Positions 1 to 64,000 of a stretch of 64,000 nt of DNA are shown in pieces (the stretch's first letter is position 1; every line of letters starts with the position of its first letter). The stretch lies in NCBI GenBank assembly GCA_900319105.1, contig ONND01000004.1, positions 121,456-185,455 on the forward strand, read 5' to 3'. The translations under genes and the position numbers were made by a program. The notes under the pieces are model-generated. The model ran no database searches and was not told the origin of the DNA. It worked only from the letters and a program-made list of their open reading frames with translations. This stretch comes from an uncultured Bacteroidales bacterium. GTDB lineage: Bacteria; Bacteroidota; Bacteroidia; Bacteroidales; Paludibacteraceae.

Positions 1-697
1 TAGGACTTCCTTCGGGTTTACCGATACCTACAACTATCACTTGGATGCCTTCCTCTTTGGCACGTTTGGCAACGGCTACGGCATCATCTTCGTGGTTCTC
101 GCCATCGGTGATCAGGATGATCGCACGGCTGGCGTCACTCTTCTGACCGAAGCAACGGATGGATGTACTCAACGCTTGACCGATGGCCGTTCCCTGTGTC
201 TTGATGAGTTCCGGCTTGATGGAGTTGAGGAACATCTTCGCCGATACATAGTCGCAGGTGATCGGCAACTGAACGAACGCGTCGCCGGCGAAAACCACCA
301 GACCCACTTTGTCGTTCACCATGTTATCCATCAGTTTGCTCAACATCTGTTTGGCGCGATCCAAACGGTTCGGCGCGACATCTTCGGCGAGCATCGAATT
401 GGAGATGTCGAGTGCCACAATCGCCTCTATACCCTGCCGTTTCTCCGTGCGCTCTGATTGACCGAACTGCGGCCGGGCGGCAGCGATGATAAGCAGCGTC
501 AGAGCAACCATCACGATGGCAAACTTAACCGTCGGACGTACGCGGCTCGCGTTCGGCATCAACTGCTCCATCAGCTCCGGATCGCCGAACGCCTCCAACT
601 GCTTTCTTTTCCGTATGGAATAGACCCAATAGGCTGCGATGAAAACCAAAACCACCGGCAGCAGGCCTAATACTTCTATATTTGCAAATCTAAACAT
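1..697 (-). CDS. batB: BatB, VWA-domain membrane protein (3' end outside window)
   Basis: Von Willebrand factor A protein of the Bacteroides aerotolerance (Bat) operon. The 232 codons present begin MFRFANIEVLG. They hold two hydrophobic segments (about residues 8-25 and 57-70), then a VWA domain with the MIDAS motif DISNS near residue 94 and the strand ILITDGENHEDD near the truncated end. The start at 697 gives a normal BatB N-terminus. The gene follows batA on the same strand and leaves the window on the left, where batC-E would be expected. Bat proteins are thought to work with the MoxR ATPase in envelope stress or protein folding; the biochemical role is not settled. The family call is firm; the truncation is only the window edge. 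Confidence 0.93.
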   Translation of the reverse strand, partial: MFRFANIEVLGLLPVVLVFIAAYWVYSIRKRKQLEAFGDPELMEQLMPNASRVRPTVKFAIVMVALTLLIIAAARPQFGQSERTEKRQGIEAIVALDISNSMLAEDVAPNRLDRAKQMLSKLMDNMVNDKVGLVVFAGDAFVQLPITCDYVSAKMFLNSIKPELIKTQGTAIGQALSTSIRCFGQKSDASRAIILITDGENHEDDAVAVAKRAKEEGIQVIVVGIGKPEGSP

Positions 698-700
698 CGT

Positions 701-742
701 CTTTTATCTTTTATCTTTTGTCCTTTGTCTTTGAGCGCAGCG
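701..742. repeat. Short tandem array between batA and batB
   Basis: Degenerate words cttttat, cttttgt and cctttgt are followed by a partial unit of the 23-25 base family (gtctttgagcgcagcggtc). Together they fill almost the whole gap between the batA stop (746) and the batB start (697). Confidence 0.7.
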
Positions 743-745
743 GTC

Positions 746-1738
746 TTAATTACTGATCGTTCTAATCACAAAATACCGTATTACCACTTCGAGCAGCAGG
801 CAGATGAGTGCCGCCATAAGGAACGGCGCGAAGTTCTCCGTGTGCTTGCTGTACTCGCGTACGCGCAGTTTGGTTTTCTCCAGTTGGTCGATCTGCTCGT
901 AGATACGCTTGAGGCTGGTGTTGTCGGTGGCGCGGAAATACTGTCCTCCGGTCGTCTCGGCGATGCGCCGTAAGGTGCCCTCATCGAACTCCGAATCCAT
1001 CGTCACGTACTGTACGCCAATTGGCGTATGAACCGGAACGCGGGTCTGACCGTAACTGCCGACGCCTACCGTATAAACGCGGATACCAAAAGTCTTGGCA
1101 ATCTCGGCGGCTGTCTGCGGGTCGATGTCACCGCGGTTATTGCTACCATCGGTCAACAAGATCACCACTTTCGATTTCGTCTGGCTGTCTTTCATCCGGT
1201 TGACCGCGTTAGCAAGACCCAAACCGATGGCGGTTCCATCTTCAATCATGCCGTATTCGACGGATTTGAAGAGGTTGACGAGCACGGCGTGGTCTGTCGT
1301 CAGCGGGCATTGCGTAAAACTCTCGCCGGCAAACACCACTAATCCGATCTGGTCGTTCGGGCGGGCGATCACGAAGTCAGATGCTACCTGTTTGGCGGCC
1401 TCCAGACGGTTCGGACGCAGGTCCTCCGCCAACATCGTTCCGGAGATATCGAGCGCCATCATGATGTCGATGCCTTCGGTGCTCTCCGATGACCATTTAT
1501 TGGTCAACTGCGGTCGCGCCAATGCCAAACTAAGCAAGATAACAACCGCCACACGCAAAATGAACGGCACATGTAATAGCCATATTCTCAGGCTCTTAGG
1601 CTGCGCTGCCAATACGCGTGTGTCCGAGATCTGTACACTTGCATCCGATTTACGCAGCTCGTAGAGATACCAGCCGATGATCGGAATCAGCAGAAACAGC
1701 AGAAATAAATATCCTGGGTTTGCAAATGTCATAATCAT
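746..1738 (-). CDS. batA: BatA, VWA-domain membrane protein
   Basis: A VWA protein of 330 residues, the usual BatA size. Membrane segments lie near residues 9-26 and 60-74. The VWA domain carries an intact metal-ion site, DISGT at 97-101, and a later ILLTDGSNNRGD strand. A C-terminal hydrophobic helix (about 308-326) anchors the end, so the VWA domain is probably held between membrane anchors on the periplasmic face. The start could be MIMTF at 1738 or MTF at 1732; both lie in a short repeat array. It sits between a small membrane gene and batB in the MoxR-DUF58-Bat order, which supports the assignment. Confidence 0.93.
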   Translation of the reverse strand: MIMTFANPGYLFLLFLLIPIIGWYLYELRKSDASVQISDTRVLAAQPKSLRIWLLHVPFILRVAVVILLSLALARPQLTNKWSSESTEGIDIMMALDISGTMLAEDLRPNRLEAAKQVASDFVIARPNDQIGLVVFAGESFTQCPLTTDHAVLVNLFKSVEYGMIEDGTAIGLGLANAVNRMKDSQTKSKVVILLTDGSNNRGDIDPQTAAEIAKTFGIRVYTVGVGSYGQTRVPVHTPIGVQYVTMDSEFDEGTLRRIAETTGGQYFRATDNTSLKRIYEQIDQLEKTKLRVREYSKHTENFAPFLMAALICLLLEVVIRYFVIRTISN

Positions 1739-1739
1739 T

Positions 1740-1773
1740 TACTATTTTGTCATTTACCATTTGGTCATTTATG
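1740..1773. repeat. Short tandem array (tttgtcattta words)
   Basis: Words of the form catttaccatttggtcattta fill the gap between the batA start and the stop of the preceding gene. Confidence 0.65.
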
Positions 1774-2722
1774 CTTGGGGTGCCTCTTCCTCCCCTCCTT
1801 TTAGGGAGGGGTCGGGGGTAGGCCTCGTCTCTTGGACAAACTCATACGCCGTCGTCAACGCCATTTCGTTCTCGTCCGGCGTCGTGTGCCATTTGGCAAA
1901 CTTCACAAGGTCAGCCAATTGTAGCATCTTACGGAGTTTCTCGTAGAGCGCTTTCCCATCATTAAGCGAAGCGTCACCATTAATCAATTCACCATTTAAG
2001 AGAATTGGTTTCAATTCACGCAAGGTCTCGTCAGAGGTCTTTTCCGTACTCTGTACGTCAAACCGGCGGCTGATATACTCGCGCACGACATCGGTCAGTT
2101 CGGTCTGGTATTCTTTGACCTTACCGTCTTTCCAGATCTTCTGTGCCTTGATCTCATCGAGTTTCTCCAGCGCCACTTCGTCAGCCGGACGCAACAGCTC
2201 CGGATCAATCGGCTCTTCCTCCGGCTTGCGGTTCTTCTGATACCAGCGCCACAGATACCATCCGCCAACAGCTAATAGCAACAGGACGATAGCCAACAGC
2301 ACCCATCGGAAAATGCCCCACCACCAGATCGGCGCTTTCTCGATATCTTTGATATCGGTAATAGCGAGCGTGGTATCGACCTCGAAAGGCTGCACGATAT
2401 TCAGCGCCATCGGTTCGGTCCGGAAAGTGTCTTGACCGCATACCACTGTGATCGGGTTGATGGAGAATAAACTGTCCTTAAAACTGGTCAGCGTCAGGTA
2501 TTGGTTGAGTTGGATTCGTCCGTCGCTCAGCGGCAGGGTATCGACGATCGTCTTATCGACAATCTCAATCCCGTCCTGCAGCGTCTCGCCGAAAACAGGC
2601 ATCTCCACACGCTCTGACTTTTCTTGCGTCACTTGCAGATGGAGGTCTGTCTGGTCGCCGATCATCAGACTCGTCGAGTCGATACTCGCGCTGACTACTA
2701 TCGCTAATAAAATACTTAACAT
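1769..2722 (-). CDS. Bat-operon membrane protein (DUF4381/BatI-like position)
   Basis: A 317-residue protein placed between the DUF58 gene and batA, where Bacteroidales Bat operons often have an unnamed membrane protein. The N-terminus is a short hydrophobic leader (MLSILLAIVVSASID). A beta-rich periplasmic part follows, then one strong membrane helix near residues 130-158 (WWWGIFRWVLLAIVLLLL), then a charged cytoplasmic tail containing VREYISRRFDVQSTEKTSDE, typical of this position. Two repeat insertions are visible. One encodes LLNGELINGDASLNDG (DNA 1956-2006). The other forms the C-terminus, RPTPDPSLKGGEEE (DNA 1791-1822). The start lies beside a repeat array, so it is less certain than the frame. 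Specific function is unknown. Confidence 0.8.
   Translation of the reverse strand: MLSILLAIVVSASIDSTSLMIGDQTDLHLQVTQEKSERVEMPVFGETLQDGIEIVDKTIVDTLPLSDGRIQLNQYLTLTSFKDSLFSINPITVVCGQDTFRTEPMALNIVQPFEVDTTLAITDIKDIEKAPIWWWGIFRWVLLAIVLLLLAVGGWYLWRWYQKNRKPEEEPIDPELLRPADEVALEKLDEIKAQKIWKDGKVKEYQTELTDVVREYISRRFDVQSTEKTSDETLRELKPILLNGELINGDASLNDGKALYEKLRKMLQLADLVKFAKWHTTPDENEMALTTAYEFVQETRPTPDPSLKGGEEEAPQA
1791..1822. repeat. GC-rich palindromic element, in frame
   Basis: Two inverted halves (tcccctcctt / ttagggagggg) are followed by a tcgggggtagg tail. It is the first of nine similar copies in the window and encodes the last residues of the Bat-operon membrane protein. Confidence 0.85.
1956..2006. 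repeat. Tandem array in frame (accattaa/ttaa words)
   Basis: Degenerate words around caccattaatcaattcacc, of the kind otherwise seen between genes. They are read here as LLNGELINGDASLNDG inside the cytoplasmic tail of the Bat-operon membrane protein. Confidence 0.6.
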
Positions 2723-2853
2723 ACAATGAATAATTCACAATGTACAATTCACAAAGGGTTTGCAGAGTTTAGTACTGACTTTTAAGACCTGTACGGACAA
2801 ATATTTTTGTACAAAACTTTTAGAAAGCTTTGTTAATTGTTAATTATTAATTG
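2723..2853. repeat. Spacer with two tandem arrays
   Basis: This 131-base gap separates DUF58 from the next gene. At 2831-2862 there is an array of ttgttaat/tattaat words that starts at the DUF58 stop codon. At 2723-2752 there are words of the form aattcacaatgtac. No gene or clear promoter was seen. Confidence 0.7.
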
Positions 2854-3741
2854 TTAATTTTTAAAAAGCATCATGAGCTTTTTCACATAGTCCTCATCCG
2901 TACGGATGGAAACATGGTTCATGCCGGTTTTGTTGTACATCTCTGTCAATGCCTCTTGCTGCTTGTTCCATGCTTGGGCATAGGCCTCACGTACCGAACG
3001 AAGGCTGGTGTCTGTCCATACACGTGCACCGGTCTCCGGATCGCGCACCTTGAGTAACCCTACATCCGGCAGCTCTGTGTCACGACGGTCGTAGATCTGT
3101 ATCGCGTTCAGGTCGTGCTTCCGGCTCGCGATGGTTATTGGGTCGGTTACTCCCTTCCCTTTAGGGAGGGGCTGGGGGTAGGCTCCTATAAAATCCGAAA
3201 TGATAAACGCCGTGCACCTCCGTTTCTGGGCGTTCGTCAGGAATTGCAGGGCGGCATTGATATCAGTGCCGTTATGCTCGGGTTCAAAAGAAAGCAACTC
3301 GCGGATGATGTGCAGCACGTGGCTCTTTCCTTTCTTGGGAGGGATGAATTTCTCTACCTGGTCGGAGAAGAAGATTACACCCACCTTGTCGTTGTTCTCG
3401 ATCGTTGAGAAGGCGAGGGTGGCGGCTACTTCGGCCGTCGTGTCGCGTTTCATCTGGCTAACCGTTCCAAAGTTCCGGCTGCCGCTGACATCGACGAGCA
3501 ACATCACCGTTAGTTCTCGCTCTTCTTCATAGATCTTGATGTACGGGCGGTTCATCCTTGCCGTCACGTTCCAGTCTATCGACCGTACATCGTCGCCGGG
3601 TTGGTACTCGCGCACCTCGCTGAACGCCATACCACGACCTTTGAACTGGCTGTGGTATTCGCCTGCGAAGATATTCTTGCTCAACCCGTGAGTCTTGATC
3701 TCTATCTTCCGAACCTTTTGTAATAATTCTTCTGATGTCAT
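2854..3741 (-). CDS. DUF58 domain protein of the MoxR-Bat operon
   Basis: A 295-residue soluble protein with the DUF58 core: QFKGRGMAFSEVREYQPGDD near residues 32-51, then SIDWNVTARMNRPYIKIYEEE. A VWA-like fold follows, with LLVDVSGS as the metal-site motif near residue 86. It sits directly downstream of moxR, the standard pairing in which a MoxR ATPase acts with DUF58 and VWA proteins. A palindromic repeat inserts about a dozen residues (YPQPLPKGKGVTDP, near 205-218) between the strand ending SDFIGA and the conserved RKHDLNAIQIYD segment. The rest of the domain looks intact, so the gene is probably functional. Confidence 0.92.
   Translation of the reverse strand: MTSEELLQKVRKIEIKTHGLSKNIFAGEYHSQFKGRGMAFSEVREYQPGDDVRSIDWNVTARMNRPYIKIYEEERELTVMLLVDVSGSRNFGTVSQMKRDTTAEVAATLAFSTIENNDKVGVIFFSDQVEKFIPPKKGKSHVLHIIRELLSFEPEHNGTDINAALQFLTNAQKRRCTAFIISDFIGAYPQPLPKGKGVTDPITIASRKHDLNAIQIYDRRDTELPDVGLLKVRDPETGARVWTDTSLRSVREAYAQAWNKQQEALTEMYNKTGMNHVSIRTDEDYVKKLMMLFKN
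3151..3182. repeat. GC-rich palindromic element, in frame in DUF58
   Basis: Inverted halves tcccttccct / ttagggaggg are followed by gctgggggtagg. It is nearly the same as the copy at 1791-1822 and is read through as YPQPLPKGKGV. Confidence 0.85.
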
Positions 3742-3746
3742 AATAA

Positions 3747-3778
3747 TCTAGATTTCTAGGATTCTAGAGTTCTAGTGT
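3747..3778. repeat. ctag-rich tandem array
   Basis: Repeated words ctagatt, ctaggat, ctagagtt and ctagtg lie just upstream of the DUF58 start. Confidence 0.65.
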
Positions 3779-3794
3779 ATTCTTCGTTTTTGAA

Positions 3795-3881
3795 TTTTTC
3801 GTGAGAGGATTTGGTTTTTCCGGTGAGGGAGTTATGGGGTCCATAATGACCGAACCGAAAAGCCATAGACTCCACGAAAAA
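3795..3881. other. Long imperfect hairpin between moxR and DUF58
   Basis: Nested inverted repeats: tttttcgtg (3795-3803) with cacgaaaaa (3873-3881); tggtttttc with gaaaagcca; cggt with accg; ttatgg with ccataa at the tip. It fills most of the moxR-DUF58 gap and could be an mRNA processing or attenuation structure. It is not a simple terminator, because the downstream genes belong to the same operon. Confidence 0.6.
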
Positions 3882-3890
3882 ACAAAAACC

Positions 3891-4886
<996 letters not shown>

Positions 4887-4947
4887 AGTATAATGTAATT
4901 ATAAATTTTCTGTTAATCCTTATGCAAAAACTGTGCCAAACTTCTCT

Positions 4948-5030
4948 TTCTATCGTCTTTTGTCTATCGTCTTTCGACTTTTGTCTATTGCCTTTCGTCT
5001 TTTGTCTATTGCAGGCGGATTGTATCCGCC
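4948..5030. repeat. gtctttt/gtctatt tandem array ending in a hairpin
   Basis: The divergent gap 4887-5251 (365 bases) holds an array of words gtcttttgtctatcg, gtctttcg and gtctattgcc (4948-5010). A perfect small hairpin follows, ggcggat-tgt-atccgcc (5014-5030). At 5105-5118 there is a short palindrome, cactct-tt-agagtg. The plus promoter at 5157-5187 lies further on. Nothing in the gap looks like a gene. Confidence 0.7.
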
Positions 5031-5156
5031 GCTTACCCTTCTTTCTCCTTTCTCTTTTTCCCGAAATCTTAAAAATAGACCATTTTGCAAACTCTATTTA
5101 GCAACACTCTTTAGAGTGAGGCTTAATAATCGTATGCTTTTTCATAAGATTTGCTC

Positions 5157-5187
5157 TTGTGTACTTGACAAAAAAGCTGTAATTTTG
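5157..5187 (+). promoter_or_regulatory. Bacteroides-type promoter for the giant surface protein
   Basis: A TTG at 5157-5159 lies 20 bases before TAATTTTG at 5180-5187, matching the TTG...TAnnTTTG primary sigma consensus of Bacteroidetes. The leader before the start at 5252 is AT-rich, as usual for a phylum that rarely uses Shine-Dalgarno sites. Confidence 0.75.
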
Positions 5188-5251
5188 CACTCGATAAAAA
5201 ATGGGCTTTTTTGAACCCTAAAATCGTAATAAATTTAATATAAATATTAAT

Positions 5252-8200
5252 ATGAGTAAATTTTTTCAACGTCTTTCAGTCTTAGGAGCAATCATTTTGC
5301 TTCCTTGGACGATGACCGCGCAACAGTTACCGAACCCGAGTTTCGAAGACTGGAGCGGTGAGAAGTTCGACGGTAAGATCCAGCCCGCAAGTTGGCATGC
5401 CTCGAACGTAGAGCAAGTGGGCTTTAAGTTTAACTTTGCTCACCAGGAAGCCGGACACACCGGTAACTATAGTATGATGGTACAGGACCAAGACGTCGGT
5501 GCTGCAGGTATCACCGAGACCTCGCCGGGTTATTTCTCACTCGGCCAGCCTTGGGTGTACCTCGAGAGTATTACCAAGATCAGTCAGGCTACCGCAGGTA
5601 CCGCCGGTGGTGTGTCCTGGAAATACCGTCCGGATTCGATGTCCGTCTGGATTCGTCGTACGGGTAGTAACAACGACAAAGAGGATTTCTATCTTCTCTA
5701 TTACGCATGGTCGGGTACAGCCGTGGGTAATAAGTTCAAAGGTAAGAACGGTAACTGTACCTCGGTTACCAAGACCGATGAGGAGTCCGACGTTCGTCTC
5801 GCGCTGAACTACAACGAGTGTGGTACGGCTACCAAGGCGAACCAGATTGCCGAAGGTATGTGGCGTGAGAAAAAGACCTATTCCAACTGGACCAAGATCA
5901 CCGTGCCTATCTTCTATTTCAACGATGACAAACCGACGAAGATGAATATCATCTTCTCGGCCTCCAACTATCCTAACTTCCGCGCCAACAGTGGTCTGTA
6001 TGCCGGTAACTCCCTTTACGTCGATGACGTAGAGATGATTTATTCGGCGAAGATCCAGAAACTTTATATCGGCGACAAGGATAAGGAATGGAAAGGTTTT
6101 GACCCTAATACGGAGGAGATCCAGACTTATTCGTTAGGAGAGACAGCTACTTCTATCCCTGCTATCTTCGCTCGCCGCGGTGCCGGTTCACTTACGAACG
6201 CAAGAGGTACTACGGTTGCCTTCAAGGGTCGTCTCTTGGAGGAGGGTGCCGGCAAGGAGATGCAGATCGTTTATGGTGACTTGGAGAACAAACCGACGAC
6301 CATCACGGTCAAATCCGAGGATGGTAAGTCCCAGATGGTATATAAGATTCAGTTCCAGCGTGCGCCGAGTACCAACGCTACCCTTGCTGAGGTGTTCGTA
6401 AACGGTATTTCTCTGGCGGATTTCCGTCCCGCGCAGACCAACTACACCGTAGAACTGCCGTACGGAACGACAGCAGCGCCGGTACTGACTTATACCCCGG
6501 CAGAGGATGCACAGACCGTAGCGGTGAACCAGGCTACCTCGCCGACAGGTACCGCCACGATCACCGTGACCGCTGCTGATGGCACCACCAAGAAGACTTA
6601 TACCTTCAATTTCAAGGTGGCTCAACTGAGCGACGTCACCCTGAAGGATATAAAGGTGAACGGAAAGTCCATCCCGGGCTTCTCGCCGGCACAGGCTGTA
6701 TATAAGGTCTCACTGCCTACATCGACTACTGCGGCTCCGACCATCGAGGCCGTTTCGGCGTACGACAAGGGGGCTCAGACGATCACCATCACTACGCCTA
6801 CTATCGATCAGATCAAAGCCGGAAACGCACAAGCGCAGATCCGTGTTTCCGCTCCGGCGGCTACCAGCGAGAAAGTATATAAACTGAACTTCAAGATTGA
6901 GGAGTCGTCCTATTCCTATCTCGCTGATTTGCAAATCGATGGGGAGCAAGTGGCATTCACGAACCCGTCTAAACAAGGAGACTCGACGCAGATCGCTTTC
7001 GATCCCGAGGTAACGACTTATTATGTCAACCTCAAGATGGGTACAAGCGAGTTGCCCAACATCCTCTACACGCCGGGTGATGAGTTCCAGACTATTACCC
7101 GCGAGGATGCCGGTATTGACGGAACGACCCGTATTACCGTACTGGCAGGTAATAAGTCCGACCAAACGGTGTATAAACTCGTTTTCTCTACCGAGAAGTC
7201 TGAGATCTCAACCCTCTCAGGTATAGAAATCGATGGCAAACCGCTTGCTGGCTTCTCGCCCGATGTTACCAATTACAGCTACGAACTGCCGATCGGTACG
7301 ACTACCTTGCCGGTAATCAACCCGATTGCGCACGACGAGTTCCAGACGATCAGTATTACCACGGGCGGACTGAACGGTAAGACCCGTATCTCTGTTACCG
7401 CCGGTAATGGTAATACCACCAATTATTATATCGCTTTCTCTGTTAAGAAATATGACGATAATACGCTCAAGAGTCTGAGCGTCGGCCCGTACTACTCCTT
7501 GCAGGACGAGAACTTCAATCCCATCACGTTCGACCCGCTCCGCAATGACTACTACGTGAAGTTGGAGAAAGACTCCCTGCCTACGGTTCAGTATGAACTG
7601 CAGAGTGTCGAGTTCCAGGATACAGTGGTGATCTATCCTACCTCTTCCAACGGTAAGTATAAGATCACCGTTCGTCCGCGTAATGGTCTGAGCCGTACAT
7701 ATACGATTCAGTTCGTTTATCGCAAATCGGATAATGTGGCGCTCAAGATGATCTACATCGCGGATCCTATTAAGCAGGACACCGTTGCTCTTCCGGGCTT
7801 TGCACCGGATAAGATCGATTACACCTTCACGCTTGACACAGGTGCTATCGTGATGCCGGAGGTGCTCTTTGATCGTTCCGAGGCTTCGCAGGTAGTGACT
7901 ACCACTTGGGATAAGGATAACAAACGTGTCGTTCGTATCTCCGTTGTGGCAGAGAGTGGCGCTAAACGAACCTATAAGATTAAGTTCATCGTTCCGTCCG
8001 CTGCCAGCACGCAACTGAGTAATATTCAGCTCGTGGAGAACAACGATACCATCAACTTGCCTGGCTTCAAGAAGGATGTATATGAATATACTTATCCGCT
8101 GAGCACCGAGACTTGCCCGAAGATTATTACTATTAAGGCGGTTGAGGATCAGCAGGTAACACTTACTGCTCCTTATGCCGCAGGTATAGCTACCATCATC

Positions 8201-11200
8201 GTTAAGATGGATGAAGGTACATCGCAATACACCATTGATTTTGTCAAGGCTCCGGCTGAGACGGTGCAGTTGAACGCTATTCTGATTGATAACAAGCCTC
8301 TGAAGGACTTCAAACCGACCCAGCTGAACTACGCAGGCTTGACCTATCAAGACCAGTTGCCCAAAGTGGAGGGCGTCGTTTCGAATGCAACCGTGGAGCT
8401 ACGCTGGAAAGGGGATACCGCTTTCTTGAATGTACAAGACACGATCGGCAACAAAGTGATTTACTCTGTGGCCTTTACCCGTGAACTGTCCGGCGATAAT
8501 AGCCTCCAAGGTATTTATGCGGATGGCGTCCTCATTGACGGATTCGTAAAGACCCAACTGAACTACACCTACGATCTGCCTGCAGGAAGCACCTATCCGA
8601 CGTTGACCTATGAGGTGGCTAAGAGTGCAGAAGTAGTCTTCTTCGGTCAGGTCGCAGACGGCAAATGGGCTGTCATCGTTAGTGCAGAGAACGATGAGAA
8701 ACAGACCTACACCGTGCAGTACAACATCGCCAAGTACAACGATGCTACGCTGGTGAATATGGAGTTGGCTGGTTTTGCCTTAACTCCGGCCTTTGACTCG
8801 AATACGTTTGAATACTCGGTTACGATTGACGAAGGTGCTGAACTGCCCAAACTGACGGTAGAAACCCGTCCGGGACAGACGATCCTCCAAAACAACGCCA
8901 GCGATACCTTGCAGCAAGTGATTGTCTTTGCGGAAAGCGGCGCAAATAAGATATATACAGTTAACTATACACGTAAGCCGAGTAGCAATGCGTTGTTGGC
9001 GAATATTCTTATTAATGGCGACAGTCTTGAGGGCTTCGAACCGACTAAAGAGAACTACACTGACTCCCTGGATCGTCATACGCAGGTAGTGCCGAACGTC
9101 TTCCCGATAGGTCAGTTGTCTAACCAGACTATCACAACCTACTTCAGCCGTCCGAACGGCGTGACACGTATCCACGTAGTAGCGCAAGATGGTACGTACA
9201 AGGATTACTCGATTGCTTTCCCGATGCGTAAGTCGAATAATTCGCTCTTGGGCGACCTCTATCTCGATTCCGAGGACGCAGAGATTAAGTTTAAACCTGC
9301 TACTACGGACTACGAGGTCATCCTCCCGTACGAGGCTACCGCGTGTCCGAAGATGGTTTACGAGAAAGCAGAACCCGAACAGCGGATTGATGTTATCTCT
9401 CGTTCTATCGGGGATACCAGTAAGATCATCGTAACGGCTGAGAACGGTAGCGCGCGCACGTACAATATTATATTTAAGCGCGAGGTGCTCAAGACCCGCA
9501 ATCTCCTTTCTATGATCCGTATCGTAGAACTGGATCAGGAACTGAGCCTGAAGAATAAAGACCAACGCGATTTCAATGTAGAGATGCCGTTTGGTTCCCG
9601 TTCGCTCACGGTAGAGTACGAAAAGATGTACCCTGAGCAAACCGTCTTCATCCAGCCGGGTGGCCTCAAAACGCCGACGATCATTACCGTCAAGGCGAAT
9701 AACGATTCGATTGCCGATGAGGTCTATCGTATTATTCCGTCTGTCCCGACTGCCGACCCCGCTGTCCTCACGGATATCAAAGTGAACGGCGTGACCATCG
9801 CCGGCTTTGAACGCGAACAATTCTCCTATATCGTAAAAGTGACGGACAAGCCGATTCTCCGCTATACCCTCAACAAGGGCGCCGAAATCAATATCCTGGA
9901 TCAGACATCCAAGCACTGGAAAGCGGAAGTGACCTACGGCGCGCGTACCAACACCTACGAAGTTTGGTACTACTACGAGAATGACGTCGTGCCGAATATG
10001 GATTTTGCACAATGGTCTAACGCAAGCACCACGACATCCGCAAAGAAACCGACGGGGTGGCACGTATTGGCAGATTTCGCACCGTCTTATACGTATGCAT
10101 TAATTACTTTCACCCCCGGCGATGAAGTAAAACAAGATGGATCCAATAGTGTGGCATATCTGCATACGCAATATAATAGTGCTCCTCTTGCAGGCTACGT
10201 ACCGGGTTATATGACGCTTGGAGAGATGGAGTACCACTATCAGCGGTGGGGTAGTAGTTCCTTCTCTGTCACAGGTGGTATAACCTTCCGTAACACGCCG
10301 GATGAAATGTCCTATCGCATCAAGGTGGATAAGGTGAATAATAACGCTCGTGTCCTCTATAAACTCAATGGTAGCGGTGGAGACACCACTTTGGTGCACG
10401 AAGAGGCGAAGACCTCCGGCTATGTAACACGTACAATGAATCTGACAGAAGCCAATAACATTGCGGATGAGCCGACACAGTTGAATATTACCTTTAACTC
10501 CTTTGACTCCGAGTCCGGTAAAAACGGAACCGCAGGTGGTGAAGCCAAGATGTATGTGGATTGGATGAAGCTTGCCTTCAACCATACCTTGACTTCGATG
10601 AAGGCAAATGGTTTGGCGGCTACCAAATCCGGCAATGCGTTCGAGGTAACGTTGGATAACTCCGAGTATATCGAGAAACCGATCCTCTCCTTCACGGGTG
10701 AAGTGGCTGACCAAGCACGGGAGGTCGTATGGGCTGCACCGACCAAGGATGCGGACTTCGAGATCCGCACCGCAGACATCCGTAACTGGGCGGAGAACGG
10801 GGTGGACTTTAGCAACTATACCCTGACCGTTAAACGTCCGTTGGATGAGGTGAATGTGCTGAGCACACTTCTTGCTGCCGGTGACACGATGAATACCTTC
10901 AATCCGGCGACTACGAACTATACGATCACAATCCCGTCGTCGCAACGTAACCTCCCTGACCTGCAACCGATCCCGGGTTCGTCACTCCAGACTGTTACTT
11001 CCGTTTATAACGAGACCGACTCCACCATGACCATTACTGTCACGCCGGAGAAGGGTGCTGTGAAAGTATATACCGTTAAGTTTGTAACTGCCCTCAGTAA
11101 CGATGTAACTCTGAAGTCTCTCACTGCCGAAGGTATTACCTACGATCCGGAGCAGAAGACGTATGATATCACCGCTGAACGTCTGCCGCTGATCGCCTTC

Positions 11201-14200
11201 GAGAAGCAGAGCGACCTGCAGACCGTCGTTCTCAACAACGGCGTACTGACGGTAACGGCTGAGGATGGTACTGTAGGTACTTATACGATCAACCGTCTCG
11301 ATCCGGTCATCACACCGAGCGGAACGATCTCCGAGTTTGAGCAGAAAGGTAATGTACTCACTGACTTCGGTGGCGCTACGTACGAGAAAGAGGCTGCCAA
11401 ACCGACGGACTATATCACCTTCACTCGCGCACAAGCTACCGACTCAGTGATCTTCGTACAGGCTCCGGATAAGATGACTTGGGCGGTTCCTGAGACCTCT
11501 AAGATCTACGCTTGGACCTATCCGACCGATGAGTCCGCGAATACAAACCTGAAGATGATTACGGTGAACGGCGTGGACTACAGTGAGTTTACTCCGGACG
11601 AGTTGAACTACGCCCTGACCTCCGATTCTACAATCGTCATCGAGGCTAAGCCGGCAGAAGAGGTACAGACACTCACCTCGACCTTCGACTCAGTGGCAGG
11701 TGGCGTCCTCTATACAACGACTGTTAAAGCGCAGAACGGAGCATACAAAACCTACACGGTACGGGCTACGCGTCCGCTGGGTAGTAGTGCTACCCTGGAA
11801 GCCATCTACCTTGATACGATGCTCATCGAGGGCTTTGCACCGGATAAGACCGTCTATACAGTTACCTTGCCTATCGCTGCAGGGGCTAAGATCGCACAGC
11901 CGAAGATGCCGAACATCACCTACATCGCAGGACAAAAGGGACAGAAGATCACTGTCACACCGGGCGAACTGAACGGAGACGGTACAACGATTGCTGTGGT
12001 CAGTGAAGATGGTGAGGCCAATAATGAATATACTATTACCATCCTTGCTCAGAAGAGCTCTTGCGCTGACCTGACGGGTATTACCGTCAACGGAGAAGCA
12101 CTCGATCACTTCGAGCCGGGACGTCATTATTACTCTGTTTCGCTCAAGACGGACGAGGTGGATATCAATTATACTTCGGATGACCGCTTCCAGACTGTTC
12201 AGACCAAGATCGGCATTGTGAAAGATGGTCACCAGTACCGCGACACGCTTCATGTTATAGCAGAAGATGGCGTAACCGAATCCGACTATATCATCGATGT
12301 CTATATCGAGAATCAGTCGAACGACGCACAGTTGGCGAACATCCTGCTCAACGGCAAGTCGATGGATAAGTTTGAGCCGCTCTATAATAGTGATATCATC
12401 TTCGATGGTGGTGACAATAACTATGAGATCAAGCTGCCGGCTACGACCAAGATGCCGGAGGTAAATGCGCAGTTGAAGATGGATGGCCAGCACGTGGAGA
12501 TCGAGCATAGACGTGACGAGCATATGAATATCGACTCGATCATGCTGACTGTAACAGCAGTGGATAGTATTACGAAGAATACATACGTACTTCGTTTCAT
12601 ACGCCCGATGTCCACGAACTCGCAGTTGAGCCTCATCGAGATCAACAACGAGCCGATTGAGAACTTCGAACCCAATACCTATTTCTATGCGTATGATATG
12701 AAGTCCGGTGAGCCGATGCCGCGTATCACGGTGGAGACCGCAGACGAGGCCGCTACGTACGATGAGCCGGATTACTCTCATGAGGGACGTATTACCATCA
12801 CCGTCTATGCACAGGATTATGCGTTGGATAAGAACCATAAATCGACTTATACCATCGCTGTGAACGTCAAGAAATCCGATGTCGCTACCTTGGATATGAT
12901 CTATCAAGGTCGTGATTCGCTGCCGGGCTTCAAACCGACGACGTTCTACTATGCGTACGAGTTGGATGCAAAAGAGAACTTCCCGGACCTCAGTTGGCAA
13001 GATCCCGATACCTATCCGGTTGTAGCGCCGATTGATACAGTCGAGTACGACTCGATTGCGCAGAAGCTCGTTCGTCAGATTAAGGTAACGGCGGAGGATA
13101 CAACGGTATCCAATACCTATACGATCGCGTATACTATCCGCAAGTCCGATGTGGACACGCTGCAAATGATCTTCATCGGTAGCAAGCCGATGCCGAACTT
13201 CAATGCAAAAACGATGGAGTATGAGTATAAACTGACGGCTGCCGAGGTAGTGGCTCTCGATGGCGAAATGCCGGAGATCGACCCGATACCGGGTGAGGAA
13301 GGCACGCAGAAGATCGAGACCCTTCCGGTTCGTGATAACTACGGCGTGAAGACGATTGGCTACAAGCACGTCGTGACGGTGACCGCTGCGGCCGGTAACT
13401 CGCGTACCTATACCGTTCATTACCCGCGTGAACTGTCTGACGATGCTACACTGCAGATGATCTTCATCGACGAGAGCCCGCTGGCTAACTTCGATGCAGA
13501 GCGGAATAGCTACAAGATCGAACTCGATTACGGTGTGCCTGTGCCGAACGTAACAGAGGCTACTAAGGACTTCCAGACGGTAAGACATAACCAGCACGGC
13601 GATACAGTAGAGATCATTGTTACCGCAGAGCTGGAATCCGTACAGAATATCTATACCATTGTCTTCGAGCGTCGGAAGTCGGATGTAACGACCTTGCGGA
13701 ATATTATTCTCCTCGATGAGAAGGGAAAACAACTTCCGTATGACCAGTTCGCGTTCAAGTCAGAGCAGTACGACTATACGATTGAAATGCCGTACGTTCC
13801 GGGCGATTCCACTTATGCGCTGCCGGATATAACCATCGAGAAAATGGATTCGCTCCAGATCGTTACTATCTCGGATGAGGTAATCAAGCCGACGGAGAAG
13901 GTACGTACCGTTCTCGTTGTAGCGCCGAACGGAGAGGATGAGGCGGAGTATAAACTGCTCTTCCAATTCGCTCGCAATAACGACGCGAACCTGACGGATA
14001 TTCAGGTACACGAAGTATCGCTGCAGAACTTCAAGCCGACGACCCTCGACTACAAGTACGTTTATCCGTACGGTTCGGATAGCTCCGCCTTTATTACGAA
14101 TAAGAACGTACGCGAGGCGATCACGATCGTCAAGTCCGATCCGAAGGCTACGGATGAGATCTTTGTCGCTGACGATGCATCTATCATCATTACCGTTACG

Positions 14201-14857
14201 GCACAGGACGGCAAGTCGCAGAACACCTATTCGATCCAGCAGGTAATTGGTAAAGATACCGTCAATACGATTAAGATGCTTTACCTCGACGGTGACTCGC
14301 TCAAGGGCTTCGATCCGGAGAACACCTTCTACACCTATATCCTCAAGAACGGTGCTTCTACCACGCCTGCCGTATTCGGTGTTCCGATGTCGGAGAACGC
14401 AGAGGTGGACGCTACCGAGGACGATCCGAAGGTAGGAACCGTTAACGATACGCTGAATATCTACTGTGTGGCACAGGACGGTACCGAGCGCATCTATCGG
14501 ATCTTCTTCCAGGAGTCGAGCATCAACGACGCCTTGAAGCCGACGGCTAATGATGTCTTCCTCCGCCGCGTCAAGGGTGCTTATCAGCTCTTCGTCGCTA
14601 CTATCCGTAAGGACGTAACCTTCATCATGTATGATCATACCGGCCGCCGTGTTTACTATAGCGTGGTACCGGATGCCGAGCCAAATGATGTCATTGTAGG
14701 GCTCGACTCGGAGGATAAGGATGTACTCCTCAACGTGGATGTGAATCCGAACTCCGGTTTGATCATCGACGTGATACCCGGACAGATATACATGTACAAC
14801 TTCGTTGAGTCCGGTAGAAAGAAGATTAAGTCCGGAAAGATTATGGTTATGCCTTAA
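5252..14857 (+). CDS. Giant secreted protein, PCMD-like modules and cadherin-like beta-sandwich repeats
   Basis: A protein of 3201 residues. It starts with a signal peptide (hydrophobic LSVLGAIILLPWTMTAQ, cleavage near residue 23). A PCMD-like (putative carbohydrate metabolism) module covers about 24-270, beginning PNPSFEDW. About 15 repeats of roughly 80-110 residues follow, each with the pattern L..I.VNG..L.GF.P....Y.V.LP and ending YTI.F, typical of the cadherin-like beta-sandwich family. A second PCMD-like module starts near 1576 (VVPNMDFAQW), then about 14 more repeats. The last ~95 residues (YDHTGRRVYYS ... KIKSGKIMVMP) look like a type IX secretion C-terminal sorting domain. Likely a cell-surface or secreted adhesin or glycan-binding filament; the ligand is unknown. 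It is monocistronic, with its own promoter and terminator. No short-repeat insertion was seen in it. The domain calls are by eye. Confidence 0.85.
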   Translation: MSKFFQRLSVLGAIILLPWTMTAQQLPNPSFEDWSGEKFDGKIQPASWHASNVEQVGFKFNFAHQEAGHTGNYSMMVQDQDVGAAGITETSPGYFSLGQPWVYLESITKISQATAGTAGGVSWKYRPDSMSVWIRRTGSNNDKEDFYLLYYAWSGTAVGNKFKGKNGNCTSVTKTDEESDVRLALNYNECGTATKANQIAEGMWREKKTYSNWTKITVPIFYFNDDKPTKMNIIFSASNYPNFRANSGLYAGNSLYVDDVEMIYSAKIQKLYIGDKDKEWKGFDPNTEEIQTYSLGETATSIPAIFARRGAGSLTNARGTTVAFKGRLLEEGAGKEMQIVYGDLENKPTTITVKSEDGKSQMVYKIQFQRAPSTNATLAEVFVNGISLADFRPAQTNYTVELPYGTTAAPVLTYTPAEDAQTVAVNQATSPTGTATITVTAADGTTKKTYTFNFKVAQLSDVTLKDIKVNGKSIPGFSPAQAVYKVSLPTSTTAAPTIEAVSAYDKGAQTITITTPTIDQIKAGNAQAQIRVSAPAATSEKVYKLNFKIEESSYSYLADLQIDGEQVAFTNPSKQGDSTQIAFDPEVTTYYVNLKMGTSELPNILYTPGDEFQTITREDAGIDGTTRITVLAGNKSDQTVYKLVFSTEKSEISTLSGIEIDGKPLAGFSPDVTNYSYELPIGTTTLPVINPIAHDEFQTISITTGGLNGKTRISVTAGNGNTTNYYIAFSVKKYDDNTLKSLSVGPYYSLQDENFNPITFDPLRNDYYVKLEKDSLPTVQYELQSVEFQDTVVIYPTSSNGKYKITVRPRNGLSRTYTIQFVYRKSDNVALKMIYIADPIKQDTVALPGFAPDKIDYTFTLDTGAIVMPEVLFDRSEASQVVTTTWDKDNKRVVRISVVAESGAKRTYKIKFIVPSAASTQLSNIQLVENNDTINLPGFKKDVYEYTYPLSTETCPKIITIKAVEDQQVTLTAPYAAGIATIIVKMDEGTSQYTIDFVKAPAETVQLNAILIDNKPLKDFKPTQLNYAGLTYQDQLPKVEGVVSNATVELRWKGDTAFLNVQDTIGNKVIYSVAFTRELSGDNSLQGIYADGVLIDGFVKTQLNYTYDLPAGSTYPTLTYEVAKSAEVVFFGQVADGKWAVIVSAENDEKQTYTVQYNIAKYNDATLVNMELAGFALTPAFDSNTFEYSVTIDEGAELPKLTVETRPGQTILQNNASDTLQQVIVFAESGANKIYTVNYTRKPSSNALLANILINGDSLEGFEPTKENYTDSLDRHTQVVPNVFPIGQLSNQTITTYFSRPNGVTRIHVVAQDGTYKDYSIAFPMRKSNNSLLGDLYLDSEDAEIKFKPATTDYEVILPYEATACPKMVYEKAEPEQRIDVISRSIGDTSKIIVTAENGSARTYNIIFKREVLKTRNLLSMIRIVELDQELSLKNKDQRDFNVEMPFGSRSLTVEYEKMYPEQTVFIQPGGLKTPTIITVKANNDSIADEVYRIIPSVPTADPAVLTDIKVNGVTIAGFEREQFSYIVKVTDKPILRYTLNKGAEINILDQTSKHWKAEVTYGARTNTYEVWYYYENDVVPNMDFAQWSNASTTTSAKKPTGWHVLADFAPSYTYALITFTPGDEVKQDGSNSVAYLHTQYNSAPLAGYVPGYMTLGEMEYHYQRWGSSSFSVTGGITFRNTPDEMSYRIKVDKVNNNARVLYKLNGSGGDTTLVHEEAKTSGYVTRTMNLTEANNIADEPTQLNITFNSFDSESGKNGTAGGEAKMYVDWMKLAFNHTLTSMKANGLAATKSGNAFEVTLDNSEYIEKPILSFTGEVADQAREVVWAAPTKDADFEIRTADIRNWAENGVDFSNYTLTVKRPLDEVNVLSTLLAAGDTMNTFNPATTNYTITIPSSQRNLPDLQPIPGSSLQTVTSVYNETDSTMTITVTPEKGAVKVYTVKFVTALSNDVTLKSLTAEGITYDPEQKTYDITAERLPLIAFEKQSDLQTVVLNNGVLTVTAEDGTVGTYTINRLDPVITPSGTISEFEQKGNVLTDFGGATYEKEAAKPTDYITFTRAQATDSVIFVQAPDKMTWAVPETSKIYAWTYPTDESANTNLKMITVNGVDYSEFTPDELNYALTSDSTIVIEAKPAEEVQTLTSTFDSVAGGVLYTTTVKAQNGAYKTYTVRATRPLGSSATLEAIYLDTMLIEGFAPDKTVYTVTLPIAAGAKIAQPKMPNITYIAGQKGQKITVTPGELNGDGTTIAVVSEDGEANNEYTITILAQKSSCADLTGITVNGEALDHFEPGRHYYSVSLKTDEVDINYTSDDRFQTVQTKIGIVKDGHQYRDTLHVIAEDGVTESDYIIDVYIENQSNDAQLANILLNGKSMDKFEPLYNSDIIFDGGDNNYEIKLPATTKMPEVNAQLKMDGQHVEIEHRRDEHMNIDSIMLTVTAVDSITKNTYVLRFIRPMSTNSQLSLIEINNEPIENFEPNTYFYAYDMKSGEPMPRITVETADEAATYDEPDYSHEGRITITVYAQDYALDKNHKSTYTIAVNVKKSDVATLDMIYQGRDSLPGFKPTTFYYAYELDAKENFPDLSWQDPDTYPVVAPIDTVEYDSIAQKLVRQIKVTAEDTTVSNTYTIAYTIRKSDVDTLQMIFIGSKPMPNFNAKTMEYEYKLTAAEVVALDGEMPEIDPIPGEEGTQKIETLPVRDNYGVKTIGYKHVVTVTAAAGNSRTYTVHYPRELSDDATLQMIFIDESPLANFDAERNSYKIELDYGVPVPNVTEATKDFQTVRHNQHGDTVEIIVTAELESVQNIYTIVFERRKSDVTTLRNIILLDEKGKQLPYDQFAFKSEQYDYTIEMPYVPGDSTYALPDITIEKMDSLQIVTISDEVIKPTEKVRTVLVVAPNGEDEAEYKLLFQFARNNDANLTDIQVHEVSLQNFKPTTLDYKYVYPYGSDSSAFITNKNVREAITIVKSDPKATDEIFVADDASIIITVTAQDGKSQNTYSIQQVIGKDTVNTIKMLYLDGDSLKGFDPENTFYTYILKNGASTTPAVFGVPMSENAEVDATEDDPKVGTVNDTLNIYCVAQDGTERIYRIFFQESSINDALKPTANDVFLRRVKGAYQLFVATIRKDVTFIMYDHTGRRVYYSVVPDAEPNDVIVGLDSEDKDVLLNVDVNPNSGLIIDVIPGQIYMYNFVESGRKKIKSGKIMVMP

Positions 14858-14880
14858 AAATAGGACAAAATTTCAAAAAA

Positions 14881-14914
14881 TCCCACATATATTTGCGTAT
14901 GTGGGATTTTTTTT
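14881..14914 (+). terminator. Rho-independent terminator of the giant gene
   Basis: A perfect 9-base stem, tcccacata (14881-14889) with tatgtggga (14898-14906), has an 8-base loop followed by eight T. It sits 23 bases after the stop codon. A run of A on the 5' side could let it work on the other strand too. The loop contains the -33 TTG of the next promoter. Confidence 0.9.
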
Positions 14915-14923
14915 GTACCTTTG
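14893..14923 (+). promoter_or_regulatory. Promoter of the CDP-alcohol transferase operon, overlapping a terminator
   Basis: A TTG at 14893-14895 lies 20 bases before TACCTTTG at 14916-14923, followed by gcgcc. The -33 element lies in the loop of the upstream terminator, and the T-tract forms most of the spacer. Confidence 0.8.
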
Positions 14924-14954
14924 CGCCCTGTATTGAAAAAAATGTATTATTTAT

Positions 14955-15656
14955 ATGAGTGAAGTAAAACAATCAACACGTATTCAGACCTCGTTGCTGA
15001 ACGGTGTAGAGAAGAAAGCCTTGATCTGGTTGGCCAACCATCTTCCGGCTTGGGTGAGCAGTGATATGATGACGTGGTTCGGCGTTTTTGGCGCCTTCCT
15101 GGTGGGCCTCGGATTCGTGCTGACCTATTTTAACATCTATTGGCTTTGGTTGTCTGTAGGTGGTCTTTTTATCCACTGGTTCGGCGATTCGCTCGATGGT
15201 ACGATTGCCCGCGTTCATAATCAGCAGCGCCCTCTCTACGGCTATTATCTGGATCATAATATCGATGTTGTTACCGAGGGCTTTATGTTTATCGGAGCCG
15301 GTCTGTCGCCGCTCATGCATATGAGTATCGCCTTGGCTATTTTCGCTGCATACCTGGCGATGACCGTCTATGTGAGCATCAATGCGCATATTAAGTCGGA
15401 GTTCAAACTGACTTACGGTAAGTTAGGTCCGACGGAGTTCCGCGTCATCATTGCGATCGCGAATATCATCCTGATGTATGTTCCGGGCTTGGCTACCTAT
15501 AGCACGGAGGTGGAGTTATGCGACAGGCTCTTCGTTCTCCGTACGCTCGATTGGATCGGCTTGGTGATCCTCGTCATCCTGATCATCATCTATTTTGTTA
15601 GCTTCTTCAAGGATCTGCGCTGGTTCGCAGAGAAAGATCCGCTGCCTAAGCACTAA
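14955..15656 (+). CDS. CDP-alcohol phosphatidyltransferase family membrane protein
   Basis: A 233-residue integral membrane enzyme with about six hydrophobic segments. The active-site motif is DGTIAR near residues 85-90, continuing to GYYLDHNID, so all three catalytic aspartates are present. I count nine residues between AR and G, where the textbook motif has eight. The family joins a CDP-activated lipid to an alcohol such as glycerol phosphate, inositol or serine; the substrate cannot be read here. The stop codon overlaps the next start (TAATG), so it is translationally linked to the GtrA-like gene. With the downstream sulfatase-like enzyme this suggests a lipid or lipid-linked glycan modification pathway. 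Confidence 0.9.
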   Translation: MSEVKQSTRIQTSLLNGVEKKALIWLANHLPAWVSSDMMTWFGVFGAFLVGLGFVLTYFNIYWLWLSVGGLFIHWFGDSLDGTIARVHNQQRPLYGYYLDHNIDVVTEGFMFIGAGLSPLMHMSIALAIFAAYLAMTVYVSINAHIKSEFKLTYGKLGPTEFRVIIAIANIILMYVPGLATYSTEVELCDRLFVLRTLDWIGLVILVILIIIYFVSFFKDLRWFAEKDPLPKH

Positions 15657-16090
15657 TGGAGAAAGGCCGTGTTACATATCTGATCGTTCGTTACCTCAAG
15701 TTTGCTTCATCGACGCTTGTGGGGACGGCGGTAGATATGTTGGTATTGTGGCTCTGTGCCCATTACTTATTTGACGGCAGTTACTGGCGGGAGTATATAC
15801 TCTCGCCTTTCATCTCTTTCGAGTGCGCGGTGTTGGCGAATTTCATCGTTGCATATTACGGTGTATGGCGGGATCGGGTGTCGAACTATACGTTCCGTTC
15901 TTTCCTGCGCCATTATGGCGGGTATAACCTCTCCTGTACCGGGGCTTTCTTTGTGAAGATGGCGGCGCTGCTTCTCTTCGAGCGGCTCTTCGGATGGGAT
16001 GTGCTATGGTGTAACGTAGCGGCCCTCTGTGTATCCGGAATACTGAATTTCTTCATGAATGAGAAGCTGGTGTTCCGTCAAAAGAAATAA
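15656..16090 (+). CDS. GtrA-family membrane protein
   Basis: A 144-residue protein with four predicted membrane helices and the GtrA-like pattern: YLKFASSTLVGTAVDMLVLW near the start, then a helix with VLANFIVAYYGVWRDR, and a C-terminal SGILNFFMNEKLVFR. GtrA proteins are thought to help move undecaprenyl-linked sugars, or to partner membrane glycosyltransferases. The start overlaps the stop of the previous gene by one base, and the next gene begins 18 bases after its stop, so the three genes are very likely co-transcribed. No glycosyltransferase lies beside it, which is unusual; the partner may be the sulfatase-like protein or a gene elsewhere. Confidence 0.9.
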   Translation: MEKGRVTYLIVRYLKFASSTLVGTAVDMLVLWLCAHYLFDGSYWREYILSPFISFECAVLANFIVAYYGVWRDRVSNYTFRSFLRHYGGYNLSCTGAFFVKMAALLLFERLFGWDVLWCNVAALCVSGILNFFMNEKLVFRQKK

Positions 16091-16108
16091 TCCCTTAATT
16101 CAGAGTAT

Positions 16109-17869
16109 ATGAAAGCATTTCGTCAGTGGCTTCAAACGGATAATCGTGCCGGTTGGTTTATCTTCCTGCTTTTCACCTTCATCGTCTTCACACTCTCTTT
16201 GATCTTTGACCATTTCGCTTTCCGGGAGTGGAACATGCAGACAACGGTCCTGGAGCGTTTGTCGATGATCGTGTCAAAACTGGCGGCGGCGATGTTAGGC
16301 GGCTCGATCGTCTTCTTCCTGCGCGATAAACGATGGATGATCTTCTTCGCTTCCTTCGCCTCGGCATGGATGATAGCGAACCTGCTGTACATGCGCAATA
16401 ACCATCGTCTCATTGACGCGGAGGCTTTTAATATGTCGAGCAACCTGAAGGGCTATTCCCTTTCTGTGCTCATCTATTTCGAGCCGGCTATAGATATTAT
16501 CTTCGTCGTCGGATGGCTCCTTTTCTGCCTGGCTTTTCTCTTCACGAACCGCTCCCCGCGTAATTGGAAGATCGGTCTGCTGATCCTTGTGATCTCTGCT
16601 GCCATGCGTCTGGGGGCGGAAGGGATGTATATCGCCGATAGGCATCAGCAGGGCGAGCAGGCTGCGTTCCGTCTATGGCCGTTCATGCGTGAGCAACGCG
16701 AACCGGTCTATGGCATTCATTTCCCTACTACGGCAGCCCATACATCGATCCTCTATACGCCTCTGTACGTGGTGCCGGATATCTATCTGATGATCACCGG
16801 TAGCCAGCCTTCCCGACCGCTGACCGAGCAGGACAAGCAGTATATGCAGCGTCTGGATCAAGGAGCCGATTCTGCTACCCTGGACGGACCGTTTATTATC
16901 GTCCTCCTGGAGAGCTTGGAGAACTGGGTGGTGACGCCGCAGATCATGCCGAACCTCTATCGCCTGGCGCATAATGACCATGCGCTCTATGCCGATAAGA
17001 TCCATACGCAGATCATCGGTGCCCCTTCGGCGGACGGACAGATGATCATCAATACCGGACTGCTGCCGATCAGCGCCGGAGGTACATGCCTGCATTTCCC
17101 GCAGAATACCTATCCCGGTATCATGAAGTTCGCTACCGACACCACTTTCTGCCTCCTGCCACACAGCGAGAAAGTGTGGAATCAGGAATCGATGTCGCCT
17201 GCGTACGGCTATGATACCACGATCGCCTATTGCGATATCGACACGCTCCTTTTCGCCAAACTCAACCATCTCATCGATTCCGGTGCGCAGTTTGTACAAT
17301 GTCTGACGCAGTCCACTCACTCGCCTTTCCTCAATGAGAAATACTCTTCGCTTGAGGTGCCGGAAGATATGCCGTGGGTGATGCATAATTATATCCGTGG
17401 CTTCAACGCCCTCGATGAGGGACTGGGGCTGTTCATCCGTAAGATCGAGACCGATACCGCGCTGCAGAAATACACGATTGTCCTCACCGGTGACCACCGT
17501 ATTCTGCATTATGAAATACGGGAGAAGATGCAGCGTTATGCCGATATGTATCAATCCGCTGATCGCGGGATGGCGTGGATAGGAGATCTTCGTCCATCGG
17601 ACAATCGTCTTCCGCTGGTCATCTATTCGCCTAAGATCACCGGCAATCCGCATTATACGGAGGACGCGTACCAGATGGATATCTATCCTACCTGTCTCTC
17701 GCTCCTCGGCGCGGGATCCTATCGCTGGCAGGGCTTCGGTATCAACTTGCTCGCAACGCCGGATAGCTGCTCGGCTCCGGAGCTGATCCAAAAACGCCCC
17801 ATCCGGGAGGACGAGGCGTATACGCTTTCTGATCGTCTGATCAGGAATAACTATTTCTTGAATCGATAG
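16109..17869 (+). CDS. LTA-synthase-like membrane sulfatase/phosphoglycerol transferase family
   Basis: A 586-residue enzyme of the alkaline phosphatase superfamily. The first ~185 residues hold about five membrane helices. The rest is a periplasmic catalytic domain: FIIVLLESLENWVV (metal-binding Glu, near 268-281), PSADGQMIINTGLLP (likely nucleophile Ser or Thr region, near 307-321), QSTHSPF near 399, and TGDHRI near 461 for the second metal site. This layout is that of lipoteichoic-acid-synthase-type and related phosphoglycerol or phosphoethanolamine transferases, which move a headgroup from a phospholipid to a glycan or lipid. Being downstream of a CDP-alcohol transferase fits, since that enzyme could make the donor lipid. 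True sulfatase activity is unlikely because no formylglycine motif (CxPxR) is seen. Its 3' end overlaps the convergent gene by 19 bases. Confidence 0.85.
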   Translation: MKAFRQWLQTDNRAGWFIFLLFTFIVFTLSLIFDHFAFREWNMQTTVLERLSMIVSKLAAAMLGGSIVFFLRDKRWMIFFASFASAWMIANLLYMRNNHRLIDAEAFNMSSNLKGYSLSVLIYFEPAIDIIFVVGWLLFCLAFLFTNRSPRNWKIGLLILVISAAMRLGAEGMYIADRHQQGEQAAFRLWPFMREQREPVYGIHFPTTAAHTSILYTPLYVVPDIYLMITGSQPSRPLTEQDKQYMQRLDQGADSATLDGPFIIVLLESLENWVVTPQIMPNLYRLAHNDHALYADKIHTQIIGAPSADGQMIINTGLLPISAGGTCLHFPQNTYPGIMKFATDTTFCLLPHSEKVWNQESMSPAYGYDTTIAYCDIDTLLFAKLNHLIDSGAQFVQCLTQSTHSPFLNEKYSSLEVPEDMPWVMHNYIRGFNALDEGLGLFIRKIETDTALQKYTIVLTGDHRILHYEIREKMQRYADMYQSADRGMAWIGDLRPSDNRLPLVIYSPKITGNPHYTEDAYQMDIYPTCLSLLGAGSYRWQGFGINLLATPDSCSAPELIQKRPIREDEAYTLSDRLIRNNYFLNR

Positions 17870-18687
17870 CCGATGGTGAGGGAGAAGGTCTGCGGCAGAA
17901 TTAGCGCATTCGCGATGTCCTGACCCTTCATCTCACTGTAGAAGCCTGCTATATCCGACAGGCTTATCTTGTAGTGCAGGTTGATCTGCATGCCGAAGGC
18001 GAACTCATACCCGACGAGGAAACACAGACCGAAATGGTTGTTATGCAGCGTGTAGAGACGGCTGTAGTCGTAGCGTTGCGGCAGCACTTTCTCGGATGTC
18101 TTGGCGGTCATGCGTGCCGGAGAGGAGGAGGGTAGAGGATTGTCCACCGGTTTGTACTTACCGGTGTTGGAGGCAAAGGTGAAATGGGTGAATATACCGC
18201 CGCCGAACTGAACATAACCCTGCTTCATGTTTCCGAACCGACCTAAGAAATAGATCGGTATATCGATACCGAAGGACCAGAGGTGGTTCGTTGTGTCCGA
18301 GGCGGATATATTGAGTGTGTCCGAAACGGAGAAATGGTTCTGCTGCGCCGTGAGCAGTACTTGCGGCTGGATAGAGAAATGCGGCACGATGCTGAAATCC
18401 ACGAATCCGCCTAACTCGGCACCGATACGCATATGCGAGTGCATCGTATGGTGGTCACGCGTGATGACGAAGTTATTGAGGTTCGCGCCGGCCAGAATAC
18501 CGCTGGTCACCTTGCGGGGTAGTTTCTCCTGGTCCAACGAATCCAGCATTGTTTCGGTGTTCCATTGCGTAATAGCTTCTGCCGCACTCAATCGAACCAC
18601 ATTCGTGCTGTCGTTCTCTACTTGCGTCTGCGCACTCATCCGCAGCGCCATACATCCTATTACTACTATCAAAAAGATCTTTTTCAT
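17851..18687 (-). CDS. Outer-membrane beta-barrel protein (PorT-like)
   Basis: About 278 residues. A signal peptide MKKIFLIVVIGCMALRMSAQ supports a start at 18687 rather than the upstream ATG at 18711. The mature part has the pattern of a small beta-barrel: GILAGANLNNF, GAELGGFVDF, HFSIQPQVLLT and a final strand SLTIGYRFKK ending in an aromatic-rich motif. This resembles PorT or outer-membrane beta-barrel domain proteins common in Bacteroidales. The exact role is unknown. It is the last gene of a minus-strand run starting at 23138, and its stop lies inside the end of the convergent sulfatase-like gene. Confidence 0.85.
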   Translation of the reverse strand: MKKIFLIVVIGCMALRMSAQTQVENDSTNVVRLSAAEAITQWNTETMLDSLDQEKLPRKVTSGILAGANLNNFVITRDHHTMHSHMRIGAELGGFVDFSIVPHFSIQPQVLLTAQQNHFSVSDTLNISASDTTNHLWSFGIDIPIYFLGRFGNMKQGYVQFGGGIFTHFTFASNTGKYKPVDNPLPSSSPARMTAKTSEKVLPQRYDYSRLYTLHNNHFGLCFLVGYEFAFGMQINLHYKISLSDIAGFYSEMKGQDIANALILPQTFSLTIGYRFKK

Positions 18688-18689
18688 AA

Positions 18690-18749
18690 TCTTTCTTCTT
18701 TCAACTTTCAACTTTCTCTCTCCCTACAGGGGGGAGCCGGAGGGGGCTC
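18690..18749. repeat. ctttcaa array plus palindromic element
   Basis: Words ctttcttctttcaactttcaactt (18690-18720) are joined to a copy of the GC-rich element (tccctacagg / ggggagccggaggggg, 18721-18749). Together they fill the gap from the DUF5686 stop to the next start. Confidence 0.75.
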
Positions 18750-18750
18750 T

Positions 18751-21561
18751 TTATAACGCAATCCTTACGGTGATCTTGACGCCGTTACGTCCCCATCCGG
18801 GTATTTTCTTGCGGCCGTGAATCATGATCGGATCGCCGTTCTCGTCCACCATCGGCAGACCGGCGCCATCGCGTTTCTGGATCATATAGGGCAACTCGTA
18901 GTCGTTATACGTCAATCGACGTACATAGTCGATACGGATAAACTTCAAGATGTTCTCGAATCCCGCCGTCAACTCCATGTACGGCAGTTTGCCGATCGGC
19001 GAGGTCGTGTTGAAGCCTTTTAAGATATACCCGCTATTATCGAACGCGTTCTCCACGTTTCCGTCTTTCCACGGCGTGTGCGGCAGGTCATACAGGCCGG
19101 TTCCGGTCTCCAGATAAGGGTTGTTCTTCTTGCTCAGACCGCCGTAGAGCAGCGAGAAACTGACTACGCCGCGCAGCTTCAGTTTGTTGATACCGGGTAT
19201 ACGGTTCAGAAGCCAGCCCTTGAAATAGTAGGTAGCCTGCAGGCTGGCGTACTGGTCCGTAATGAACTCCATCGGTTTCATGAGGTTGAACCCGCGCAGC
19301 GAGAGGAAGATACTCGTCGAGGTCGAGGGTATATGCAGCTTGGTGAACGGCACTTTCTGCCAAACCATACCACTCTGTACACGCAGGTCAAGGTGACCGA
19401 AGGCGGAGAACCAGAACCGTTTCTCGAAGAGAAACTCCGTACGGTTATAGACGAATCCGTTACCGCCGCGATAGCGGTCATCCAGGTAGCCCACGTAATG
19501 CGTCAGACGCAGGATAGGCGCATCTTTCTCTACGCCGAAGGGACTGGCTTTGCCCTGACGGTCGAGGTACGGACGCACGCCCGGCGAGTACTGCAACTCA
19601 ACCATTCCCTCGTAGTCGCGGTAGTGACCGATATCGGTGTACGTACGGCTCCAGGTAGAGTCCGCATTCATTGTGTATTGCACGCGGTCGTAGCGCAGCG
19701 AACCCGCCGCCTCATTACGCGTGAAATCGAACGACGTACGGATGCTCACGTTGTTCTCCCATTCCTTCATATACTCCATCTTGGCGCGGGCAATATACTG
19801 GTAGAAACCCATCGTCGGTTTGCTCGTCGGGATGGAGTTGAAGATGTGGTCGCGAGCGATCATGTCTTCCGATTTACCGGGTTCTTCTACCTCGTACATA
19901 CCAGTCCAACGCAAGTGGTGACGCAGGCCGTCGTAAGGATGTTTCTTATGCTTGTCGAAGGTGTAGAAGAGGGTGAACTCACCTTTCGGACGCAAGTCCT
20001 TGGTGCCGAACGCCGCGTACGTACGGAAATAGACGTTCGGATGCAGGTCGGCTGTGCTCATGCCGCCGAAACGCAGACGCACACCCTCCAGCATGTTCCA
20101 ACTGACGAAACTATAGATAGGACCGATATCGAACTTACTGTCGTGCATGTACTTGGCGGGCGTCGTCGGCACATATTCGGTCATGATGGCGTTCGCTAAC
20201 AACGCCAGGCTGTTGAACTTAGGCGTGTTGGTAAACTCGTTCACCAGATCCACTACCGAACTCTCGTACCAGCTCAGCGGCTCGGGACGCAGCGCATCCC
20301 ATTTGCGCGAACCGACACGCACGGCCGACGAATCGTTGTTCTCGGATTCCACACCCTTGGCGGAGAAAGTCTCTTTGGAAAGAGGCGTCTCTAAATCAAA
20401 GCCCGTGTATATCTTCGTCTGCCGGGCTAACATACCACGTTTGTTGCTGATGATATAGAACTTACCGTAGGTTGTCGTCCGATCCGGAGCCCATAGACCG
20501 TTCTCTAACTGTTTGTAACTGCCCTCTAACGAGTAGTTACTTACGAAATTGAGGTTGATATCCGGCGGTACGTTGATCGCGTATCGCTTGATGCGGTAGG
20601 TCGAGTCATTGACGATATAGAGGTGACCCGTGAAACCGTAACTCTCCGAGTTAACCGGCACGAACGCAAGGTCGATACAAGGATAGCCGTCCACCATGAT
20701 GGTATCCATGATATAATACTGGTAGAAAGTGACGGCAAGGGTGGAGGAGAGCGGCGAGACAAAGCGGTTAAACAGCAGGTTCATGCTGTTGTCGTTGATA
20801 TCTATATCCTTGAAGATAGCGTCCGTCGCTTGCTTGAAGGTACCCGACGCAAGAATATCTTCTATACCGAAGATACGTTTCTTCTGGAGTACTTTCTTCT
20901 CGCGGTGAGGCTTACGCTGGTAGTACTCTTCGCCTAAGTGCTCGCGGATGCTTACCGTCAGATTCGGATAGACACCCGTCGTATCGATATATTTCTCCAC
21001 GAACGCGAAATTCTTCCAGAACCCTTTCTTGAAATTCATCTTGATGTTATCCAGCGCGAAGGACATACGGCTGTAGGTCTTGGCGGTGTATTGGTCGGAG
21101 GTGGTGACGCAGTGTTGCTCTTTGTTGGCAATCACGTTCTTGATCAGTTCTACGGCCGGATTACCTTTGCGTTTGTAGTCCCGTTTGCGGTTCTTGGGAG
21201 TAACCACGATATCCTGCAATCCATAGACGTCGGGGCTCATCTTGATTTTCACATCCTTGCGGCTCTGTCCTTTGCGCAGCGTCAGCATTTCCGTCTTATA
21301 GCCTAACATCTGGAAATTCAGCGTGTTATACCCCGCTGTGTTACTAATGCTGAAATTACCGTCTATATCGGAGGTCGTACCTATCTCGGACGGGATCATA
21401 CCTTGGTTGGTCGTCGATTTGAGGAAGTATATCTGTACGAACGGCAAGGTCTCACCTGTGTCGCCGTCCACCACCGTACCGGTGATGCTCGTCTTCACTT
21501 CCTGCGCCATTACCATCCCTGCAATGCACAAGAAAAAGAATATGTACTTTATATATCTCAT
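18751..21561 (-). CDS. DUF5686 outer-membrane protein with carboxypeptidase-regulatory-like N-domain
   Basis: About 936 residues. The signal peptide MRYIKYIFFFLCIAGMVMAQ fixes the start at 21561; an in-frame ATG at 21573 lies in a repeat array and only adds MTFD. A CarboxypepD_reg-like beta-sandwich follows (ITGTVVDGDTGETLPFVQIY to LQDIVVTPK, about 25-125). The long DUF5686 part begins with NPAVELIKNVIANK, and its C-terminal half consists of amphipathic strands ending GRNGVKITVRIAL, typical of an outer-membrane barrel. The family is widespread in Bacteroidetes surfaces without a proven function. It lies 22 bases after the DAHP synthase stop, and that whole gap is a tandem array. Confidence 0.9.
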   Translation of the reverse strand: MRYIKYIFFFLCIAGMVMAQEVKTSITGTVVDGDTGETLPFVQIYFLKSTTNQGMIPSEIGTTSDIDGNFSISNTAGYNTLNFQMLGYKTEMLTLRKGQSRKDVKIKMSPDVYGLQDIVVTPKNRKRDYKRKGNPAVELIKNVIANKEQHCVTTSDQYTAKTYSRMSFALDNIKMNFKKGFWKNFAFVEKYIDTTGVYPNLTVSIREHLGEEYYQRKPHREKKVLQKKRIFGIEDILASGTFKQATDAIFKDIDINDNSMNLLFNRFVSPLSSTLAVTFYQYYIMDTIMVDGYPCIDLAFVPVNSESYGFTGHLYIVNDSTYRIKRYAINVPPDINLNFVSNYSLEGSYKQLENGLWAPDRTTTYGKFYIISNKRGMLARQTKIYTGFDLETPLSKETFSAKGVESENNDSSAVRVGSRKWDALRPEPLSWYESSVVDLVNEFTNTPKFNSLALLANAIMTEYVPTTPAKYMHDSKFDIGPIYSFVSWNMLEGVRLRFGGMSTADLHPNVYFRTYAAFGTKDLRPKGEFTLFYTFDKHKKHPYDGLRHHLRWTGMYEVEEPGKSEDMIARDHIFNSIPTSKPTMGFYQYIARAKMEYMKEWENNVSIRTSFDFTRNEAAGSLRYDRVQYTMNADSTWSRTYTDIGHYRDYEGMVELQYSPGVRPYLDRQGKASPFGVEKDAPILRLTHYVGYLDDRYRGGNGFVYNRTEFLFEKRFWFSAFGHLDLRVQSGMVWQKVPFTKLHIPSTSTSIFLSLRGFNLMKPMEFITDQYASLQATYYFKGWLLNRIPGINKLKLRGVVSFSLLYGGLSKKNNPYLETGTGLYDLPHTPWKDGNVENAFDNSGYILKGFNTTSPIGKLPYMELTAGFENILKFIRIDYVRRLTYNDYELPYMIQKRDGAGLPMVDENGDPIMIHGRKKIPGWGRNGVKITVRIAL

Positions 21562-21592
21562 GTCAAATGTCAAATCTCAAATCTCAAATCTG
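21561..21592. repeat. tcaaatc tandem array, stop to start
   Basis: Words tgtcaaa, tgtcaaa, tctcaaa, tctcaaa and tctg span exactly from the DAHP synthase stop codon to the DUF5686 start codon. Confidence 0.8.
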
Positions 21593-22648
21593 CTGCCGCA
21601 GACTTTCCTCATGAATCAGGTCGTATAGCCGCAATGCAAAATCAGTCTGTGTTCTGTCAGCTGAGCGGTCTTTAATCTTCTCCACGATCATCTGGTACCG
21701 TTCCGGCTGGAGAGGCGCTACGCCGTGCGATTTTTTCCATGCGCCGATACGTTGGCTGACCTCCATACGCGCTGCGATCGTGTCCCATAGATGTTCGTCT
21801 AACTCATCTATCTCTGCCCGCAGCCAATTGAGCTCAAGTCTGTCAGCGTTAGCGGTCTTTGTTCTGTCAGGCGAAGCCGGTCTTTGTTCCGTCAGCGCAG
21901 CGCTCAACTCCTCCGGCGTGATCTGCTGCTTGGCATCTGAGAGGGCTTCTGCCGGATGGTTATGTACCTCTATCATCGCGCCGTCCAAGCCTAACTCCGC
22001 TATCTTCTCCATCAAGACCGGTACTTGCGCTGCGTCCCCGCTCATATGACTCGGATCTAACAGCATGGGGATGTCCGGACGGGCTAAACGTACCTGGTGC
22101 GCCATTGACCAGCATGGCTCATGACCGCAACCGCGATGAACGGCTATCACCGGAACGCCGCTCTTCTCCAACCGCTCTATATTGCCTAACCATAACGCCG
22201 CATCTTTGTTCACCGGATTCTTAATCAGTATCCCTTTTAAATCTGAAGTCTCAAATCTCAAATCACAAATGGAGTCTGCCAACGATTGCACAACAATCGG
22301 CGTGGCTGACGACCTGGCTCCTATCCATAGGTAATCAATTCCCGCACGAAGAGCTGCTTCCACGTGCTCTGCCGTCGCCACTTCCGTCGCTACCGGTATA
22401 TGGTAGGTCTCCTTCACCTCTGCCAACCACTCCAGCGCCTCTGCTCCGATACCCTGAAACGTGTCGGGACTCGTCCGCGGCTTCCATACGCCCGCGCGAA
22501 AGATAAGTCTGTCAGGCGCAGCCGGTCTTTGTTCTGTCAGGCGCAGCCGGTCTCTCAGCACGCCGATTATCTGGCGTGCGGTCTCTAATACCTGCTCACG
22601 GCTCTCCGCCGCACACGGACCTACTATGTAAATCTGCCCACTAACCAC
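21584..22648 (-). CDS. Bifunctional DAHP synthase - chorismate mutase, with several repeat insertions
   Basis: A 354-residue enzyme for the first step of aromatic amino-acid synthesis (PEP plus erythrose-4-phosphate to DAHP), fused to a chorismate mutase. The N-domain has IVGPCAAES, FRAGVWKPRTSPDTFQG, LIKNPVNKD and VHRGCGHEPCW. The C-terminal ~90 residues (LNWLRAEIDELDEHLWDTIA ...) are a type II chorismate mutase. Four short-repeat insertions are visible as LTEQRPAAPDR (near residue 42), SDLRFETSDLKG (near 128), LTEQRPASPDRTKTANADR (near 252) and DRSADRTQTD near the C-terminus; conserved motifs around them are intact. The only fitting start is GTG at 22648, inside a tandem array. It lies between a lipoprotein gene and DUF5686, probably one transcript. 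Confidence 0.9.
   Translation of the reverse strand: MVSGQIYIVGPCAAESREQVLETARQIIGVLRDRLRLTEQRPAAPDRLIFRAGVWKPRTSPDTFQGIGAEALEWLAEVKETYHIPVATEVATAEHVEAALRAGIDYLWIGARSSATPIVVQSLADSICDLRFETSDLKGILIKNPVNKDAALWLGNIERLEKSGVPVIAVHRGCGHEPCWSMAHQVRLARPDIPMLLDPSHMSGDAAQVPVLMEKIAELGLDGAMIEVHNHPAEALSDAKQQITPEELSAALTEQRPASPDRTKTANADRLELNWLRAEIDELDEHLWDTIAARMEVSQRIGAWKKSHGVAPLQPERYQMIVEKIKDRSADRTQTDFALRLYDLIHEESLRQQI
21645..21675. repeat. 23-25 base unit family, partial copy in frame
   Basis: gtctgtgttctgtcagctgagcggtc, one unit plus the start of the next, read in the DAHP synthase/chorismate mutase gene as DRSADRTQTD. Confidence 0.8.
21838..21905. repeat. 23-25 base unit family, three units in frame
   Basis: Three units of the form gtctttgttctgtcagg-cgaag-ccg, with the inner triplet varying (cgttagcg, gcgaagcc, gcgcagcg). 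They are read on the minus strand as LTEQRPASPDRTKTANADR. Confidence 0.85.
22238..22270. repeat. tctcaaatc tandem array in frame
   Basis: Words aatctgaagtctcaaatctc are inside the DAHP synthase domain, read as SICDLRFETSDLKG. The same words form the array downstream of this gene. Confidence 0.75.
22507..22559. repeat. 23-25 base unit family, two units in frame
   Basis: Two nearly identical units, gtctgtcaggcgcagccg and gtctttgttctgtcaggcgc, are read on the minus strand as RDRLRLTEQRPAAPDRL near the N-terminus of DAHP synthase. Confidence 0.85.
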
Positions 22649-22684
22649 TAAACCACTAACCCCCTAATCCTCTAATCCTCTAAT
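22638..22684. repeat. ctaacca/ctaatcc tandem array carrying a GTG start
   Basis: Words cactaac, cactaaac, ccctaat and cctctaat run from the lipoprotein stop region into the first codons of DAHP synthase. The GTG start at 22648 belongs to the array. On the coding strand the array reads as agaggattag and ttaggggg. Confidence 0.75.
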
Positions 22685-23138
22685 ACATCAGCTGCAAACG
22701 GAAGAACATATCTTCCGGGTTGACGATCTTACCTTTGTCATAGACGTACATATAATCCGAGTTGGTCAACTGTACCTCCACGTATCCTTCGCCCAGACGA
22801 TAATCAATGTGCTGGGTATAGTACGCCACCTCTCCGGAGGTCAGCGTGTCCGTCATGAAACAGCTCATCGGGAGCGCCACTTGGTAGGCGTTCTTATTGC
22901 CTTTGTTGAACTCGCGGCAGATCGTCCAGTTGCCGTAGTCATAGACACTTCTGGTGATCTCCGGCAGGTCGAAATGGTAGTAGAACTGCAACGCATTGTC
23001 GTCAAACTGCCAGTCGGCTGACACTACCGTCAGGTCCAAAGTCTCCGTGTGGAACTTGCATTTAGGTGCATCCTCTTTGCAGCCCGTCAAAGCCGCCATG
23101 ACAAGCGCCAATAAACCAATAAAAATGTATTTTCTCAT
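22680..23138 (-). CDS. Small hypothetical lipoprotein
   Basis: A 152-residue protein with a lipoprotein signal peptide (MRKYIFIGLLALVMAALTGC; lipid-modified Cys20). The mature part is beta-rich: a WQFDDNALQFYYHFDLPEIT strand pair and DYGNWTICREF, ending DMFFRLQLMY. I do not recognise the family with certainty. It is preceded by a clear promoter (23159-23189) and heads a minus-strand run with DAHP synthase, DUF5686 and the barrel protein. The mixture of an aromatic-biosynthesis enzyme and envelope proteins may reflect simple adjacency. Confidence 0.8.
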   Translation of the reverse strand: MRKYIFIGLLALVMAALTGCKEDAPKCKFHTETLDLTVVSADWQFDDNALQFYYHFDLPEITRSVYDYGNWTICREFNKGNKNAYQVALPMSCFMTDTLTSGEVAYYTQHIDYRLGEGYVEVQLTNSDYMYVYDKGKIVNPEDMFFRLQLMY

Positions 23139-23158
23139 AGCAATTACAAATTTGGCTG

Positions 23159-23189
23159 CAAAGGTACTGCTTTTTTTTCATATACGCAA
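23159..23189 (-). promoter_or_regulatory. Promoter of the lipoprotein/DAHP synthase run
   Basis: On the minus strand, TTG (23189-23187) followed by cgtata, a 20-base spacer with an A/T tract, then TACCTTTG (23166-23159). The stretch tttgcagccaaatt just downstream is shared with the recQ promoter. Confidence 0.8.
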
Positions 23190-23212
23190 GGAAAATCGAA
23201 GATTTTTTTGGT

Positions 23213-23324
23213 CGCCCCCCTCCGGCTCCCCCTCAAGGGGAGGGAAGGTGTACGGTGTATGGTGTACAGTGGCTAACGACCATCGACAGCCCTCGCATGG
23301 ACCATCGACCAACGGCTAACGACC
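23213..23324. repeat. Palindromic element followed by two tandem arrays
   Basis: A GC-rich element copy (cccctccggctccccctcaa then ggggaggg, 23213-23247) is followed by gtgtacggtgtatggtgtac words and then by ggctaacgaccatcgac words up to 23324. These fill the divergent gap between two promoters. Confidence 0.75.
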
Positions 23325-23356
23325 AAGAAAAAGCACATTTTCGTGCACTTTTTCTT
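23325..23356. terminator. Hairpin overlapping the glucosaminidase promoter
   Basis: aagaaaaagcac pairs with gtgc-ac-tttttctt (two-base bulge, loop attttc). The A and T arms make it terminator-like on either strand. Its right arm overlaps the -33 element of the promoter at 23355-23385, like the arrangement at 14881-14923. Confidence 0.55.
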
Positions 23357-23385
23357 GCACAATTCAAAAAAAAGTACTACCTTTG
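23355..23385 (+). promoter_or_regulatory. Promoter of the glucosaminidase-dciA-mutS2 operon
   Basis: A TTG at 23355-23357, a 20-base spacer with an eight-A tract, then TACCTTTG at 23378-23385 followed by gcgcc. Confidence 0.8.
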
Positions 23386-23414
23386 CGCCATATTTCATAA
23401 AAAACGAACGAATT

Positions 23415-24455
23415 ATGCGTAAATGTTTTGTCTTTATTGCCGCATTAGGGCTCTCGATGGCCCTGCATGCCCAGGTCCTGAATCCCGTGTATCTCGCCTA
23501 TATCAATGAGTGGAAAGAAACCGCTATTCAGCAGCAGGCGGATTATGGTATCCCTGCTTCGATCACCATGGCGCAGGCGCTGCTGGAGTCCGGCGCAGGA
23601 AAGAGTGAGCTGGCAGTCAATGCCAAGAACCATTTCGGCATCAAGTGTACCAGCGAGTGGTTCGGTGGCGTGTATTACCATGATGACGATAGTAAGGGTG
23701 AGTGTTTCCGTCAGTACGCCGACGCGGCGGAGAGTTTCAAGGACCACTCTCTTTTCCTGCAGCGTCCGCGTTATGCTACTTGCTTTGAGATAGCGGTCGA
23801 GGATTTCGAAGGATGGGCTTACCGTCTGCGTCAGTGCGGCTATGCAACCGATCCCCTCTATCCCGCCAAACTGATCAAACTGATCAAGGACTACCGCCTG
23901 GATACCTTAGGCGTCGGAGTGCCCGTCCCCAAGCGCGAAGGGGTTGTACCTGCGCCGGTTGCGTATGACCAGCCTAAAAGGCCGCTCAAGGCAACGGTCG
24001 TGAAGAAATCGGAACCGATCATGGTCATCAATAATGATCCCGAACCGCCTTACGTAGAGCCGCTGACAGCACGTGAGGAACGCGATAGTTTCCTACTGAT
24101 GCACCCCAAGAAAAAATGCAACGGCATTGTCTATGTCATCGCCCGCGAGGAGGATACCTATTCCAATGTGGCGTTCCGTTTGAACGTACGCGAGCGTGAC
24201 CTGCGCGAGGATAATGACGCCCTCGGACGAGAACTACAGAAAGGCGACCGCATCTATCTCTCCGATAAGAAGAATATCGGCGCTAACGAGTATGTATGGA
24301 CCCATACCGGACAATCCCTCTGGCAACTCAGCCAGGAGGAAGGCGTACATATAGAGGCGATACAGAAATACAACGAACTCGACCCCGCTGTACGTACTTT
24401 CCGTACGCGACAGAAGATCTATCTCAAGAAAACGAAAGACGAGAATGTCCGCTAA
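23415..24455 (+). CDS. Secreted N-acetylglucosaminidase with LysM domains
   Basis: About 346 residues from the ATG at 23415, chosen because MRKCFVFIAALGLSMALHAQ is a good signal peptide; the upstream ATG at 23343 lies in the promoter. The catalytic glucosaminidase domain (FlgJ/Auto type) spans about 35-185: SITMAQALLESGAGKSELA with the likely catalytic Glu, then NHFGIKC and a later FEIAVEDFEGWAYRL. Two LysM-like segments in the C-terminal half (IVYVIAREEDTYSNVAFRLN, then YVWTHTGQSLWQLSQEEGV) would bind peptidoglycan. The predicted role is cleavage of peptidoglycan glycan strands in the periplasm. Its last 11 bases overlap the next gene. Confidence 0.92.
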   Translation: MRKCFVFIAALGLSMALHAQVLNPVYLAYINEWKETAIQQQADYGIPASITMAQALLESGAGKSELAVNAKNHFGIKCTSEWFGGVYYHDDDSKGECFRQYADAAESFKDHSLFLQRPRYATCFEIAVEDFEGWAYRLRQCGYATDPLYPAKLIKLIKDYRLDTLGVGVPVPKREGVVPAPVAYDQPKRPLKATVVKKSEPIMVINNDPEPPYVEPLTAREERDSFLLMHPKKKCNGIVYVIAREEDTYSNVAFRLNVRERDLREDNDALGRELQKGDRIYLSDKKNIGANEYVWTHTGQSLWQLSQEEGVHIEAIQKYNELDPAVRTFRTRQKIYLKKTKDENVR

Positions 24456-24735
24456 TTCGGTCTCTATCGGCGAAGCACTCATCTCCTTCATCCGCGAGAG
24501 CGGATTGGAGCAGTCTGTGCTGGACGTGCAGATAGAGGAAGTATGGCCCAAAGTGATGGGGGAGACGGTGCGGAAACTAACGCGCAGCGTGGAGGTAAGA
24601 GACGGCGTGCTGATCGTACGTGTCAACTCTGCCGCTCTCAAAGCACAGCTCTTCGAGAACCGATTCGAACTGGTGCGTAAACTCAATGAAGCCGTCGGTG
24701 CACCCGCGCTTAGGGATTGCCGGATTTTGGGGTAG
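24445..24735 (+). CDS. DciA/DUF721-family protein
   Basis: A 96-residue protein matching the DUF721 (DciA) pattern: a helical N-terminus, then VWPKVMGETVRKLTRSVEV, then VLIVRVNSAALKAQLFENRF and a final LRDCRILG. DciA-like proteins load or interact with the replicative helicase DnaB in many bacteria that lack DnaC; the Bacteroidetes members are shorter and less studied. Start ATG 24445 overlaps the glucosaminidase stop by 11 bases, and the stop at 24735 is one base before the mutS2 start. Translational coupling is likely. Confidence 0.85.
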   Translation: MSANSVSIGEALISFIRESGLEQSVLDVQIEEVWPKVMGETVRKLTRSVEVRDGVLIVRVNSAALKAQLFENRFELVRKLNEAVGAPALRDCRILG

Positions 24736-24736
24736 C

Positions 24737-27100
24737 ATGTTTTATCCGAATAACATAGAAGAGAAGATTGATTTCGTCGTCCTTCGCGACGAACTGCGTC
24801 GCCGTTGTGCTTCGTCGCTCGGGCGGGAGCGCGTGGACGAGATGCAGATGGAGACGGATTATGAGACGGTGCTGCACCGTCTGATGCTAACCGACCAGAT
24901 GCGGCTCGCACAAGCCGATCCGATGCTCACTTTCCCGAGTGGAGACATCCACGACCTGCGCGAAGCGATCGCACGCATCCGTATAGAAGGACTCTTCCTC
25001 GATGAAGCAGAACTGGACCAACTGCGTAAATCGCTCGCTTTCGCGGCGGAATTAGAGGCGTTCTTTGCTTCCCTCGACGAGCAGCGCTACCCGCTGCTGA
25101 AGAATCTGTCAGGCGAAGCCGGTCTGTATTCTGACCGTGAAACGGCCTGTCAGCCCGAAGGGCGGTCCGCCTGCGGTCTTCCGTCCATCGTGCGCTTGAT
25201 AGACGGGGTGTTGGACAAGTACGGCCGACTTGCCGACCATGCTTCGCCGGAGTTGGCACGTATCCGTCGCGAGTTGGTCAACCTCCAAGGATCCGTTGGA
25301 CGGGCGCTCGCGTCTATCTTACGCCAAGCCAAGACCGATGGGCTCGTAGAAGCCGATGCCGCTCCGACGCTACGCGAAGGACGACTCGTCATCCCTGTGC
25401 CGCCCGCTTTCAAGCGGAAGATAGGCGGTATCGTTCATGACGAATCGGCTACCGGTAAGACCGTCTTTATAGAACCCCAACAGGTGGTCGATGCCAATAA
25501 TCATATTCGTGAACTGGAAGGCGCAGAGCGTCGCGAACGAATCCGTATTCTAACAGAAATAACGAGCCGACTGAGGCCGAACACGGATCTTATCTTAGAC
25601 AGCCAGCGGATGCTCGCAGAGGTGGATTTCCTGAGCGCCAAGGTCTCGCTTGCCAATACGCTCAACGCCATCCGTCCGGAACTGGTTAACGAACCCCTTT
25701 TAGAGTGGTCCGACGCCCGTCACCCTGTGCTATGGCTCCATTATGCGCCGCAGGGCAAGACCGTCGTGCCGCTCTCTATCCGTCTCTCTGCGCAGACGAA
25801 TCATATGCTCGTCATCTCCGGTCCCAACGCAGGAGGTAAGTCCGTCTGCCTCAAGACCGTCGCGCTGCTCCAGTACATGCTCCAATGCGGACTGTTGGTT
25901 CCCGTAGCCGAGCAGAGCAGGGCAGGGCTCTTCGACCAACTCATGATCGATATCGGCGATGAGCAGTCTATCCAGGACGAGTTATCGACCTATTCGTCCC
26001 ACCTGCGGAACATGAAGGCCTTCCTGCGTCAGGCAGACGAACGGACGCTCATCCTGATCGATGAGATGGGATCGGGTACCGAACCGCTCATAGGCGGTGC
26101 CATCGCGGAGGCGATCCTGCGCGAACTGGTGCAGCGACGCGTCTTCGGACTCATCACTACCCATTATACCAACCTCAAGCATTTTGCGGAGATCACGCCC
26201 GGCGTCATTAACGGGGCAATGCTCTACGACCGCGGCGCGATGAAACCGCTCTTCCAACTCTCTATCGGACAGGCGGGCAGCTCGTTCGCTATCGAGATAG
26301 CACGACAGACCGGACTCGGCGAATCCATCATCCGGTATGCCTCCGAGATGGTGGGCGAGGAGCATATAGACTATGACCGCCAGTTGCAGGACATAGCCCG
26401 CGACAAACGCTACTGGGAGAACAAACGCCAGGCTATCCGTCAGAAAGAGAAAGCGCTCGAAGAGCGCATAGCCCGCTACAACGAGCAGATGAGCGGCATC
26501 AAAGCCAAGAAACGCGAGATGTTGGAAGAAGCCCGCCAGCAGGCGGAACAGTTGCTCCAACAATCCAACGCGACCATCGAACGCACGATCCGAGAGATCA
26601 AAGAAGCCAAGGCGGACAAACAGCGCACCAAAGCCGCACGCGAGAAAGTAGAGAAGATGAAGGAGAAAATAGCCCCTCTTAGTCCCCCCGTGAAAGGGGG
26701 AGGGAAAGGCGTGATGCGCGATTTCTCGGAATTGAAGAAACTAAAAGGCGATCTGTCTTCTGCCACCGAGAGCAGTCCTTCCTCCAAGCGTCCCGTCAGC
26801 GGTTCATCTGCGGTCGTGCATAGCCGTACGGTGGCGTTCAACCGCACGCTCGATCTCCGCGGTTATCGGGCGGACGAAGCCCTCGAAACGCTCATCGCCT
26901 ACATGGACGATGCCCTCATGGTAGGAGCAGGCGAAGTAACTATCCTGCATGGCACCGGCACGGGGGCGCTCAAGCAGCTCACACGCGATTACCTCAACGA
27001 CCTGAACCGACTTCGCCGCAAACGTGGTTCGGCCACTTTTGATTTCGGAGACGGCGACCCCAATCACGGTGGCGCCGGACTGACAATCGTTCGATTATAA
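24737..27100 (+). CDS. mutS2: Endonuclease MutS2
   Basis: About 787 residues from the ATG at 24737, which begins MFYPNNIEEKIDFVVLRDEL; an upstream ATG in the same frame lies inside dciA. Core and clamp helices come first, then the ATPase: Walker A GPNAGGKS, Walker B ILIDEMGSGTEP and the TTHYTNLK switch. A long coiled coil follows, then the C-terminal Smr nuclease domain (LDLRGYRADEALE ... ILHGTGTGALK). MutS2 suppresses recombination and in some bacteria splits collided ribosomes. Two insertions are visible. A 25-base-unit array is read as LSGEAGLYSDRETACQPEGR (near residue 123). A palindromic element is read as APLSPPVKGGGKGVM, in the linker between coiled coil and Smr. Both fall in flexible positions, so activity is probably kept. 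Confidence 0.94.
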   Translation: MFYPNNIEEKIDFVVLRDELRRRCASSLGRERVDEMQMETDYETVLHRLMLTDQMRLAQADPMLTFPSGDIHDLREAIARIRIEGLFLDEAELDQLRKSLAFAAELEAFFASLDEQRYPLLKNLSGEAGLYSDRETACQPEGRSACGLPSIVRLIDGVLDKYGRLADHASPELARIRRELVNLQGSVGRALASILRQAKTDGLVEADAAPTLREGRLVIPVPPAFKRKIGGIVHDESATGKTVFIEPQQVVDANNHIRELEGAERRERIRILTEITSRLRPNTDLILDSQRMLAEVDFLSAKVSLANTLNAIRPELVNEPLLEWSDARHPVLWLHYAPQGKTVVPLSIRLSAQTNHMLVISGPNAGGKSVCLKTVALLQYMLQCGLLVPVAEQSRAGLFDQLMIDIGDEQSIQDELSTYSSHLRNMKAFLRQADERTLILIDEMGSGTEPLIGGAIAEAILRELVQRRVFGLITTHYTNLKHFAEITPGVINGAMLYDRGAMKPLFQLSIGQAGSSFAIEIARQTGLGESIIRYASEMVGEEHIDYDRQLQDIARDKRYWENKRQAIRQKEKALEERIARYNEQMSGIKAKKREMLEEARQQAEQLLQQSNATIERTIREIKEAKADKQRTKAAREKVEKMKEKIAPLSPPVKGGGKGVMRDFSELKKLKGDLSSATESSPSSKRPVSGSSAVVHSRTVAFNRTLDLRGYRADEALETLIAYMDDALMVGAGEVTILHGTGTGALKQLTRDYLNDLNRLRRKRGSATFDFGDGDPNHGGAGLTIVRL
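25103..25180. repeat. 23-25 base unit family, degenerate copies in mutS2
   Basis: ctgtcaggcgaagccggtct, then gtattctgaccg, then cctgtcagcccgaagggcgg and tccgcctgcggtc. At least two diverged units are read in frame as LSGEAGLYSDRETACQPEGR. Confidence 0.75.
26676..26709. repeat. GC-rich palindromic element in mutS2
   Basis: ctcttagtccccccgtgaaa then gggggagggaaagg, a copy of the dispersed palindrome, read as PLSPPVKGGGKGV between the coiled coil and the Smr domain. Confidence 0.8.
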
Positions 27101-27122
27101 CTCCACCGTACACCGTACACCA

Positions 27123-28835
27123 TCACTTACATCCCTTGAACGCGTTCTTGCCGACCGTCACCTCGGGCGCGAAGAGCGGTGTGCGGAGGTATTTGCAGTC
27201 GGTGAAAGCGTCCGCTCCGATCGTACGCAGGCTGTCGTTCCATTGTACCTCGCGCAGGCTCCGGCAGTTGAAGAACGCACCATCGCCGATCGCTTTGAGA
27301 GAAGCGTTAAGTTGGACTTTCTGCAGGTTGATACACTGCGCGAAAGTGCTGCGCTCGACGGTCTGCAGGGCTGGTGGCAGACTGACTTCCTCTAACATCT
27401 TACATTCCATGAACGCCCCTTCTTCGATGAGCTGAATATGATCGACGAGGGCGATGCCGCGCAGCTGCTGGCAGTTACGGAAAGCGCGTACGCCGATGCG
27501 GAACGTGGATAACGGGATATTGATCTTCTCCAGCGCTAGACATCCGTCGAGCGCTTCGTCGCCGATGGCATACAAGCCGTCCGGCAGATCCAGACGGTAC
27601 AGACGTGTGCAACCCTGGAAAGCCTGTTTTGGCAGCGAGTTGATACCGGCGGGGATCACCACCTTACGCAGTACCGCGCAGCCGGCAAAAGCTTGTTCGC
27701 CCAGGAAAGTGAGGGTAGGCGGCAAGGTGATCTCTTCGAGGTTCGCGCAGCCGGCAAAGACCCCGGCATCGAGACGCTTGAGATGCGCCGGCAAGGTAAT
27801 ATGCTTGATCGCGCGGCAGAGGAAGAACGTCGCCGGTTCCAGCACCTCGATTTGGTCGCTCAGGACCTGCTCGCGGAGGTTCACGCAGCCATAGAAAACA
27901 CCCGCGCCGAGAGCCTTCAGGTCTTTCGGCAGCGTAGCCGTCTTGAGACTACCGCAGTTATAGAACGCAAAATTGCCGACCGTACGTACCGTAGCCGGAA
28001 TGATCACTTCCATCAGGTTCTCGCATCCATAGAAAGCCGCGGTAGGAATAGCCGTAACGGTCTCGGGGATCGTGACCGAACGCAGGCTCTTACGGCCCGC
28101 GAAAGCCCGCTCTGCGATAAGACGGATAGGAATCTTGTTCTTGAAGATATACTTGGCAGGCAGGTCATTGTTCGTCGCGATGACACAATCGTCGATGATG
28201 AGCGCACCTTTCTTCCATTTCTTCTCGTTCTGGTAGATGCCGCACCCGAGGAACGCGTCTTCGCCGATCGAAGTGACGGTAGCCGGGATGACCACTTTCT
28301 GCAGGTTCTTGCAATCGCGGAAAGTCTCATGGTCGATGCGGGTGATGCACGCCGGCAGCTCGACGCGCTGGATCGTCTTATTGCCCTGAAAAGCCCCTGC
28401 GGCAATGAGCCTTGTTCCCTCCGGCACGACGTACCGCGGCTTGATGGTCTTGTCCGTAGCGATGAGGATGGAGTCGATCCATAGACATCCATCCGCCCAA
28501 TTGGCTTTGTTGAGCATAATACCGGTGCCGTCAAAAGCCGAACGATAGACGCGCTCGATCGTCTTGGGCAGCACGATAGCCGTGAGGTTCTTACATCCCT
28601 TGAACGCTTTGTCGCCGATAGCCGTTACGGTGTAGGTGTTCTGCCCCGCGACGATCGTCTCGGGGATGAGCAGTTCGCCGGTGGCTTTGGGGTTAGACGT
28701 TACTTCCGCCGTCAGATGGATGGCGTCGATCGAATAGAAGACATCCTGGTACTGAGCATCTTCGGCTTTACCGGATAACACGGCGACCATCAATAGAATA
28801 CACAACGTCGCCCGTTTGGATAAATAGTTGACCAT
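27123..28835 (-). CDS. BspA-type leucine-rich repeat secreted protein
   Basis: A 570-residue protein with signal peptide MVNYLSKRATLCILLMVAVL, then about eighteen LRR_5 (BspA/TpLRR) repeats of ~23 residues with the pattern I...AF.GC..L..I.LP.....I. The N-terminal part resembles other BspA proteins. Such proteins are surface or secreted and can bind matrix proteins or glycans; no ligand can be inferred. There is no clear C-terminal sorting domain. The start at 28835 lies 68 bases inside the end of the PL9-like gene in another frame; a later ATG (28787) would cut away the charged part of the signal peptide. It is the last gene of a long minus-strand run. Confidence 0.9.
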   Translation of the reverse strand: MVNYLSKRATLCILLMVAVLSGKAEDAQYQDVFYSIDAIHLTAEVTSNPKATGELLIPETIVAGQNTYTVTAIGDKAFKGCKNLTAIVLPKTIERVYRSAFDGTGIMLNKANWADGCLWIDSILIATDKTIKPRYVVPEGTRLIAAGAFQGNKTIQRVELPACITRIDHETFRDCKNLQKVVIPATVTSIGEDAFLGCGIYQNEKKWKKGALIIDDCVIATNNDLPAKYIFKNKIPIRLIAERAFAGRKSLRSVTIPETVTAIPTAAFYGCENLMEVIIPATVRTVGNFAFYNCGSLKTATLPKDLKALGAGVFYGCVNLREQVLSDQIEVLEPATFFLCRAIKHITLPAHLKRLDAGVFAGCANLEEITLPPTLTFLGEQAFAGCAVLRKVVIPAGINSLPKQAFQGCTRLYRLDLPDGLYAIGDEALDGCLALEKINIPLSTFRIGVRAFRNCQQLRGIALVDHIQLIEEGAFMECKMLEEVSLPPALQTVERSTFAQCINLQKVQLNASLKAIGDGAFFNCRSLREVQWNDSLRTIGADAFTDCKYLRTPLFAPEVTVGKNAFKGCK

Positions 28836-30912
28836 TATATAAGAATTTACGATTTGACGATGAATAATGGGGATTGGTTTCGATGCCCTGCGGGTGCTTA
28901 TTAGTGATACCTAATAGGAGGCAGATAGCATTCTCGATGAGTTTCTTGCCTTCCGCAGTCAGGTTCGCGGTAGAGTATTCGCTGACGCCGATCATAATCA
29001 GCCGCTGAGGCAGGATCGTTCCGTTGCAGTTCGTGCCGGCGGGAAAGTCCGCGACGGTGGTGTAGCCGGATTGCGAAAGAGGCGCACCGAGAACGGCAAA
29101 ACCGTCGGTATTATTCCACACCGAGATAGCCGTTACGGCGTTGGTGTTGCAGGCGGAGAAGAGCGGCAAGATGCCGTCCGTTATGGTCAGTCCGCTGAAG
29201 AGAGCGTGCTCCGGATTGCTAACGCTGATCCCGAGGTCCTGGGTGTTTGCTGCAGTGCCCCAGTCCCATACGCCGGACTTGAGCAGAAACGGCTTGAGCA
29301 GCACCATCGGTTTGTCGTAGCCCTTGAGGACACGAAAACCTGCAGCGCCACTGTTGGGCTTGGAACCTAATACGATCACTTCGTAGGTACTGTAATCGAC
29401 TTCGGCGTTGGTGGCGTCGGTCTCTACTACCCACAGGCTATCGTTCTGCCGCAGGTAATGGAGCAAGGCTTTGTCTTCCGCTGCACCCGGCAGGGTAACA
29501 AAAGCAATGGCATGCGTGCCTTCGGGCTGCACCTCGGGAATGGTGTCGTCGGGGGTCGGTTCATGGCGCTCGCCCGGAGCCTCGAAGCAGCCTAAGTCCG
29601 GCGCTGCTCCGTTATAACCGAGGTTCACGTCAATACCGCCATCGATGAGGGCGGATTGGGCGGCCGGACGCAGCAGTGGCGTTTCGCTAAGCGAACCGTC
29701 CGACCGGCGGTATATAAGCACCTGTGTGGTATCCAGCGACTGAAAATCCGAGGCAGAGCAAACAAAACTGCTATTCCATGTATTATGATCGTTAGCGGCA
29801 TTATTCTGCGATTTGGGCTGGTCGGCATTCTTGCCGCCGAGACTCACGTTGTTTTGCATATAATTGGTGCCATAAGCGGTGGTGAAACCGAAATTGTAGC
29901 CGTTGGCATAGGCGGTGTTGTTATAGACCCACATGGTGCCGCCGTTGTTGTTCTGGTCAAAGCCGCGCTCTCTATTAGCGACCGCGAGGCTATGGTGAAT
30001 AAGGATCTTATGGTTCGTATATTGCCCTCCCATCTTGAATCCGTTACCGTTTCCCTGACATGGGAATTGAGCAAGGGTAATGGTGATAGTATTGCCGTAG
30101 CGGTCGGTCATCTGAGTGCCCACCTTGGAGTCAAACCAAGCCTTGTCCACACCTGTAGCACGCGGGTTCCGGGACATGTCGTAATAAGCAGGCCCGTTCG
30201 CATAGCAGACGCAGTTCTCGATAACCGTATTGGAGGTGCTCACGCGCTGGAAGAAATCCCATCCGTCGTCGGAGTTATTCCATGCGCGGCAACCGATGTA
30301 GTGGTTTCCTGCGCCGGAGAACTGCTTGTCCGCGAAACCATCTGCATTGCCTCCGAAATTAGCGGTACTGCCACTCATCGTCTCGTAGTCGAAATTATCA
30401 TGGCTGTCCACATTGAGGATCGTGTTATTGCCTCCGTTCTTCATCTGGCATCCTGTGTCCGCAGAACCGTATATATCGAGGTTCTCGAAGAGGTTGTAAC
30501 TGCCTTCGTTATAGAGGTTGTTCTTCCCGGAATAGCGGAGAGTCAGGTTCTTGACATGCAGGTACATACACGAGTTCTTGATCTGGAGTCCACGGGTGCC
30601 GTACGGCGTGGATCGGAAATCCAGTACTGCCGCATACGTGCCGCCTCGTGTGATCCCTTCGTAGCCGGAGATGACGATACGTTTCGAAGCCGAACCCATC
30701 AGGTTCTGTACCGGCGTGTTGGGCAAGTCGTACTGGCCGCTGAACAGGTACAAGGTGTCGCCCGGGGCACTGAGTTTGCCCAGACCCGCCTTGAACGAAC
30801 ACGGATCGTCAAACGAACCCTCTCCGGTTCCTTCCGGCGAGGCATAGTAAGTAGTAGCAAAAGCTCCAAGACATAAGGCGCTTAGCACCAAGATGGATAG
30901 AATTTTTTTCAT
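28768..30912 (-). CDS. Secreted PL9-like pectate lyase with C-terminal ThuA-like domain
   Basis: A 714-residue protein with signal peptide MKKILSILVLSALCLGAFA. A right-handed beta-helix (about 20-440) carries the PL9 features YYASPEGTGEGSFDDPCSF at the start, NADGFADKQFSGAGNHYIGC and RAWNNSDDGWDFF. PL9 enzymes cleave polygalacturonate or related uronans by beta-elimination using Ca2+ and a Lys base. After a short proline-rich linker, residues ~465-670 resemble a flavodoxin/ThuA-like domain (HAIAFVTLPGAAEDK ... AICLLLGI). The last ~25 residues (NGQLFIQTGDVVYSIDGRRV) look like a short type IX sorting tail. Its ATG overlaps the stop of the glycosyltransferase (ATGA), so it is translated from the glycan operon. 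The PL9 assignment is by motif; substrate unknown. Confidence 0.85.
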   Translation of the reverse strand: MKKILSILVLSALCLGAFATTYYASPEGTGEGSFDDPCSFKAGLGKLSAPGDTLYLFSGQYDLPNTPVQNLMGSASKRIVISGYEGITRGGTYAAVLDFRSTPYGTRGLQIKNSCMYLHVKNLTLRYSGKNNLYNEGSYNLFENLDIYGSADTGCQMKNGGNNTILNVDSHDNFDYETMSGSTANFGGNADGFADKQFSGAGNHYIGCRAWNNSDDGWDFFQRVSTSNTVIENCVCYANGPAYYDMSRNPRATGVDKAWFDSKVGTQMTDRYGNTITITLAQFPCQGNGNGFKMGGQYTNHKILIHHSLAVANRERGFDQNNNGGTMWVYNNTAYANGYNFGFTTAYGTNYMQNNVSLGGKNADQPKSQNNAANDHNTWNSSFVCSASDFQSLDTTQVLIYRRSDGSLSETPLLRPAAQSALIDGGIDVNLGYNGAAPDLGCFEAPGERHEPTPDDTIPEVQPEGTHAIAFVTLPGAAEDKALLHYLRQNDSLWVVETDATNAEVDYSTYEVIVLGSKPNSGAAGFRVLKGYDKPMVLLKPFLLKSGVWDWGTAANTQDLGISVSNPEHALFSGLTITDGILPLFSACNTNAVTAISVWNNTDGFAVLGAPLSQSGYTTVADFPAGTNCNGTILPQRLIMIGVSEYSTANLTAEGKKLIENAICLLLGITNKHPQGIETNPHYSSSNRKFLYNGQLFIQTGDVVYSIDGRRVIR

Positions 30913-31640
30913 GACCGTATAAAATAAGATGATAGACGTATAATGGTGTACCAGATAATACTTTTCCCCCGCAGTGAGGCTCCGTGCGCTTTGTTGCGCA
31001 GGGCCTGCAAAACGCGCTTGCGTGCCTCGTGGTGCGGACGCGAAGTGGTGCTTTTGGGGTTCAAGGTGTATAGATATCCGGTATAATCAATGATGCGGCA
31101 GTGCGCGCCGCTCAGCCATAAGTCCGCCGAGAAAAGGACGTCTTCGTAGATGTACCCTTCGGCGAAAGACAAGTGCCCGATAGCCGCACGGCGATAGAGA
31201 CGCATACACGGCGAGGTGAACTGGTAAGGATGCGAAGGTATCTTTTGATTGATGATTGCTGATTGCTGATTGCTGACCTCTGACATCTGACATCTCTTAT
31301 ACCCGCTCTGGACGTAGTCCACGCCGTCGATAGCCGCTAAATGCCGTTCACACCAGTCGGGTTCCAAGGCATCGTCTGCGTCCACGAAAGCGATATACTC
31401 GCCTTTCGCGTGTTTCAGTCCGTTGTTCCGTGCAGCGGACTGCCCTGCATGGGGTTGCGAATAGATTTCGATACGTGCATCCTGCGCAGCGTACGATCGG
31501 GCGATGGCCAGGCTCTCGTCCGTACTGCCGTCGTTCACCAGAATGAGTTGCAGATCCTTCTCCGTCTGTCGGATAAGGCTCTCGATGCACGCCTTCAAAT
31601 ACTCCTCGGCGTTATATATGGGAACAATAATACTGATCAT
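30909..31640 (-). CDS. Family 2 glycosyltransferase
   Basis: 243 residues from the ATG at 31640 (MISIIVPIYNAEEYLKACIE). The frame is open further upstream, but that part lies inside the GT4 gene and is not family-like. GT2 motifs: LVNDGSTDES (nucleotide binding), AARNNGLKHAKGEYIAFVDADD with the DxD metal site, and EDVLFSADLW with the likely base. A tandem array (31245-31296) inserts QMSEVSNQQSAIINQKIPS between strands of the acceptor half. The product adds a sugar to a lipid-linked or surface glycan in the cytoplasm. It overlaps both neighbours by four bases (ATGA). Confidence 0.92.
   Translation of the reverse strand: MISIIVPIYNAEEYLKACIESLIRQTEKDLQLILVNDGSTDESLAIARSYAAQDARIEIYSQPHAGQSAARNNGLKHAKGEYIAFVDADDALEPDWCERHLAAIDGVDYVQSGYKRCQMSEVSNQQSAIINQKIPSHPYQFTSPCMRLYRRAAIGHLSFAEGYIYEDVLFSADLWLSGAHCRIIDYTGYLYTLNPKSTTSRPHHEARKRVLQALRNKAHGASLRGKSIIWYTIIRLSSYFIRS
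31245..31296. repeat. gattgctgattgctga tandem array in frame
   Basis: Words gattgat, gattgct, gattgct, gattgct, then ctgacctctgacatctgaca. This is an 8-7 base periodic tract inside the GT2 gene, read as MSEVSNQQSAIINQK. Confidence 0.8.
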
Positions 31641-32845
31641 AAGCCGCGTAAGAGTTGTTCTATTTGTGCGCTTTGTGCCGCGCGGGAGAAACGATCTTTG
31701 TGGGCCACTTTCCGGCGGGTGAACCCGTTCTGCTGCCATTCGCAATACTGCTCTGCGATAAAACGCTTCACGCTTTCTACGTCCGAACCGGCGAGTCCGG
31801 CTTGGGTCTCTTCGATCACTTGCGCCAGACATTCTTTGTCGCTCTGCACGCAGAGGACGGGCTTCTCGACACCTAACGCTTCGTAGAACTTCGTTCCCAT
31901 GATTCCATGCGCCCCTTCCGGCGTGCTTTGGCAGGTCAGTACCAACAGAACAGAAGAGCGATGCAGCAAAGGTAATAATTCGTTTTTGGGGATGTACCCG
32001 TGGATCTCGCAATACGCCCCCAAGCCGTATTCCGCCGCTAAGCGGCGAAGCGGTTCGATAGAGTTCTGATCAACGTGGAAGAGCAGGTGTAGATCCTTTT
32101 GCATGCCCGGTATGTCGCGCAACAGCTCTTGTAACGCCCCGAAGAGCAAACGCGGGTCACGGAAAAAGAGGTTGTATATCTTGCCGGCATAGGAGATCAA
32201 GAATGTATCCGTGGGAACATCCTTCGGATAGAACTCCTGTTCGTCAAACCCATTATAAATAAGGTGCGTGCGGGAGTTATAGCGGCTCAGCAGTTGTTGG
32301 TGCCAAGGCGAAATGGTGATCACCTCGTTGGCGGCGGCAAGCACCCGGTTGCGTTTGCGTATGTTCCAAGCCGTGAAGAGGTGATGCAGGCCCTTGGTCA
32401 CGCGGGACGAGGCTACCGAATAGGTGTTATAGGAGATATTCCCCCATTGTTCCGCTACGTCGCGGATGTCGATGATATAGGGCTTATGGTATTTCTTCGC
32501 CAGACGGTAAGTCGTTTGTAGCGGGAAATAGTAGCAAGTGCTGCAGAAGATCGCGTCGAATGTCGATACCTCCGCTTGCGCCTCGATGAACGCTTCGAAC
32601 TGCCGTTCGCGTGCGTCGAAGAGTTTGTCCATCCAGTACCGGCAGGTCTTGTTGCCCGATTGGTAATAGGCCGTCTGGTACCATTTGCCGAACGGCATAG
32701 AGAAAGGTGCTACTCCTTGTTCGCGGTCGCTGAACACGACACATTCAATCCCGCTGTCGCTCAGATGGCGGCAGAGACTAACGATACGCGGCGCAAAAGC
32801 AGGAGGCGCGATACTATCGGTCAATATAAGAATGCGTCGGGGCAT
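31637..32845 (-). CDS. Family 4-like glycosyltransferase
   Basis: A 402-residue GT-B fold enzyme. The N-domain begins RILILTDSIAPPAFAPRIV, a typical GT4 start with a glycine-poor loop. The middle has YIIDIRDVAEQWGN and the linker LIYNGFDEQEFYP. The C-domain has YIPKNELLPLLHRSSVLLVL and GIMGTKFYEALGVEKPVLCV, where the donor-binding Glu would be. It probably adds a sugar to a surface polysaccharide or O-antigen unit. It lies between a deacetylase-like protein (4-base gap) and GT2 (4-base overlap). Confidence 0.9.
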   Translation of the reverse strand: MPRRILILTDSIAPPAFAPRIVSLCRHLSDSGIECVVFSDREQGVAPFSMPFGKWYQTAYYQSGNKTCRYWMDKLFDARERQFEAFIEAQAEVSTFDAIFCSTCYYFPLQTTYRLAKKYHKPYIIDIRDVAEQWGNISYNTYSVASSRVTKGLHHLFTAWNIRKRNRVLAAANEVITISPWHQQLLSRYNSRTHLIYNGFDEQEFYPKDVPTDTFLISYAGKIYNLFFRDPRLLFGALQELLRDIPGMQKDLHLLFHVDQNSIEPLRRLAAEYGLGAYCEIHGYIPKNELLPLLHRSSVLLVLTCQSTPEGAHGIMGTKFYEALGVEKPVLCVQSDKECLAQVIEETQAGLAGSDVESVKRFIAEQYCEWQQNGFTRRKVAHKDRFSRAAQSAQIEQLLRGL

Positions 32846-32849
32846 AGGA

Positions 32850-33995
32850 TTATGCGATCAGGGACAGCACTTTGGGGTATAACGAGCGGTGGTACGTATC
32901 GTCGGTGAAGATCGAGTTATGCCATAGGAGGCAGAGGTCGCCGTGATGGAGACGTACCTTGTCTATCAGCCGCTCGCAAAGGAAATAGGCCTCGTCTTCG
33001 CTCAGGTTCATGTAGTTCGCCTGGCTGAGCGTGTTGTCCATGATCATCAGCGGATGGAGCGTGAGCGGGGTGAGCTTCATTGTTTTCGGGTTTATCCATC
33101 TCACCGCACGGGATGTCTGGAGACGGAAACCAGCCTGGTCCGCAAAACCCATCGTGAAATCATCCGTATAGCCGGCGTCGGCCAACTGCTGCATCCGGTC
33201 GATGTCGCATCTCAGGTAGTGCGCACGGAACATCCGGCTGTATTCGATCGTCGGTATGTCTCCATAATAACTCCCGTGAACGCCTATGTACGCGTTGTTA
33301 TGGCGGAGCATATGCTTGAGCCTTTTGTAGTCGCGTCCCCATAAGTGGTACTGCGGGTAGTCGTAACCTTTGCCCTGGGTCCGCTTGACGAAATAGATCG
33401 TCTCTGCGTCAGCTATTTTCTTATCCTGCTCTAAGATCCAAGGGAAGGTATAGATGGGGTCTTTGTGGATGTTCTGTAGTGAAGCGAAGACCTGTTTTCC
33501 TTCGCCGCGGAATATTCCTCCTAACGCTCCGCGCAGATGGCGATAGCGAGTGATGGCGTCGATGTCGTGGGTGAGGTAAATATGTCCGAAGCCGGGCTCG
33601 GGTAGGGGCAGGTCGAGTTGCTTGAGTACCAGACGGGCGTACTCGTCCAGCCGCGGGATCTGCAGACGACTCTTATAGGAGAGGGCCGAGAAACGCGCGG
33701 CAAAACGTCCGTGCTCGTCCCGTTTGGGGTTGATGAGCTCTTCCGCGCGCGATGTAAAGAAGAACGTGCTATACACGATGTCCGTACGGATGATGGCTTT
33801 GCCCTTCGCCGGCTGTTCCACCACCGGTTTCTTTAACTCCGGAAGTACTAACTCCTTGCCTAAAAGGCCGTTGGGCACGATGATCACATCGTACTTGTCC
33901 AATGCCGTTTCGTCTGCCGTGTACGCTACGCGGGCTGCGGCTTCTTCATCCCCATAGCACAGCCACGAGATGATATAATCAATAATCTCTTTCAT
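32850..33995 (-). CDS. Polysaccharide deacetylase-like protein (DUF7033 N-domain)
   Basis: A 381-residue protein. The first ~120 residues match the small N-terminal domain often preceding Bacteroidales deacetylase-like proteins. The NodB-like fold follows, with HIYLTHDIDAITRYRH (the THDID motif replaces the usual TFDDG metal site), GVHGSYYGDIPTIEYS (histidine motif) and LTLHPLMIMD. Such proteins probably de-N-acetylate sugars of surface glycans, though catalysis is unproven for this branch. It starts the downstream glycan part of the operon and is separated from the ABC-F gene by a gap wholly made of tandem repeat. Confidence 0.85.
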   Translation of the reverse strand: MKEIIDYIISWLCYGDEEAAARVAYTADETALDKYDVIIVPNGLLGKELVLPELKKPVVEQPAKGKAIIRTDIVYSTFFFTSRAEELINPKRDEHGRFAARFSALSYKSRLQIPRLDEYARLVLKQLDLPLPEPGFGHIYLTHDIDAITRYRHLRGALGGIFRGEGKQVFASLQNIHKDPIYTFPWILEQDKKIADAETIYFVKRTQGKGYDYPQYHLWGRDYKRLKHMLRHNNAYIGVHGSYYGDIPTIEYSRMFRAHYLRCDIDRMQQLADAGYTDDFTMGFADQAGFRLQTSRAVRWINPKTMKLTPLTLHPLMIMDNTLSQANYMNLSEDEAYFLCERLIDKVRLHHGDLCLLWHNSIFTDDTYHRSLYPKVLSLIA

Positions 33996-33996
33996 A

Positions 33997-34030
33997 CGTT
34001 CACTCGTTCATTCATTCACTCATTCACTCA
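33997..34030. repeat. tcattcac tandem array, stop to start
   Basis: Words cgttcact, cgttcatt, cattcact, cattcact run from the deacetylase start to the ABC-F stop (34020) and encode the last ABC-F residues. Confidence 0.8.
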
Positions 34031-35840
34031 GGATTTCCCATTCGTACATCTTCTGCTCGATCTTATGTTTGACCGTTTCGTATTTCTGGAAGTTCTCTTG
34101 GGTCTGGTTCTCGGGCAGGGCGAGCATCTGCTCTATCTGTGCCTGCTCCTCTTCGAGAGCTGCGATGGCGGCTTCCACTTCGGCGATCTGTTTCTCCTTC
34201 TTGCGTTTCTCCGCTGCGGCGGCTTTCTGAGCCGCGTAGTCCAAAAGACCGCTTCGCTGTTGGGGCGCTTCGCTGTCAGCCTGCTTTGCTGTCAAACCGT
34301 CCTTCGGAGTGTTAGATTTTTTCTCCAGCTCTTGGAGCGAGTCAATCTTCTTGGCGCGGAGGAAATCGTAGATGCCTCCGAGGTGCTCTTTGACGTGCCC
34401 ACCGCCGAACTCATACACTTTGGAGACCAGCCCGTTGAGGAAGTCTCGGTCGTGGCTGACGCAGATGAGGGTGCCGTTGAAATCCTGCAGGGCGGCTTTG
34501 AGCACATCTTTGGATTGCATATCCAGATGGTTGGTAGGCTCATCGAGAATGAGCAGGTTGCAGGGTTCGAGCAGGAGTCTGATCATCGCGAGACGGCTTC
34601 TTTCGCCTCCGGAGAGCACTTTGACTTTCTTCTCGGACGCTTCTCCGCCGAACATGAACGCGCCGAGGATGTCACGTATCTTGGTACGTATATCTCCTAC
34701 CGCGACGTAGTCGATGGTCTCAAAGACCGTTTTTTCTCCGTCCAGGAGAGCCGCTTGGTTCTGCGCGAAATAGCCGATCTTGACGTTATGGCCTATCTTG
34801 AGGTTTCCGAGATAATCGAGTTGCCCCATGATACACTTGACGAGCGTCGTTTTGCCTTCGCCGTTCTTGCCGACGAACGCCACTTTCTCCCCTCTGCGGA
34901 TGGTAAAGGTCACGTCGTGGAAGACGTTATGTTCGCCAAAATCCTTGCGCAGATCTTCGATGATAAGTGGGAAGTCACCGCTTCTCGGAGCCGGCGGGAA
35001 ACGAAGGTTGAGCCGGCTGGTGTCCTCCAAGTCCACTTCCAGGCGCTCTAGTTTCTCGAGCTGTTTGATGCGGCTCTGGACCTGTACGGCCTTGGTCGCT
35101 TTGTATCGGAAACGCTCGATGAACTCTTCGGTATCAGCGATCATCTTCTGCTGGTTCTGATATGCGCGAACCTGTTGCTCGTGCCGTTCTTTGCGCAGTT
35201 CGACGAACCGGCTGTAGTTGACGTTATAATCGTAGATGCGGCCGAGGGTGATCTCAATCGTGCGGCTGCACACATTATCAATAAACGCGCGGTCGTGGCT
35301 GACCATCAAAACCGCCGAAGGGCTGGTCTTGAGGAACTCTTCGAGCCACTGGATGGACTCGATATCCAGGTGGTTGGTAGGCTCGTCGAGCAAGAGCAGG
35401 TCGGGATGCCGGAGCAGGATCTTCGCCAACTCGATACGCATCCTCCATCCGCCGGAGAACTCGGAGCAGGGTCTGTCGAAATCTTTCCGCTCGAAGCCCA
35501 GACCGATGATCGTGCGGTCCATCTCCGCGATAAAGACCGCTTCGCTAACAGAGTACAGACCGCTCCGCTGACAGAACACAGACATCACTTCCTCTCGGAG
35601 CGTGCGGTCGTCCTGGAAAAGCATCACCTGCGGCAAATAGCCGATGGTCATTTCGGAGTCCTTGGCAATGCGTCCCGACGTAGGCTGATACTCGCCGGCA
35701 ATAAGACGCAGCAAGGTCGTTTTGCCGGCGCCGTTCTTGCCCACGAGCGCAATACGCTCCTTCCGATTGATAAGGAACGTAATGTCGTCCAGCACAGGCC
35801 GGGACGAGAACTCCATACTTACATGATCAATGGTCAGCAT
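34020..35840 (-). CDS. ABC-F family ATPase
   Basis: A 606-residue protein with two ABC domains and no membrane part. Domain 1: Walker A GKNGAGKTT (near 35), signature SGGWRMRIELAK, Walker B LLLLDEPTNHLD. Domain 2: GKNGEGKTT (near 333), signature SGGERSRLAM, LLILDEPTNHLD. The interdomain linker is charged and the C-terminus is a coiled coil (KRKKEKQIAEVEAAIAALEE). ABC-F proteins act on the ribosome E site to relieve stalling, or give antibiotic resistance; the layout here is Uup/YdiF-like. Repeat-derived peptides are present as QRSGLYSVSEA in domain 1 and DSEAPQQRSGLLDYAAQK before the coiled coil. The start directly abuts the stop of the preceding gene. Confidence 0.93.
   Translation of the reverse strand: MLTIDHVSMEFSSRPVLDDITFLINRKERIALVGKNGAGKTTLLRLIAGEYQPTSGRIAKDSEMTIGYLPQVMLFQDDRTLREEVMSVFCQRSGLYSVSEAVFIAEMDRTIIGLGFERKDFDRPCSEFSGGWRMRIELAKILLRHPDLLLLDEPTNHLDIESIQWLEEFLKTSPSAVLMVSHDRAFIDNVCSRTIEITLGRIYDYNVNYSRFVELRKERHEQQVRAYQNQQKMIADTEEFIERFRYKATKAVQVQSRIKQLEKLERLEVDLEDTSRLNLRFPPAPRSGDFPLIIEDLRKDFGEHNVFHDVTFTIRRGEKVAFVGKNGEGKTTLVKCIMGQLDYLGNLKIGHNVKIGYFAQNQAALLDGEKTVFETIDYVAVGDIRTKIRDILGAFMFGGEASEKKVKVLSGGERSRLAMIRLLLEPCNLLILDEPTNHLDMQSKDVLKAALQDFNGTLICVSHDRDFLNGLVSKVYEFGGGHVKEHLGGIYDFLRAKKIDSLQELEKKSNTPKDGLTAKQADSEAPQQRSGLLDYAAQKAAAAEKRKKEKQIAEVEAAIAALEEEQAQIEQMLALPENQTQENFQKYETVKHKIEQKMYEWEILSE
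34246..34293. repeat. 23-25 base unit family, short copies in ABC-F
   Basis: gaccgcttcgctg, ggggcgcttcgctgtcagcc and tgctttgctgtc are shortened units of the family in reverse orientation, read as the linker ahead of the C-terminal coiled coil. Confidence 0.7.
35534..35583. repeat. 23-25 base unit family, two clear units in ABC-F
   Basis: On the minus strand gtctgtgttctgtcagcgga (plus gcg), then gtctgtactctgttagcgaa (plus gcg), then gtc: two 23-base units in tandem, encoding CQRSGLYSVSEAVF. Confidence 0.85.
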
Positions 35841-35880
35841 CTATTCTTTAGCCGTTTGGTCGTTAGCCATTTTTCTATTT
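35841..35880. repeat. tttagccgtttggtcgttagcc array at the gene 3' end
   Basis: Words ttagccg, tttggtcg, ttagcca and tttttc encode the last residues and stop of the WecA-like gene. Confidence 0.65.
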
Positions 35881-36929
35881 ATAATCCGCCATAAAACGAT
35901 AGTCAGGCAGGTAGCGATAGCAAAATCCGTGATTGCCAGTACCCACATATTCCAGTTGCGTCCGAGGATGCCCAGTCCGACGAAGAGAAGGCTGACGCTC
36001 AGCAGAACGCAGGTGGTCTGAATATGATTGAGTCCTGTCCGTAAGAGCAGGTGGTGAATATGGTTCTTATCCGGCTGGAACGGCGAGCGGTGCTTCTTGA
36101 TACGCGTCAGACTGACCCGGATGGTATCGAAGATAGGTACCGTGAGTACACAGATAGCGACCGCCGGAGCGGCGTTCATATGCAGCCACTCGGGCACCTC
36201 ATGGTAGGCGTTGATCTCGCAGAAACGGAAGACGAACGCCGTCAGCAGATAGCCCAAGAGCAGACTTCCGGAGTCGCCCATGAAGATCTTCTCGCGGCTA
36301 CCGAACACGTTATAGATGAAGAACACGGCTAATGCGCCGATCATGCAAATACTGCCGATGGACCAGCTCAACTCTCCTGCCAGACCGAAATAGACGGCGA
36401 AGAACAGACAGTAGAGGATACCCAAACCGCTGGCCAGACCGTCAATACCGTCAATGAGGTTGACTGCGTTGATGATGGCGATGAGGATGAAAAGCGAGAT
36501 CAGGTAACTGGGTATAATCCCTATTTCCGTGATGCCGAGAAGGCCATGAAGATGGGTGATGCGGATGTCCGCAAAACCGATCAATGCGATGCCGGCCAGG
36601 GTCTCGCCGAACAGCTTGGCCATCGGTGTGAGCACCAGCACATCGTCGATGAAACCGATCGCCATGATAGCAAACATACCGATGAGGAAGAACTGGTTCT
36701 GATCGAGCGAGTTATACTCGAACAGCAGGTAGGTCAGCATATAACTGAAACAGATATTCAGACCGCCGATATTCGGCACTTCACCGGTGTGACTCATTCG
36801 TTTGTTGGGTCGCACAACAAAGCCTTTCGCCTTGGCGATACGGACGATGACAGGCATCCCAAGGAAACCGATAATAAAACTGATAAGTCCGATCAGGTAA
36901 CTATGCTCAATAAAAAAAGTCTGTATCAT
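35841..36929 (-). CDS. WecA/MraY-family sugar-phosphate transferase
   Basis: A 362-residue integral membrane enzyme with about ten helices. It carries the family motifs GFIDDVL (Mg-binding Asp pair, near residues 92-98) and NAVNLIDGIDGLASGLGI (near 158-175), and a HIHHLLL loop near 290. It would transfer a HexNAc-1-phosphate from a UDP-sugar to undecaprenyl phosphate, the first membrane step of O-antigen or capsule synthesis. The partner dehydratase gene just upstream overlaps by ATGA. The last residues MANDQTAKE come from a tandem array of tggtcgttagcc words that also provides the stop codon. Confidence 0.93.
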   Translation of the reverse strand: MIQTFFIEHSYLIGLISFIIGFLGMPVIVRIAKAKGFVVRPNKRMSHTGEVPNIGGLNICFSYMLTYLLFEYNSLDQNQFFLIGMFAIMAIGFIDDVLVLTPMAKLFGETLAGIALIGFADIRITHLHGLLGITEIGIIPSYLISLFILIAIINAVNLIDGIDGLASGLGILYCLFFAVYFGLAGELSWSIGSICMIGALAVFFIYNVFGSREKIFMGDSGSLLLGYLLTAFVFRFCEINAYHEVPEWLHMNAAPAVAICVLTVPIFDTIRVSLTRIKKHRSPFQPDKNHIHHLLLRTGLNHIQTTCVLLSVSLLFVGLGILGRNWNMWVLAITDFAIATCLTIVLWRIINRKMANDQTAKE

Positions 36930-38881
36930 TGTGGATCTAATTGCTCGTAGATGGAATTATTACTCTTGTATTCCGGCACCAGTTGTTTCATTAGTTTGAC
37001 GGTAGTGAACGGTTTGGACTTGCGGCTGATATCAATCAGTTCGTCCACTCGGGCGCTTACCTGCTCAAAGTCGAACTCACGTACCTTAGCGACCATGATC
37101 TTCTCGTTGGTGGTCGGCAGGGTTGTTTCTTTCTGGTTCAGCAGTTCTTCGTATAGTTTCTCGCCCGGACGCAGACCGGTGAACTCGATCTGAATATCTT
37201 TATCCGGCGTGTAACCGGCGAGGCGGATCATGTTTTTCGCCAGGTCTAATATCTTCACCGGTTTGCCCATGTTGAAGACGAAGATCTCTCCTCCGTTGCC
37301 TAAGGTGCTGGCTTCCATCACCAGGCAGCAGGCTTCGGGGATCGTCATGAAATAGCGGATGATGTCGGGGTGGGTCACAGTTAGAGGACCTCCGGCGGCG
37401 ATCTGCTTGCGGAAATACGGAATGACCGAGCCGTTGCTGCCAAGCACATTGCCGAAACGGGTGGTAATGAACTTGGTGCAATCCGGGTTCTTGGCCTGCA
37501 GGCTGCGGAAGAGCGATTGCACGTAGATCTCCGCAATACGCTTGCTGGCGCCCATGATGTTAGTGGGGTTCACCGCTTTGTCGGTCGAGATCATAACGAA
37601 GCGCTCTACTTTGTATTGGACCGACATGTCCGCCATGTTCTTGGTGCCTAATACGTTCGCTTGGATGGCCTCGTTCGGGAAACTCTCCATGAGCGGCACA
37701 TGTTTGTAGGCGGCGGCGTGATAGACGATGTCCGGTCGCAACTCACTCATGATCTGCTCAACGCGCTCGCGGTTGCGCACATCGGCGATAATAGGAATAA
37801 AGCGCGCGTTGGGGAACTGCTGGGTAAGCTCTAATACAAGGTCGTGCAGCGGCGACTCGGCCATCTCCAGGAGGATGGTCACGCGAGGCTCGTATTGCTG
37901 TACCTGACGCACTAATTCGCTACCAATACTGCCGGCGGCTCCGCTGACCAGTACCACTTTGTTGTGTAAGATCTGCCGCACGTTCTCCGTGCTGATCTCT
38001 ATCTGAGGGCGCTCCAGGAGGTCCTCGATCTTAATGGCATCAATCCGTCCGATTCGCTGCGCATCAATCTCATCCGTCGTGTCGAACTGGGTGAAATAAG
38101 GCGTAGTGAGGATATGAATATTATGGTCGATGAAGACCTGCAGGTCCTTACTGGGATTGATCTCCTTCATCTTAATGGGCGACACAATCACATGGTGTAT
38201 GTCTCGCATCTCCATCCATTCGAAGAGCTTGTTGTTGAGCGGTCGCACGCGCAGACCGGCTAAGTCATAACCGTAGTGCTGGCCTTCTTCGCAGATGAAC
38301 CCTACCGGACGGAAAGGGGCATTCTCCGACGAACGCAGCATTTTGGCAATCGCGAGACCAGCAGACTGCGTACCGTAAATCATTACACGCGGGCTGCCGG
38401 AGTTGCGCTGCATCGTTTCGGCAAGCGTCTTGACGCCCACACGCAGCACGAAAAGCATAACAAACGAGATAAAGACATAGACGATGATCACGGTGTTCAG
38501 CACAGGGTGATAACCGGCGCTATAATCCATTATCGTATTGATGACGAGAAGCATGAGACCCGTAGTAAGCGTCGCAAGCAACAGTTTGATCGTGTCTATG
38601 AAAGTAGAATAGCGGATGATTCCCGAATAGGTGTGAAAAACCCAGAACGCGATCAATTGGATTCCCATTACAATCATGAACTGAACGCCGATAGGAACTC
38701 TCTGTTCCGCAAAGGCTACATAATCGAAGATGCCGCTTCCTACCCACACACTCAACCAATAAGCGACAGAGCAAAGCAGCAGATCCAACAACAAAACCCC
38801 CCAGCGGGGCAAATAATTCATCTGCGGCAGATGCGAAAAAATGTCCGAATGGTACAATTCTTTCAGTTTACTTTGTTTCAT
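36926..38881 (-). CDS. Membrane-bound nucleotide-sugar 4,6-dehydratase (WbpM/CapD type)
   Basis: A 651-residue protein. Four N-terminal membrane helices (about 25-125) precede a small Rossmann-like domain (VMIYGTQSAGLAIAKML). The SDR catalytic domain starts at VSGAAGSIGSELVRQ, the NAD(P)-binding glycine motif near 310. It has YHAAAYKHVPLMESFPNEA and STDKAVNPTNIMGASKR. The residue before GASK is Met rather than Tyr, the known S-M-K variant of large UDP-GlcNAc 4,6-dehydratases. It would convert UDP-GlcNAc to the 4-keto-6-deoxy sugar for O-antigen or capsule. It overlaps uvrA by 14 bases upstream and the WecA-like gene by 4 downstream. Confidence 0.93.
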   Translation of the reverse strand: MKQSKLKELYHSDIFSHLPQMNYLPRWGVLLLDLLLCSVAYWLSVWVGSGIFDYVAFAEQRVPIGVQFMIVMGIQLIAFWVFHTYSGIIRYSTFIDTIKLLLATLTTGLMLLVINTIMDYSAGYHPVLNTVIIVYVFISFVMLFVLRVGVKTLAETMQRNSGSPRVMIYGTQSAGLAIAKMLRSSENAPFRPVGFICEEGQHYGYDLAGLRVRPLNNKLFEWMEMRDIHHVIVSPIKMKEINPSKDLQVFIDHNIHILTTPYFTQFDTTDEIDAQRIGRIDAIKIEDLLERPQIEISTENVRQILHNKVVLVSGAAGSIGSELVRQVQQYEPRVTILLEMAESPLHDLVLELTQQFPNARFIPIIADVRNRERVEQIMSELRPDIVYHAAAYKHVPLMESFPNEAIQANVLGTKNMADMSVQYKVERFVMISTDKAVNPTNIMGASKRIAEIYVQSLFRSLQAKNPDCTKFITTRFGNVLGSNGSVIPYFRKQIAAGGPLTVTHPDIIRYFMTIPEACCLVMEASTLGNGGEIFVFNMGKPVKILDLAKNMIRLAGYTPDKDIQIEFTGLRPGEKLYEELLNQKETTLPTTNEKIMVAKVREFDFEQVSARVDELIDISRKSKPFTTVKLMKQLVPEYKSNNSIYEQLDPQ

Positions 38882-41621
38882 TCTCTTCTATGATTTTGGC
38901 AATGTACTTGCCTGTATAACTCTCTTTGCATTGTGCTATCTCTTCCGGCGTACCGGTAGCCACTATATATCCGCCCTCTTTGCCTCCTTCGGGACCCAAG
39001 TCAATCACATGGTCGGCCGCTACGATCACCGCAGGGTTATGCTCGATGATGATCACGGTGTGCCCTTTGCTGATCAGTTGGTTCAGCGCTTTGAGCAGCA
39101 CCTCGATATCGCGGTGATGGAGACCTGTCGTAGGCTCGTCAAAAATGAAGATGGTCGGTTGCGTCGTCTCCTGAGCGAGGAAAGAAGCTAACTTGACACG
39201 CTGACTCTCTCCGCCGGAGAGGGTGCTGCTGCTTTGCCCTAACTGCACATAGCCGATGCCGACGTCCTGCAGCGGTTTGAGCCTCCGTACGATCTTGTCG
39301 CACTCGGGGTCTTCGCTGAAGAAATCTACAGCCTGGTTCACCGTCATACAGAGGATGTCGTAGATCGACTTACCGCGGTAATGAACGTCCAGGATGTCCT
39401 GCTTGAAGCGTCGTCCGTGGCATTGTTCGCACTCAAGTACAAGATCCGCCATGAACTGCATCTCTATGGTGATCGTTCCTTCTCCCTGGCAGGTCTCGCA
39501 TCGTCCGCCCGGCGTGTTGAACGAGAAATGCGCAGGGGTGAACCCCAACTGTTTGGCAAGCGGTTGCTCGGCGTAGAGCCGACGGATCTCGTCGTAGGCC
39601 TTGAGGTAAGTCACAGGGTTGCTGCGGCTGGAACGGCTGAGCGGGTTCTGATCGACAAACTCTACATCTCTCATCAGAGGCAGACTGCCGCGTAAGTGAC
39701 CGAAATCGCCGGTGTGCTCGGCAAAAACACCTCCGTAGTGTTTCTTGAGCGCCGGGTAGAGAACGCGGCTCACCAGACTGGATTTGCCGCTGCCACTAAC
39801 GCCTGTTACGACGGTCATGACGTGCAACGGGAAACGGACGGTCACGTTCTTGAGGTTGTTCTCGCAAGCTCCTTCCACCTCGATATAGTTGTTCCAATGC
39901 CTGCGTTGAGCAGGAATGTGGAACTTAAACAGTTCCGGTCGCGGCACGCCCTCATAGACGATCTCGCCGCCGTGCCTGCCGGCATCCGGACCTACTTCGA
40001 TAATATGATCGGCTGCCGCAATGATGTCCTCGTCGTGTTCTACCACCACGATGGTGTTCCCGAGGTCACGCAGCTCTTTGAGTACACGGATCAGCCGCTC
40101 TGTGTCGCGGGGATGCAGACCGATGGACGGTTCGTCCAGCACATAAAGCGAGCCTACGAGGCTACTTCCCAACGACTTGGCAAGGGAGATACGTTGACTC
40201 TCGCCGCCGGAGAGGGTAGTGCTCTGCCGGTTCAAGGTCAGGTAACTCAATCCTACATCGTGCATGAACTGGATGCGGCTGTTGATCTCATGCAAGAGCA
40301 TTTCCGCTGTCTGCTGCTCGGTTTCGCTTAACTCGATATGCGCAAACCACTCTTTCAGATCCGAAAGCGGCATAGCGCAAAGGTCCTGTATGTTCTTGCC
40401 GTTAATACGCACGTATTCTGCCTCTTTGCGCAGGTGCATGCCATGACAAACAGGGCAGGTGGTCTTGCCTTTATAACGGGCTAAGATCACTTTGTATTGC
40501 AGCCTGTTGTATTGCTGGCTCTCTACTTCCTTGAAGAACTCGTTCAGCCCCTTGAACCATTCGTTTCCGGTCCATAGCAGGTGTTTCTGTTCCTGCGTCA
40601 GGGCGTAATAAGGCGTATGAATAGGAAAATCGAACTTGGCGGCATTATAGATAAGCGCATCCAGCCAGGGTTGCATCTTCTCGCTCTGCCAGCACGCGAT
40701 CGCCTGTTCGTAGATGGATTTCGATTTGTCCGGTACTACGAGGTCTTCGTCGATGCCGGTGACGACTCCCACACCCTTGCACTCGGGGCAGGCTCCTATC
40801 GGGTTGTTGAAATCAAAGAGGTGTTCGCTGGGTTCGATGAACTGGATACCATCCGCCTCAAACCGCTCCGAGAACACCTTTGTCCTTGGACCTTTGTCAC
40901 TTTGTACACTAATCTGGCATTCTCCCTGCCCTTCAAAGAAAGCAGTCTGTACACTGTCGGCGAAGCGGTTGCTGGTCGCTTGCTCATGATCGACGATAAT
41001 ACGATCGACGAGCAGATAGGCCTCGTGTCCCTCTGCTGCCTGCCAGGTAGTGTCGTCCAGACGCACTGTGTCGCCGTCTATGAACAAACGGCTGAAACCC
41101 TGGCTCTGCCAGAGCGCCAACTGCTCCTTCAGGGTACGGCCCTCCGGCAGCACAATCGGACTAAGCAGGTAGAGACGTGTGCCTTGTACCTGCTGTTCCA
41201 TGTAGGAGACGACGTCACGGATGGTATTCTTTTTCACTTCCTCCCCGCTCACGGGCGAGTACGTCCTGCCTACGCGCGCGTACAATAATTTCAAATAGTC
41301 ATAGATCTCCGTCACCGTACCTACGGTAGAACGGGGATTGCGACTGGTCACTTTCTGCTGGATCGCGATAGCCGGCGGGATACCTTCTATCTTCTCGACA
41401 TCCGGTTTCTGCATCCTGCCCATGAACTGGCGGGCATAAGCGCTGAGGCTCTCTACGTAGCGTCGTTGACCTTCCGCATAGAGTGTGTCGAACGCCAGCG
41501 AACTTTTGCCGCTGCCGCTCACACCTGTCACTACAACCAGTTTGTTGCGCGGGATGGTTACCGACACATTCTTGAGGTTGTGCGTATTGGCGCCCTCTAT
41601 GCGAATAAAATCATCAATCAT
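38868..41621 (-). CDS. uvrA: UvrA, excinuclease ABC subunit A
   Basis: About 917 residues from the ATG at 41621 (MIDDFIRIEGANTHNLKNV). Two ABC ATPase modules carry Walker A GVSGSGKSSLAFDTLYAE near residue 33 and GVSGSGKSSLVSRVLYPA in the second half, with LSGGESQRISLA and LSGGESQRVKLA signatures. Zinc-binding cysteine pairs are present (CPECKGVG, CPVCHGMH, CETCQGEG with CEQCHGRR). UvrA finds bulky DNA damage with UvrB in nucleotide excision repair. A cctttgt array adds SDKGPRTKVFSE near residue 240, just before the first zinc module. A TTG one codon upstream and the ATG both lie in an attgatg array. Confidence 0.96.
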   Translation of the reverse strand: MIDDFIRIEGANTHNLKNVSVTIPRNKLVVVTGVSGSGKSSLAFDTLYAEGQRRYVESLSAYARQFMGRMQKPDVEKIEGIPPAIAIQQKVTSRNPRSTVGTVTEIYDYLKLLYARVGRTYSPVSGEEVKKNTIRDVVSYMEQQVQGTRLYLLSPIVLPEGRTLKEQLALWQSQGFSRLFIDGDTVRLDDTTWQAAEGHEAYLLVDRIIVDHEQATSNRFADSVQTAFFEGQGECQISVQSDKGPRTKVFSERFEADGIQFIEPSEHLFDFNNPIGACPECKGVGVVTGIDEDLVVPDKSKSIYEQAIACWQSEKMQPWLDALIYNAAKFDFPIHTPYYALTQEQKHLLWTGNEWFKGLNEFFKEVESQQYNRLQYKVILARYKGKTTCPVCHGMHLRKEAEYVRINGKNIQDLCAMPLSDLKEWFAHIELSETEQQTAEMLLHEINSRIQFMHDVGLSYLTLNRQSTTLSGGESQRISLAKSLGSSLVGSLYVLDEPSIGLHPRDTERLIRVLKELRDLGNTIVVVEHDEDIIAAADHIIEVGPDAGRHGGEIVYEGVPRPELFKFHIPAQRRHWNNYIEVEGACENNLKNVTVRFPLHVMTVVTGVSGSGKSSLVSRVLYPALKKHYGGVFAEHTGDFGHLRGSLPLMRDVEFVDQNPLSRSSRSNPVTYLKAYDEIRRLYAEQPLAKQLGFTPAHFSFNTPGGRCETCQGEGTITIEMQFMADLVLECEQCHGRRFKQDILDVHYRGKSIYDILCMTVNQAVDFFSEDPECDKIVRRLKPLQDVGIGYVQLGQSSSTLSGGESQRVKLASFLAQETTQPTIFIFDEPTTGLHHRDIEVLLKALNQLISKGHTVIIIEHNPAVIVAADHVIDLGPEGGKEGGYIVATGTPEEIAQCKESYTGKYIAKIIEENETK
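40878..40907. repeat. cctttgt array in uvrA, in frame
   Basis: Words cctttgt, ccttgga, cctttgt and cactttgt are read as SVQSDKGPRTKVF. The same heptamer occurs in rimO and the GH2 gene. Confidence 0.75.
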
Positions 41622-41637
41622 CAATCATCAATCACTT
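41611..41637. repeat. tcatcaa tandem array at the uvrA start
   Basis: Three and a half copies of the heptamer tcatcaa fill the gap from the HU-LysM gene stop to the first codons of uvrA (MIDDF). Confidence 0.85.
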
Positions 41638-42855
41638 CATCGCTGCCTCTGCCTTCTCGCGCAAGCGCTCAAGCGTCGCGATTGTGGCTGTATTGGTGGT
41701 GTCCAATTGAGTCTTGGTTAATTTCGGGATACGGATCGGCGTACCTACATCAATCTGATTCGGGTCATCCAGATGATCTTTGTTGGCATCATAGAGGTAG
41801 GGCCAGTAGATCTTCGCGCCGTAATAGCGTTTGGAGATCCATGCCAGACGGCTTCCTTCGCGGATACGCTCTGTGGTGATCAGACGCGGGTACTCGTTGG
41901 TCGGTTCCAGTTGCACATCGTCCTCTTCGGAGGCCTGCAGGAACTCAGCTAAGATCTGCTCGTCGGAGATATACTCTCCGTTGGCATTGGATGCTTCACC
42001 GCTCAACTCAACGGCTTCCGCCTCTTGTGCAATGCTAATGGTGTCCGTAGCAACCGGTTCGGCTGTTTGTTCCACTTGTTCGGTCTGCGGTTTGGGTTGC
42101 ATCCATTCCTCAATCCATCCGCCTATCTGTTCACGCAGGAAGAAATAGCCGACGAGCAATAACAGGAGTAGGATGATCACGCATATAAGGGTATCGCGCA
42201 CGAAATGGTAGCGTTTCTTGGGCTTCGGCGCTGGCATTGGTTCCGGTTCTATAGCCTCTGGCTCTACAACCTTCGGCTCTGTAGCCTCCGGTTCTTCAAC
42301 CTTCGGCTCTGTAGCCTCTGGCTCTACAACCTTCGGTTCTGTAGCCTCCGGCTCTACAACCTTCGGCTCTACAACCTTCGGTTCTTCAACCTTCGGTTCT
42401 GTAGCCTCTGGCTCTACAACCTTCGGTTCTGTAGCCTCCGGCTCTTCTTTCGGGCTTTGACCCAACTCGCCTAAGATGCCGACGATCTCGTCTGCCTGCG
42501 CACCGAGTTTCTGAATCGGGTCATCGGCCAGTTCCAAAGCTTGTGCAGTGGCGCCGACCACGCCGGTTTTCTCAATCAACTCTTTGACGCCGGCTTCGGG
42601 CACGAACGCAACCTTGTTGTAACCCTCGATCATGATCTCTTCGCCGGTGGTTACATTCACGCTCTTACGCGGCGCGACGGCTTGTAACTTAAAGATACCC
42701 AAACCGTTGATTTTCACTTGCTTGTCTTGCTTTAAGGCCTCTACTAACTGCTCGTTAAAGGCATTCAGAAACGTATTTGCTTCTTTCTCGCTGACCCCTG
42801 CGCGTGTAGCTAACGCACGGCGGAGTTCGGTCCAACTGAGTTTGTTCTCTGCCAT
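41632..42855 (-). CDS. HU-type DNA-binding domain fused to membrane helix and LysM-like domain
   Basis: A 407-residue protein of unusual build. Residues 1-95 are a HU/IHF-like domain ([20 protein letters not shown], then [20 protein letters not shown]). Residues 138-207 are 14 acidic pentapeptides of type [10 protein letters not shown] and EPKVE. A basic stop [11 protein letters not shown] precedes one membrane helix (222-239, [16 protein letters not shown]). The periplasmic part is acidic and ends with a LysM-like domain (about 328-378: [18 protein letters not shown] ... [10 protein letters not shown]). Positive residues before the helix put the HU part in the cytoplasm, so it could tie chromosomal DNA to peptidoglycan. 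It follows a plain HU gene by three bases. Function not proven; the domain order is clear. Confidence 0.88.
42235..42444. repeat. 15-base coding repeats (EPxxx pentapeptides)
   Basis: Fourteen tandem 15-base units encode [20 protein letters not shown] and EPEPM. Units are nearly identical at DNA level, so copy number may vary by slippage, changing the length of the cytoplasmic linker. Confidence 0.9.
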
Positions 42856-42858
42856 GGC

Positions 42859-43137
42859 TTAGATATTTTTAAGTTCATCTTTTACGTTTGTCACCGGGCG
42901 GAATACCAACTGGTTCTTGCTGGGAACGATCTTCCGTTCGCCGGAATTAGGGAGCACGATCACGCGCTCTTTTTTCTCTTTCACCTCCAGCGTTCCGAGG
43001 CCCTGTAGTTGTACGGCTTTGCCGCTCATCAAAGTCTCACGGATGATGGCGTTGCTCGTGCTCAGCAGTTCTTCCACTTTCTTTTTGCTCATTCCTGTTG
43101 CGTCTGCAATCAGGCCGATTAGATTTTTCGTTAGCAT
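42859..43137 (-). CDS. HU/IHF-family DNA-binding protein
   Basis: A 92-residue HU-like protein: MLTKNLIGLIADATGMSKKK, then VQLQGLGTLEVKEKKERV, and a PNSGERKIVPSKNQLVFRPV arm. HU proteins bend and compact DNA as dimers. The gene lies three bases before the HU-LysM fusion, so the two may form mixed dimers. It ends with a short DELKNI tail. The family is certain; a specific role (HU or IHF type) is not. Confidence 0.92.
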   Translation of the reverse strand: MLTKNLIGLIADATGMSKKKVEELLSTSNAIIRETLMSGKAVQLQGLGTLEVKEKKERVIVLPNSGERKIVPSKNQLVFRPVTNVKDELKNI

Positions 43138-43147
43138 ATAGTGTTGG

Positions 43148-44551
43148 TTATTGTATTTCTCCGTATAAATCGAACTCCTCCGCCTTGGTGATCTTCACCT
43201 CCACGAATTCCCCGATTAGTCCTTTGTACATTGTCCTTTGTCCCTTTGTACTTATCAACACTTCGCAATCCACTTCGGGGCTGTCGTATTGGGTTCTGCC
43301 GATGAGGTATTCCCCTTCTTCCCGGTCGATGATGACGCGTTGGGTAGTTCCCACGAATCGAGCCATCAGTGCGGCACTTATTCCCTGCTGGATAGCCATC
43401 AGTTCTGCCGCGCGGGCATCTTTGACTTCCTGCGGGATGTCGTCTTTATAGTGTTTGTTGGCATAAGTACCTTCCTCGTCCGAGTAGGCGAAACAGCCCA
43501 TCCGGTCGAAACGCATCTCCTTCACCCATTCTTTCAGCTCCTCAAAATCTTCTTCTGTTTCACCCGGATGCCCTACTAACAGGGTGGTGCGGATACAAAT
43601 GCCCGGCACTTTCTCGCGGATCTTCCGAATCAAGGCATCCTGTTCCGCTCTCGTTATATGCCGTCTCATCAGCCCTAACATATGATCCGTGCAATGCTGC
43701 AAAGCGATGTCGAGGTACTTGCATACATTGGTATGTTTGGCCATGACATCCAGCAATCCCTCCGGAAAATCCGTCGGGTAGGCGTAGTGCAGCCGGATCC
43801 ATTCAACCCCCTCTATCTCTGCCATCTTGTCAATCAGTTCCGGCAGTAAATGTTCCTTTGTCCTTTGTCCTTTGTCCCTTTGTCCCTTATTGAGGTCCAG
43901 CCCATAACTGCTTAAATCCTGAGCAATGACGTTAAACTCCTTGACGCCTTGCCCCACCAGCCATCTCACTTCGTCCAATATCTCCTCCATCGGCCGGCTG
44001 GTATGCCGTCCCGTGATCAACGGAATAGCGCAGTACGAACACATCCGGTTGCAGCCCTCCGAGATCTTCAAATACGCATAATGTTTCGGTGTCGTCAGCT
44101 TCCGCTCAAACGAAGCGCAGCCGTTTGCTTCTTTCGTCAATTGTGCCGGATGGCATCCGGCTTCCCCTCCCTTTTGGGAGGGGGTAGGGGTGGGGTTTCC
44201 TACTCCTTCTACCATCTTCTCGAAATCAAACTTCCCGTAATAAGCATCCACCTCCGGCAACTCCTCTTCCAACTCAGCCCGGTAGCGCTCGCTCAGGCAT
44301 CCCATGACGATCAGTTGCTTCAGCTTGCCGGCTTTCTTGCGCTCTGCCATCTGGAGAATCATGTTAATACTCTCCTCTTTGGCGTCACCGATGAATCCGC
44401 AGGTATTGATGACGCAGATCTCTCCTTTCGGCTCTTCCGGGTCATGCACGCAACGCCATCCGCCAGCTTCTAACTGTCGCATGACCCGCTCTGCATCCAC
44501 CAGGTTCTTCGAGCAGCCTAATGTGATAAAATCTATTACGCCTTTTTGCAT
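43148..44551 (-). CDS. rimO: RimO, ribosomal protein S12 methylthiotransferase
   Basis: A 467-residue radical SAM enzyme that methylthiolates Asp of ribosomal protein S12. The UPF0004 N-domain has TLGCSKNLVDAE and INTCGFIGDAKEES with its iron-sulfur cysteines. The radical SAM motif is CNRMCSYC (near residue 166), and the C-terminal TRAM domain ends AEEFDLYGEI. The family is normally about 430-440 residues; the surplus comes from repeats. A palindromic element plus hairpin adds about 30 residues (NPTPTPSQKGGEAGCHPAQ...) between the two domains. Two cctttgt arrays give DLNKGQRDKGQRTKEH and STKGQRTMYKG. Catalytic motifs are intact. Confidence 0.95.
   Translation of the reverse strand: MQKGVIDFITLGCSKNLVDAERVMRQLEAGGWRCVHDPEEPKGEICVINTCGFIGDAKEESINMILQMAERKKAGKLKQLIVMGCLSERYRAELEEELPEVDAYYGKFDFEKMVEGVGNPTPTPSQKGGEAGCHPAQLTKEANGCASFERKLTTPKHYAYLKISEGCNRMCSYCAIPLITGRHTSRPMEEILDEVRWLVGQGVKEFNVIAQDLSSYGLDLNKGQRDKGQRTKEHLLPELIDKMAEIEGVEWIRLHYAYPTDFPEGLLDVMAKHTNVCKYLDIALQHCTDHMLGLMRRHITRAEQDALIRKIREKVPGICIRTTLLVGHPGETEEDFEELKEWVKEMRFDRMGCFAYSDEEGTYANKHYKDDIPQEVKDARAAELMAIQQGISAALMARFVGTTQRVIIDREEGEYLIGRTQYDSPEVDCEVLISTKGQRTMYKGLIGEFVEVKITKAEEFDLYGEIQ
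43220..43255. repeat. cctttgt tandem array in rimO (TRAM region)
   Basis: Words cctttgta, cattgt, cctttgt, ccctttgt are read as ISTKGQRTMYKG just ahead of the last strands of the TRAM domain. Confidence 0.8.
43853..43889. repeat. cctttgt tandem array in rimO (radical SAM region)
   Basis: Five tandem words cctttgt, cctttgt, cctttgt, ccctttgt, ccctta are read as NKGQRDKGQRTKE between SSYGLDL and LLPELIDKM. Confidence 0.85.
44145..44196. repeat. Small hairpin plus GC-rich palindromic element in rimO
   Basis: A perfect hairpin gccggat-ggc-atccggc (44145-44161) is joined to a palindromic element copy (cccctcccttttgggagggg then gtaggggtggg). Both are read in frame at the domain linker. Confidence 0.85.
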
Positions 44552-44562
44552 AGATGTCCTTT

Positions 44563-44594
44563 CTCCTCCCCTTCATGGGGAGGTCGGGTGGGGC
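44563..44594. repeat. GC-rich palindromic element between recQ and rimO
   Basis: ctcctccccttcatggggag then gtcgggtggggc. It occupies the 44-base gap between the recQ stop and the rimO start. It could fold in mRNA but lacks a T-tract. Confidence 0.8.
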
Positions 44595-44595
44595 T

Positions 44596-46779
44596 TTAGT
44601 TTCCCAAATCGCAGTGGAACTTCAGCCGCACAAGCCGCACGTGCATCTCGTCGTAGTCGTCCTCGCCTAATTTCTCCATCGCCAGTTTGATGTTATCGTT
44701 CTCGGCGTTCTTGAAGTAATCGTATATCTCTTCCTCCTCGTCGGGATCCACTACCTCTTGGATGAAATAGTTGATGTTGATCTTGGTGCCGGAGAAAACA
44801 ATCGCCTCCAACTCGTCCATCATCTCGTCCATGGACATACCGCAACTCTCTGCGAGGTCGTCCAGATCAACACGGCGGTCGATAGCCTGTATGATCTGTT
44901 TCTTACGGGTCGATTTCTTGGCTACCGTACGGATACGCATGTCGTCGGGACGGATGATCTCGTTCTCGTCAACGTACTCCTTGATGATACGCAGGAACTC
45001 GTCGCCGTACCGTTTGGCTTTGGCGATACCCACGCCCGGGATAAGCAGCAACTCGTCCATCGTAATGGGGTAGGTCGTTGCCATCGCTTCGAGGCTCGGG
45101 TCTTGGAAGATGACGAACGGCGGTACGTCGTTCTTTTTCGCCACTTTGCGGCGGATATCTTTGAGGATGGAGAAGAGCACCTCATCGGCTGCCGCGCAAG
45201 TCGCACCTGCGCCGTCCATCAGCAAATCATCCTCGTCCTGCACCTCGATCGGCACTTCGAATTTACCCGGCTTGCGGATGAACTTGATTCCTTCTTTGGT
45301 CAACTTCAGATCACCGTACGTATCTACATCTTTGGTGATCATTCCCACGAGCAGCGCCTGACGCAGGATGGCATGCAACGTGCTCTCTTCTTCGTCACTC
45401 GCGGCACCGAAGTTCTCCAGCTCGTCGTGGTGGTAACTCATTACCTCCGCGGTCTGGTTGCCATGCAGAATATCGACGATGTGCTCGGCTTTGTGGTGTT
45501 CGTTCACCTGCTGGATGGTCTCTAACGCCAATTGGAGCAACTCGCTCGCGTCGATCTGCTTGTACGTCTTACGGCAGTTATCGCAGTTACCGCATTTCTC
45601 TTCGGTATATTCCTCGCCGAAATAGTGGAGCAGCAGCTTACGCCGGCAGATCGTACTCTCCGCATAACTCTGCGTCTCAAACAGTAACTGGTTGCCTATG
45701 CCTATTTCCTTTGGGGTCTTGTCTTTCTGGAATCGTCTCAGACGCTCGATATCGTCCGGGCTGTAGAAACACAGACATATTCCTTCGCCTCCGTCTCGTC
45801 CTGCCCGGCCTGTCTCCTGATAGTAGCCTTCCAGACTCTTCGGAATATCGTAATGCACCACGAATCGCACATCTGGCTTGTCAATGCCCATGCCGAAAGC
45901 GATAGTAGCAACAATCACCTGACACTCCTCCATAAGGAACGCGTCCTGGTTGGCGGTACGGGTAGCCGCATCCATGCCGGCGTGGTAAGCGCGAGCCGAG
46001 ATACCATTCACATGCAGTACCTCCGCTAAATCCTCCACTTCCTTGCGCGCCAGACAATAAACGATACCCGACTTACCCTCCATGCTACGGATAAAACGCA
46101 CCAGATCCTTATCTACGTCGGCCGTCTTTGGACGTACTTCGTAGTACAGGTTCGGGCGGTTGAAACTACTCTTGAAAACAGTCGCATCCGGCATACCAAG
46201 GTTCTTCTGAATATCTTTCTGCACTTTCGGCGTTGCTGTAGCCGTCAACGCAATGATCGGCGCCTTGCCGATTCGTTGAACCATACTGCGTATCTGGCTG
46301 TACTCCGGACGGAAATCATGACCCCACTCCGAGATACAATGGGCCTCGTCAACCGCGTAGAAAGAGATCTTAACGCCTTTCAGGAAGTCCACGTTCTCCG
46401 TCTTCTGCAAACTCTCCGGTGCTAAGTACAGGAGTTTCGTCTTGCCTGCCAGCACATCCTCCTTGACGGCGTTGATGTCACCACGGCTCAGACTCGAGTT
46501 GATGAAATGCGCTACGCCTTCTTCTTCCGAATAGTTGCGCATCGCATCCACCTGGTTCTTCATCAGAGCAATAAGCGGCGAAATGACAATCGCCACGCCG
46601 TCCATGATCAACGACGGTAACTGGTAGCAAAGACTCTTGCCACCTCCCGTAGGCATCAGCACAAACGTGTCATTGCCTTCCATCACATTACGGATGATTG
46701 CTTCCTGATTACCTTTGAATACGTCAAACCCGAAGTAGGTTTGCAGCGCCTTCACTAATTCCTCATGTGTTACATTCAT
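44596..46779 (-). CDS. recQ: RecQ-family ATP-dependent DNA helicase
   Basis: A 727-residue superfamily 2 helicase. Walker A is MPTGGGKSLCYQLP near residue 38, the DEAH box DEAHCISEWGHDFRPEY near 143, motif V VATIAFGMGIDKPDVR and motif VI YYQETGRAGRDG. The zinc-binding cysteines are CRRKLLLHYFGE then CGNCDNC. A winged-helix region and an HRDC domain (FVIFQDPSLEAMATTYP) follow, then an acidic C-terminal extension seen in Bacteroidetes RecQ. It unwinds 3'-5' at forks and recombination intermediates. It starts the long minus-strand gene run, with a good promoter at 46815-46845. No short-repeat insertion was seen. Confidence 0.95.
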   Translation of the reverse strand: MNVTHEELVKALQTYFGFDVFKGNQEAIIRNVMEGNDTFVLMPTGGGKSLCYQLPSLIMDGVAIVISPLIALMKNQVDAMRNYSEEEGVAHFINSSLSRGDINAVKEDVLAGKTKLLYLAPESLQKTENVDFLKGVKISFYAVDEAHCISEWGHDFRPEYSQIRSMVQRIGKAPIIALTATATPKVQKDIQKNLGMPDATVFKSSFNRPNLYYEVRPKTADVDKDLVRFIRSMEGKSGIVYCLARKEVEDLAEVLHVNGISARAYHAGMDAATRTANQDAFLMEECQVIVATIAFGMGIDKPDVRFVVHYDIPKSLEGYYQETGRAGRDGGEGICLCFYSPDDIERLRRFQKDKTPKEIGIGNQLLFETQSYAESTICRRKLLLHYFGEEYTEEKCGNCDNCRKTYKQIDASELLQLALETIQQVNEHHKAEHIVDILHGNQTAEVMSYHHDELENFGAASDEEESTLHAILRQALLVGMITKDVDTYGDLKLTKEGIKFIRKPGKFEVPIEVQDEDDLLMDGAGATCAAADEVLFSILKDIRRKVAKKNDVPPFVIFQDPSLEAMATTYPITMDELLLIPGVGIAKAKRYGDEFLRIIKEYVDENEIIRPDDMRIRTVAKKSTRKKQIIQAIDRRVDLDDLAESCGMSMDEMMDELEAIVFSGTKININYFIQEVVDPDEEEEIYDYFKNAENDNIKLAMEKLGEDDYDEMHVRLVRLKFHCDLGN

Positions 46780-46814
46780 GTTCTATATCTTTCCTCGATT
46801 TCTTAATTTGGCTG

Positions 46815-46845
46815 CAAAGATACGAAATATATTTTATATACGCAA
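46815..46845 (-). promoter_or_regulatory. Promoter of recQ and the downstream run
   Basis: On the minus strand TTG (46845-46843) followed by cgtatat, a 20-base spacer, then TATCTTTG (46822-46815) and cagccaaatt, the same downstream stretch as at 23159. Confidence 0.8.
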
Positions 46846-47152
46846 ATTTTTCTGAACTTTTCTTTATTTTTCCTATTTCTTTCCTGCGCTTCTCCTGCTC
46901 CTTTCCCGCTTCTTTATTGATCCTCTACGAACCTTTTATGGGCTCTTTCTTACCCCGTTCTCGGGTATTTGTTACTCTGTCTGCTTATCGCACCGAAGGA
47001 TTACCCAACCATTACCGAAGGATTACCCAAGGATAACACGCCAAAACGTGAAATTTCGCGCTTTTACTGTATATATACTATGTATATATACACTTTTTCA
47101 CTATCTCTGTTCATTTCTGAATACCGCCGGAGCTTGGGACTTTGTCCATTGC

Positions 47153-47171
47153 GCCTGCATCGAATGCAGGC
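47153..47171. other. Small perfect hairpin
   Basis: gcctgcat-cga-atgcaggc, an 8-base perfect stem with a 3-base loop. It is followed by a second cctgcatcgaagcat sequence without the partner arm. Confidence 0.7.
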
Positions 47172-47219
47172 ATTCTCTGCTCCACCTGCATCGAAGCATC
47201 CGCCTCCAACACCCGCCTT

Positions 47220-47313
47220 GTCGTATGTGCTCCGGCAAAAACATTCTTTTGCGGATGGGGAGCGCAAAAGCATGAGTGGGGGGCACCACGTTTTTTGCGG
47301 AGCAGCATACGAC
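47220..47313. other. Long stem-loop with internal hairpin
   Basis: The outer arms gtcgtatgtgctccggcaaa (47220 on) and tttgcggagcagcatacgac (ending 47313) pair with two small bulges. Inside is a perfect 8-base stem, cttttgcg (47246-47253) with cgcaaaag (47263-47270). It could be a structured RNA or a small palindromic mobile element. Confidence 0.65.
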
Positions 47314-47386
47314 ACTATTACGCATACGACACCATCGCAAATACATCAGCCATAGGCTTTAGAGCCTCAAAACATCCGTCTGTTAT

Positions 47387-47427
47387 CCCCCTAAACCCCT
47401 AACCCCTAACCCCTAAACCCCTAATCC
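47387..47427. repeat. cccctaa tandem array
   Basis: Five to six units of cccctaa/cccctaaa, the most regular of the short arrays. No gene overlaps it. Confidence 0.85.
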
Positions 47428-47517
47428 GCAATGTATTTATCTATGTTTAATTTCTTTTAAAAAAAAGAACATAAATATGCAAAACAGCAAAAAAATGCAA
47501 AAAAATGCACTTCCCTC

Positions 47518-47548
47518 TTGCATATATGAAAAAAATATAGTAATTTTG
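47518..47548 (+). promoter_or_regulatory. Promoter of the sugar transporter gene
   Basis: A TTG at 47518-47520 followed by catata, a 20-base spacer with a seven-A tract, then TAATTTTG at 47541-47548. It lies about 47 bases before the ATG. Confidence 0.8.
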
Positions 47549-47594
47549 TACCCGATTTTGATAATCACAACTTAAGTTTAATAGAAAACACACC

Positions 47595-48941
47595 ATGCAG
47601 AAACGGAATTTATCCTTTGCGCAACTCTTCAATCTGAGTTTCGGTTTCTTCGGAGTACAAATTGCCTACGCTCTTCAGAGCGCTAACATCTCCCGTATTT
47701 TTGCTACCTTGGGCGCTGACCCCCACACGCTGAGTTTCTTCTGGATCCTCCCCCCGCTGATGGGTATGATCGTACAGCCCCTCGTTGGTAAATATAGTGA
47801 CAAGACCTGGACGCGTCTGGGACGTCGTAAACCCTACCTGCTCGTGGGCGCGCTTATCGCGGTCGCGGTGATGTTACTCCTGCCTAATGCCGGTAACTTT
47901 ACCTTCACGCAATCCCTCTTCCTGGGCCTCAATGCGGCGATGTGGTTCGGACTCTTCTCGCTCATGTTCCTCGATACGTCGATCAATATCGCGATGCAGC
48001 CCTTCAAGATGATGGTGGGCGACATGGTAAACGAAGAGCAGAAAGGTACCGCCTATGCCATCCAATCGGCTCTCTGTAACGCCGGTTCGCTGGTTGGCTA
48101 CGTCTTCCCGATCTTCTTTACCTGGATCGGTATTGCGAACACGGCTCCCGAGGGCGTCATTCCCGATTCTGTCAAATGGTCCTTCTACGCGGGCGCACTG
48201 ATTCTTATATTATGCTCGCTTTACACCTTCGCAACCGTCAAGGAGCTGAACCCACAGGAATACGCTGAATTCCACGGAATAAGCCAACAGCCAACAGCTA
48301 AAAGCCAAGAGCCGGAGGAAGGTCTCATCACCTTGCTCCGCAACGCCCCCTCCGCTTTCTGGACGGTAGGCCTCGTGCAGTTCTTCTGCTGGGCGGCCTT
48401 TATGTATATGTGGACCTATTCGAACGGAGCTATCGCCTCCAACTGCTATGGATGGGATGGCGCGAATGCGGCAGATGCGGCTTTCCAGACTGCCGGTAAC
48501 TGGGTCGGAGTGGTATTCGCTATCCAGGCGGTCGGTTCGCTTGTTTGGGCGGCATTCATTCCGGCTCTGGAGAAATGGTTCGGCAACAAGGGTGCTTACG
48601 CCATTTCGTTGGTTGTGGGCGCTATCGGATTTATCTCGATTTGGTATGTGACGAACCCGTACGTGCTCTTCCTCAGCTACGCGCTCATCGGCGCCGCTTG
48701 GGCCGCTATGCTGGCACTTCCGTTTACGATCGTGACGAACGCAATCAAGGGCGGAAACATGGGCTATTACCTGGGGCTATTCAATTGTACAATCTGTGTT
48801 CCGCAAATCGTTGCAGCTCTCTGCGGAGGTTTACTCCTTAAATATATATGCGCGCACGTACAAGCCGGTATGCTCGTCGTAGCCGGTGCTCTCTTGCTCT
48901 TCGGCGCCGCATCGGTCTTCTTGATCAAAGAGAAAGAATAA
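47595..48941 (+). CDS. MFS sugar transporter (SLC45/sucrose-maltose type)
   Basis: A 448-residue protein with about 12 membrane helices. The N-terminus LSFAQLFNLSFGFFGVQIAY and the loop KTWTRLGRRKPYLLVG (an RxGRR signature after helix 2-3) are typical of the SLC45/plant sucrose transporter branch of the MFS, which takes up disaccharides by H+ symport. It would move sugars across the inner membrane after SusC/SusD import. A tandem array encodes GISQQPTAKSQEPEEG in the central cytoplasmic loop between helices 6 and 7, a tolerant site. The downstream lipoprotein and Sus genes may share its transcript, as no other promoter was found before them. Confidence 0.9.
   Translation: MQKRNLSFAQLFNLSFGFFGVQIAYALQSANISRIFATLGADPHTLSFFWILPPLMGMIVQPLVGKYSDKTWTRLGRRKPYLLVGALIAVAVMLLLPNAGNFTFTQSLFLGLNAAMWFGLFSLMFLDTSINIAMQPFKMMVGDMVNEEQKGTAYAIQSALCNAGSLVGYVFPIFFTWIGIANTAPEGVIPDSVKWSFYAGALILILCSLYTFATVKELNPQEYAEFHGISQQPTAKSQEPEEGLITLLRNAPSAFWTVGLVQFFCWAAFMYMWTYSNGAIASNCYGWDGANAADAAFQTAGNWVGVVFAIQAVGSLVWAAFIPALEKWFGNKGAYAISLVVGAIGFISIWYVTNPYVLFLSYALIGAAWAAMLALPFTIVTNAIKGGNMGYYLGLFNCTICVPQIVAALCGGLLLKYICAHVQAGMLVVAGALLLFGAASVFLIKEKE
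48281..48315. repeat. agccaac tandem array in frame
   Basis: Words agccaac, agccaac, agctaaa, agccaag, agccgg are read as SQQPTAKSQEP in the MFS central loop. Confidence 0.8.
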
Positions 48942-48945
48942 ATCC

Positions 48946-48985
48946 CCTAGTATACTAGTAGACTAGAATACTAGTAAACTAGTAG
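48946..48985. repeat. ctagtata/ctagtaga tandem array
   Basis: Words ctagtata, ctagtaga, ctagaata, ctagtaaa, ctagtag lie in the 82-base gap after the MFS stop. It resembles the ctag array at 3747-3778. Confidence 0.8.
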
Positions 48986-49023
48986 CCCAACGAAAAACTA
49001 AATTAACAAAATAACTAATTATT

Positions 49024-49962
49024 ATGAAAAACAAATTACTTGTAACTCTGTTTGCGGCAGTGGTGGCGTTTGCTTTCACGGCTTGCAAAAACAAGTCTGA
49101 TGTGTTGGACGTGAATAGTGATCTCGTGAAGATCACGATGCACAAGTATCCTCGCAGCCTTGTGCAACTGGCAGGTCAGACGCTCACTATCTCAGAGCTC
49201 GAATTCGCAAGCGCGGATGTGAACGACAATCGTATGGTGTATCGCGAAGTCTCTTTTGGTAATGGTACTCCCAAGACAAAGAAGGAGGAGAATCTGGTTT
49301 ACCAGTACGGAGAATGGAATAGCGACTACACGTCGTACTCTCTCTACATCACTCCTTCTACCTCAGCTCCGTATACCATGTGGTATCGTGGCAACGCATT
49401 TGTCATGCCAGATGGACGCGCCATAGGCGGCGAAGGTACGGATAATACCGCGCGTGTCGAGAAATGGGAAAAGACAATTGCAACATTCCCCAATACCAAT
49501 TGGGATGGAACTTATAGAGATAAATATGTATTGGATAGTATCTTCCGCGATTCTATTCGTACAACCTATATTCCTCCGATGACGTTTATCGTTGATACGA
49601 TTAAGATTTTCACCGGTAAAATGGATACACTCAGTTCGGATACAACGGTATTTTACAAATTGACAGTAAATCGCGATGCTGCTTGTAAAAACACGGGTCA
49701 TTTCTATATGAAGAGTGCTCGCACGAAATATAATCGTGATACGAAGACTGCAGATACCATTAGTTCTTACGTAAAAGAGTATGACTTCGATTGGTACTTC
49801 TCGGATGTTTCATCTGATGCAAAGTTTTCGATTAATCTTGAGAGTAAGACAGATGGACAAAAGGGCGATCAATTGGATATCTCTAAATATAAAACGGATT
49901 CTTTGGGTGTCGCAAGCGAGTTCCTTTGCCGCGGTGCCATGTTCTATCGTCCCCAACCTTAA
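49024..49962 (+). CDS. Hypothetical lipoprotein upstream of SusC
   Basis: A 312-residue protein with lipoprotein signal MKNKLLVTLFAAVVAFAFTACK (lipid Cys21). The mature part is beta-rich, with FASADVNDNRMVYREVSFGN and several SYSLYITPSTSAPYTM-type strands. I do not recognise the family. Its place just before SusC suggests an accessory surface lipoprotein for glycan or peptide capture, or a product of a neighbouring expression unit. SusC starts 34 bases after its stop. Confidence 0.75.
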   Translation: MKNKLLVTLFAAVVAFAFTACKNKSDVLDVNSDLVKITMHKYPRSLVQLAGQTLTISELEFASADVNDNRMVYREVSFGNGTPKTKKEENLVYQYGEWNSDYTSYSLYITPSTSAPYTMWYRGNAFVMPDGRAIGGEGTDNTARVEKWEKTIATFPNTNWDGTYRDKYVLDSIFRDSIRTTYIPPMTFIVDTIKIFTGKMDTLSSDTTVFYKLTVNRDAACKNTGHFYMKSARTKYNRDTKTADTISSYVKEYDFDWYFSDVSSDAKFSINLESKTDGQKGDQLDISKYKTDSLGVASEFLCRGAMFYRPQP

Positions 49963-49996
49963 TTTCTGAATCATGTACCATAAATCACTTGCAACA

Positions 49997-52900
49997 ATGA
50001 AAAAGTTAAATATGTTTCGTATATTTTCCATCGCGCTGATGCTCATGATGAGCTCTGTTGTTGCTTTTGCGCAACTGACCGTACAAGGTACGGTTATCGA
50101 TCAGGCAAACGGTGAACCGATTATTGGTGCGTCTATCCTTGAGGTAGGTACGACCAACGGTACAATCACCGATTTTGATGGTAATTTTACACTCAATGTA
50201 CAACCCGGCGCCAAGTTGTCGATTTCCTATATGGGTTATAAGACTCAGGAATTGGCAGCTACCTCGTCCATGAAAGTAAGTATGGGTGAAGACACCGAGG
50301 TGCTCGACGAAGTCGTAGTCGTTGGTTACGGTGTTGTTAAGAAGAACGATGCTACCGGTTCGGTTACGGCTATCAAACCGGATGAGATGAATAAGGGTCT
50401 TCAGACCAACGCCCAAGACATGATCCAGGGTAAGATCGCCGGTGTGAATGTATCTACCGACGGCGGTACCCCGGGTGGCGGCGCTACGATTCGTATCCGT
50501 GGTGGTTCGTCTCTGAATGCATCCAACGACCCGTTGATCGTCATCGATGGTCTGGCAATGGATAACAATGGTATTCTCGGTGTATCGAACCCGCTCTCGC
50601 TGGTCAACCCGAATGATATTGAGACCTTTACCGTCCTCAAGGATGCTTCCGCTACCGCTATCTACGGTTCCCGTGCTTCCAACGGTGTCATCCTCATTAC
50701 CACCAAGAAAGGTAAAGCAGGACAAAAAATGAAAGTGACCTACGATGGTAACGTTTCCTTCGGTACCGTGGTAAAGCACCTCGGTGTCTTGAACGGAGAT
50801 GAACTTCGTGCGTACGCAACCGCTTCTGGTCAGAGCACGCAAGCTAACCAGTACCTCATGAATGACGACGTAGATTGGTTCAAGCAAATCTATCGTACCG
50901 CGATTTCTACAGACCATAATATCTCGCTCACCGGAGGTTTCAAGGATAAGAATGTGGACATGCCTTACCGTGCGTCGGTGGGCTATACCCTCAATAACGG
51001 TGCTGTTAAGGGCTCGCAGATGCAACGTGTAACAGCTGCGTTGAATCTCAACCCCTCCTTCTTGGATAACCACCTTTCCTTCAATATCAATGCGAAGGGT
51101 ATGTACATCTACAACGAGTACGAGCCGGGTATTGCTGGTGCATACTTGGATAAGGACCCGACCCAACCGATTTACTCGACCGGTGACTTGACCAACATTG
51201 ATGGCAACCTGATTCTCGCTGGTTCTGCTAACGGAAAAGATTATTATGTAACCAAAGAGGAGCTTGATACCCACTGGGACGGATTCTTCCAGCCGCTGGG
51301 TATTTCAGATAATGCGCATGGCCCGTATGAGGATACCACATGGATGTATAGCCTCAAATCGCAGGCGAACCCGCTGGCTATGCTCAAGCATCAGTCCAAT
51401 AAATCCAATGCAGGCCAGTTCGTTGGAAACATGGAGGCGAACTATAAGATTCATGGCTTTGAAGACTTGGTTCTGCATGCTAATTTCGGTGCAGATTACT
51501 CTTTTGCTAAGAAAACTAATAAAAACAGCCCTTATGGTACGGCTAACCACTATACCGGCTGGGACGGTTGGGAGAAGAAAATGAAATACAATCTCCAGTT
51601 CAACTGCTTCGCACAGTATGGACACGATTGGGAGCAGGCTCAGCAGCACTTCGACATCATGGCCGGTTATGAGTGGCAGCACTTCTATAATGAATATAAT
51701 AGCGAAGGTAACGGTATGTATCCGCTTACTTACTTAGACGTTACGAAGGCCGGACAGCCCGCTTATGCATCCAAGTCAACCGGTAAGGGAGAGAACTACC
51801 TCGTTTCTTTCTTCGGTCGTTTGAACTGGATTGGTTGGAACCAAATCATGGTTACTGCTACCGTCCGTGGTGATGGTTCGTCTCGTTTCTCTAAGAACCA
51901 CCGCTGGGGTGTCTTCCCATCTGTTGCGGTAGGTTGGAAGATTAAGGAGTCCTTCATGAAGGATGTACACTGGCTCAATGATCTCAAACTCCGTCTCGGT
52001 TATGGTATTACCGGTCAGCAGGAGGGTATCGGCGACTACTCCTATATGCCGTCTTATACCCAGACGACAGGCCATACATCGTATTATCCGGTCGGTGGCA
52101 CCAACTATGCTACGGAGAATAACGATGTGAATATCGTAGAAGCTGTGACGGATATTAATGGCGATACCTTGTATATCTCCGATCGTCCGAATGGTTACAA
52201 CCCCGACCTTACTTGGGAGAAGACAACAACCTACAATGCCGGTTTGGACTTTGCATTCCTCAATAACCGTATTTCCGGTTCTATTGATTACTACTATCGT
52301 AAGACAACTGACCTGCTCAATAATGTCAACGTAGCGATGGGTACCAACTTCCGTAAGCGCGTGATGTCCAACGTCGGTTCGCTCCGTAACCAAGGTGTCG
52401 AGTTTGCGATCAACGCTGTCATCCTCGATTACGGCAAGAAGTTCAAATGGGATCTGGGTTATAACGTAACCTGGAATGAAAACCGTATTACTAAGATTAA
52501 TGGCGAAGAGACCATGATTGACGGTAGCGGTTACGCAGGTGTTGGTCTTGCTGGTAAATCCATTACCAAATATGCGGTTGACAAGCCGACCAACGTCTTC
52601 TACCTCTATGAGGCTCAGAAATGCACGCGTGAGGATGGTTCGCAGTATTGGACCATCGTGGATCAGAATAATGATGGCAGTATTAACGAGCAGGATAAAG
52701 TATTCAAGCACAGCCCGGTTGCTCCGGTTACTATGGGATTCCAGATGAAGTTCCAGTTCTATAACTTCGACCTCGGTATGTCCTTCCGTGCAAATATCGG
52801 CAACTATGTATTCAACAACGTCATTGCTACTCGTCTTCAGAATGTTCCGGCAGGAAACTTGACGCGTGATAATTATTATAAGAATCTGCCTATTGATGTG

Positions 52901-53215
52901 TTCGATACCTACTATGTAGATGGTTACAATACGAAAATCTACAATGCTGATGGTAGCGCAGAACTCAAAGATGCTGATTATGATATTACAGATCGTTTCT
53001 TGGAGAATGCTTCTTTCCTTCGTTGTGATAACATCACACTCGGTTACTCCTTCACCAAGAATAAAGTGTCCGGTCGTGCGTTCTGTACCGTTTCGAACCC
53101 GTTCATTGTTACCAAGTATTCGGGACTTGATCCGGAAATCGGTCTGGGTGGTGTAGATAACTCCATCTATCCGCGTTCCATGACTACCGTACTCGGTATT
53201 AACCTCCAATTCTAA
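49997..53215 (+). CDS. SusC/RagA TonB-linked outer-membrane transporter
   Basis: About 1072 residues from the ATG at 49997 (signal peptide MKKLNMFRIFSIALMLMMSS...FA). A CarboxypepD_reg-like domain follows (LTVQGTVIDQANGEPIIGAS), then the TonB box region VLDEVVVVGYG and the plug with the SusC signature SPLVIDGL-type motif (here NDPLIVIDGLAMDNNG) and VLKDASATAIYGSRASNGVI. The long barrel ends TVLGINLQF with the terminal aromatic. It imports oligosaccharides or peptides with SusD as lid. The upstream ATG at 49973 adds eight residues without signal character. No repeat insertion was seen. Confidence 0.95.
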   Translation: MKKLNMFRIFSIALMLMMSSVVAFAQLTVQGTVIDQANGEPIIGASILEVGTTNGTITDFDGNFTLNVQPGAKLSISYMGYKTQELAATSSMKVSMGEDTEVLDEVVVVGYGVVKKNDATGSVTAIKPDEMNKGLQTNAQDMIQGKIAGVNVSTDGGTPGGGATIRIRGGSSLNASNDPLIVIDGLAMDNNGILGVSNPLSLVNPNDIETFTVLKDASATAIYGSRASNGVILITTKKGKAGQKMKVTYDGNVSFGTVVKHLGVLNGDELRAYATASGQSTQANQYLMNDDVDWFKQIYRTAISTDHNISLTGGFKDKNVDMPYRASVGYTLNNGAVKGSQMQRVTAALNLNPSFLDNHLSFNINAKGMYIYNEYEPGIAGAYLDKDPTQPIYSTGDLTNIDGNLILAGSANGKDYYVTKEELDTHWDGFFQPLGISDNAHGPYEDTTWMYSLKSQANPLAMLKHQSNKSNAGQFVGNMEANYKIHGFEDLVLHANFGADYSFAKKTNKNSPYGTANHYTGWDGWEKKMKYNLQFNCFAQYGHDWEQAQQHFDIMAGYEWQHFYNEYNSEGNGMYPLTYLDVTKAGQPAYASKSTGKGENYLVSFFGRLNWIGWNQIMVTATVRGDGSSRFSKNHRWGVFPSVAVGWKIKESFMKDVHWLNDLKLRLGYGITGQQEGIGDYSYMPSYTQTTGHTSYYPVGGTNYATENNDVNIVEAVTDINGDTLYISDRPNGYNPDLTWEKTTTYNAGLDFAFLNNRISGSIDYYYRKTTDLLNNVNVAMGTNFRKRVMSNVGSLRNQGVEFAINAVILDYGKKFKWDLGYNVTWNENRITKINGEETMIDGSGYAGVGLAGKSITKYAVDKPTNVFYLYEAQKCTREDGSQYWTIVDQNNDGSINEQDKVFKHSPVAPVTMGFQMKFQFYNFDLGMSFRANIGNYVFNNVIATRLQNVPAGNLTRDNYYKNLPIDVFDTYYVDGYNTKIYNADGSAELKDADYDITDRFLENASFLRCDNITLGYSFTKNKVSGRAFCTVSNPFIVTKYSGLDPEIGLGGVDNSIYPRSMTTVLGINLQF

Positions 53216-53242
53216 TTCTGATAACTGAAAACAAATAATATT

Positions 53243-54994
53243 ATGAAAAATTTATTGAAAATAGCGGTTCTGGTAATGGCAGTAGCAGGCTTGACGGCGT
53301 GTGTGAAAGACCTCAATACCAAACCTATTGACCCGAACTCATCTACGTCCTTTAACCAGGAACGTATGTTCACCAAGTGCTATTCCTGCTTGGCGCTCAT
53401 CGGTCAGTCCAGTCCCAAAGAAGATTCCGATGTAGAGGATATCGATGCTGGTACTTCCGGTTTCTATCGTACCATTTGGTATTGCAACGAGCTCTCCTCC
53501 GATGAGGCTTGGTGGATTTGGGACGATAAGGAGGCTGTGCAGCTAAATTCAACCAACTGGAATGGTACCAATACTATGATTCGGGCTATCTATACCCGTC
53601 TCGTGCTGGATATCAAGTATTGCAACCACTATCTGACTTATGCTTCGGAAGATACAGACGAGGATAAATATCGTAAGGCAGAGGTACGCTTCATTCGTGC
53701 TCTCCATTACTTCTACCTTTTGGATATGTACCTCTATGCGCCGTTTTTAACGGAGGATTCCAATGAATTCCCCCATTTTAAACCGCGTCATGAGATTTAT
53801 CAATGGCTTGTAGAAGAACTTCGCGATTTAACAATAGTTCTGCCTGACCATCGTTTGAACAAGTACCGTGTGGGTAAAGCCGCTGCTAAACTCCTGTTGG
53901 CGCGTGTTTACCTCAATGCCGATGTGTACAACAAATACAATAAATCGTGGACGGAAAAAAGTGCACTTGACAATGCCATTAAGTACGCAGATGCGGCTAT
54001 CAGCGATGATGGACAGCATGGGCTGGTTACTGCTCCGATAGTATCAGACTCCGGTTTCGTATATACTGCATATCAACGCCTCTTCATGGGCGACAACGAC
54101 CGTGAGGACGTAGTAAAGGAATCGCTCCTGCAAATTTATCAGGATGGTTTGTATGCGCAAAGTTACGCTACCTCTATGATGCTCATTGGTGCTAACCGTA
54201 TCCAAGGAATGATCCCATGGGGTATTGAATCGGAGTGGCACTCAATGCGTACATCGCCAACCTTGATTGATAAGTTCCTCAAAGTGAAGAATATCCAGAA
54301 TATCGACCGTGAGACCGCAAAAGCTATGCGTTACGATGAGTACCATATGCCCGCACAGTTGAAAGACGACCGTGCTATCTTCTGCTCCGATGGCTTGAAT
54401 ACAGGAAAGCAGTTCAGTCTCAGTGGTCCTATGGAGCTTGGCGATACCAAATACTTGTTTGATTGTTGGGCAGGACTCAAGTTCACGGGCGTTTATTCAA
54501 CGGCTTCGCTACCGAAGTACTCGCCACGTCAGAGCAAAGATTGGCCTGATACGGACATCCCGCTGCTCCGTATCGCGGAAGCATACATGATTCGAGGAGA
54601 AGCTAAAGCACGTAAGTCTGGTAACTGGAATGACGCAATTGCAGACGTGAATGTTCTCCGTGACCGTGCAAACGCTCCTCTTCTGGCCTCAATGGACGAA
54701 GAAACGATGCTGGACGAGTGGAGTCGTGAGTTCTGGTACGAGGGACGCCGTCGTATTGACCTCGTCCGCTTTGGACGTTTCTTCGGTAAGGAGGCTGACC
54801 AGTATCGCTATCATTGGGAAGGCCGTATGGGTAACACGGATAGTAAGCCGTACGTTACCGGTACAGAGGATTATATGAACTGGTTCCCGATCCCGTCTGA
54901 GGATAAACGTTCGAACCCGAACTTCGCGAAAGACGTAGAGGGCGACCCGAATAATATCTATGCTGCGAAAGGCGGTGATGGATATGCATATTAA
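53243..54994 (+). CDS. SusD/RagB surface lipoprotein
   Basis: A 583-residue lipoprotein: MKNLLKIAVLVMAVAGLTAC gives Cys20. It shows SusD features: the N-terminal KDLNTKPIDPNSSTSFNQER, TPR-like helices (RFIRALHYFYLLDMYLYAPF; AKLLLARVYLNADVYN), PLLRIAEAYMIRGEAKAR and the end block ELMxERRREFWYEGRR-like LDEWSREFWYEGRRRIDLVR. It is the glycan-binding lid of the SusC transporter encoded 27 bases upstream. The ligand cannot be inferred from sequence alone; the nearby galactosidase and galactose genes suggest galactosides. Confidence 0.95.
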   Translation: MKNLLKIAVLVMAVAGLTACVKDLNTKPIDPNSSTSFNQERMFTKCYSCLALIGQSSPKEDSDVEDIDAGTSGFYRTIWYCNELSSDEAWWIWDDKEAVQLNSTNWNGTNTMIRAIYTRLVLDIKYCNHYLTYASEDTDEDKYRKAEVRFIRALHYFYLLDMYLYAPFLTEDSNEFPHFKPRHEIYQWLVEELRDLTIVLPDHRLNKYRVGKAAAKLLLARVYLNADVYNKYNKSWTEKSALDNAIKYADAAISDDGQHGLVTAPIVSDSGFVYTAYQRLFMGDNDREDVVKESLLQIYQDGLYAQSYATSMMLIGANRIQGMIPWGIESEWHSMRTSPTLIDKFLKVKNIQNIDRETAKAMRYDEYHMPAQLKDDRAIFCSDGLNTGKQFSLSGPMELGDTKYLFDCWAGLKFTGVYSTASLPKYSPRQSKDWPDTDIPLLRIAEAYMIRGEAKARKSGNWNDAIADVNVLRDRANAPLLASMDEETMLDEWSREFWYEGRRRIDLVRFGRFFGKEADQYRYHWEGRMGNTDSKPYVTGTEDYMNWFPIPSEDKRSNPNFAKDVEGDPNNIYAAKGGDGYAY

Positions 54995-55008
54995 TAAAGA
55001 AGATAAAT

Positions 55009-55047
55009 ATCGAGACATCGACGTGTCGAGAAATCGATTTATCGAAA
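55009..55047. repeat. atcga-rich tandem array
   Basis: Words atatcgag, acatcgac, gtgtcgag, aaatcgat, ttatcgaa in the gap after SusD. Confidence 0.65.
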
Positions 55048-55089
55048 ATAAACAACTCAATTAACATTATTAACTAAATTTTTAAAATT

Positions 55090-56466
55090 ATGCGTAAATT
55101 TTATGCTTTTTTGGCTGCTGCGCTGATGAGCGTTAGCGTATTTGCAGCAAAAGACGTCGTTCCGTCGGACGCAACTATCATGGATGCATGTGGCGGTGAG
55201 GTAGGCCAAGTAGTAGTAAGTATTTTCGTGCCCGCTGACATGGCTTGTTTTGATGTTGTCTTCGTTGGTACTTACAACAACTGGGGCAAAGGCGAAGGTA
55301 CGGTAGAAGATGCAGCTAATTGCAAGAAATTCGAGGCTATCGAAGGCTATGATGGTTGGTATGCTGTAGCTGTAGATGATGAGTCTGAGAGTCCGGAAGG
55401 AAAGCCTGTTATGTTGGATGTGGATGGCAAATTTAACTGGGCTTATCAGGTAGGTGCTGCTACGATTATCCGTGGTGGTGTAACCGTTGTAGCCGGTGGT
55501 GTTGCAGGTGAAATTGACCTGAAGACCTATGGTAAGGACGCTCCGAATGTGTACACCGTTGATGCTTGGAAACAAAACCCGTGTACCGCTGTTTATCACA
55601 ACTACAACGTGCAGGTTATTAGTACTGGTTGTGACAACTTGGCAGTTCCGTTCATCATTGGTGGTATGAACAACTGGAATGCTCAAGAGATGCAGATTGA
55701 TGTTGCAAAAACGCAAGAGTTGAAAGTTCCGGTTTATTACCTCAATTTCAAAGCAGCTGAAGGTACTGAGTATCAATTGCTCAGCGGTTTGAGAGATCCG
55801 CAAACCGGAAAGATTGACTCAACTGCTCAACCGGGTTGGAATGATGCTTCTTATCTCCAGATTCTCGTTGACGATGTTTGGGAGCGTTATGAGCCGAGTA
55901 ACTCCAAACTGGGTACAGAGGTTTCTGTAGTTTATGACCTCCGTCTTGACACAATCCGTTGGGCTCGTTGCGCTCCTGCTGAGCCGGAAGAACTGGTTGG
56001 ATTGCAAGTTAAACTCCCTGCAGAGAACTGCCCGGAGGCTGTTGAGGTAATCGGCGGCTTTGATGAATGGCAAGGTACTGCTTTGGCTTTCAACGCTTCT
56101 ACAGGCTACTTCACTGCTGAGTTCGCTGCGAAACCTTCGCAGTTCTTCAAGTTCCGTTCCGCTGGTGCTTGGCCGGATGCAGGTGGTACTGAAATTGAGG
56201 TGTATCGTGATGATGACAATTGGAGTACTATTCAGGATAACGAACTCGTATTCAGCCAACTCTGGCAAGATGGTACCTGCTCTGGTGAGCCTTGCAAAAC
56301 TATTACTCTCGACTTCAGCGGTGAAAAATATCGTTGGAAAGCTATCGAGCAAGGTATTGAGAATGTAACCCTGACCGAGAAGGCTCACAAGGTAATGGTG
56401 GACGGTGTAATGTACATCATCCGTGACAACAAGATGTTCAACGTACAAGGTACTCAAGTTCGTTAA
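55090..56466 (+). CDS. Secreted GxxNNW-repeat protein with short type IX tail (SusE/F-like position)
   Basis: A 458-residue protein with signal peptide MRKFYAFLAAALMSVSVFA. Three beta-sandwich units are visible with glycogen/starch-binding style motifs: VFVGTYNNWGKGEG (near 55), FIIGGMNNWNAQE (near 195) and VEVIGGFDEWQGT (near 318). The end (KAHKVMVDGVMYIIRDNKMFNV) is a typical short type IX sorting tail. It follows SusD, where SusE/SusF-type binding proteins are found, so it may capture the same glycan at the surface; binding is not shown. A strong terminator follows. Confidence 0.8.
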   Translation: MRKFYAFLAAALMSVSVFAAKDVVPSDATIMDACGGEVGQVVVSIFVPADMACFDVVFVGTYNNWGKGEGTVEDAANCKKFEAIEGYDGWYAVAVDDESESPEGKPVMLDVDGKFNWAYQVGAATIIRGGVTVVAGGVAGEIDLKTYGKDAPNVYTVDAWKQNPCTAVYHNYNVQVISTGCDNLAVPFIIGGMNNWNAQEMQIDVAKTQELKVPVYYLNFKAAEGTEYQLLSGLRDPQTGKIDSTAQPGWNDASYLQILVDDVWERYEPSNSKLGTEVSVVYDLRLDTIRWARCAPAEPEELVGLQVKLPAENCPEAVEVIGGFDEWQGTALAFNASTGYFTAEFAAKPSQFFKFRSAGAWPDAGGTEIEVYRDDDNWSTIQDNELVFSQLWQDGTCSGEPCKTITLDFSGEKYRWKAIEQGIENVTLTEKAHKVMVDGVMYIIRDNKMFNVQGTQVR

Positions 56467-56485
56467 TGAACATGCTTTACTTCAG

Positions 56486-56513
56486 CCCTTCCCTTCATGG
56501 GAGGGACTGAGGT
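56486..56513. repeat. GC-rich palindromic element after the Sus unit
   Basis: cccttcccttcatgggaggg then actgagg, close to the copy at 44563. It lies just after the GxxNNW-protein stop and before the terminator. Confidence 0.8.
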
Positions 56514-56523
56514 AGTCTCATAA

Positions 56524-56562
56524 AAAAAATAGCTCGGGCTCCCCCGGGCTATTTTTTGTTTT
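56524..56562. terminator. Bidirectional rho-independent terminator
   Basis: aaaaaatagctcggg pairs with cccgggctatttttt (one G-T wobble, 4-base loop), with A-tract and T-tract on the two sides. It serves the plus-strand Sus unit and, in reverse, the convergent galactosidase gene. Confidence 0.9.
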
Positions 56563-56580
56563 TTAGCTTTTGTCTCTTTT

Positions 56581-56636
56581 CTCTTACAGGCGCTTGCGCC
56601 GGTCTTACAGCATCGCGGTCTTACAGTGCAACGGTC
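56581..56636. repeat. 23-25 base unit family at the GH2 3' end
   Basis: cttacaggcgcttgcgccg, then gtcttacagcatcgcg, then gtcttacagtgcaacggtc. The last unit is read on the minus strand as the final codons and stop of the galactosidase gene. Confidence 0.7.
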
Positions 56637-59152
56637 ATTCGGAAAGTGCCTTTCGCTCCTTTCCGAATAATAAACGTACATTGCCCGGCAAAAGCGTGCA
56701 TCTGCGGTTCTACGAAACTATCCAGACAAGCTGCATCGCCATTAGCCGCCGCTATAAACCCTTCGCCTTCGTAGCAGATCAGGTTGTTTGCCTTCGGACA
56801 GAGGTTGCCTTCCTTATCTACCACGCGCACGGTGTAGTAGCATAACTCCTCCGGGTTCTCTTTCTCGTTGGCCCAAACTACCTCTAAATGGTCAGGCTCA
56901 CCGGCGGTGCGGATGGTCTCACGCGCTGCCTCTTTGCCCTCTGCATCATACGCCACCACTTCTATCTCGCCTTTCTCAAACGGCACGTCGAACCACATCA
57001 GTCTATACCGCGGCAGTAACTCCGGTCTCGGCGCAGAGCCCCAAACAGGAATCTCAAACGTACCCACCTTCGGCATCTCACTCACTTTCGCCGTCTTTTC
57101 TCCCTCTCCTTGGGAGAGGGTCGGGGTGAGGCTCTCTTCTTTCGTCGCAAAACGCAACTTGCCGTAACTCTTGCCGTTGACGAAAAGCTCGGCGCTGGGG
57201 TAGGTGGTATAGCAGAAGACAGGCACAGTGTCACCCTCGTTCCAGTTCCAGTGCGGCAACAGATGCAAAGTCGCCTCCTCTTTGTTCCATTGGCTGCGAT
57301 AGAGCCAATAACGGTCTTTGGGCAGCGATGCCAAGTCAATAATGCCGAAATAACTGCTATGGCTCGGCCATGCGTCCGTATCGTACGGCGAAGGCTCGCC
57401 TAAGTAGTCGAAGCCCGTCCATACGAACTGACCGAGCGTCCAGTTATAGTCGTCCTGCAGCTGAAAATCCTGCTCCGGCAGTCCCGACCATGCGCAATAC
57501 TCCAAGTCGTAGCCGCTACTCTGATTGTCTTCGTACTTCGCATCGGGCTGAATAACGGCAGGGATCTTATACACGCCGCGGCTCGAAACGGTAGAAGCCG
57601 TTTCGCTGCCTAAGATCATCTTCTGTGGCAAATTTTCGTAACCTTCTATATAGCGTCCCGTACGGTAGTTGAAGCCCGGGATCTCCACCGCTGCGCCGAA
57701 CCCGTTATGGATGACGTGCATCGCCTGATCCATTCCGTTCGTCACCGGACGGGTGGGGTCGAGCTGATGGAAGAGGTCCTGTAACTTAGTTACGATCTCT
57801 ATACCATCCGGCAGCACTTGGTTCCATACCTCGTTGCCGCTGGACCAGAGCATCACACAGGCGTTATTCCGATAGTGCTTTACCATATTCGTGATATCCC
57901 ATTTCCACCAGTCGTCGAACTCCACGCTGTAGTCGTTCTCTGTCTTACCGTGGTTCCATACATCGAAAGGCTCGATCATCATCATCATTCCCATCTCGTC
58001 GCATAACTCCACGAGTTCCGGCGCAGGCATGTTATGGCTCGTGCGGATGGCGTCGCAGCCCATCTCTTTGAGCATCGTGATCTGATGACGCAGCGCATCT
58101 TTATGCACCGCTGCACCCAACGGACCTAAGTCGTGGTGAAGACATACACCCTTGAACTTACGCGTCTCGCCATTCAGTTGAAAACCACCCTCCGGTGTAT
58201 AACTGATCGACCGGATACCAAACCGCGTCTCTACCTCATCTACTATTTCGTCCTTTGTCCTTTGTCCTTTGTCCTGTGTCTTATACACCCTCGTCCGCGC
58301 GGTATAGAGCTCCGGCGTCTCGGGGCTCCATAATTGTGGGTTTAGCACCTCGGCTACACCTTGCTGTCCCTCTGCCGTCGCTACGACCTTTCCTTTATAG
58401 AGTATATCGGTCTGAATACTGAGCCCTTCATTCGTTAACTCGTTCATTCGTTCACTCGTTAACTCCTCAACGCCGTCCTGCAGTTCCACCTCTACCGTCA
58501 CTTGGGCAAATTCTTTGCTCACTTTGGGTGTCCGAACCAGCACACCGAAAGTGGGTATATGGATAGGGTTGGTCTCTACCAGATGCACATTGCGGTACAA
58601 TCCTGCGCCCGGATACCAACGGCTCTGCTGGGGTTTGTTCTCCAGAAAGACATCAATGGTCACCTCTGAATACTGATCGCTGACATCTGAATTCTCCATC
58701 GCTTGCGGCAGGATGTAGCAATCAAACGTGTTGTACCCGTACGGCCAATAAACCACCTCTTCGCCGTTGATATAGACATCGGCATGACTCATCGCACCAT
58801 CGAAAACAAGGGTATAGAACTTGTCCTTGTTCACTTTGACGCGCGTACGGTAGTGCCCTTTGCCCATCCATGGCAGGCCTCCGCTGCGTCCGGTTTTCCA
58901 ACTCGGCTCTTTCTCTCCGTTCTGAACAACGATGACCTCCTGCAGGTCGTTCGAGCGGTCGAATGGACCGCTGATAGCCCAGTCGTGAGGGATAGTAACG
59001 TCCTGCCAAACAGGATTTTCAGTCGTGTCTTGGGTAAACTGCCACGCACGAAGCAACGTGTCAGTACGCACTGATTGTTTCGTGGAACAGCCACAAAAGA
59101 CCATGCTGCCAATCAGCAGCATGGTGTACATGATATTGAATGGAACTTTCAT
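56621..59152 (-). CDS. Glycoside hydrolase family 2 lipoprotein (beta-galactosidase-like)
   Basis: An 843-residue protein with signal MKVPFNIMYTMLLIGSMVFCGC (lipid Cys20 or 22). The GH2 layout is a sugar-binding N-domain (VTIPHDWAISGPFDR; GLPWMGKGHYRTRVKV), an immunoglobulin-like domain, and a TIM barrel with acid/base Glu in SSGNEVWNQ (near 415) and the likely nucleophile Glu in ILGSETAS. C-terminal beta domains follow. It cleaves beta-galactosides in the periplasm or at the surface. Repeat insertions: GVEELTSERMNELTNEGLS, KTQDKGQRTKDEIVDE, ENSDVSDQYSEVT and SLTPTLSQGEGEK; its last codons lie in another repeat. It follows galM by 16 bases. Confidence 0.9.
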   Translation of the reverse strand: MKVPFNIMYTMLLIGSMVFCGCSTKQSVRTDTLLRAWQFTQDTTENPVWQDVTIPHDWAISGPFDRSNDLQEVIVVQNGEKEPSWKTGRSGGLPWMGKGHYRTRVKVNKDKFYTLVFDGAMSHADVYINGEEVVYWPYGYNTFDCYILPQAMENSDVSDQYSEVTIDVFLENKPQQSRWYPGAGLYRNVHLVETNPIHIPTFGVLVRTPKVSKEFAQVTVEVELQDGVEELTSERMNELTNEGLSIQTDILYKGKVVATAEGQQGVAEVLNPQLWSPETPELYTARTRVYKTQDKGQRTKDEIVDEVETRFGIRSISYTPEGGFQLNGETRKFKGVCLHHDLGPLGAAVHKDALRHQITMLKEMGCDAIRTSHNMPAPELVELCDEMGMMMMIEPFDVWNHGKTENDYSVEFDDWWKWDITNMVKHYRNNACVMLWSSGNEVWNQVLPDGIEIVTKLQDLFHQLDPTRPVTNGMDQAMHVIHNGFGAAVEIPGFNYRTGRYIEGYENLPQKMILGSETASTVSSRGVYKIPAVIQPDAKYEDNQSSGYDLEYCAWSGLPEQDFQLQDDYNWTLGQFVWTGFDYLGEPSPYDTDAWPSHSSYFGIIDLASLPKDRYWLYRSQWNKEEATLHLLPHWNWNEGDTVPVFCYTTYPSAELFVNGKSYGKLRFATKEESLTPTLSQGEGEKTAKVSEMPKVGTFEIPVWGSAPRPELLPRYRLMWFDVPFEKGEIEVVAYDAEGKEAARETIRTAGEPDHLEVVWANEKENPEELCYYTVRVVDKEGNLCPKANNLICYEGEGFIAAANGDAACLDSFVEPQMHAFAGQCTFIIRKGAKGTFRMTVAL
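57100..57132. repeat. GC-rich palindromic element in GH2 gene
   Basis: ctccctctccttgggagagg then gtcggggtgagg, read as SLTPTLSQGEGE between beta domains. Confidence 0.85.
58249..58280. repeat. cctttgt array in GH2 gene
   Basis: Four words cctttgt, cctttgt, cctttgt, cctgtgt are read as TQDKGQRTKDE in the immunoglobulin-like domain. Confidence 0.85.
58425..58468. repeat. ttcattcg/ttaactcg array in GH2 gene
   Basis: Words cattcgtt, aactcgtt, cattcgtt, cactcgtt, aactcc are read as EELTSERMNELTNEG. It is the same word type as the array at 33997. Confidence 0.85.
58662..58696. repeat. ctctgaat/ctgacat array in GH2 gene
   Basis: acctctgaatactgatcgct then gacatctgaattctcc, read as ENSDVSDQYSEVT. 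It resembles the end of the array at 31245. Confidence 0.65.
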
Positions 59153-59168
59153 CTTTTATCTTTCAACT

Positions 59169-60185
59169 TTACACGAACCTGTACTCCGTCGTTTCGTCTA
59201 ACCGCTCGCCCGGGAGCAGCACTACATTGGGGAAATCCTCATGGTGTACGCTGTCTGGCCACTGTTGCGCCTCCAGACATACGGCGTGTTGCTCGTCGTA
59301 TAGCGTACCGCTCTTTCCTTCGTTCTTCTCAATCCAGTTACCGGTATAGACCTGCAGTCCCTTCATCGTCGTCCAGCACTCCATCGTCCGTCCGTCCGCC
59401 TGTAAGGTGCAGGCATGACGCAGCTCCTTCGGCGCATCGCCGGCGCAGAGACACCAATTGTTGTCAATACCTCGCCATACCTCAAAGAACTTATCGTGCA
59501 TCCGGTCGCCCAAACGAACAGGTTGACGGAAATCCATCGGAGTGCCCTCTACATCCTTGATCTCGCCGGTCGGGCAGGTAAACTCATCGTACGGCGTGAA
59601 CTTGTCTGCGAAGATCTGCAGCACATGGTCGTCCACCGTGCCGCTGCTTTCGCCCGCGAGGTTGAAGTACGCATGGTTGGTCATCGCAACGATAGTGGGC
59701 GCGTCGGTCTTCGCTTCGTAGTGAATAACGAGGCGGTTATCTTTCGTCGCCGTGTACGTCACCCATACATCCAGGTTGCCCGGATAACCCTCTTCGCCGT
59801 CCTTCGAGCGGTAGTGCAGCTTGATCTCGTAGATACTCTGCTCCACTACCTCCCAGATCTTGGCATTGAAACCCTCAATACCGCCGTGCAGACTGTTAGG
59901 ACCGTTGTTAATGGGCAGATGGTATTCTACGGGCTGAGCACTGATGGCTGGATTCTGAAGACTGAATACGCCTCCCTTGATGCGGTTCGCCACACGTCCG
60001 CAGATGGCGTTGAAATAGGTCTCCTTCGTCCGCCATTCGTCCGCGGTCTTGAAGCCCAGCACAATATCCTTCACTTCGCCCTTGCGGTTGGCTACGAGTA
60101 GTTTGGTGATCTTTGCCCCGAGGTTACTCACCTCCACTTTCAATCCCCCCGAACTCTTTATTGTATAAAACTGAATCGGTTTCAT
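59169..60185 (-). CDS. galM: Aldose 1-epimerase (galactose mutarotase)
   Basis: A 338-residue enzyme interconverting alpha and beta galactose or glucose before phosphorylation. Family features: VSNLGAKITKLLVANRKGEV at the start, CGRVANRIKGGVFSL, NNGPNSLHGGIEGFNAKIW (the conserved HGG), TNHAYFNLAG with the catalytic His, and a C-terminal VCLEAQQWPDS with the catalytic Glu near the end. No signal peptide, so it is cytoplasmic. It lies between galK and the GH2 gene. A 173-base gap with an inverted repeat separates it from galK. Confidence 0.94.
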   Translation of the reverse strand: MKPIQFYTIKSSGGLKVEVSNLGAKITKLLVANRKGEVKDIVLGFKTADEWRTKETYFNAICGRVANRIKGGVFSLQNPAISAQPVEYHLPINNGPNSLHGGIEGFNAKIWEVVEQSIYEIKLHYRSKDGEEGYPGNLDVWVTYTATKDNRLVIHYEAKTDAPTIVAMTNHAYFNLAGESSGTVDDHVLQIFADKFTPYDEFTCPTGEIKDVEGTPMDFRQPVRLGDRMHDKFFEVWRGIDNNWCLCAGDAPKELRHACTLQADGRTMECWTTMKGLQVYTGNWIEKNEGKSGTLYDEQHAVCLEAQQWPDSVHHEDFPNVVLLPGERLDETTEYRFV

Positions 60186-60209
60186 GGAACGAAATTTATT
60201 TATGTTTAT

Positions 60210-60336
60210 CGCTGATTATTGATTTTAATCCATAGGATAAGAAGATTTGATTTAAGCGGATTTCTGAAAATTTATTTTCAAGCAAGCCGGTTAAAGCAAA
60301 GATTCTATAGTACGTAGTACTAAAATCAATAATCAG
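60210..60336. mobile_element. Inverted-repeat-bounded segment (MITE-like) between galK and galM
   Basis: A 16-base perfect inverted repeat, ctgattattgatttta (60212-60227) and taaaatcaataatcag (60321-60336), bounds about 93 bases. Outside it, tttatttatgtttat and tttatctatgtttat form an imperfect direct repeat. Inside are small hairpins gaaaatttattttc and tagtac-gta-gtacta. It has the form of a tiny non-coding mobile element, but it could also be a regulatory hairpin. Confidence 0.45.
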
Positions 60337-60358
60337 TGTTTATCTATGTTTATTTTCT

Positions 60359-61564
60359 TTAAATAAGTCGTGCCACCCCATCTCCGATCTCTGCTACATA
60401 GAAATCAGCCTTGATGCCGGTCTTCTTCTCGTACTCGGCACCCACGAAACGCTTGAACTCGTCGATCGCTTCGTCCTTGACGAGGCTCACGGTACATCCG
60501 CCAAAACCGCCTCCGGTCATACGGCTGCCGAGCACGCCTTCTACCTGCCATGCCGCTTCGGCGAGGCTGTCCAACTCTTTACCGGTCACTTCGTAGTCAT
60601 TGCGCAGCGATACATGGCTCGCGGTCATCAGCTCGCCAAAACGCTTGATGTCGCCTTTCTTGAGAGCCTCTACTGCCTCGGCGGTACGGGCTACTTCGCC
60701 TACCACGTGGCGCGCACGTTTCTTGGCGATCGGGTCGGTGATAGCACCTTCCACTTTCTCCCAGTCCTCCGGCGTCAGCTCGGCAAGGAACTTGATCGGC
60801 TTCACTTTCGAGATCTGCTCTACCGCCGTGTGGCATTGACGAACGCGGTCGTTGTACGCGCCGCTGTCCAGATGGTGCGGACTATGGGTGTTGGAGATAA
60901 CTACCTTGATGCCGTCCAGCTTAACCGGTACATGCTCGAACTCCAAGGTGTCGCAGTTCAAATAGATGGCATGATCTTTCTTACCCTGCGCAGAAGCAAA
61001 CTGATCCATCACACCGCACATCACTCCTGCGTACTCATGCTCGCAAGCCTGACCGATAAGCGCCAACTCTGTGCGGTACGCCTTTTCGTCTGTGTAGCCG
61101 CATGGGTATCCGCCTCGGTCGCTGACCGCCATCTCCTCTGTGAACGCTCTTGCCGTCACTACCTCCATCGCCGCACTGCTGCTCAGACCGGCACCCGCCG
61201 GCACATTGCCGTAATACAGCAGGTCATAACCGCTCTCTAACTTAGCCTCCGGATGACGGCGAGAGATGATATCAATACATCCTAACGCGTAGTTGCACCA
61301 CGCGCGATCTGCCTGAGGCTTGATCTCGGAAATAGGAATAGTATAAGTCTGCGGCATGTTCAGCGAATGAAAACGCAACACGCCCTCTTCGTTTTTTGCA
61401 ATCAGCAACCATGCGCCGAAACTCAACGCGCAGGGGAATACACAACCGCCGTTATAATCGGTGTGCTCGCCTATAAGATTTACTCGTCCCGGGGAAAAAA
61501 ACATCTTCTCTGCCTTGCGGCCGTACGCTTGTTCAAACGCAATTTGCATCTCTTGTGTTGTCAT
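60359..61564 (-). CDS. galK: Galactokinase
   Basis: A 401-residue GHMP kinase that phosphorylates galactose at C1. The galactokinase signature GRVNLIGEHTDYNGG lies near residues 27-41, the ATP-binding PAGAGLSSSAAMEV near 122-135, and the third GHMP motif RMTGGGFGGCTVSLV near 347. It has its own promoter (61596-61626), so it heads a galK-(gap)-galM-GH2 run. No galT or galE is in the window; these must be elsewhere if the Leloir pathway is complete. Confidence 0.96.
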   Translation of the reverse strand: MTTQEMQIAFEQAYGRKAEKMFFSPGRVNLIGEHTDYNGGCVFPCALSFGAWLLIAKNEEGVLRFHSLNMPQTYTIPISEIKPQADRAWCNYALGCIDIISRRHPEAKLESGYDLLYYGNVPAGAGLSSSAAMEVVTARAFTEEMAVSDRGGYPCGYTDEKAYRTELALIGQACEHEYAGVMCGVMDQFASAQGKKDHAIYLNCDTLEFEHVPVKLDGIKVVISNTHSPHHLDSGAYNDRVRQCHTAVEQISKVKPIKFLAELTPEDWEKVEGAITDPIAKKRARHVVGEVARTAEAVEALKKGDIKRFGELMTASHVSLRNDYEVTGKELDSLAEAAWQVEGVLGSRMTGGGFGGCTVSLVKDEAIDEFKRFVGAEYEKKTGIKADFYVAEIGDGVARLI

Positions 61565-61595
61565 AATAATAGTTGTTTTAGATTAAAATTTGGGA

Positions 61596-61626
61596 CAAAG
61601 GTACTGAAAAAATCGTATATATCCAA
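61596..61626 (-). promoter_or_regulatory. Promoter of galK
   Basis: On the minus strand TTG (61626-61624) followed by gatatat, a 20-base spacer with a six-T tract, then TACCTTTG (61603-61596). About 32 bases lie between it and the start codon. Confidence 0.8.
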
Positions 61627-61665
61627 ACAAAATAAAAAAAATCTTGAAAAAAAATATACAAACTA

Positions 61666-61696
61666 TTGTATATGTCGTAAAAAAGTTGTAACTTTG
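61666..61696 (+). promoter_or_regulatory. Promoter of the membrane protein-DUF4301 pair
   Basis: A TTG at 61666-61668 followed by tatatg, a 20-base spacer with a six-A tract, then TAACTTTG at 61689-61696 and cagc. Confidence 0.8.
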
Positions 61697-61743
61697 CAGC
61701 AGAAAACAAACATGCATTATTGCACCCTTAAATTTTTAGTATT

Positions 61744-62493
61744 ATGAACATCGTGGAATTTACGCTTTACGCGATTCTTTTCATCCTTATCGGATGGACT
61801 TTGGTTTCCTTGTTTTTGATCTGGCAATGGTTTGACGCCGGTGATCGGCTGAAGGTCGTTCGTGAGGTGACGCGCGAGCAGACGATTCATGCTATTCATC
61901 ATAGTTGGAGGCGTTGCCGGAATCTGGTGCTGATCGGTCTGGCTATCGCGATCATCTTTATCATCTTCCCATTCCTCTTGGGCGAGTACTACGGTACGCT
62001 CACCTATTCGGGCGTGGTGATCATCGCGGATGTACTGATCCTTATGGGCTTGCGTGCCCGTGCGCATGTTTGCCTCAATAGTGTGGATGAGTATGTCACG
62101 GCGAACGAGGAGCACGTGCGTGAGGCGGCTGAAGAGCGTGCTCGCGTCCGCGACGAATGGCGTCGTCAGGCGCCTGAGCTGAACCCAAAGGCGGAGGCGT
62201 ATATCAAGGAGACGCTCGGCGATAACTACGAGACTTGGTACCAGCACGATATACTCGTCGGACGCAATGTGCTGGCGAATATGGAGGAGGGGCTCTTGTA
62301 TGCCCAGGGCGTAGTGCTCAAGTTCTCGGAGATTATGGAGGTACGCCCGGGACGTAAGGACCTCAAGCTCGTTACGTCCAATAGTATGAATCCTTTCGTG
62401 ACCATCGATTTCGGTGCCCTGCCCATCAATCCCGAGACCGGTAATAAGTACATGGACGAGATCGCTATCCGTCTGAATAAGATCATCGAATAA
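61744..62493 (+). CDS. Hypothetical two-helix membrane protein
   Basis: A 249-residue protein. Hydrophobic helices lie near 5-27 and 60-83, possibly a third near 87-101 (SGVVIIADVLILMGL). A charged helical stretch follows (EEHVREAAEERARVRDEWRR), then a globular end (NMEEGLLYAQGVVLKFSEIM ... GNKYMDEIAIRLNKIIE). I do not recognise the family. It shares a promoter with the DUF4301 gene 30 bases downstream. Confidence 0.75.
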   Translation: MNIVEFTLYAILFILIGWTLVSLFLIWQWFDAGDRLKVVREVTREQTIHAIHHSWRRCRNLVLIGLAIAIIFIIFPFLLGEYYGTLTYSGVVIIADVLILMGLRARAHVCLNSVDEYVTANEEHVREAAEERARVRDEWRRQAPELNPKAEAYIKETLGDNYETWYQHDILVGRNVLANMEEGLLYAQGVVLKFSEIMEVRPGRKDLKLVTSNSMNPFVTIDFGALPINPETGNKYMDEIAIRLNKIIE

Positions 62494-62523
62494 TCTGATA
62501 TTTAATATCTTAATTCTAAAATA

Positions 62524-63885
62524 ATGACTCAATTTAGTGCGCAAGACCTTGAGCAACTACAGGCTCATGGCATTTCTGTGGAGAAAGCGGAGGCACAATT
62601 AGCTTGTTTCCGCAATGGTTTTCCTGAGTTGGATATTGTGGCACCGGCATCAACGAAGAAGGGGATTTTAGCCCCGAAGCGTGCCGAGCAGGAGACCTAT
62701 ATTGAGGCTTGGAAGCAGTACTTGGCGGAGGGACATAAGATCCTCAAGTTCGTTCCCGCTTCCGGTGCCGCCAGCCGTATGTTCAAGAATCTGTTCCAGT
62801 ACCTCGAGGATGGTATAGAGACGCCGTTTATCACGGAGTTCCTGACCAACAAGGATAAGTTTGCTTTTGGTCCCCAGTTGGCGGGTAAGGAAGGCCAGGA
62901 TGCCGTCCGCTATCTGTTGAACGACATGCACTACGGCGAGCTGCCGAAAGGCTTGCTCCTATTCCATAAATATCGCGATGGCGCGCGTACGCCCGCGTTG
63001 GAGCATCTCGTTGAAGGTGCGCAGTACTGCGTTGCTCCCGCGAAGAACGGAGAAAAACCGACCGTCTATCTCCATTTTACCGTCAGCCATGACCACCTCC
63101 CCCTCTTCCGCCAGCATATAGCGGATAACCTCAAGAAATTCGAGGAGAAATACGAGGTGCGTTTTGATGTCACTTTCTCGGAGCAGATGCCGAGTACCGA
63201 TACCCTTGCGGCGAACCCCGATGGTACGCCTTTCCGTACGAAAGACGGCAAGCTGCTCTTCCGTCCGGGCGGACACGGAGCGCTCATCGAGAACCTCAAC
63301 CAGCAGGATGCCGACATCGTTTTTATTAAGAATATCGATAATGTGGTGCCGGACCGCCTCAAGAAAGATACGATCCGTTACAAGCAGATCCTCGCAGGCG
63401 TCTTGGTTACCGAGCAGAAACGTGTCTTCGAGGCGCTGAAAGATCCGAACCTCTCCGACGAAGAGCGCGCCAAACTGAATCGACCCATTCGTGTCTGCGG
63501 CGTCGTGAAGAATACCGGCGAACCCGGCGGTGGACCGTTCCTCGTACGCGAGGCGGATGGCTCGATCTCCTGCCAGATCCTCGAATCGACACAGATAAGC
63601 GATCCGGCTCTCATGGCGCAATCCACCCACTTCAATCCGGTGGACCTCGTCTGCGCTATACGCGACCACGAAGGCAAACCCTTCAACCTGCCGGACTACG
63701 TCGATCCGCAAACGGGATTTATTTCTAATAAATCGAAGGACGGCAAGGAACTGCTGGCGCTCGAGTTACCGGGCCTCTGGAACGGTGCGATGGCGAAGTG
63801 GAACACGATCTTCGTAGAAGTGCCTGTCTCCACCTTCAATCCCGTTAAGACCGTCAACGACCTCCTCCGCGAGCAACACCAATAA
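62524..63885 (+). CDS. DUF4301 family protein
   Basis: A 453-residue soluble protein matching DUF4301. A helical N-terminus (LEQLQAHGISVEKAEAQLAC) is followed by a nucleotidyltransferase-like core with KFVPASGAASRMFKNLFQYL near 77-96, a loop HFTVSHDHLPLFRQHI and FRPGGHGALIENLNQQDADI near 246-265. The end has NPVKTVNDLLREQHQ. The PASGAASRM motif suggests a nucleotide or sugar-nucleotide binding site, but the activity is unknown. The stop is followed at once by a hairpin and an IS end. Confidence 0.88.
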   Translation: MTQFSAQDLEQLQAHGISVEKAEAQLACFRNGFPELDIVAPASTKKGILAPKRAEQETYIEAWKQYLAEGHKILKFVPASGAASRMFKNLFQYLEDGIETPFITEFLTNKDKFAFGPQLAGKEGQDAVRYLLNDMHYGELPKGLLLFHKYRDGARTPALEHLVEGAQYCVAPAKNGEKPTVYLHFTVSHDHLPLFRQHIADNLKKFEEKYEVRFDVTFSEQMPSTDTLAANPDGTPFRTKDGKLLFRPGGHGALIENLNQQDADIVFIKNIDNVVPDRLKKDTIRYKQILAGVLVTEQKRVFEALKDPNLSDEERAKLNRPIRVCGVVKNTGEPGGGPFLVREADGSISCQILESTQISDPALMAQSTHFNPVDLVCAIRDHEGKPFNLPDYVDPQTGFISNKSKDGKELLALELPGLWNGAMAKWNTIFVEVPVSTFNPVKTVNDLLREQHQ

Positions 63886-63893
63886 AACAAAGG

Positions 63894-63908
63894 CCACCTC
63901 GATGAGGT
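63894..63908. other. Short hairpin after DUF4301
   Basis: cacctc-gat-gaggtg, a 6-base stem, at the border of the insertion sequence. It may be the stem of the DUF4301 terminator, with its T-tract displaced by the IS. Confidence 0.5.
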
Positions 63909-64000
63909 GACCCCAAAAAGTTGGACGGATTATTAAATCTATTTGATTTGATCTTGAAAGTGAGTTCGGTATTGTACCGGGCTCATTTTCAATTTTAGTT
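63908..64000. mobile_element. End of an IS3-family element (continues outside window)
   Basis: tgaccccaaaaagttgg (63908-63924) matches the terminal inverted repeat type of IS3-family elements (TGACCCCAAAAAGTT). A transposase C-terminus follows on the minus strand. The rest lies beyond the right edge. Confidence 0.85.
63939..64000 (-). CDS. IS3-family transposase, C-terminal end only
   Basis: Read on the minus strand the last codons are LKLKMSPVQYRTHFQDQIK and stop. The (M)SPVQYR(T/S)H block is the usual C-terminal signature of IS3-family OrfB integrases (DDE transposases). Only about 19 codons are in the window, so completeness cannot be judged. Confidence 0.85.
   Translation of the reverse strand, partial: LKLKMSPVQYRTHFQDQIK

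What the first reader, a model, noticed from the sequence alone, without database searches (positions are those of the whole stretch)
40878..58280. One heptamer (cctttgt) inserted in frame in three unrelated housekeeping genes
Tandem cctttgt arrays are read as DKGQRTK-type peptides in rimO (twice: 43853-43889, 43220-43255), uvrA (40878-40907) and the GH2 gene (58249-58280), and occur between genes at 701-742. The peptide sits in loops or linkers while all catalytic motifs stay intact. Seven-base units stay in frame only in certain copy numbers, so selection must filter these inserts. This resembles the short tandemly repeated sequences described in cyanobacteria, but inside conserved genes of a Bacteroidales genome.
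Basis: partly seen in the sequence, partly recalled or inferred. Interest (0 to 1): 0.8.

Follow-up and report, generated by a model that had tools for sequence, protein, structure and literature searches.

The report
Genome-specific heptamer arrays inside conserved genes
In a genus of uncultured gut bacteria, tiny seven-letter DNA repeats that differ from species to species have spread through the genome and repeatedly landed, in frame, in flexible loops of ordinary housekeeping enzymes, which points to an undescribed way of moving very short DNA.

Summary
CCTTTGT (sense GGACAAA) arrays lie in rimO (two sites) and the GH2 gene; uvrA has a degenerate copy; the array at 701-742 is mostly TCTTTTA. 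CCTTTGT is one of 42 heptamer units among 71 period-7 arrays in 452 kb of this genome (0.5 in shuffles). Thirteen stretches not chosen for a hit give 10.4 arrays per 100 kb, congeners 9.8, other families of the order 1.4.

The peptides are insertions: 16 of 16 RimO homologues outside the genus lack them. Congeners carry different heptamers at the same loops (rimO: 5 carriers, 4 changes on the tree; GH2: 6 and 6). The inserted unit is one amplified elsewhere in the same genome (13 of 13 hits; 0 of 20,000 random assignments as extreme). FabD and SufB show the same. Empty sites do not resemble the units, flanks are unrelated, and neither a hairpin nor a Y1 transposase appears to be needed.

Best reading: arrays are copied into new sites from arrays already present; selection keeps those that are in frame, open and mostly hydrophilic. 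The copying step is inferred. Heptamer arrays and in-frame selfish DNA are each known; genome-specific units recurring at the same loops were not found in the searches made.

The parts
43855..43891 (-). GGACAAA array in rimO (TCCTTTGTCCTTTGTCCTTTGTCCCTTTGT on +), peptide NKGQRDKGQRTK, +10 aa against empty congeners
   Evidence: absent in 4jc0; pLDDT under 50 at 221-231
43219..43253 (-). second, imperfect GGACAAA/GTACAAT array near the C-terminus of rimO, peptide TKGQRTMYK, in a site of variable length among congeners
40877..40907 (-). degenerate GGACAAA-type insert in uvrA, SDKGPRTK, +12 nt against sister genome G036; related forms in other congeners
58250..58280 (-). GGACAAA array in the GH2 gene, TQDKGQRTKD, +24 nt against sister genome G036
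700..742 (.). intergenic period-7 array, mostly TCTTTTA with one CCTTTGT, followed by an AGCGCAGCGGTC motif
48282..48313 (+). coding heptamer array of another unit (AGCCAAC, peptide SQQPTAN) in ORF 47595-48941; same unit as the CAGCCAA family amplified in G015
22239..22270 (-). heptamer array AAATCTC inside ORF 21584-22648
41609..41634 (-). AATCATC array across the uvrA start codon
43148..44551 (-). rimO
   Evidence: PDB match 4jc0 RimO
38868..41624 (-). uvrA
   Evidence: PDB match 3pih UvrA
56621..59152 (-). GH2-family gene, beta-galactosidase-like
   Evidence: PDB matches 5t98, 9bey

Best explanation
Genomes of this Paludibacteraceae genus hold private sets of amplified heptamers, as tandem arrays of about 3-5 copies scattered through genes and spacers. 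New arrays arise at unrelated sites by copying units from arrays already in that genome. The likeliest route is a brief template switch or repair synthesis into an existing array at a broken or stalled end, followed by slippage and small indels. Selection removes most insertions; those kept in genes are in frame, open, and mostly read as hydrophilic peptides in loops or linkers. Shown: the insertions, their recurrence at the same loops, the match of unit to host repertoire, the unrelated flanks, and a stop and hydropathy bias. Inferred: the copying step and its enzymes, and the absence of any benefit to the protein.
For: Enrichment: 71 period-7 arrays in 452,522 b of this genome, 27 in the 260,000 b not chosen for a hit (10.4 per 100 kb), 39 in 400,000 b from 20 congeners (9.8; 6 of the 20 have none), 5 in 363,572 b from 20 genomes of other families (1.4); shuffles give 0.5 per 452,522 b.

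Indel count not chosen for repeats: among 59 protein indels of 3 aa or more in 67 orthologue pairs of four sister pairs, 10 hold a perfect period-7 run of 8 or more (4, 3, 0 and 3 by pair); shifts 4, 5, 6, 8, 10 and 12 give 0, shifts 9 and 11 give 1 each; shuffles give 0.025.

Genome-specific units: 14-mer dimer counts in 101 genus genomes range from 0 to 14 (GGACAAA), 20 (CAGCCAA), 89 (GTCGAAA), 19 (CATCAAA) and 81 (AAAGGTG) per genome. Sisters G015 and G030 differ 20:1 for CAGCCAA and 38:5 for GTCGAAA, though not for AAAGGTG (38:46).

Match test: in 119 gene copies x 5 units (595 pairs), 13 hits of 12 nt or more, every one in a genome with 4-78 further dimers of that unit; 0 of 20,000 random assignments as extreme, also within the subclade.

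Recurrence: rimO, 5 carriers (one, G036, has an octamer array) need 4 changes; GH2, 6 carriers need 6. Flanks (45-400 bases) of 10 distinct GGACAAA places show no match to each other at E 0.001. Filter: unit stop-free on at least one strand in 52 of 57 coding against 36 of 53 other arrays, p 0.004; sense strand the more hydrophilic in 26 of 34, p 0.003.
Against: No copying event was observed and no donor array identified. Orthologues in the sister pairs are 61-92% identical where they hold indels, so target-site changes could not be read. Insert lengths at the same site are often equal in different species (rimO +30 nt in four), which could also mean that an old array changed its unit in place, although empty sisters speak against that. 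Not every insert at these loops is a heptamer: G036 rimO has period 8 and G004 GH2 period 6. Of 57 coding arrays, 11 have a sense unit that holds a stop, from short arrays or wrong ORF calls, and 8 of 34 are read on the less hydrophilic strand. Units outside genes are richer in A+T, which by itself makes stops likelier, so the stop difference is confounded. The 13 match-test hits are not all independent (5 come from G015). The reversed control for AAAGGTG was not near zero (73 dimers over 101 genomes); its reverse, GTGGAAA, appears to be an amplified heptamer itself (an array of it is seen in G003).
Confidence: 0.6

Rival explanations
1. Local birth: arrays arise by polymerase slippage on the sequence already at the site, and period 7 reflects a property of the polymerase (an idea cited in Rehm et al. 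2015).
For: Explains the strong preference for 7. Slippage is a plausible cause of copy-number change. Heptamers are noted as over-represented in many bacteria (PMC4692102, passages seen).
Against: Empty sites in relatives are no more like the inserted unit than other windows of the same gene (12 events, mean rank 0.47; two of the twelve rank under 0.16). Unit identity follows the host genome. Sister genomes differ 20:1 in one unit.
Confidence: 0.15
2. A dedicated mobile system: an unknown transposase, reverse transcriptase or single-strand DNA enzyme mobilises heptamer arrays as very small elements.
For: Genome-wide spread without shared flanks, genome-specific bursts, recurrent loop targets.
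Against: No ends or hairpins seen; target duplications could not be judged. The one candidate family tested, Y1/REP transposase PF01797, has a match in only 30 of 101 genomes and none in array-bearing G002, G004 and G034, all 90% complete or more. Other families were not tested.
Confidence: 0.2
3. Resident arrays changed their unit in place: one old insertion per loop, homogenised to whichever heptamer is common in each genome by gene conversion.
For: Equal insert length (+30 nt) at the rimO loop for four different units and +21 nt for four GH2 inserts. Several uvrA rows share related degenerate forms.
Against: Empty sisters beside carriers (G030 of G015, G003 of G006) would need repeated clean losses restoring the ancestral loop. 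FabD has one carrier among the 30 rows aligned. In-place conversion would still need units to be copied between loci.
Confidence: 0.12
4. Contingency loci: arrays are kept as frameshift switches for phase variation.
For: Seven is not a multiple of three, so one unit gained or lost shifts the frame.
Against: The five target genes studied are enzymes of general metabolism and repair, arrays are short (median about 4 copies) and often imperfect, and many sit at spacers and gene edges. Copy-number polymorphism was not testable.
Confidence: 0.04
5. Assembly or alignment artefact, or ancestral peptide.
For: The genome is a 90.8% complete draft.
Against: The pattern recurs in many assemblies, at the same loops, with different units; the homologues from outside the genus that were examined lack the peptides.
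Confidence: 0.02

Closest known systems
Short tandemly repeated repetitive (STRR) heptamers of cyanobacteria, and TAACTGA heptamer arrays of Beggiatoaceae, cyanobacteria and some Bacteroidetes (MacGregor 2015, PMC4679880: abstract and two sections read; STRR original papers recalled)
   Same: Seven-base direct repeats, several copies, scattered, sometimes mixed with other heptamers; strain-specific paths noted; a few sets inside ORFs
   Different: There most sets in the main genome are intergenic and coding copies lie mainly at the ends of proteins; here 34 of 71 are wholly inside ORFs, including internal loops of conserved enzymes, with the unit differing by species at the same site
GGGAATC-type heptamers of Xanthomonas and Nostoc (Rehm et al. 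2015, PMC4692102: passages read)
   Same: Heptamer arrays spread genome-wide in short copy numbers, variable between close relatives
   Different: Those are G-quadruplex formers under-represented in coding regions; the five units counted here (GGACAAA, CAGCCAA, GTCGAAA, CATCAAA, AAAGGTG) have no tract of three G or C
Rickettsia palindromic elements (reviews PMC2229807 and PMC10969869: passages read)
   Same: Selfish DNA kept in frame inside conserved protein genes, tolerated by the enzyme
   Different: RPEs are about 105-150 bp hairpin elements with conserved sequence; these arrays are 18-70 nt in the sample, the five units tested form no notable hairpin, and the unit changes by species
REP elements moved by Y1 (RAYT) transposases (recalled; PMC3733652 seen in a search listing only)
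   Same: Short, dispersed, non-autonomous repeats
   Different: No hairpin, and no Y1 match in several array-bearing genomes

Membership tests
STRR / heptamer arrays | tandem direct repeats of 7-nt units scattered through the genome | tested here: met
   71 arrays of 42 units in 452,522 b
STRR / heptamer arrays | mainly intergenic location | tested here: not met
   34 coding, 17 edge, 20 intergenic; still depleted in genes, as ORFs cover 93% of the sample
Rickettsia palindromic element | in-frame insertion into conserved protein genes | tested here: met
   rimO, uvrA, GH2, fabD, sufB
Rickettsia palindromic element | palindromic, hairpin-forming element of about 105-150 bp | tested here: not met
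   five units folded as DNA: 0 to -3.8 kcal/mol, none clearly better than shuffles (best z -1.04); arrays 18-70 nt
REP/RAYT | hairpin with a Y1 transposase in the genome | tested here: not met
   no hairpin; PF01797 matched in 30 of 101 genomes (24 over the cut-off), none in G002, G004, G034 (drafts, so absence is not absolute)
G-quadruplex heptamers | G-tracts of three or more in each unit | tested here: not met
   the five units counted lack GGG and CCC; a few rarer units, such as AACCCCT, have them
Contingency SSR (phase variation) | copy-number polymorphism within a species | not testable with these tools
   one genome per species held

The most novel reading that the evidence does not exclude
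A new class of minimal mobile DNA: end-less heptamer arrays that spread by being used as templates, with a private unit in each species, and whose 7-nt length reads as the same cyclic heptapeptide in all three frames, so that a stop-free unit can colonise coding sequence at any phase.
Probability: 0.35. Interest if true: 0.88.

Novelty: new variant of a known kind. Interest (0 to 1): 0.73.

Why it matters
It would show that very short sequence, with no ends and no known enzyme of its own, can spread through a bacterial genome and enter conserved enzymes repeatedly. It gives a natural experiment: the same loop in sister species is empty or filled by different arrays, so the origin of bacterial heptamer repeats becomes testable. 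It also offers a source of new protein loops, and a caution for annotation and protein-family alignment of such genomes.

Tried and rejected
Seed hypothesis (empty sites resemble the inserted unit): tested on 12 events, not supported. Shared flanks or a larger element around the arrays: none among 10 distinct GGACAAA places. Hairpins: none of note. Y1 transposase: not required. G-quadruplex: does not fit the units counted. The likeness of CCTTTGT to the TACCTTTGC-type 12-mers high in the k-mer list (the -7 box of Bacteroidales is recalled) was noted but cannot explain the other units. A first indel count (13 of 69) counted antisense ORFs and was replaced (10 of 59). The first count of changes on the tree (rimO 5 for 6 carriers, GH2 6 for 8) had labelled G034 (a 2-4 residue insert) and G004 (a hexamer) as carriers; one search replaces it.

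Rows dropped or samples limited: arrays whose best tandem-repeat row had period 14, 15 or 21 are not in the 71 (among them rimO 43855-43885). Seven of the 20 stretches held a CCTTTGT hit and give 23.3 arrays per 100 kb against 10.4 in the other 13. Congener and order stretches were taken from contigs that had shown up in protein searches, not at random. One search kept 30 of 37 genus genomes (at least two of three genes). One search used only the 119 genus copies of five genes. In some searches only the best 30 loci were aligned, out of 61, 61, 47, 31 and 35 genomes with a match. One search looked at 16 RimO rows from outside the genus, of the 64 fetched. Dimer counts are overlapping 14-mers, not arrays. 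Reversed-control totals over 101 genomes: 2, 10, 8, 14 and 73 (added up by hand). Papers: the two term searches aimed at this found none; only open-licence papers are searched.
Full report
What is there. The window lies in a 2.26 Mb draft genome (30 contigs, 90.8% complete). The closest named records are Paludibacteraceae and Bacteroidales MAGs; those whose titles name an animal name ruminants. The heptamer CCTTTGT, read on the minus strand as GGACAAA, forms arrays in rimO (43855-43885 and, imperfectly, 43219-43253) and in a GH2 gene (58250-58280). uvrA carries a degenerate version (40877-40907). Dimers occur 4 times in the window with none expected. The intergenic array at 700-732 is mainly TCTTTTA.

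It is a genome-wide trait. In the window, shift 7 has the most long self-match runs. In a sample of 452,522 bases (window plus 20 stretches) there are 71 period-7 arrays with 42 different units; 34 lie wholly inside ORFs, 17 at gene edges and 20 between genes. ORFs cover 93% of the sample, so genes hold fewer than their share. Dinucleotide shuffles of the same sequence give 0.5. The sample leans towards CCTTTGT, because 7 of the 20 stretches were ones with a hit; the 13 others have 27 arrays in 260,000 b, 10.4 per 100 kb, 17 of them coding. Twenty congeners have 39 arrays in 400,000 b (9.8; 6 of 20 have none), and 20 genomes of other families in the order have 5 in 363,572 b (1.4), a difference of about sevenfold. 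Period 8 is raised as well (5.1 against 0.8 per 100 kb), and an octamer array is read in frame in the GH2 gene at 58427-58465.

The peptides are insertions. Of 30 RimO proteins of the genus, 24 have no lengthening of the loop after SSYGLDL; it is 10 residues longer in G000, G006, G015 and G035, 6 longer in G036 and 2 longer in G034 (genome handles). The four +10 inserts are different heptamers: GGACAAA in G000, GGTGAAA-type in G006, GTACAAA in G015, GGTTACG in G035; that of G036 has period 8. Other congeners add further kinds, for example VESQKSKVES in L103. Sixteen of 16 rows from outside the genus have the short loop. The GH2 hairpin loop is short in many congeners and holds GGACAAA (G000), CAGCCAA (G015, G002, and imperfectly G035), CATCAAA (G007) or ACAATTC (G021); the insert of G004 has period 6. 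uvrA in G007 has a long GTCGAAA array at the site where G000 has its degenerate insert. FabD of G015 has +8 residues from a CAGCCAA array that G003 and G006 lack, and the SufB linker holds CAGCCAA in G015 and GTCGAAA in G001. The best solved homologue of RimO (4jc0) and that of the GH2 protein (5t98) have a gap there, and that of UvrA lacks the peptide. A model of RimO has pLDDT below 50 at 221-231 (the array), 214-218 beside it and 121-141 (another variable linker).

They came more than once. On a tree from 2,095 columns with poorly filled columns, and so the inserts, left out, five rimO carriers need 4 changes and six GH2 carriers need 6. Carriers sit beside empty sisters: G015 beside G030, and G006 beside G003. 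The tree is a quick one with some weak branches.

The unit follows the genome. Dimer searches in 101 genomes of the genus give counts from zero to many. GGACAAA: 28 of 101 genomes, up to 14. CAGCCAA: 12 of 101, up to 20. GTCGAAA: 61 of 101, up to 89. CATCAAA: 16 of 101, up to 19. AAAGGTG: 57 of 101, up to 81. Sisters G015 and G030 differ 20:1 and 38:5 for CAGCCAA and GTCGAAA, but are alike for AAAGGTG (38:46). In 119 copies of five genes tested against five units, 13 hits of 12 nt or more were found. All 13 are in genomes that carry the same unit elsewhere, with 4 to 78 dimers beyond the gene itself; no random assignment out of 20,000 reached the observed mean. Five of the hits come from one genome, G015, so they are not all independent.

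Not local slippage alone. Empty sites in relatives are no closer to the inserted unit than other windows of the same gene (12 events, mean rank 0.47). The flanks of 10 distinct GGACAAA places do not match each other. Five unit arrays fold no better than shuffles to any notable degree. Y1 transposase matches occur in 30 of 101 genomes and in none of G002, G004 and G034, which carry arrays. A count of 59 coding indels between four sister pairs, not chosen for repeats, finds period 7 in 10 and hardly any other period from 4 to 12, so arrays are a notable source of coding indels here. By eye, some other indels in that list are pieces of other dispersed repeats.

How selection acts. Coding arrays have a unit free of stops on at least one strand in 52 of 57 cases, other arrays in 36 of 53 (p 0.004); the other units are richer in A+T, which may explain part of this. 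With the sense strand fixed by the ORF call the figure is 46 of 57. Where both strands are open, the strand actually read is the more hydrophilic one in 26 of 34 (p 0.003). Lengths of the ten period-7 indels are 9, 12, 15, 15, 21, 21, 21, 24, 30 and 42 nt, so three-unit multiples are common but not required; odd-sized units restore the frame. A property of any heptamer (7 = 1 mod 3) is that it reads as the same cyclic heptapeptide in all three frames, so a long enough array is either open or closed for a whole strand.

Mechanism. The best-supported reading is that existing arrays serve as templates: a broken or stalled end copies a few units and returns, leaving a new array of a unit common in that genome. 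This would explain the genome-specific units, the absence of ends and flanks, and mixed arrays. The copying step is inferred. A dedicated enzyme, or in-place change of unit, remains possible.

Relation to the known. MacGregor 2015 describes TAACTGA heptamers, mainly intergenic, with coding copies mostly at protein ends, in Beggiatoaceae, cyanobacteria and a few Bacteroidetes. Rehm 2015 describes G-rich heptamers under-represented in genes and cites a polymerase-slippage idea. Rickettsia palindromic elements are the precedent for in-frame selfish DNA in conserved genes. None of the passages read describes different heptamers at the same loop in sister species matched to each genome's repertoire. 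Searches for tandem repeats with Paludibacteraceae and for heptamer, tandem repeats and Bacteroidales found no papers, in an open-licence library only.

Noticed in passing
57095-57133 (GH2 residues 674-686) and 44150-44197 (RimO residues 119-134): Another dispersed repeat read in frame (SLTPTLSQGEGEK; NPTPTPSQKGGE), with similar peptides in some congeners at the same linkers; other congeners have long different inserts there.
   Followed up: partly
21650-21900, 34244-34253 and 35532-35583: A repeat of the type TCTGTCAGCGNAGCGGTCTTT, in and between genes; in some places beside heptamer arrays.
   Followed up: partly
58427-58465: Octamer array (TTCACTCG) read in frame in the GH2 gene (ELTSERMNELTNEG); G015 has a similar peptide at the same place.
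   Followed up: partly
47388-47424 and 22637-22684: CCCCTAAA and CCACTAA-type arrays, resembling telomere repeats in sequence only.
   Followed up: no
42244-42445: 30-base and 90-base tandem repeats coding a [13 protein letters not shown] stretch in ORF 41632-42855, whose start resembles an HU-like DNA-binding protein (name recalled).
   Followed up: no
L130, L144, L150, L155, L167, L182: Heptamer runs also occur in scattered genomes of other Bacteroidales groups, 3-6 in loci of 15-21 kb.
   Followed up: no
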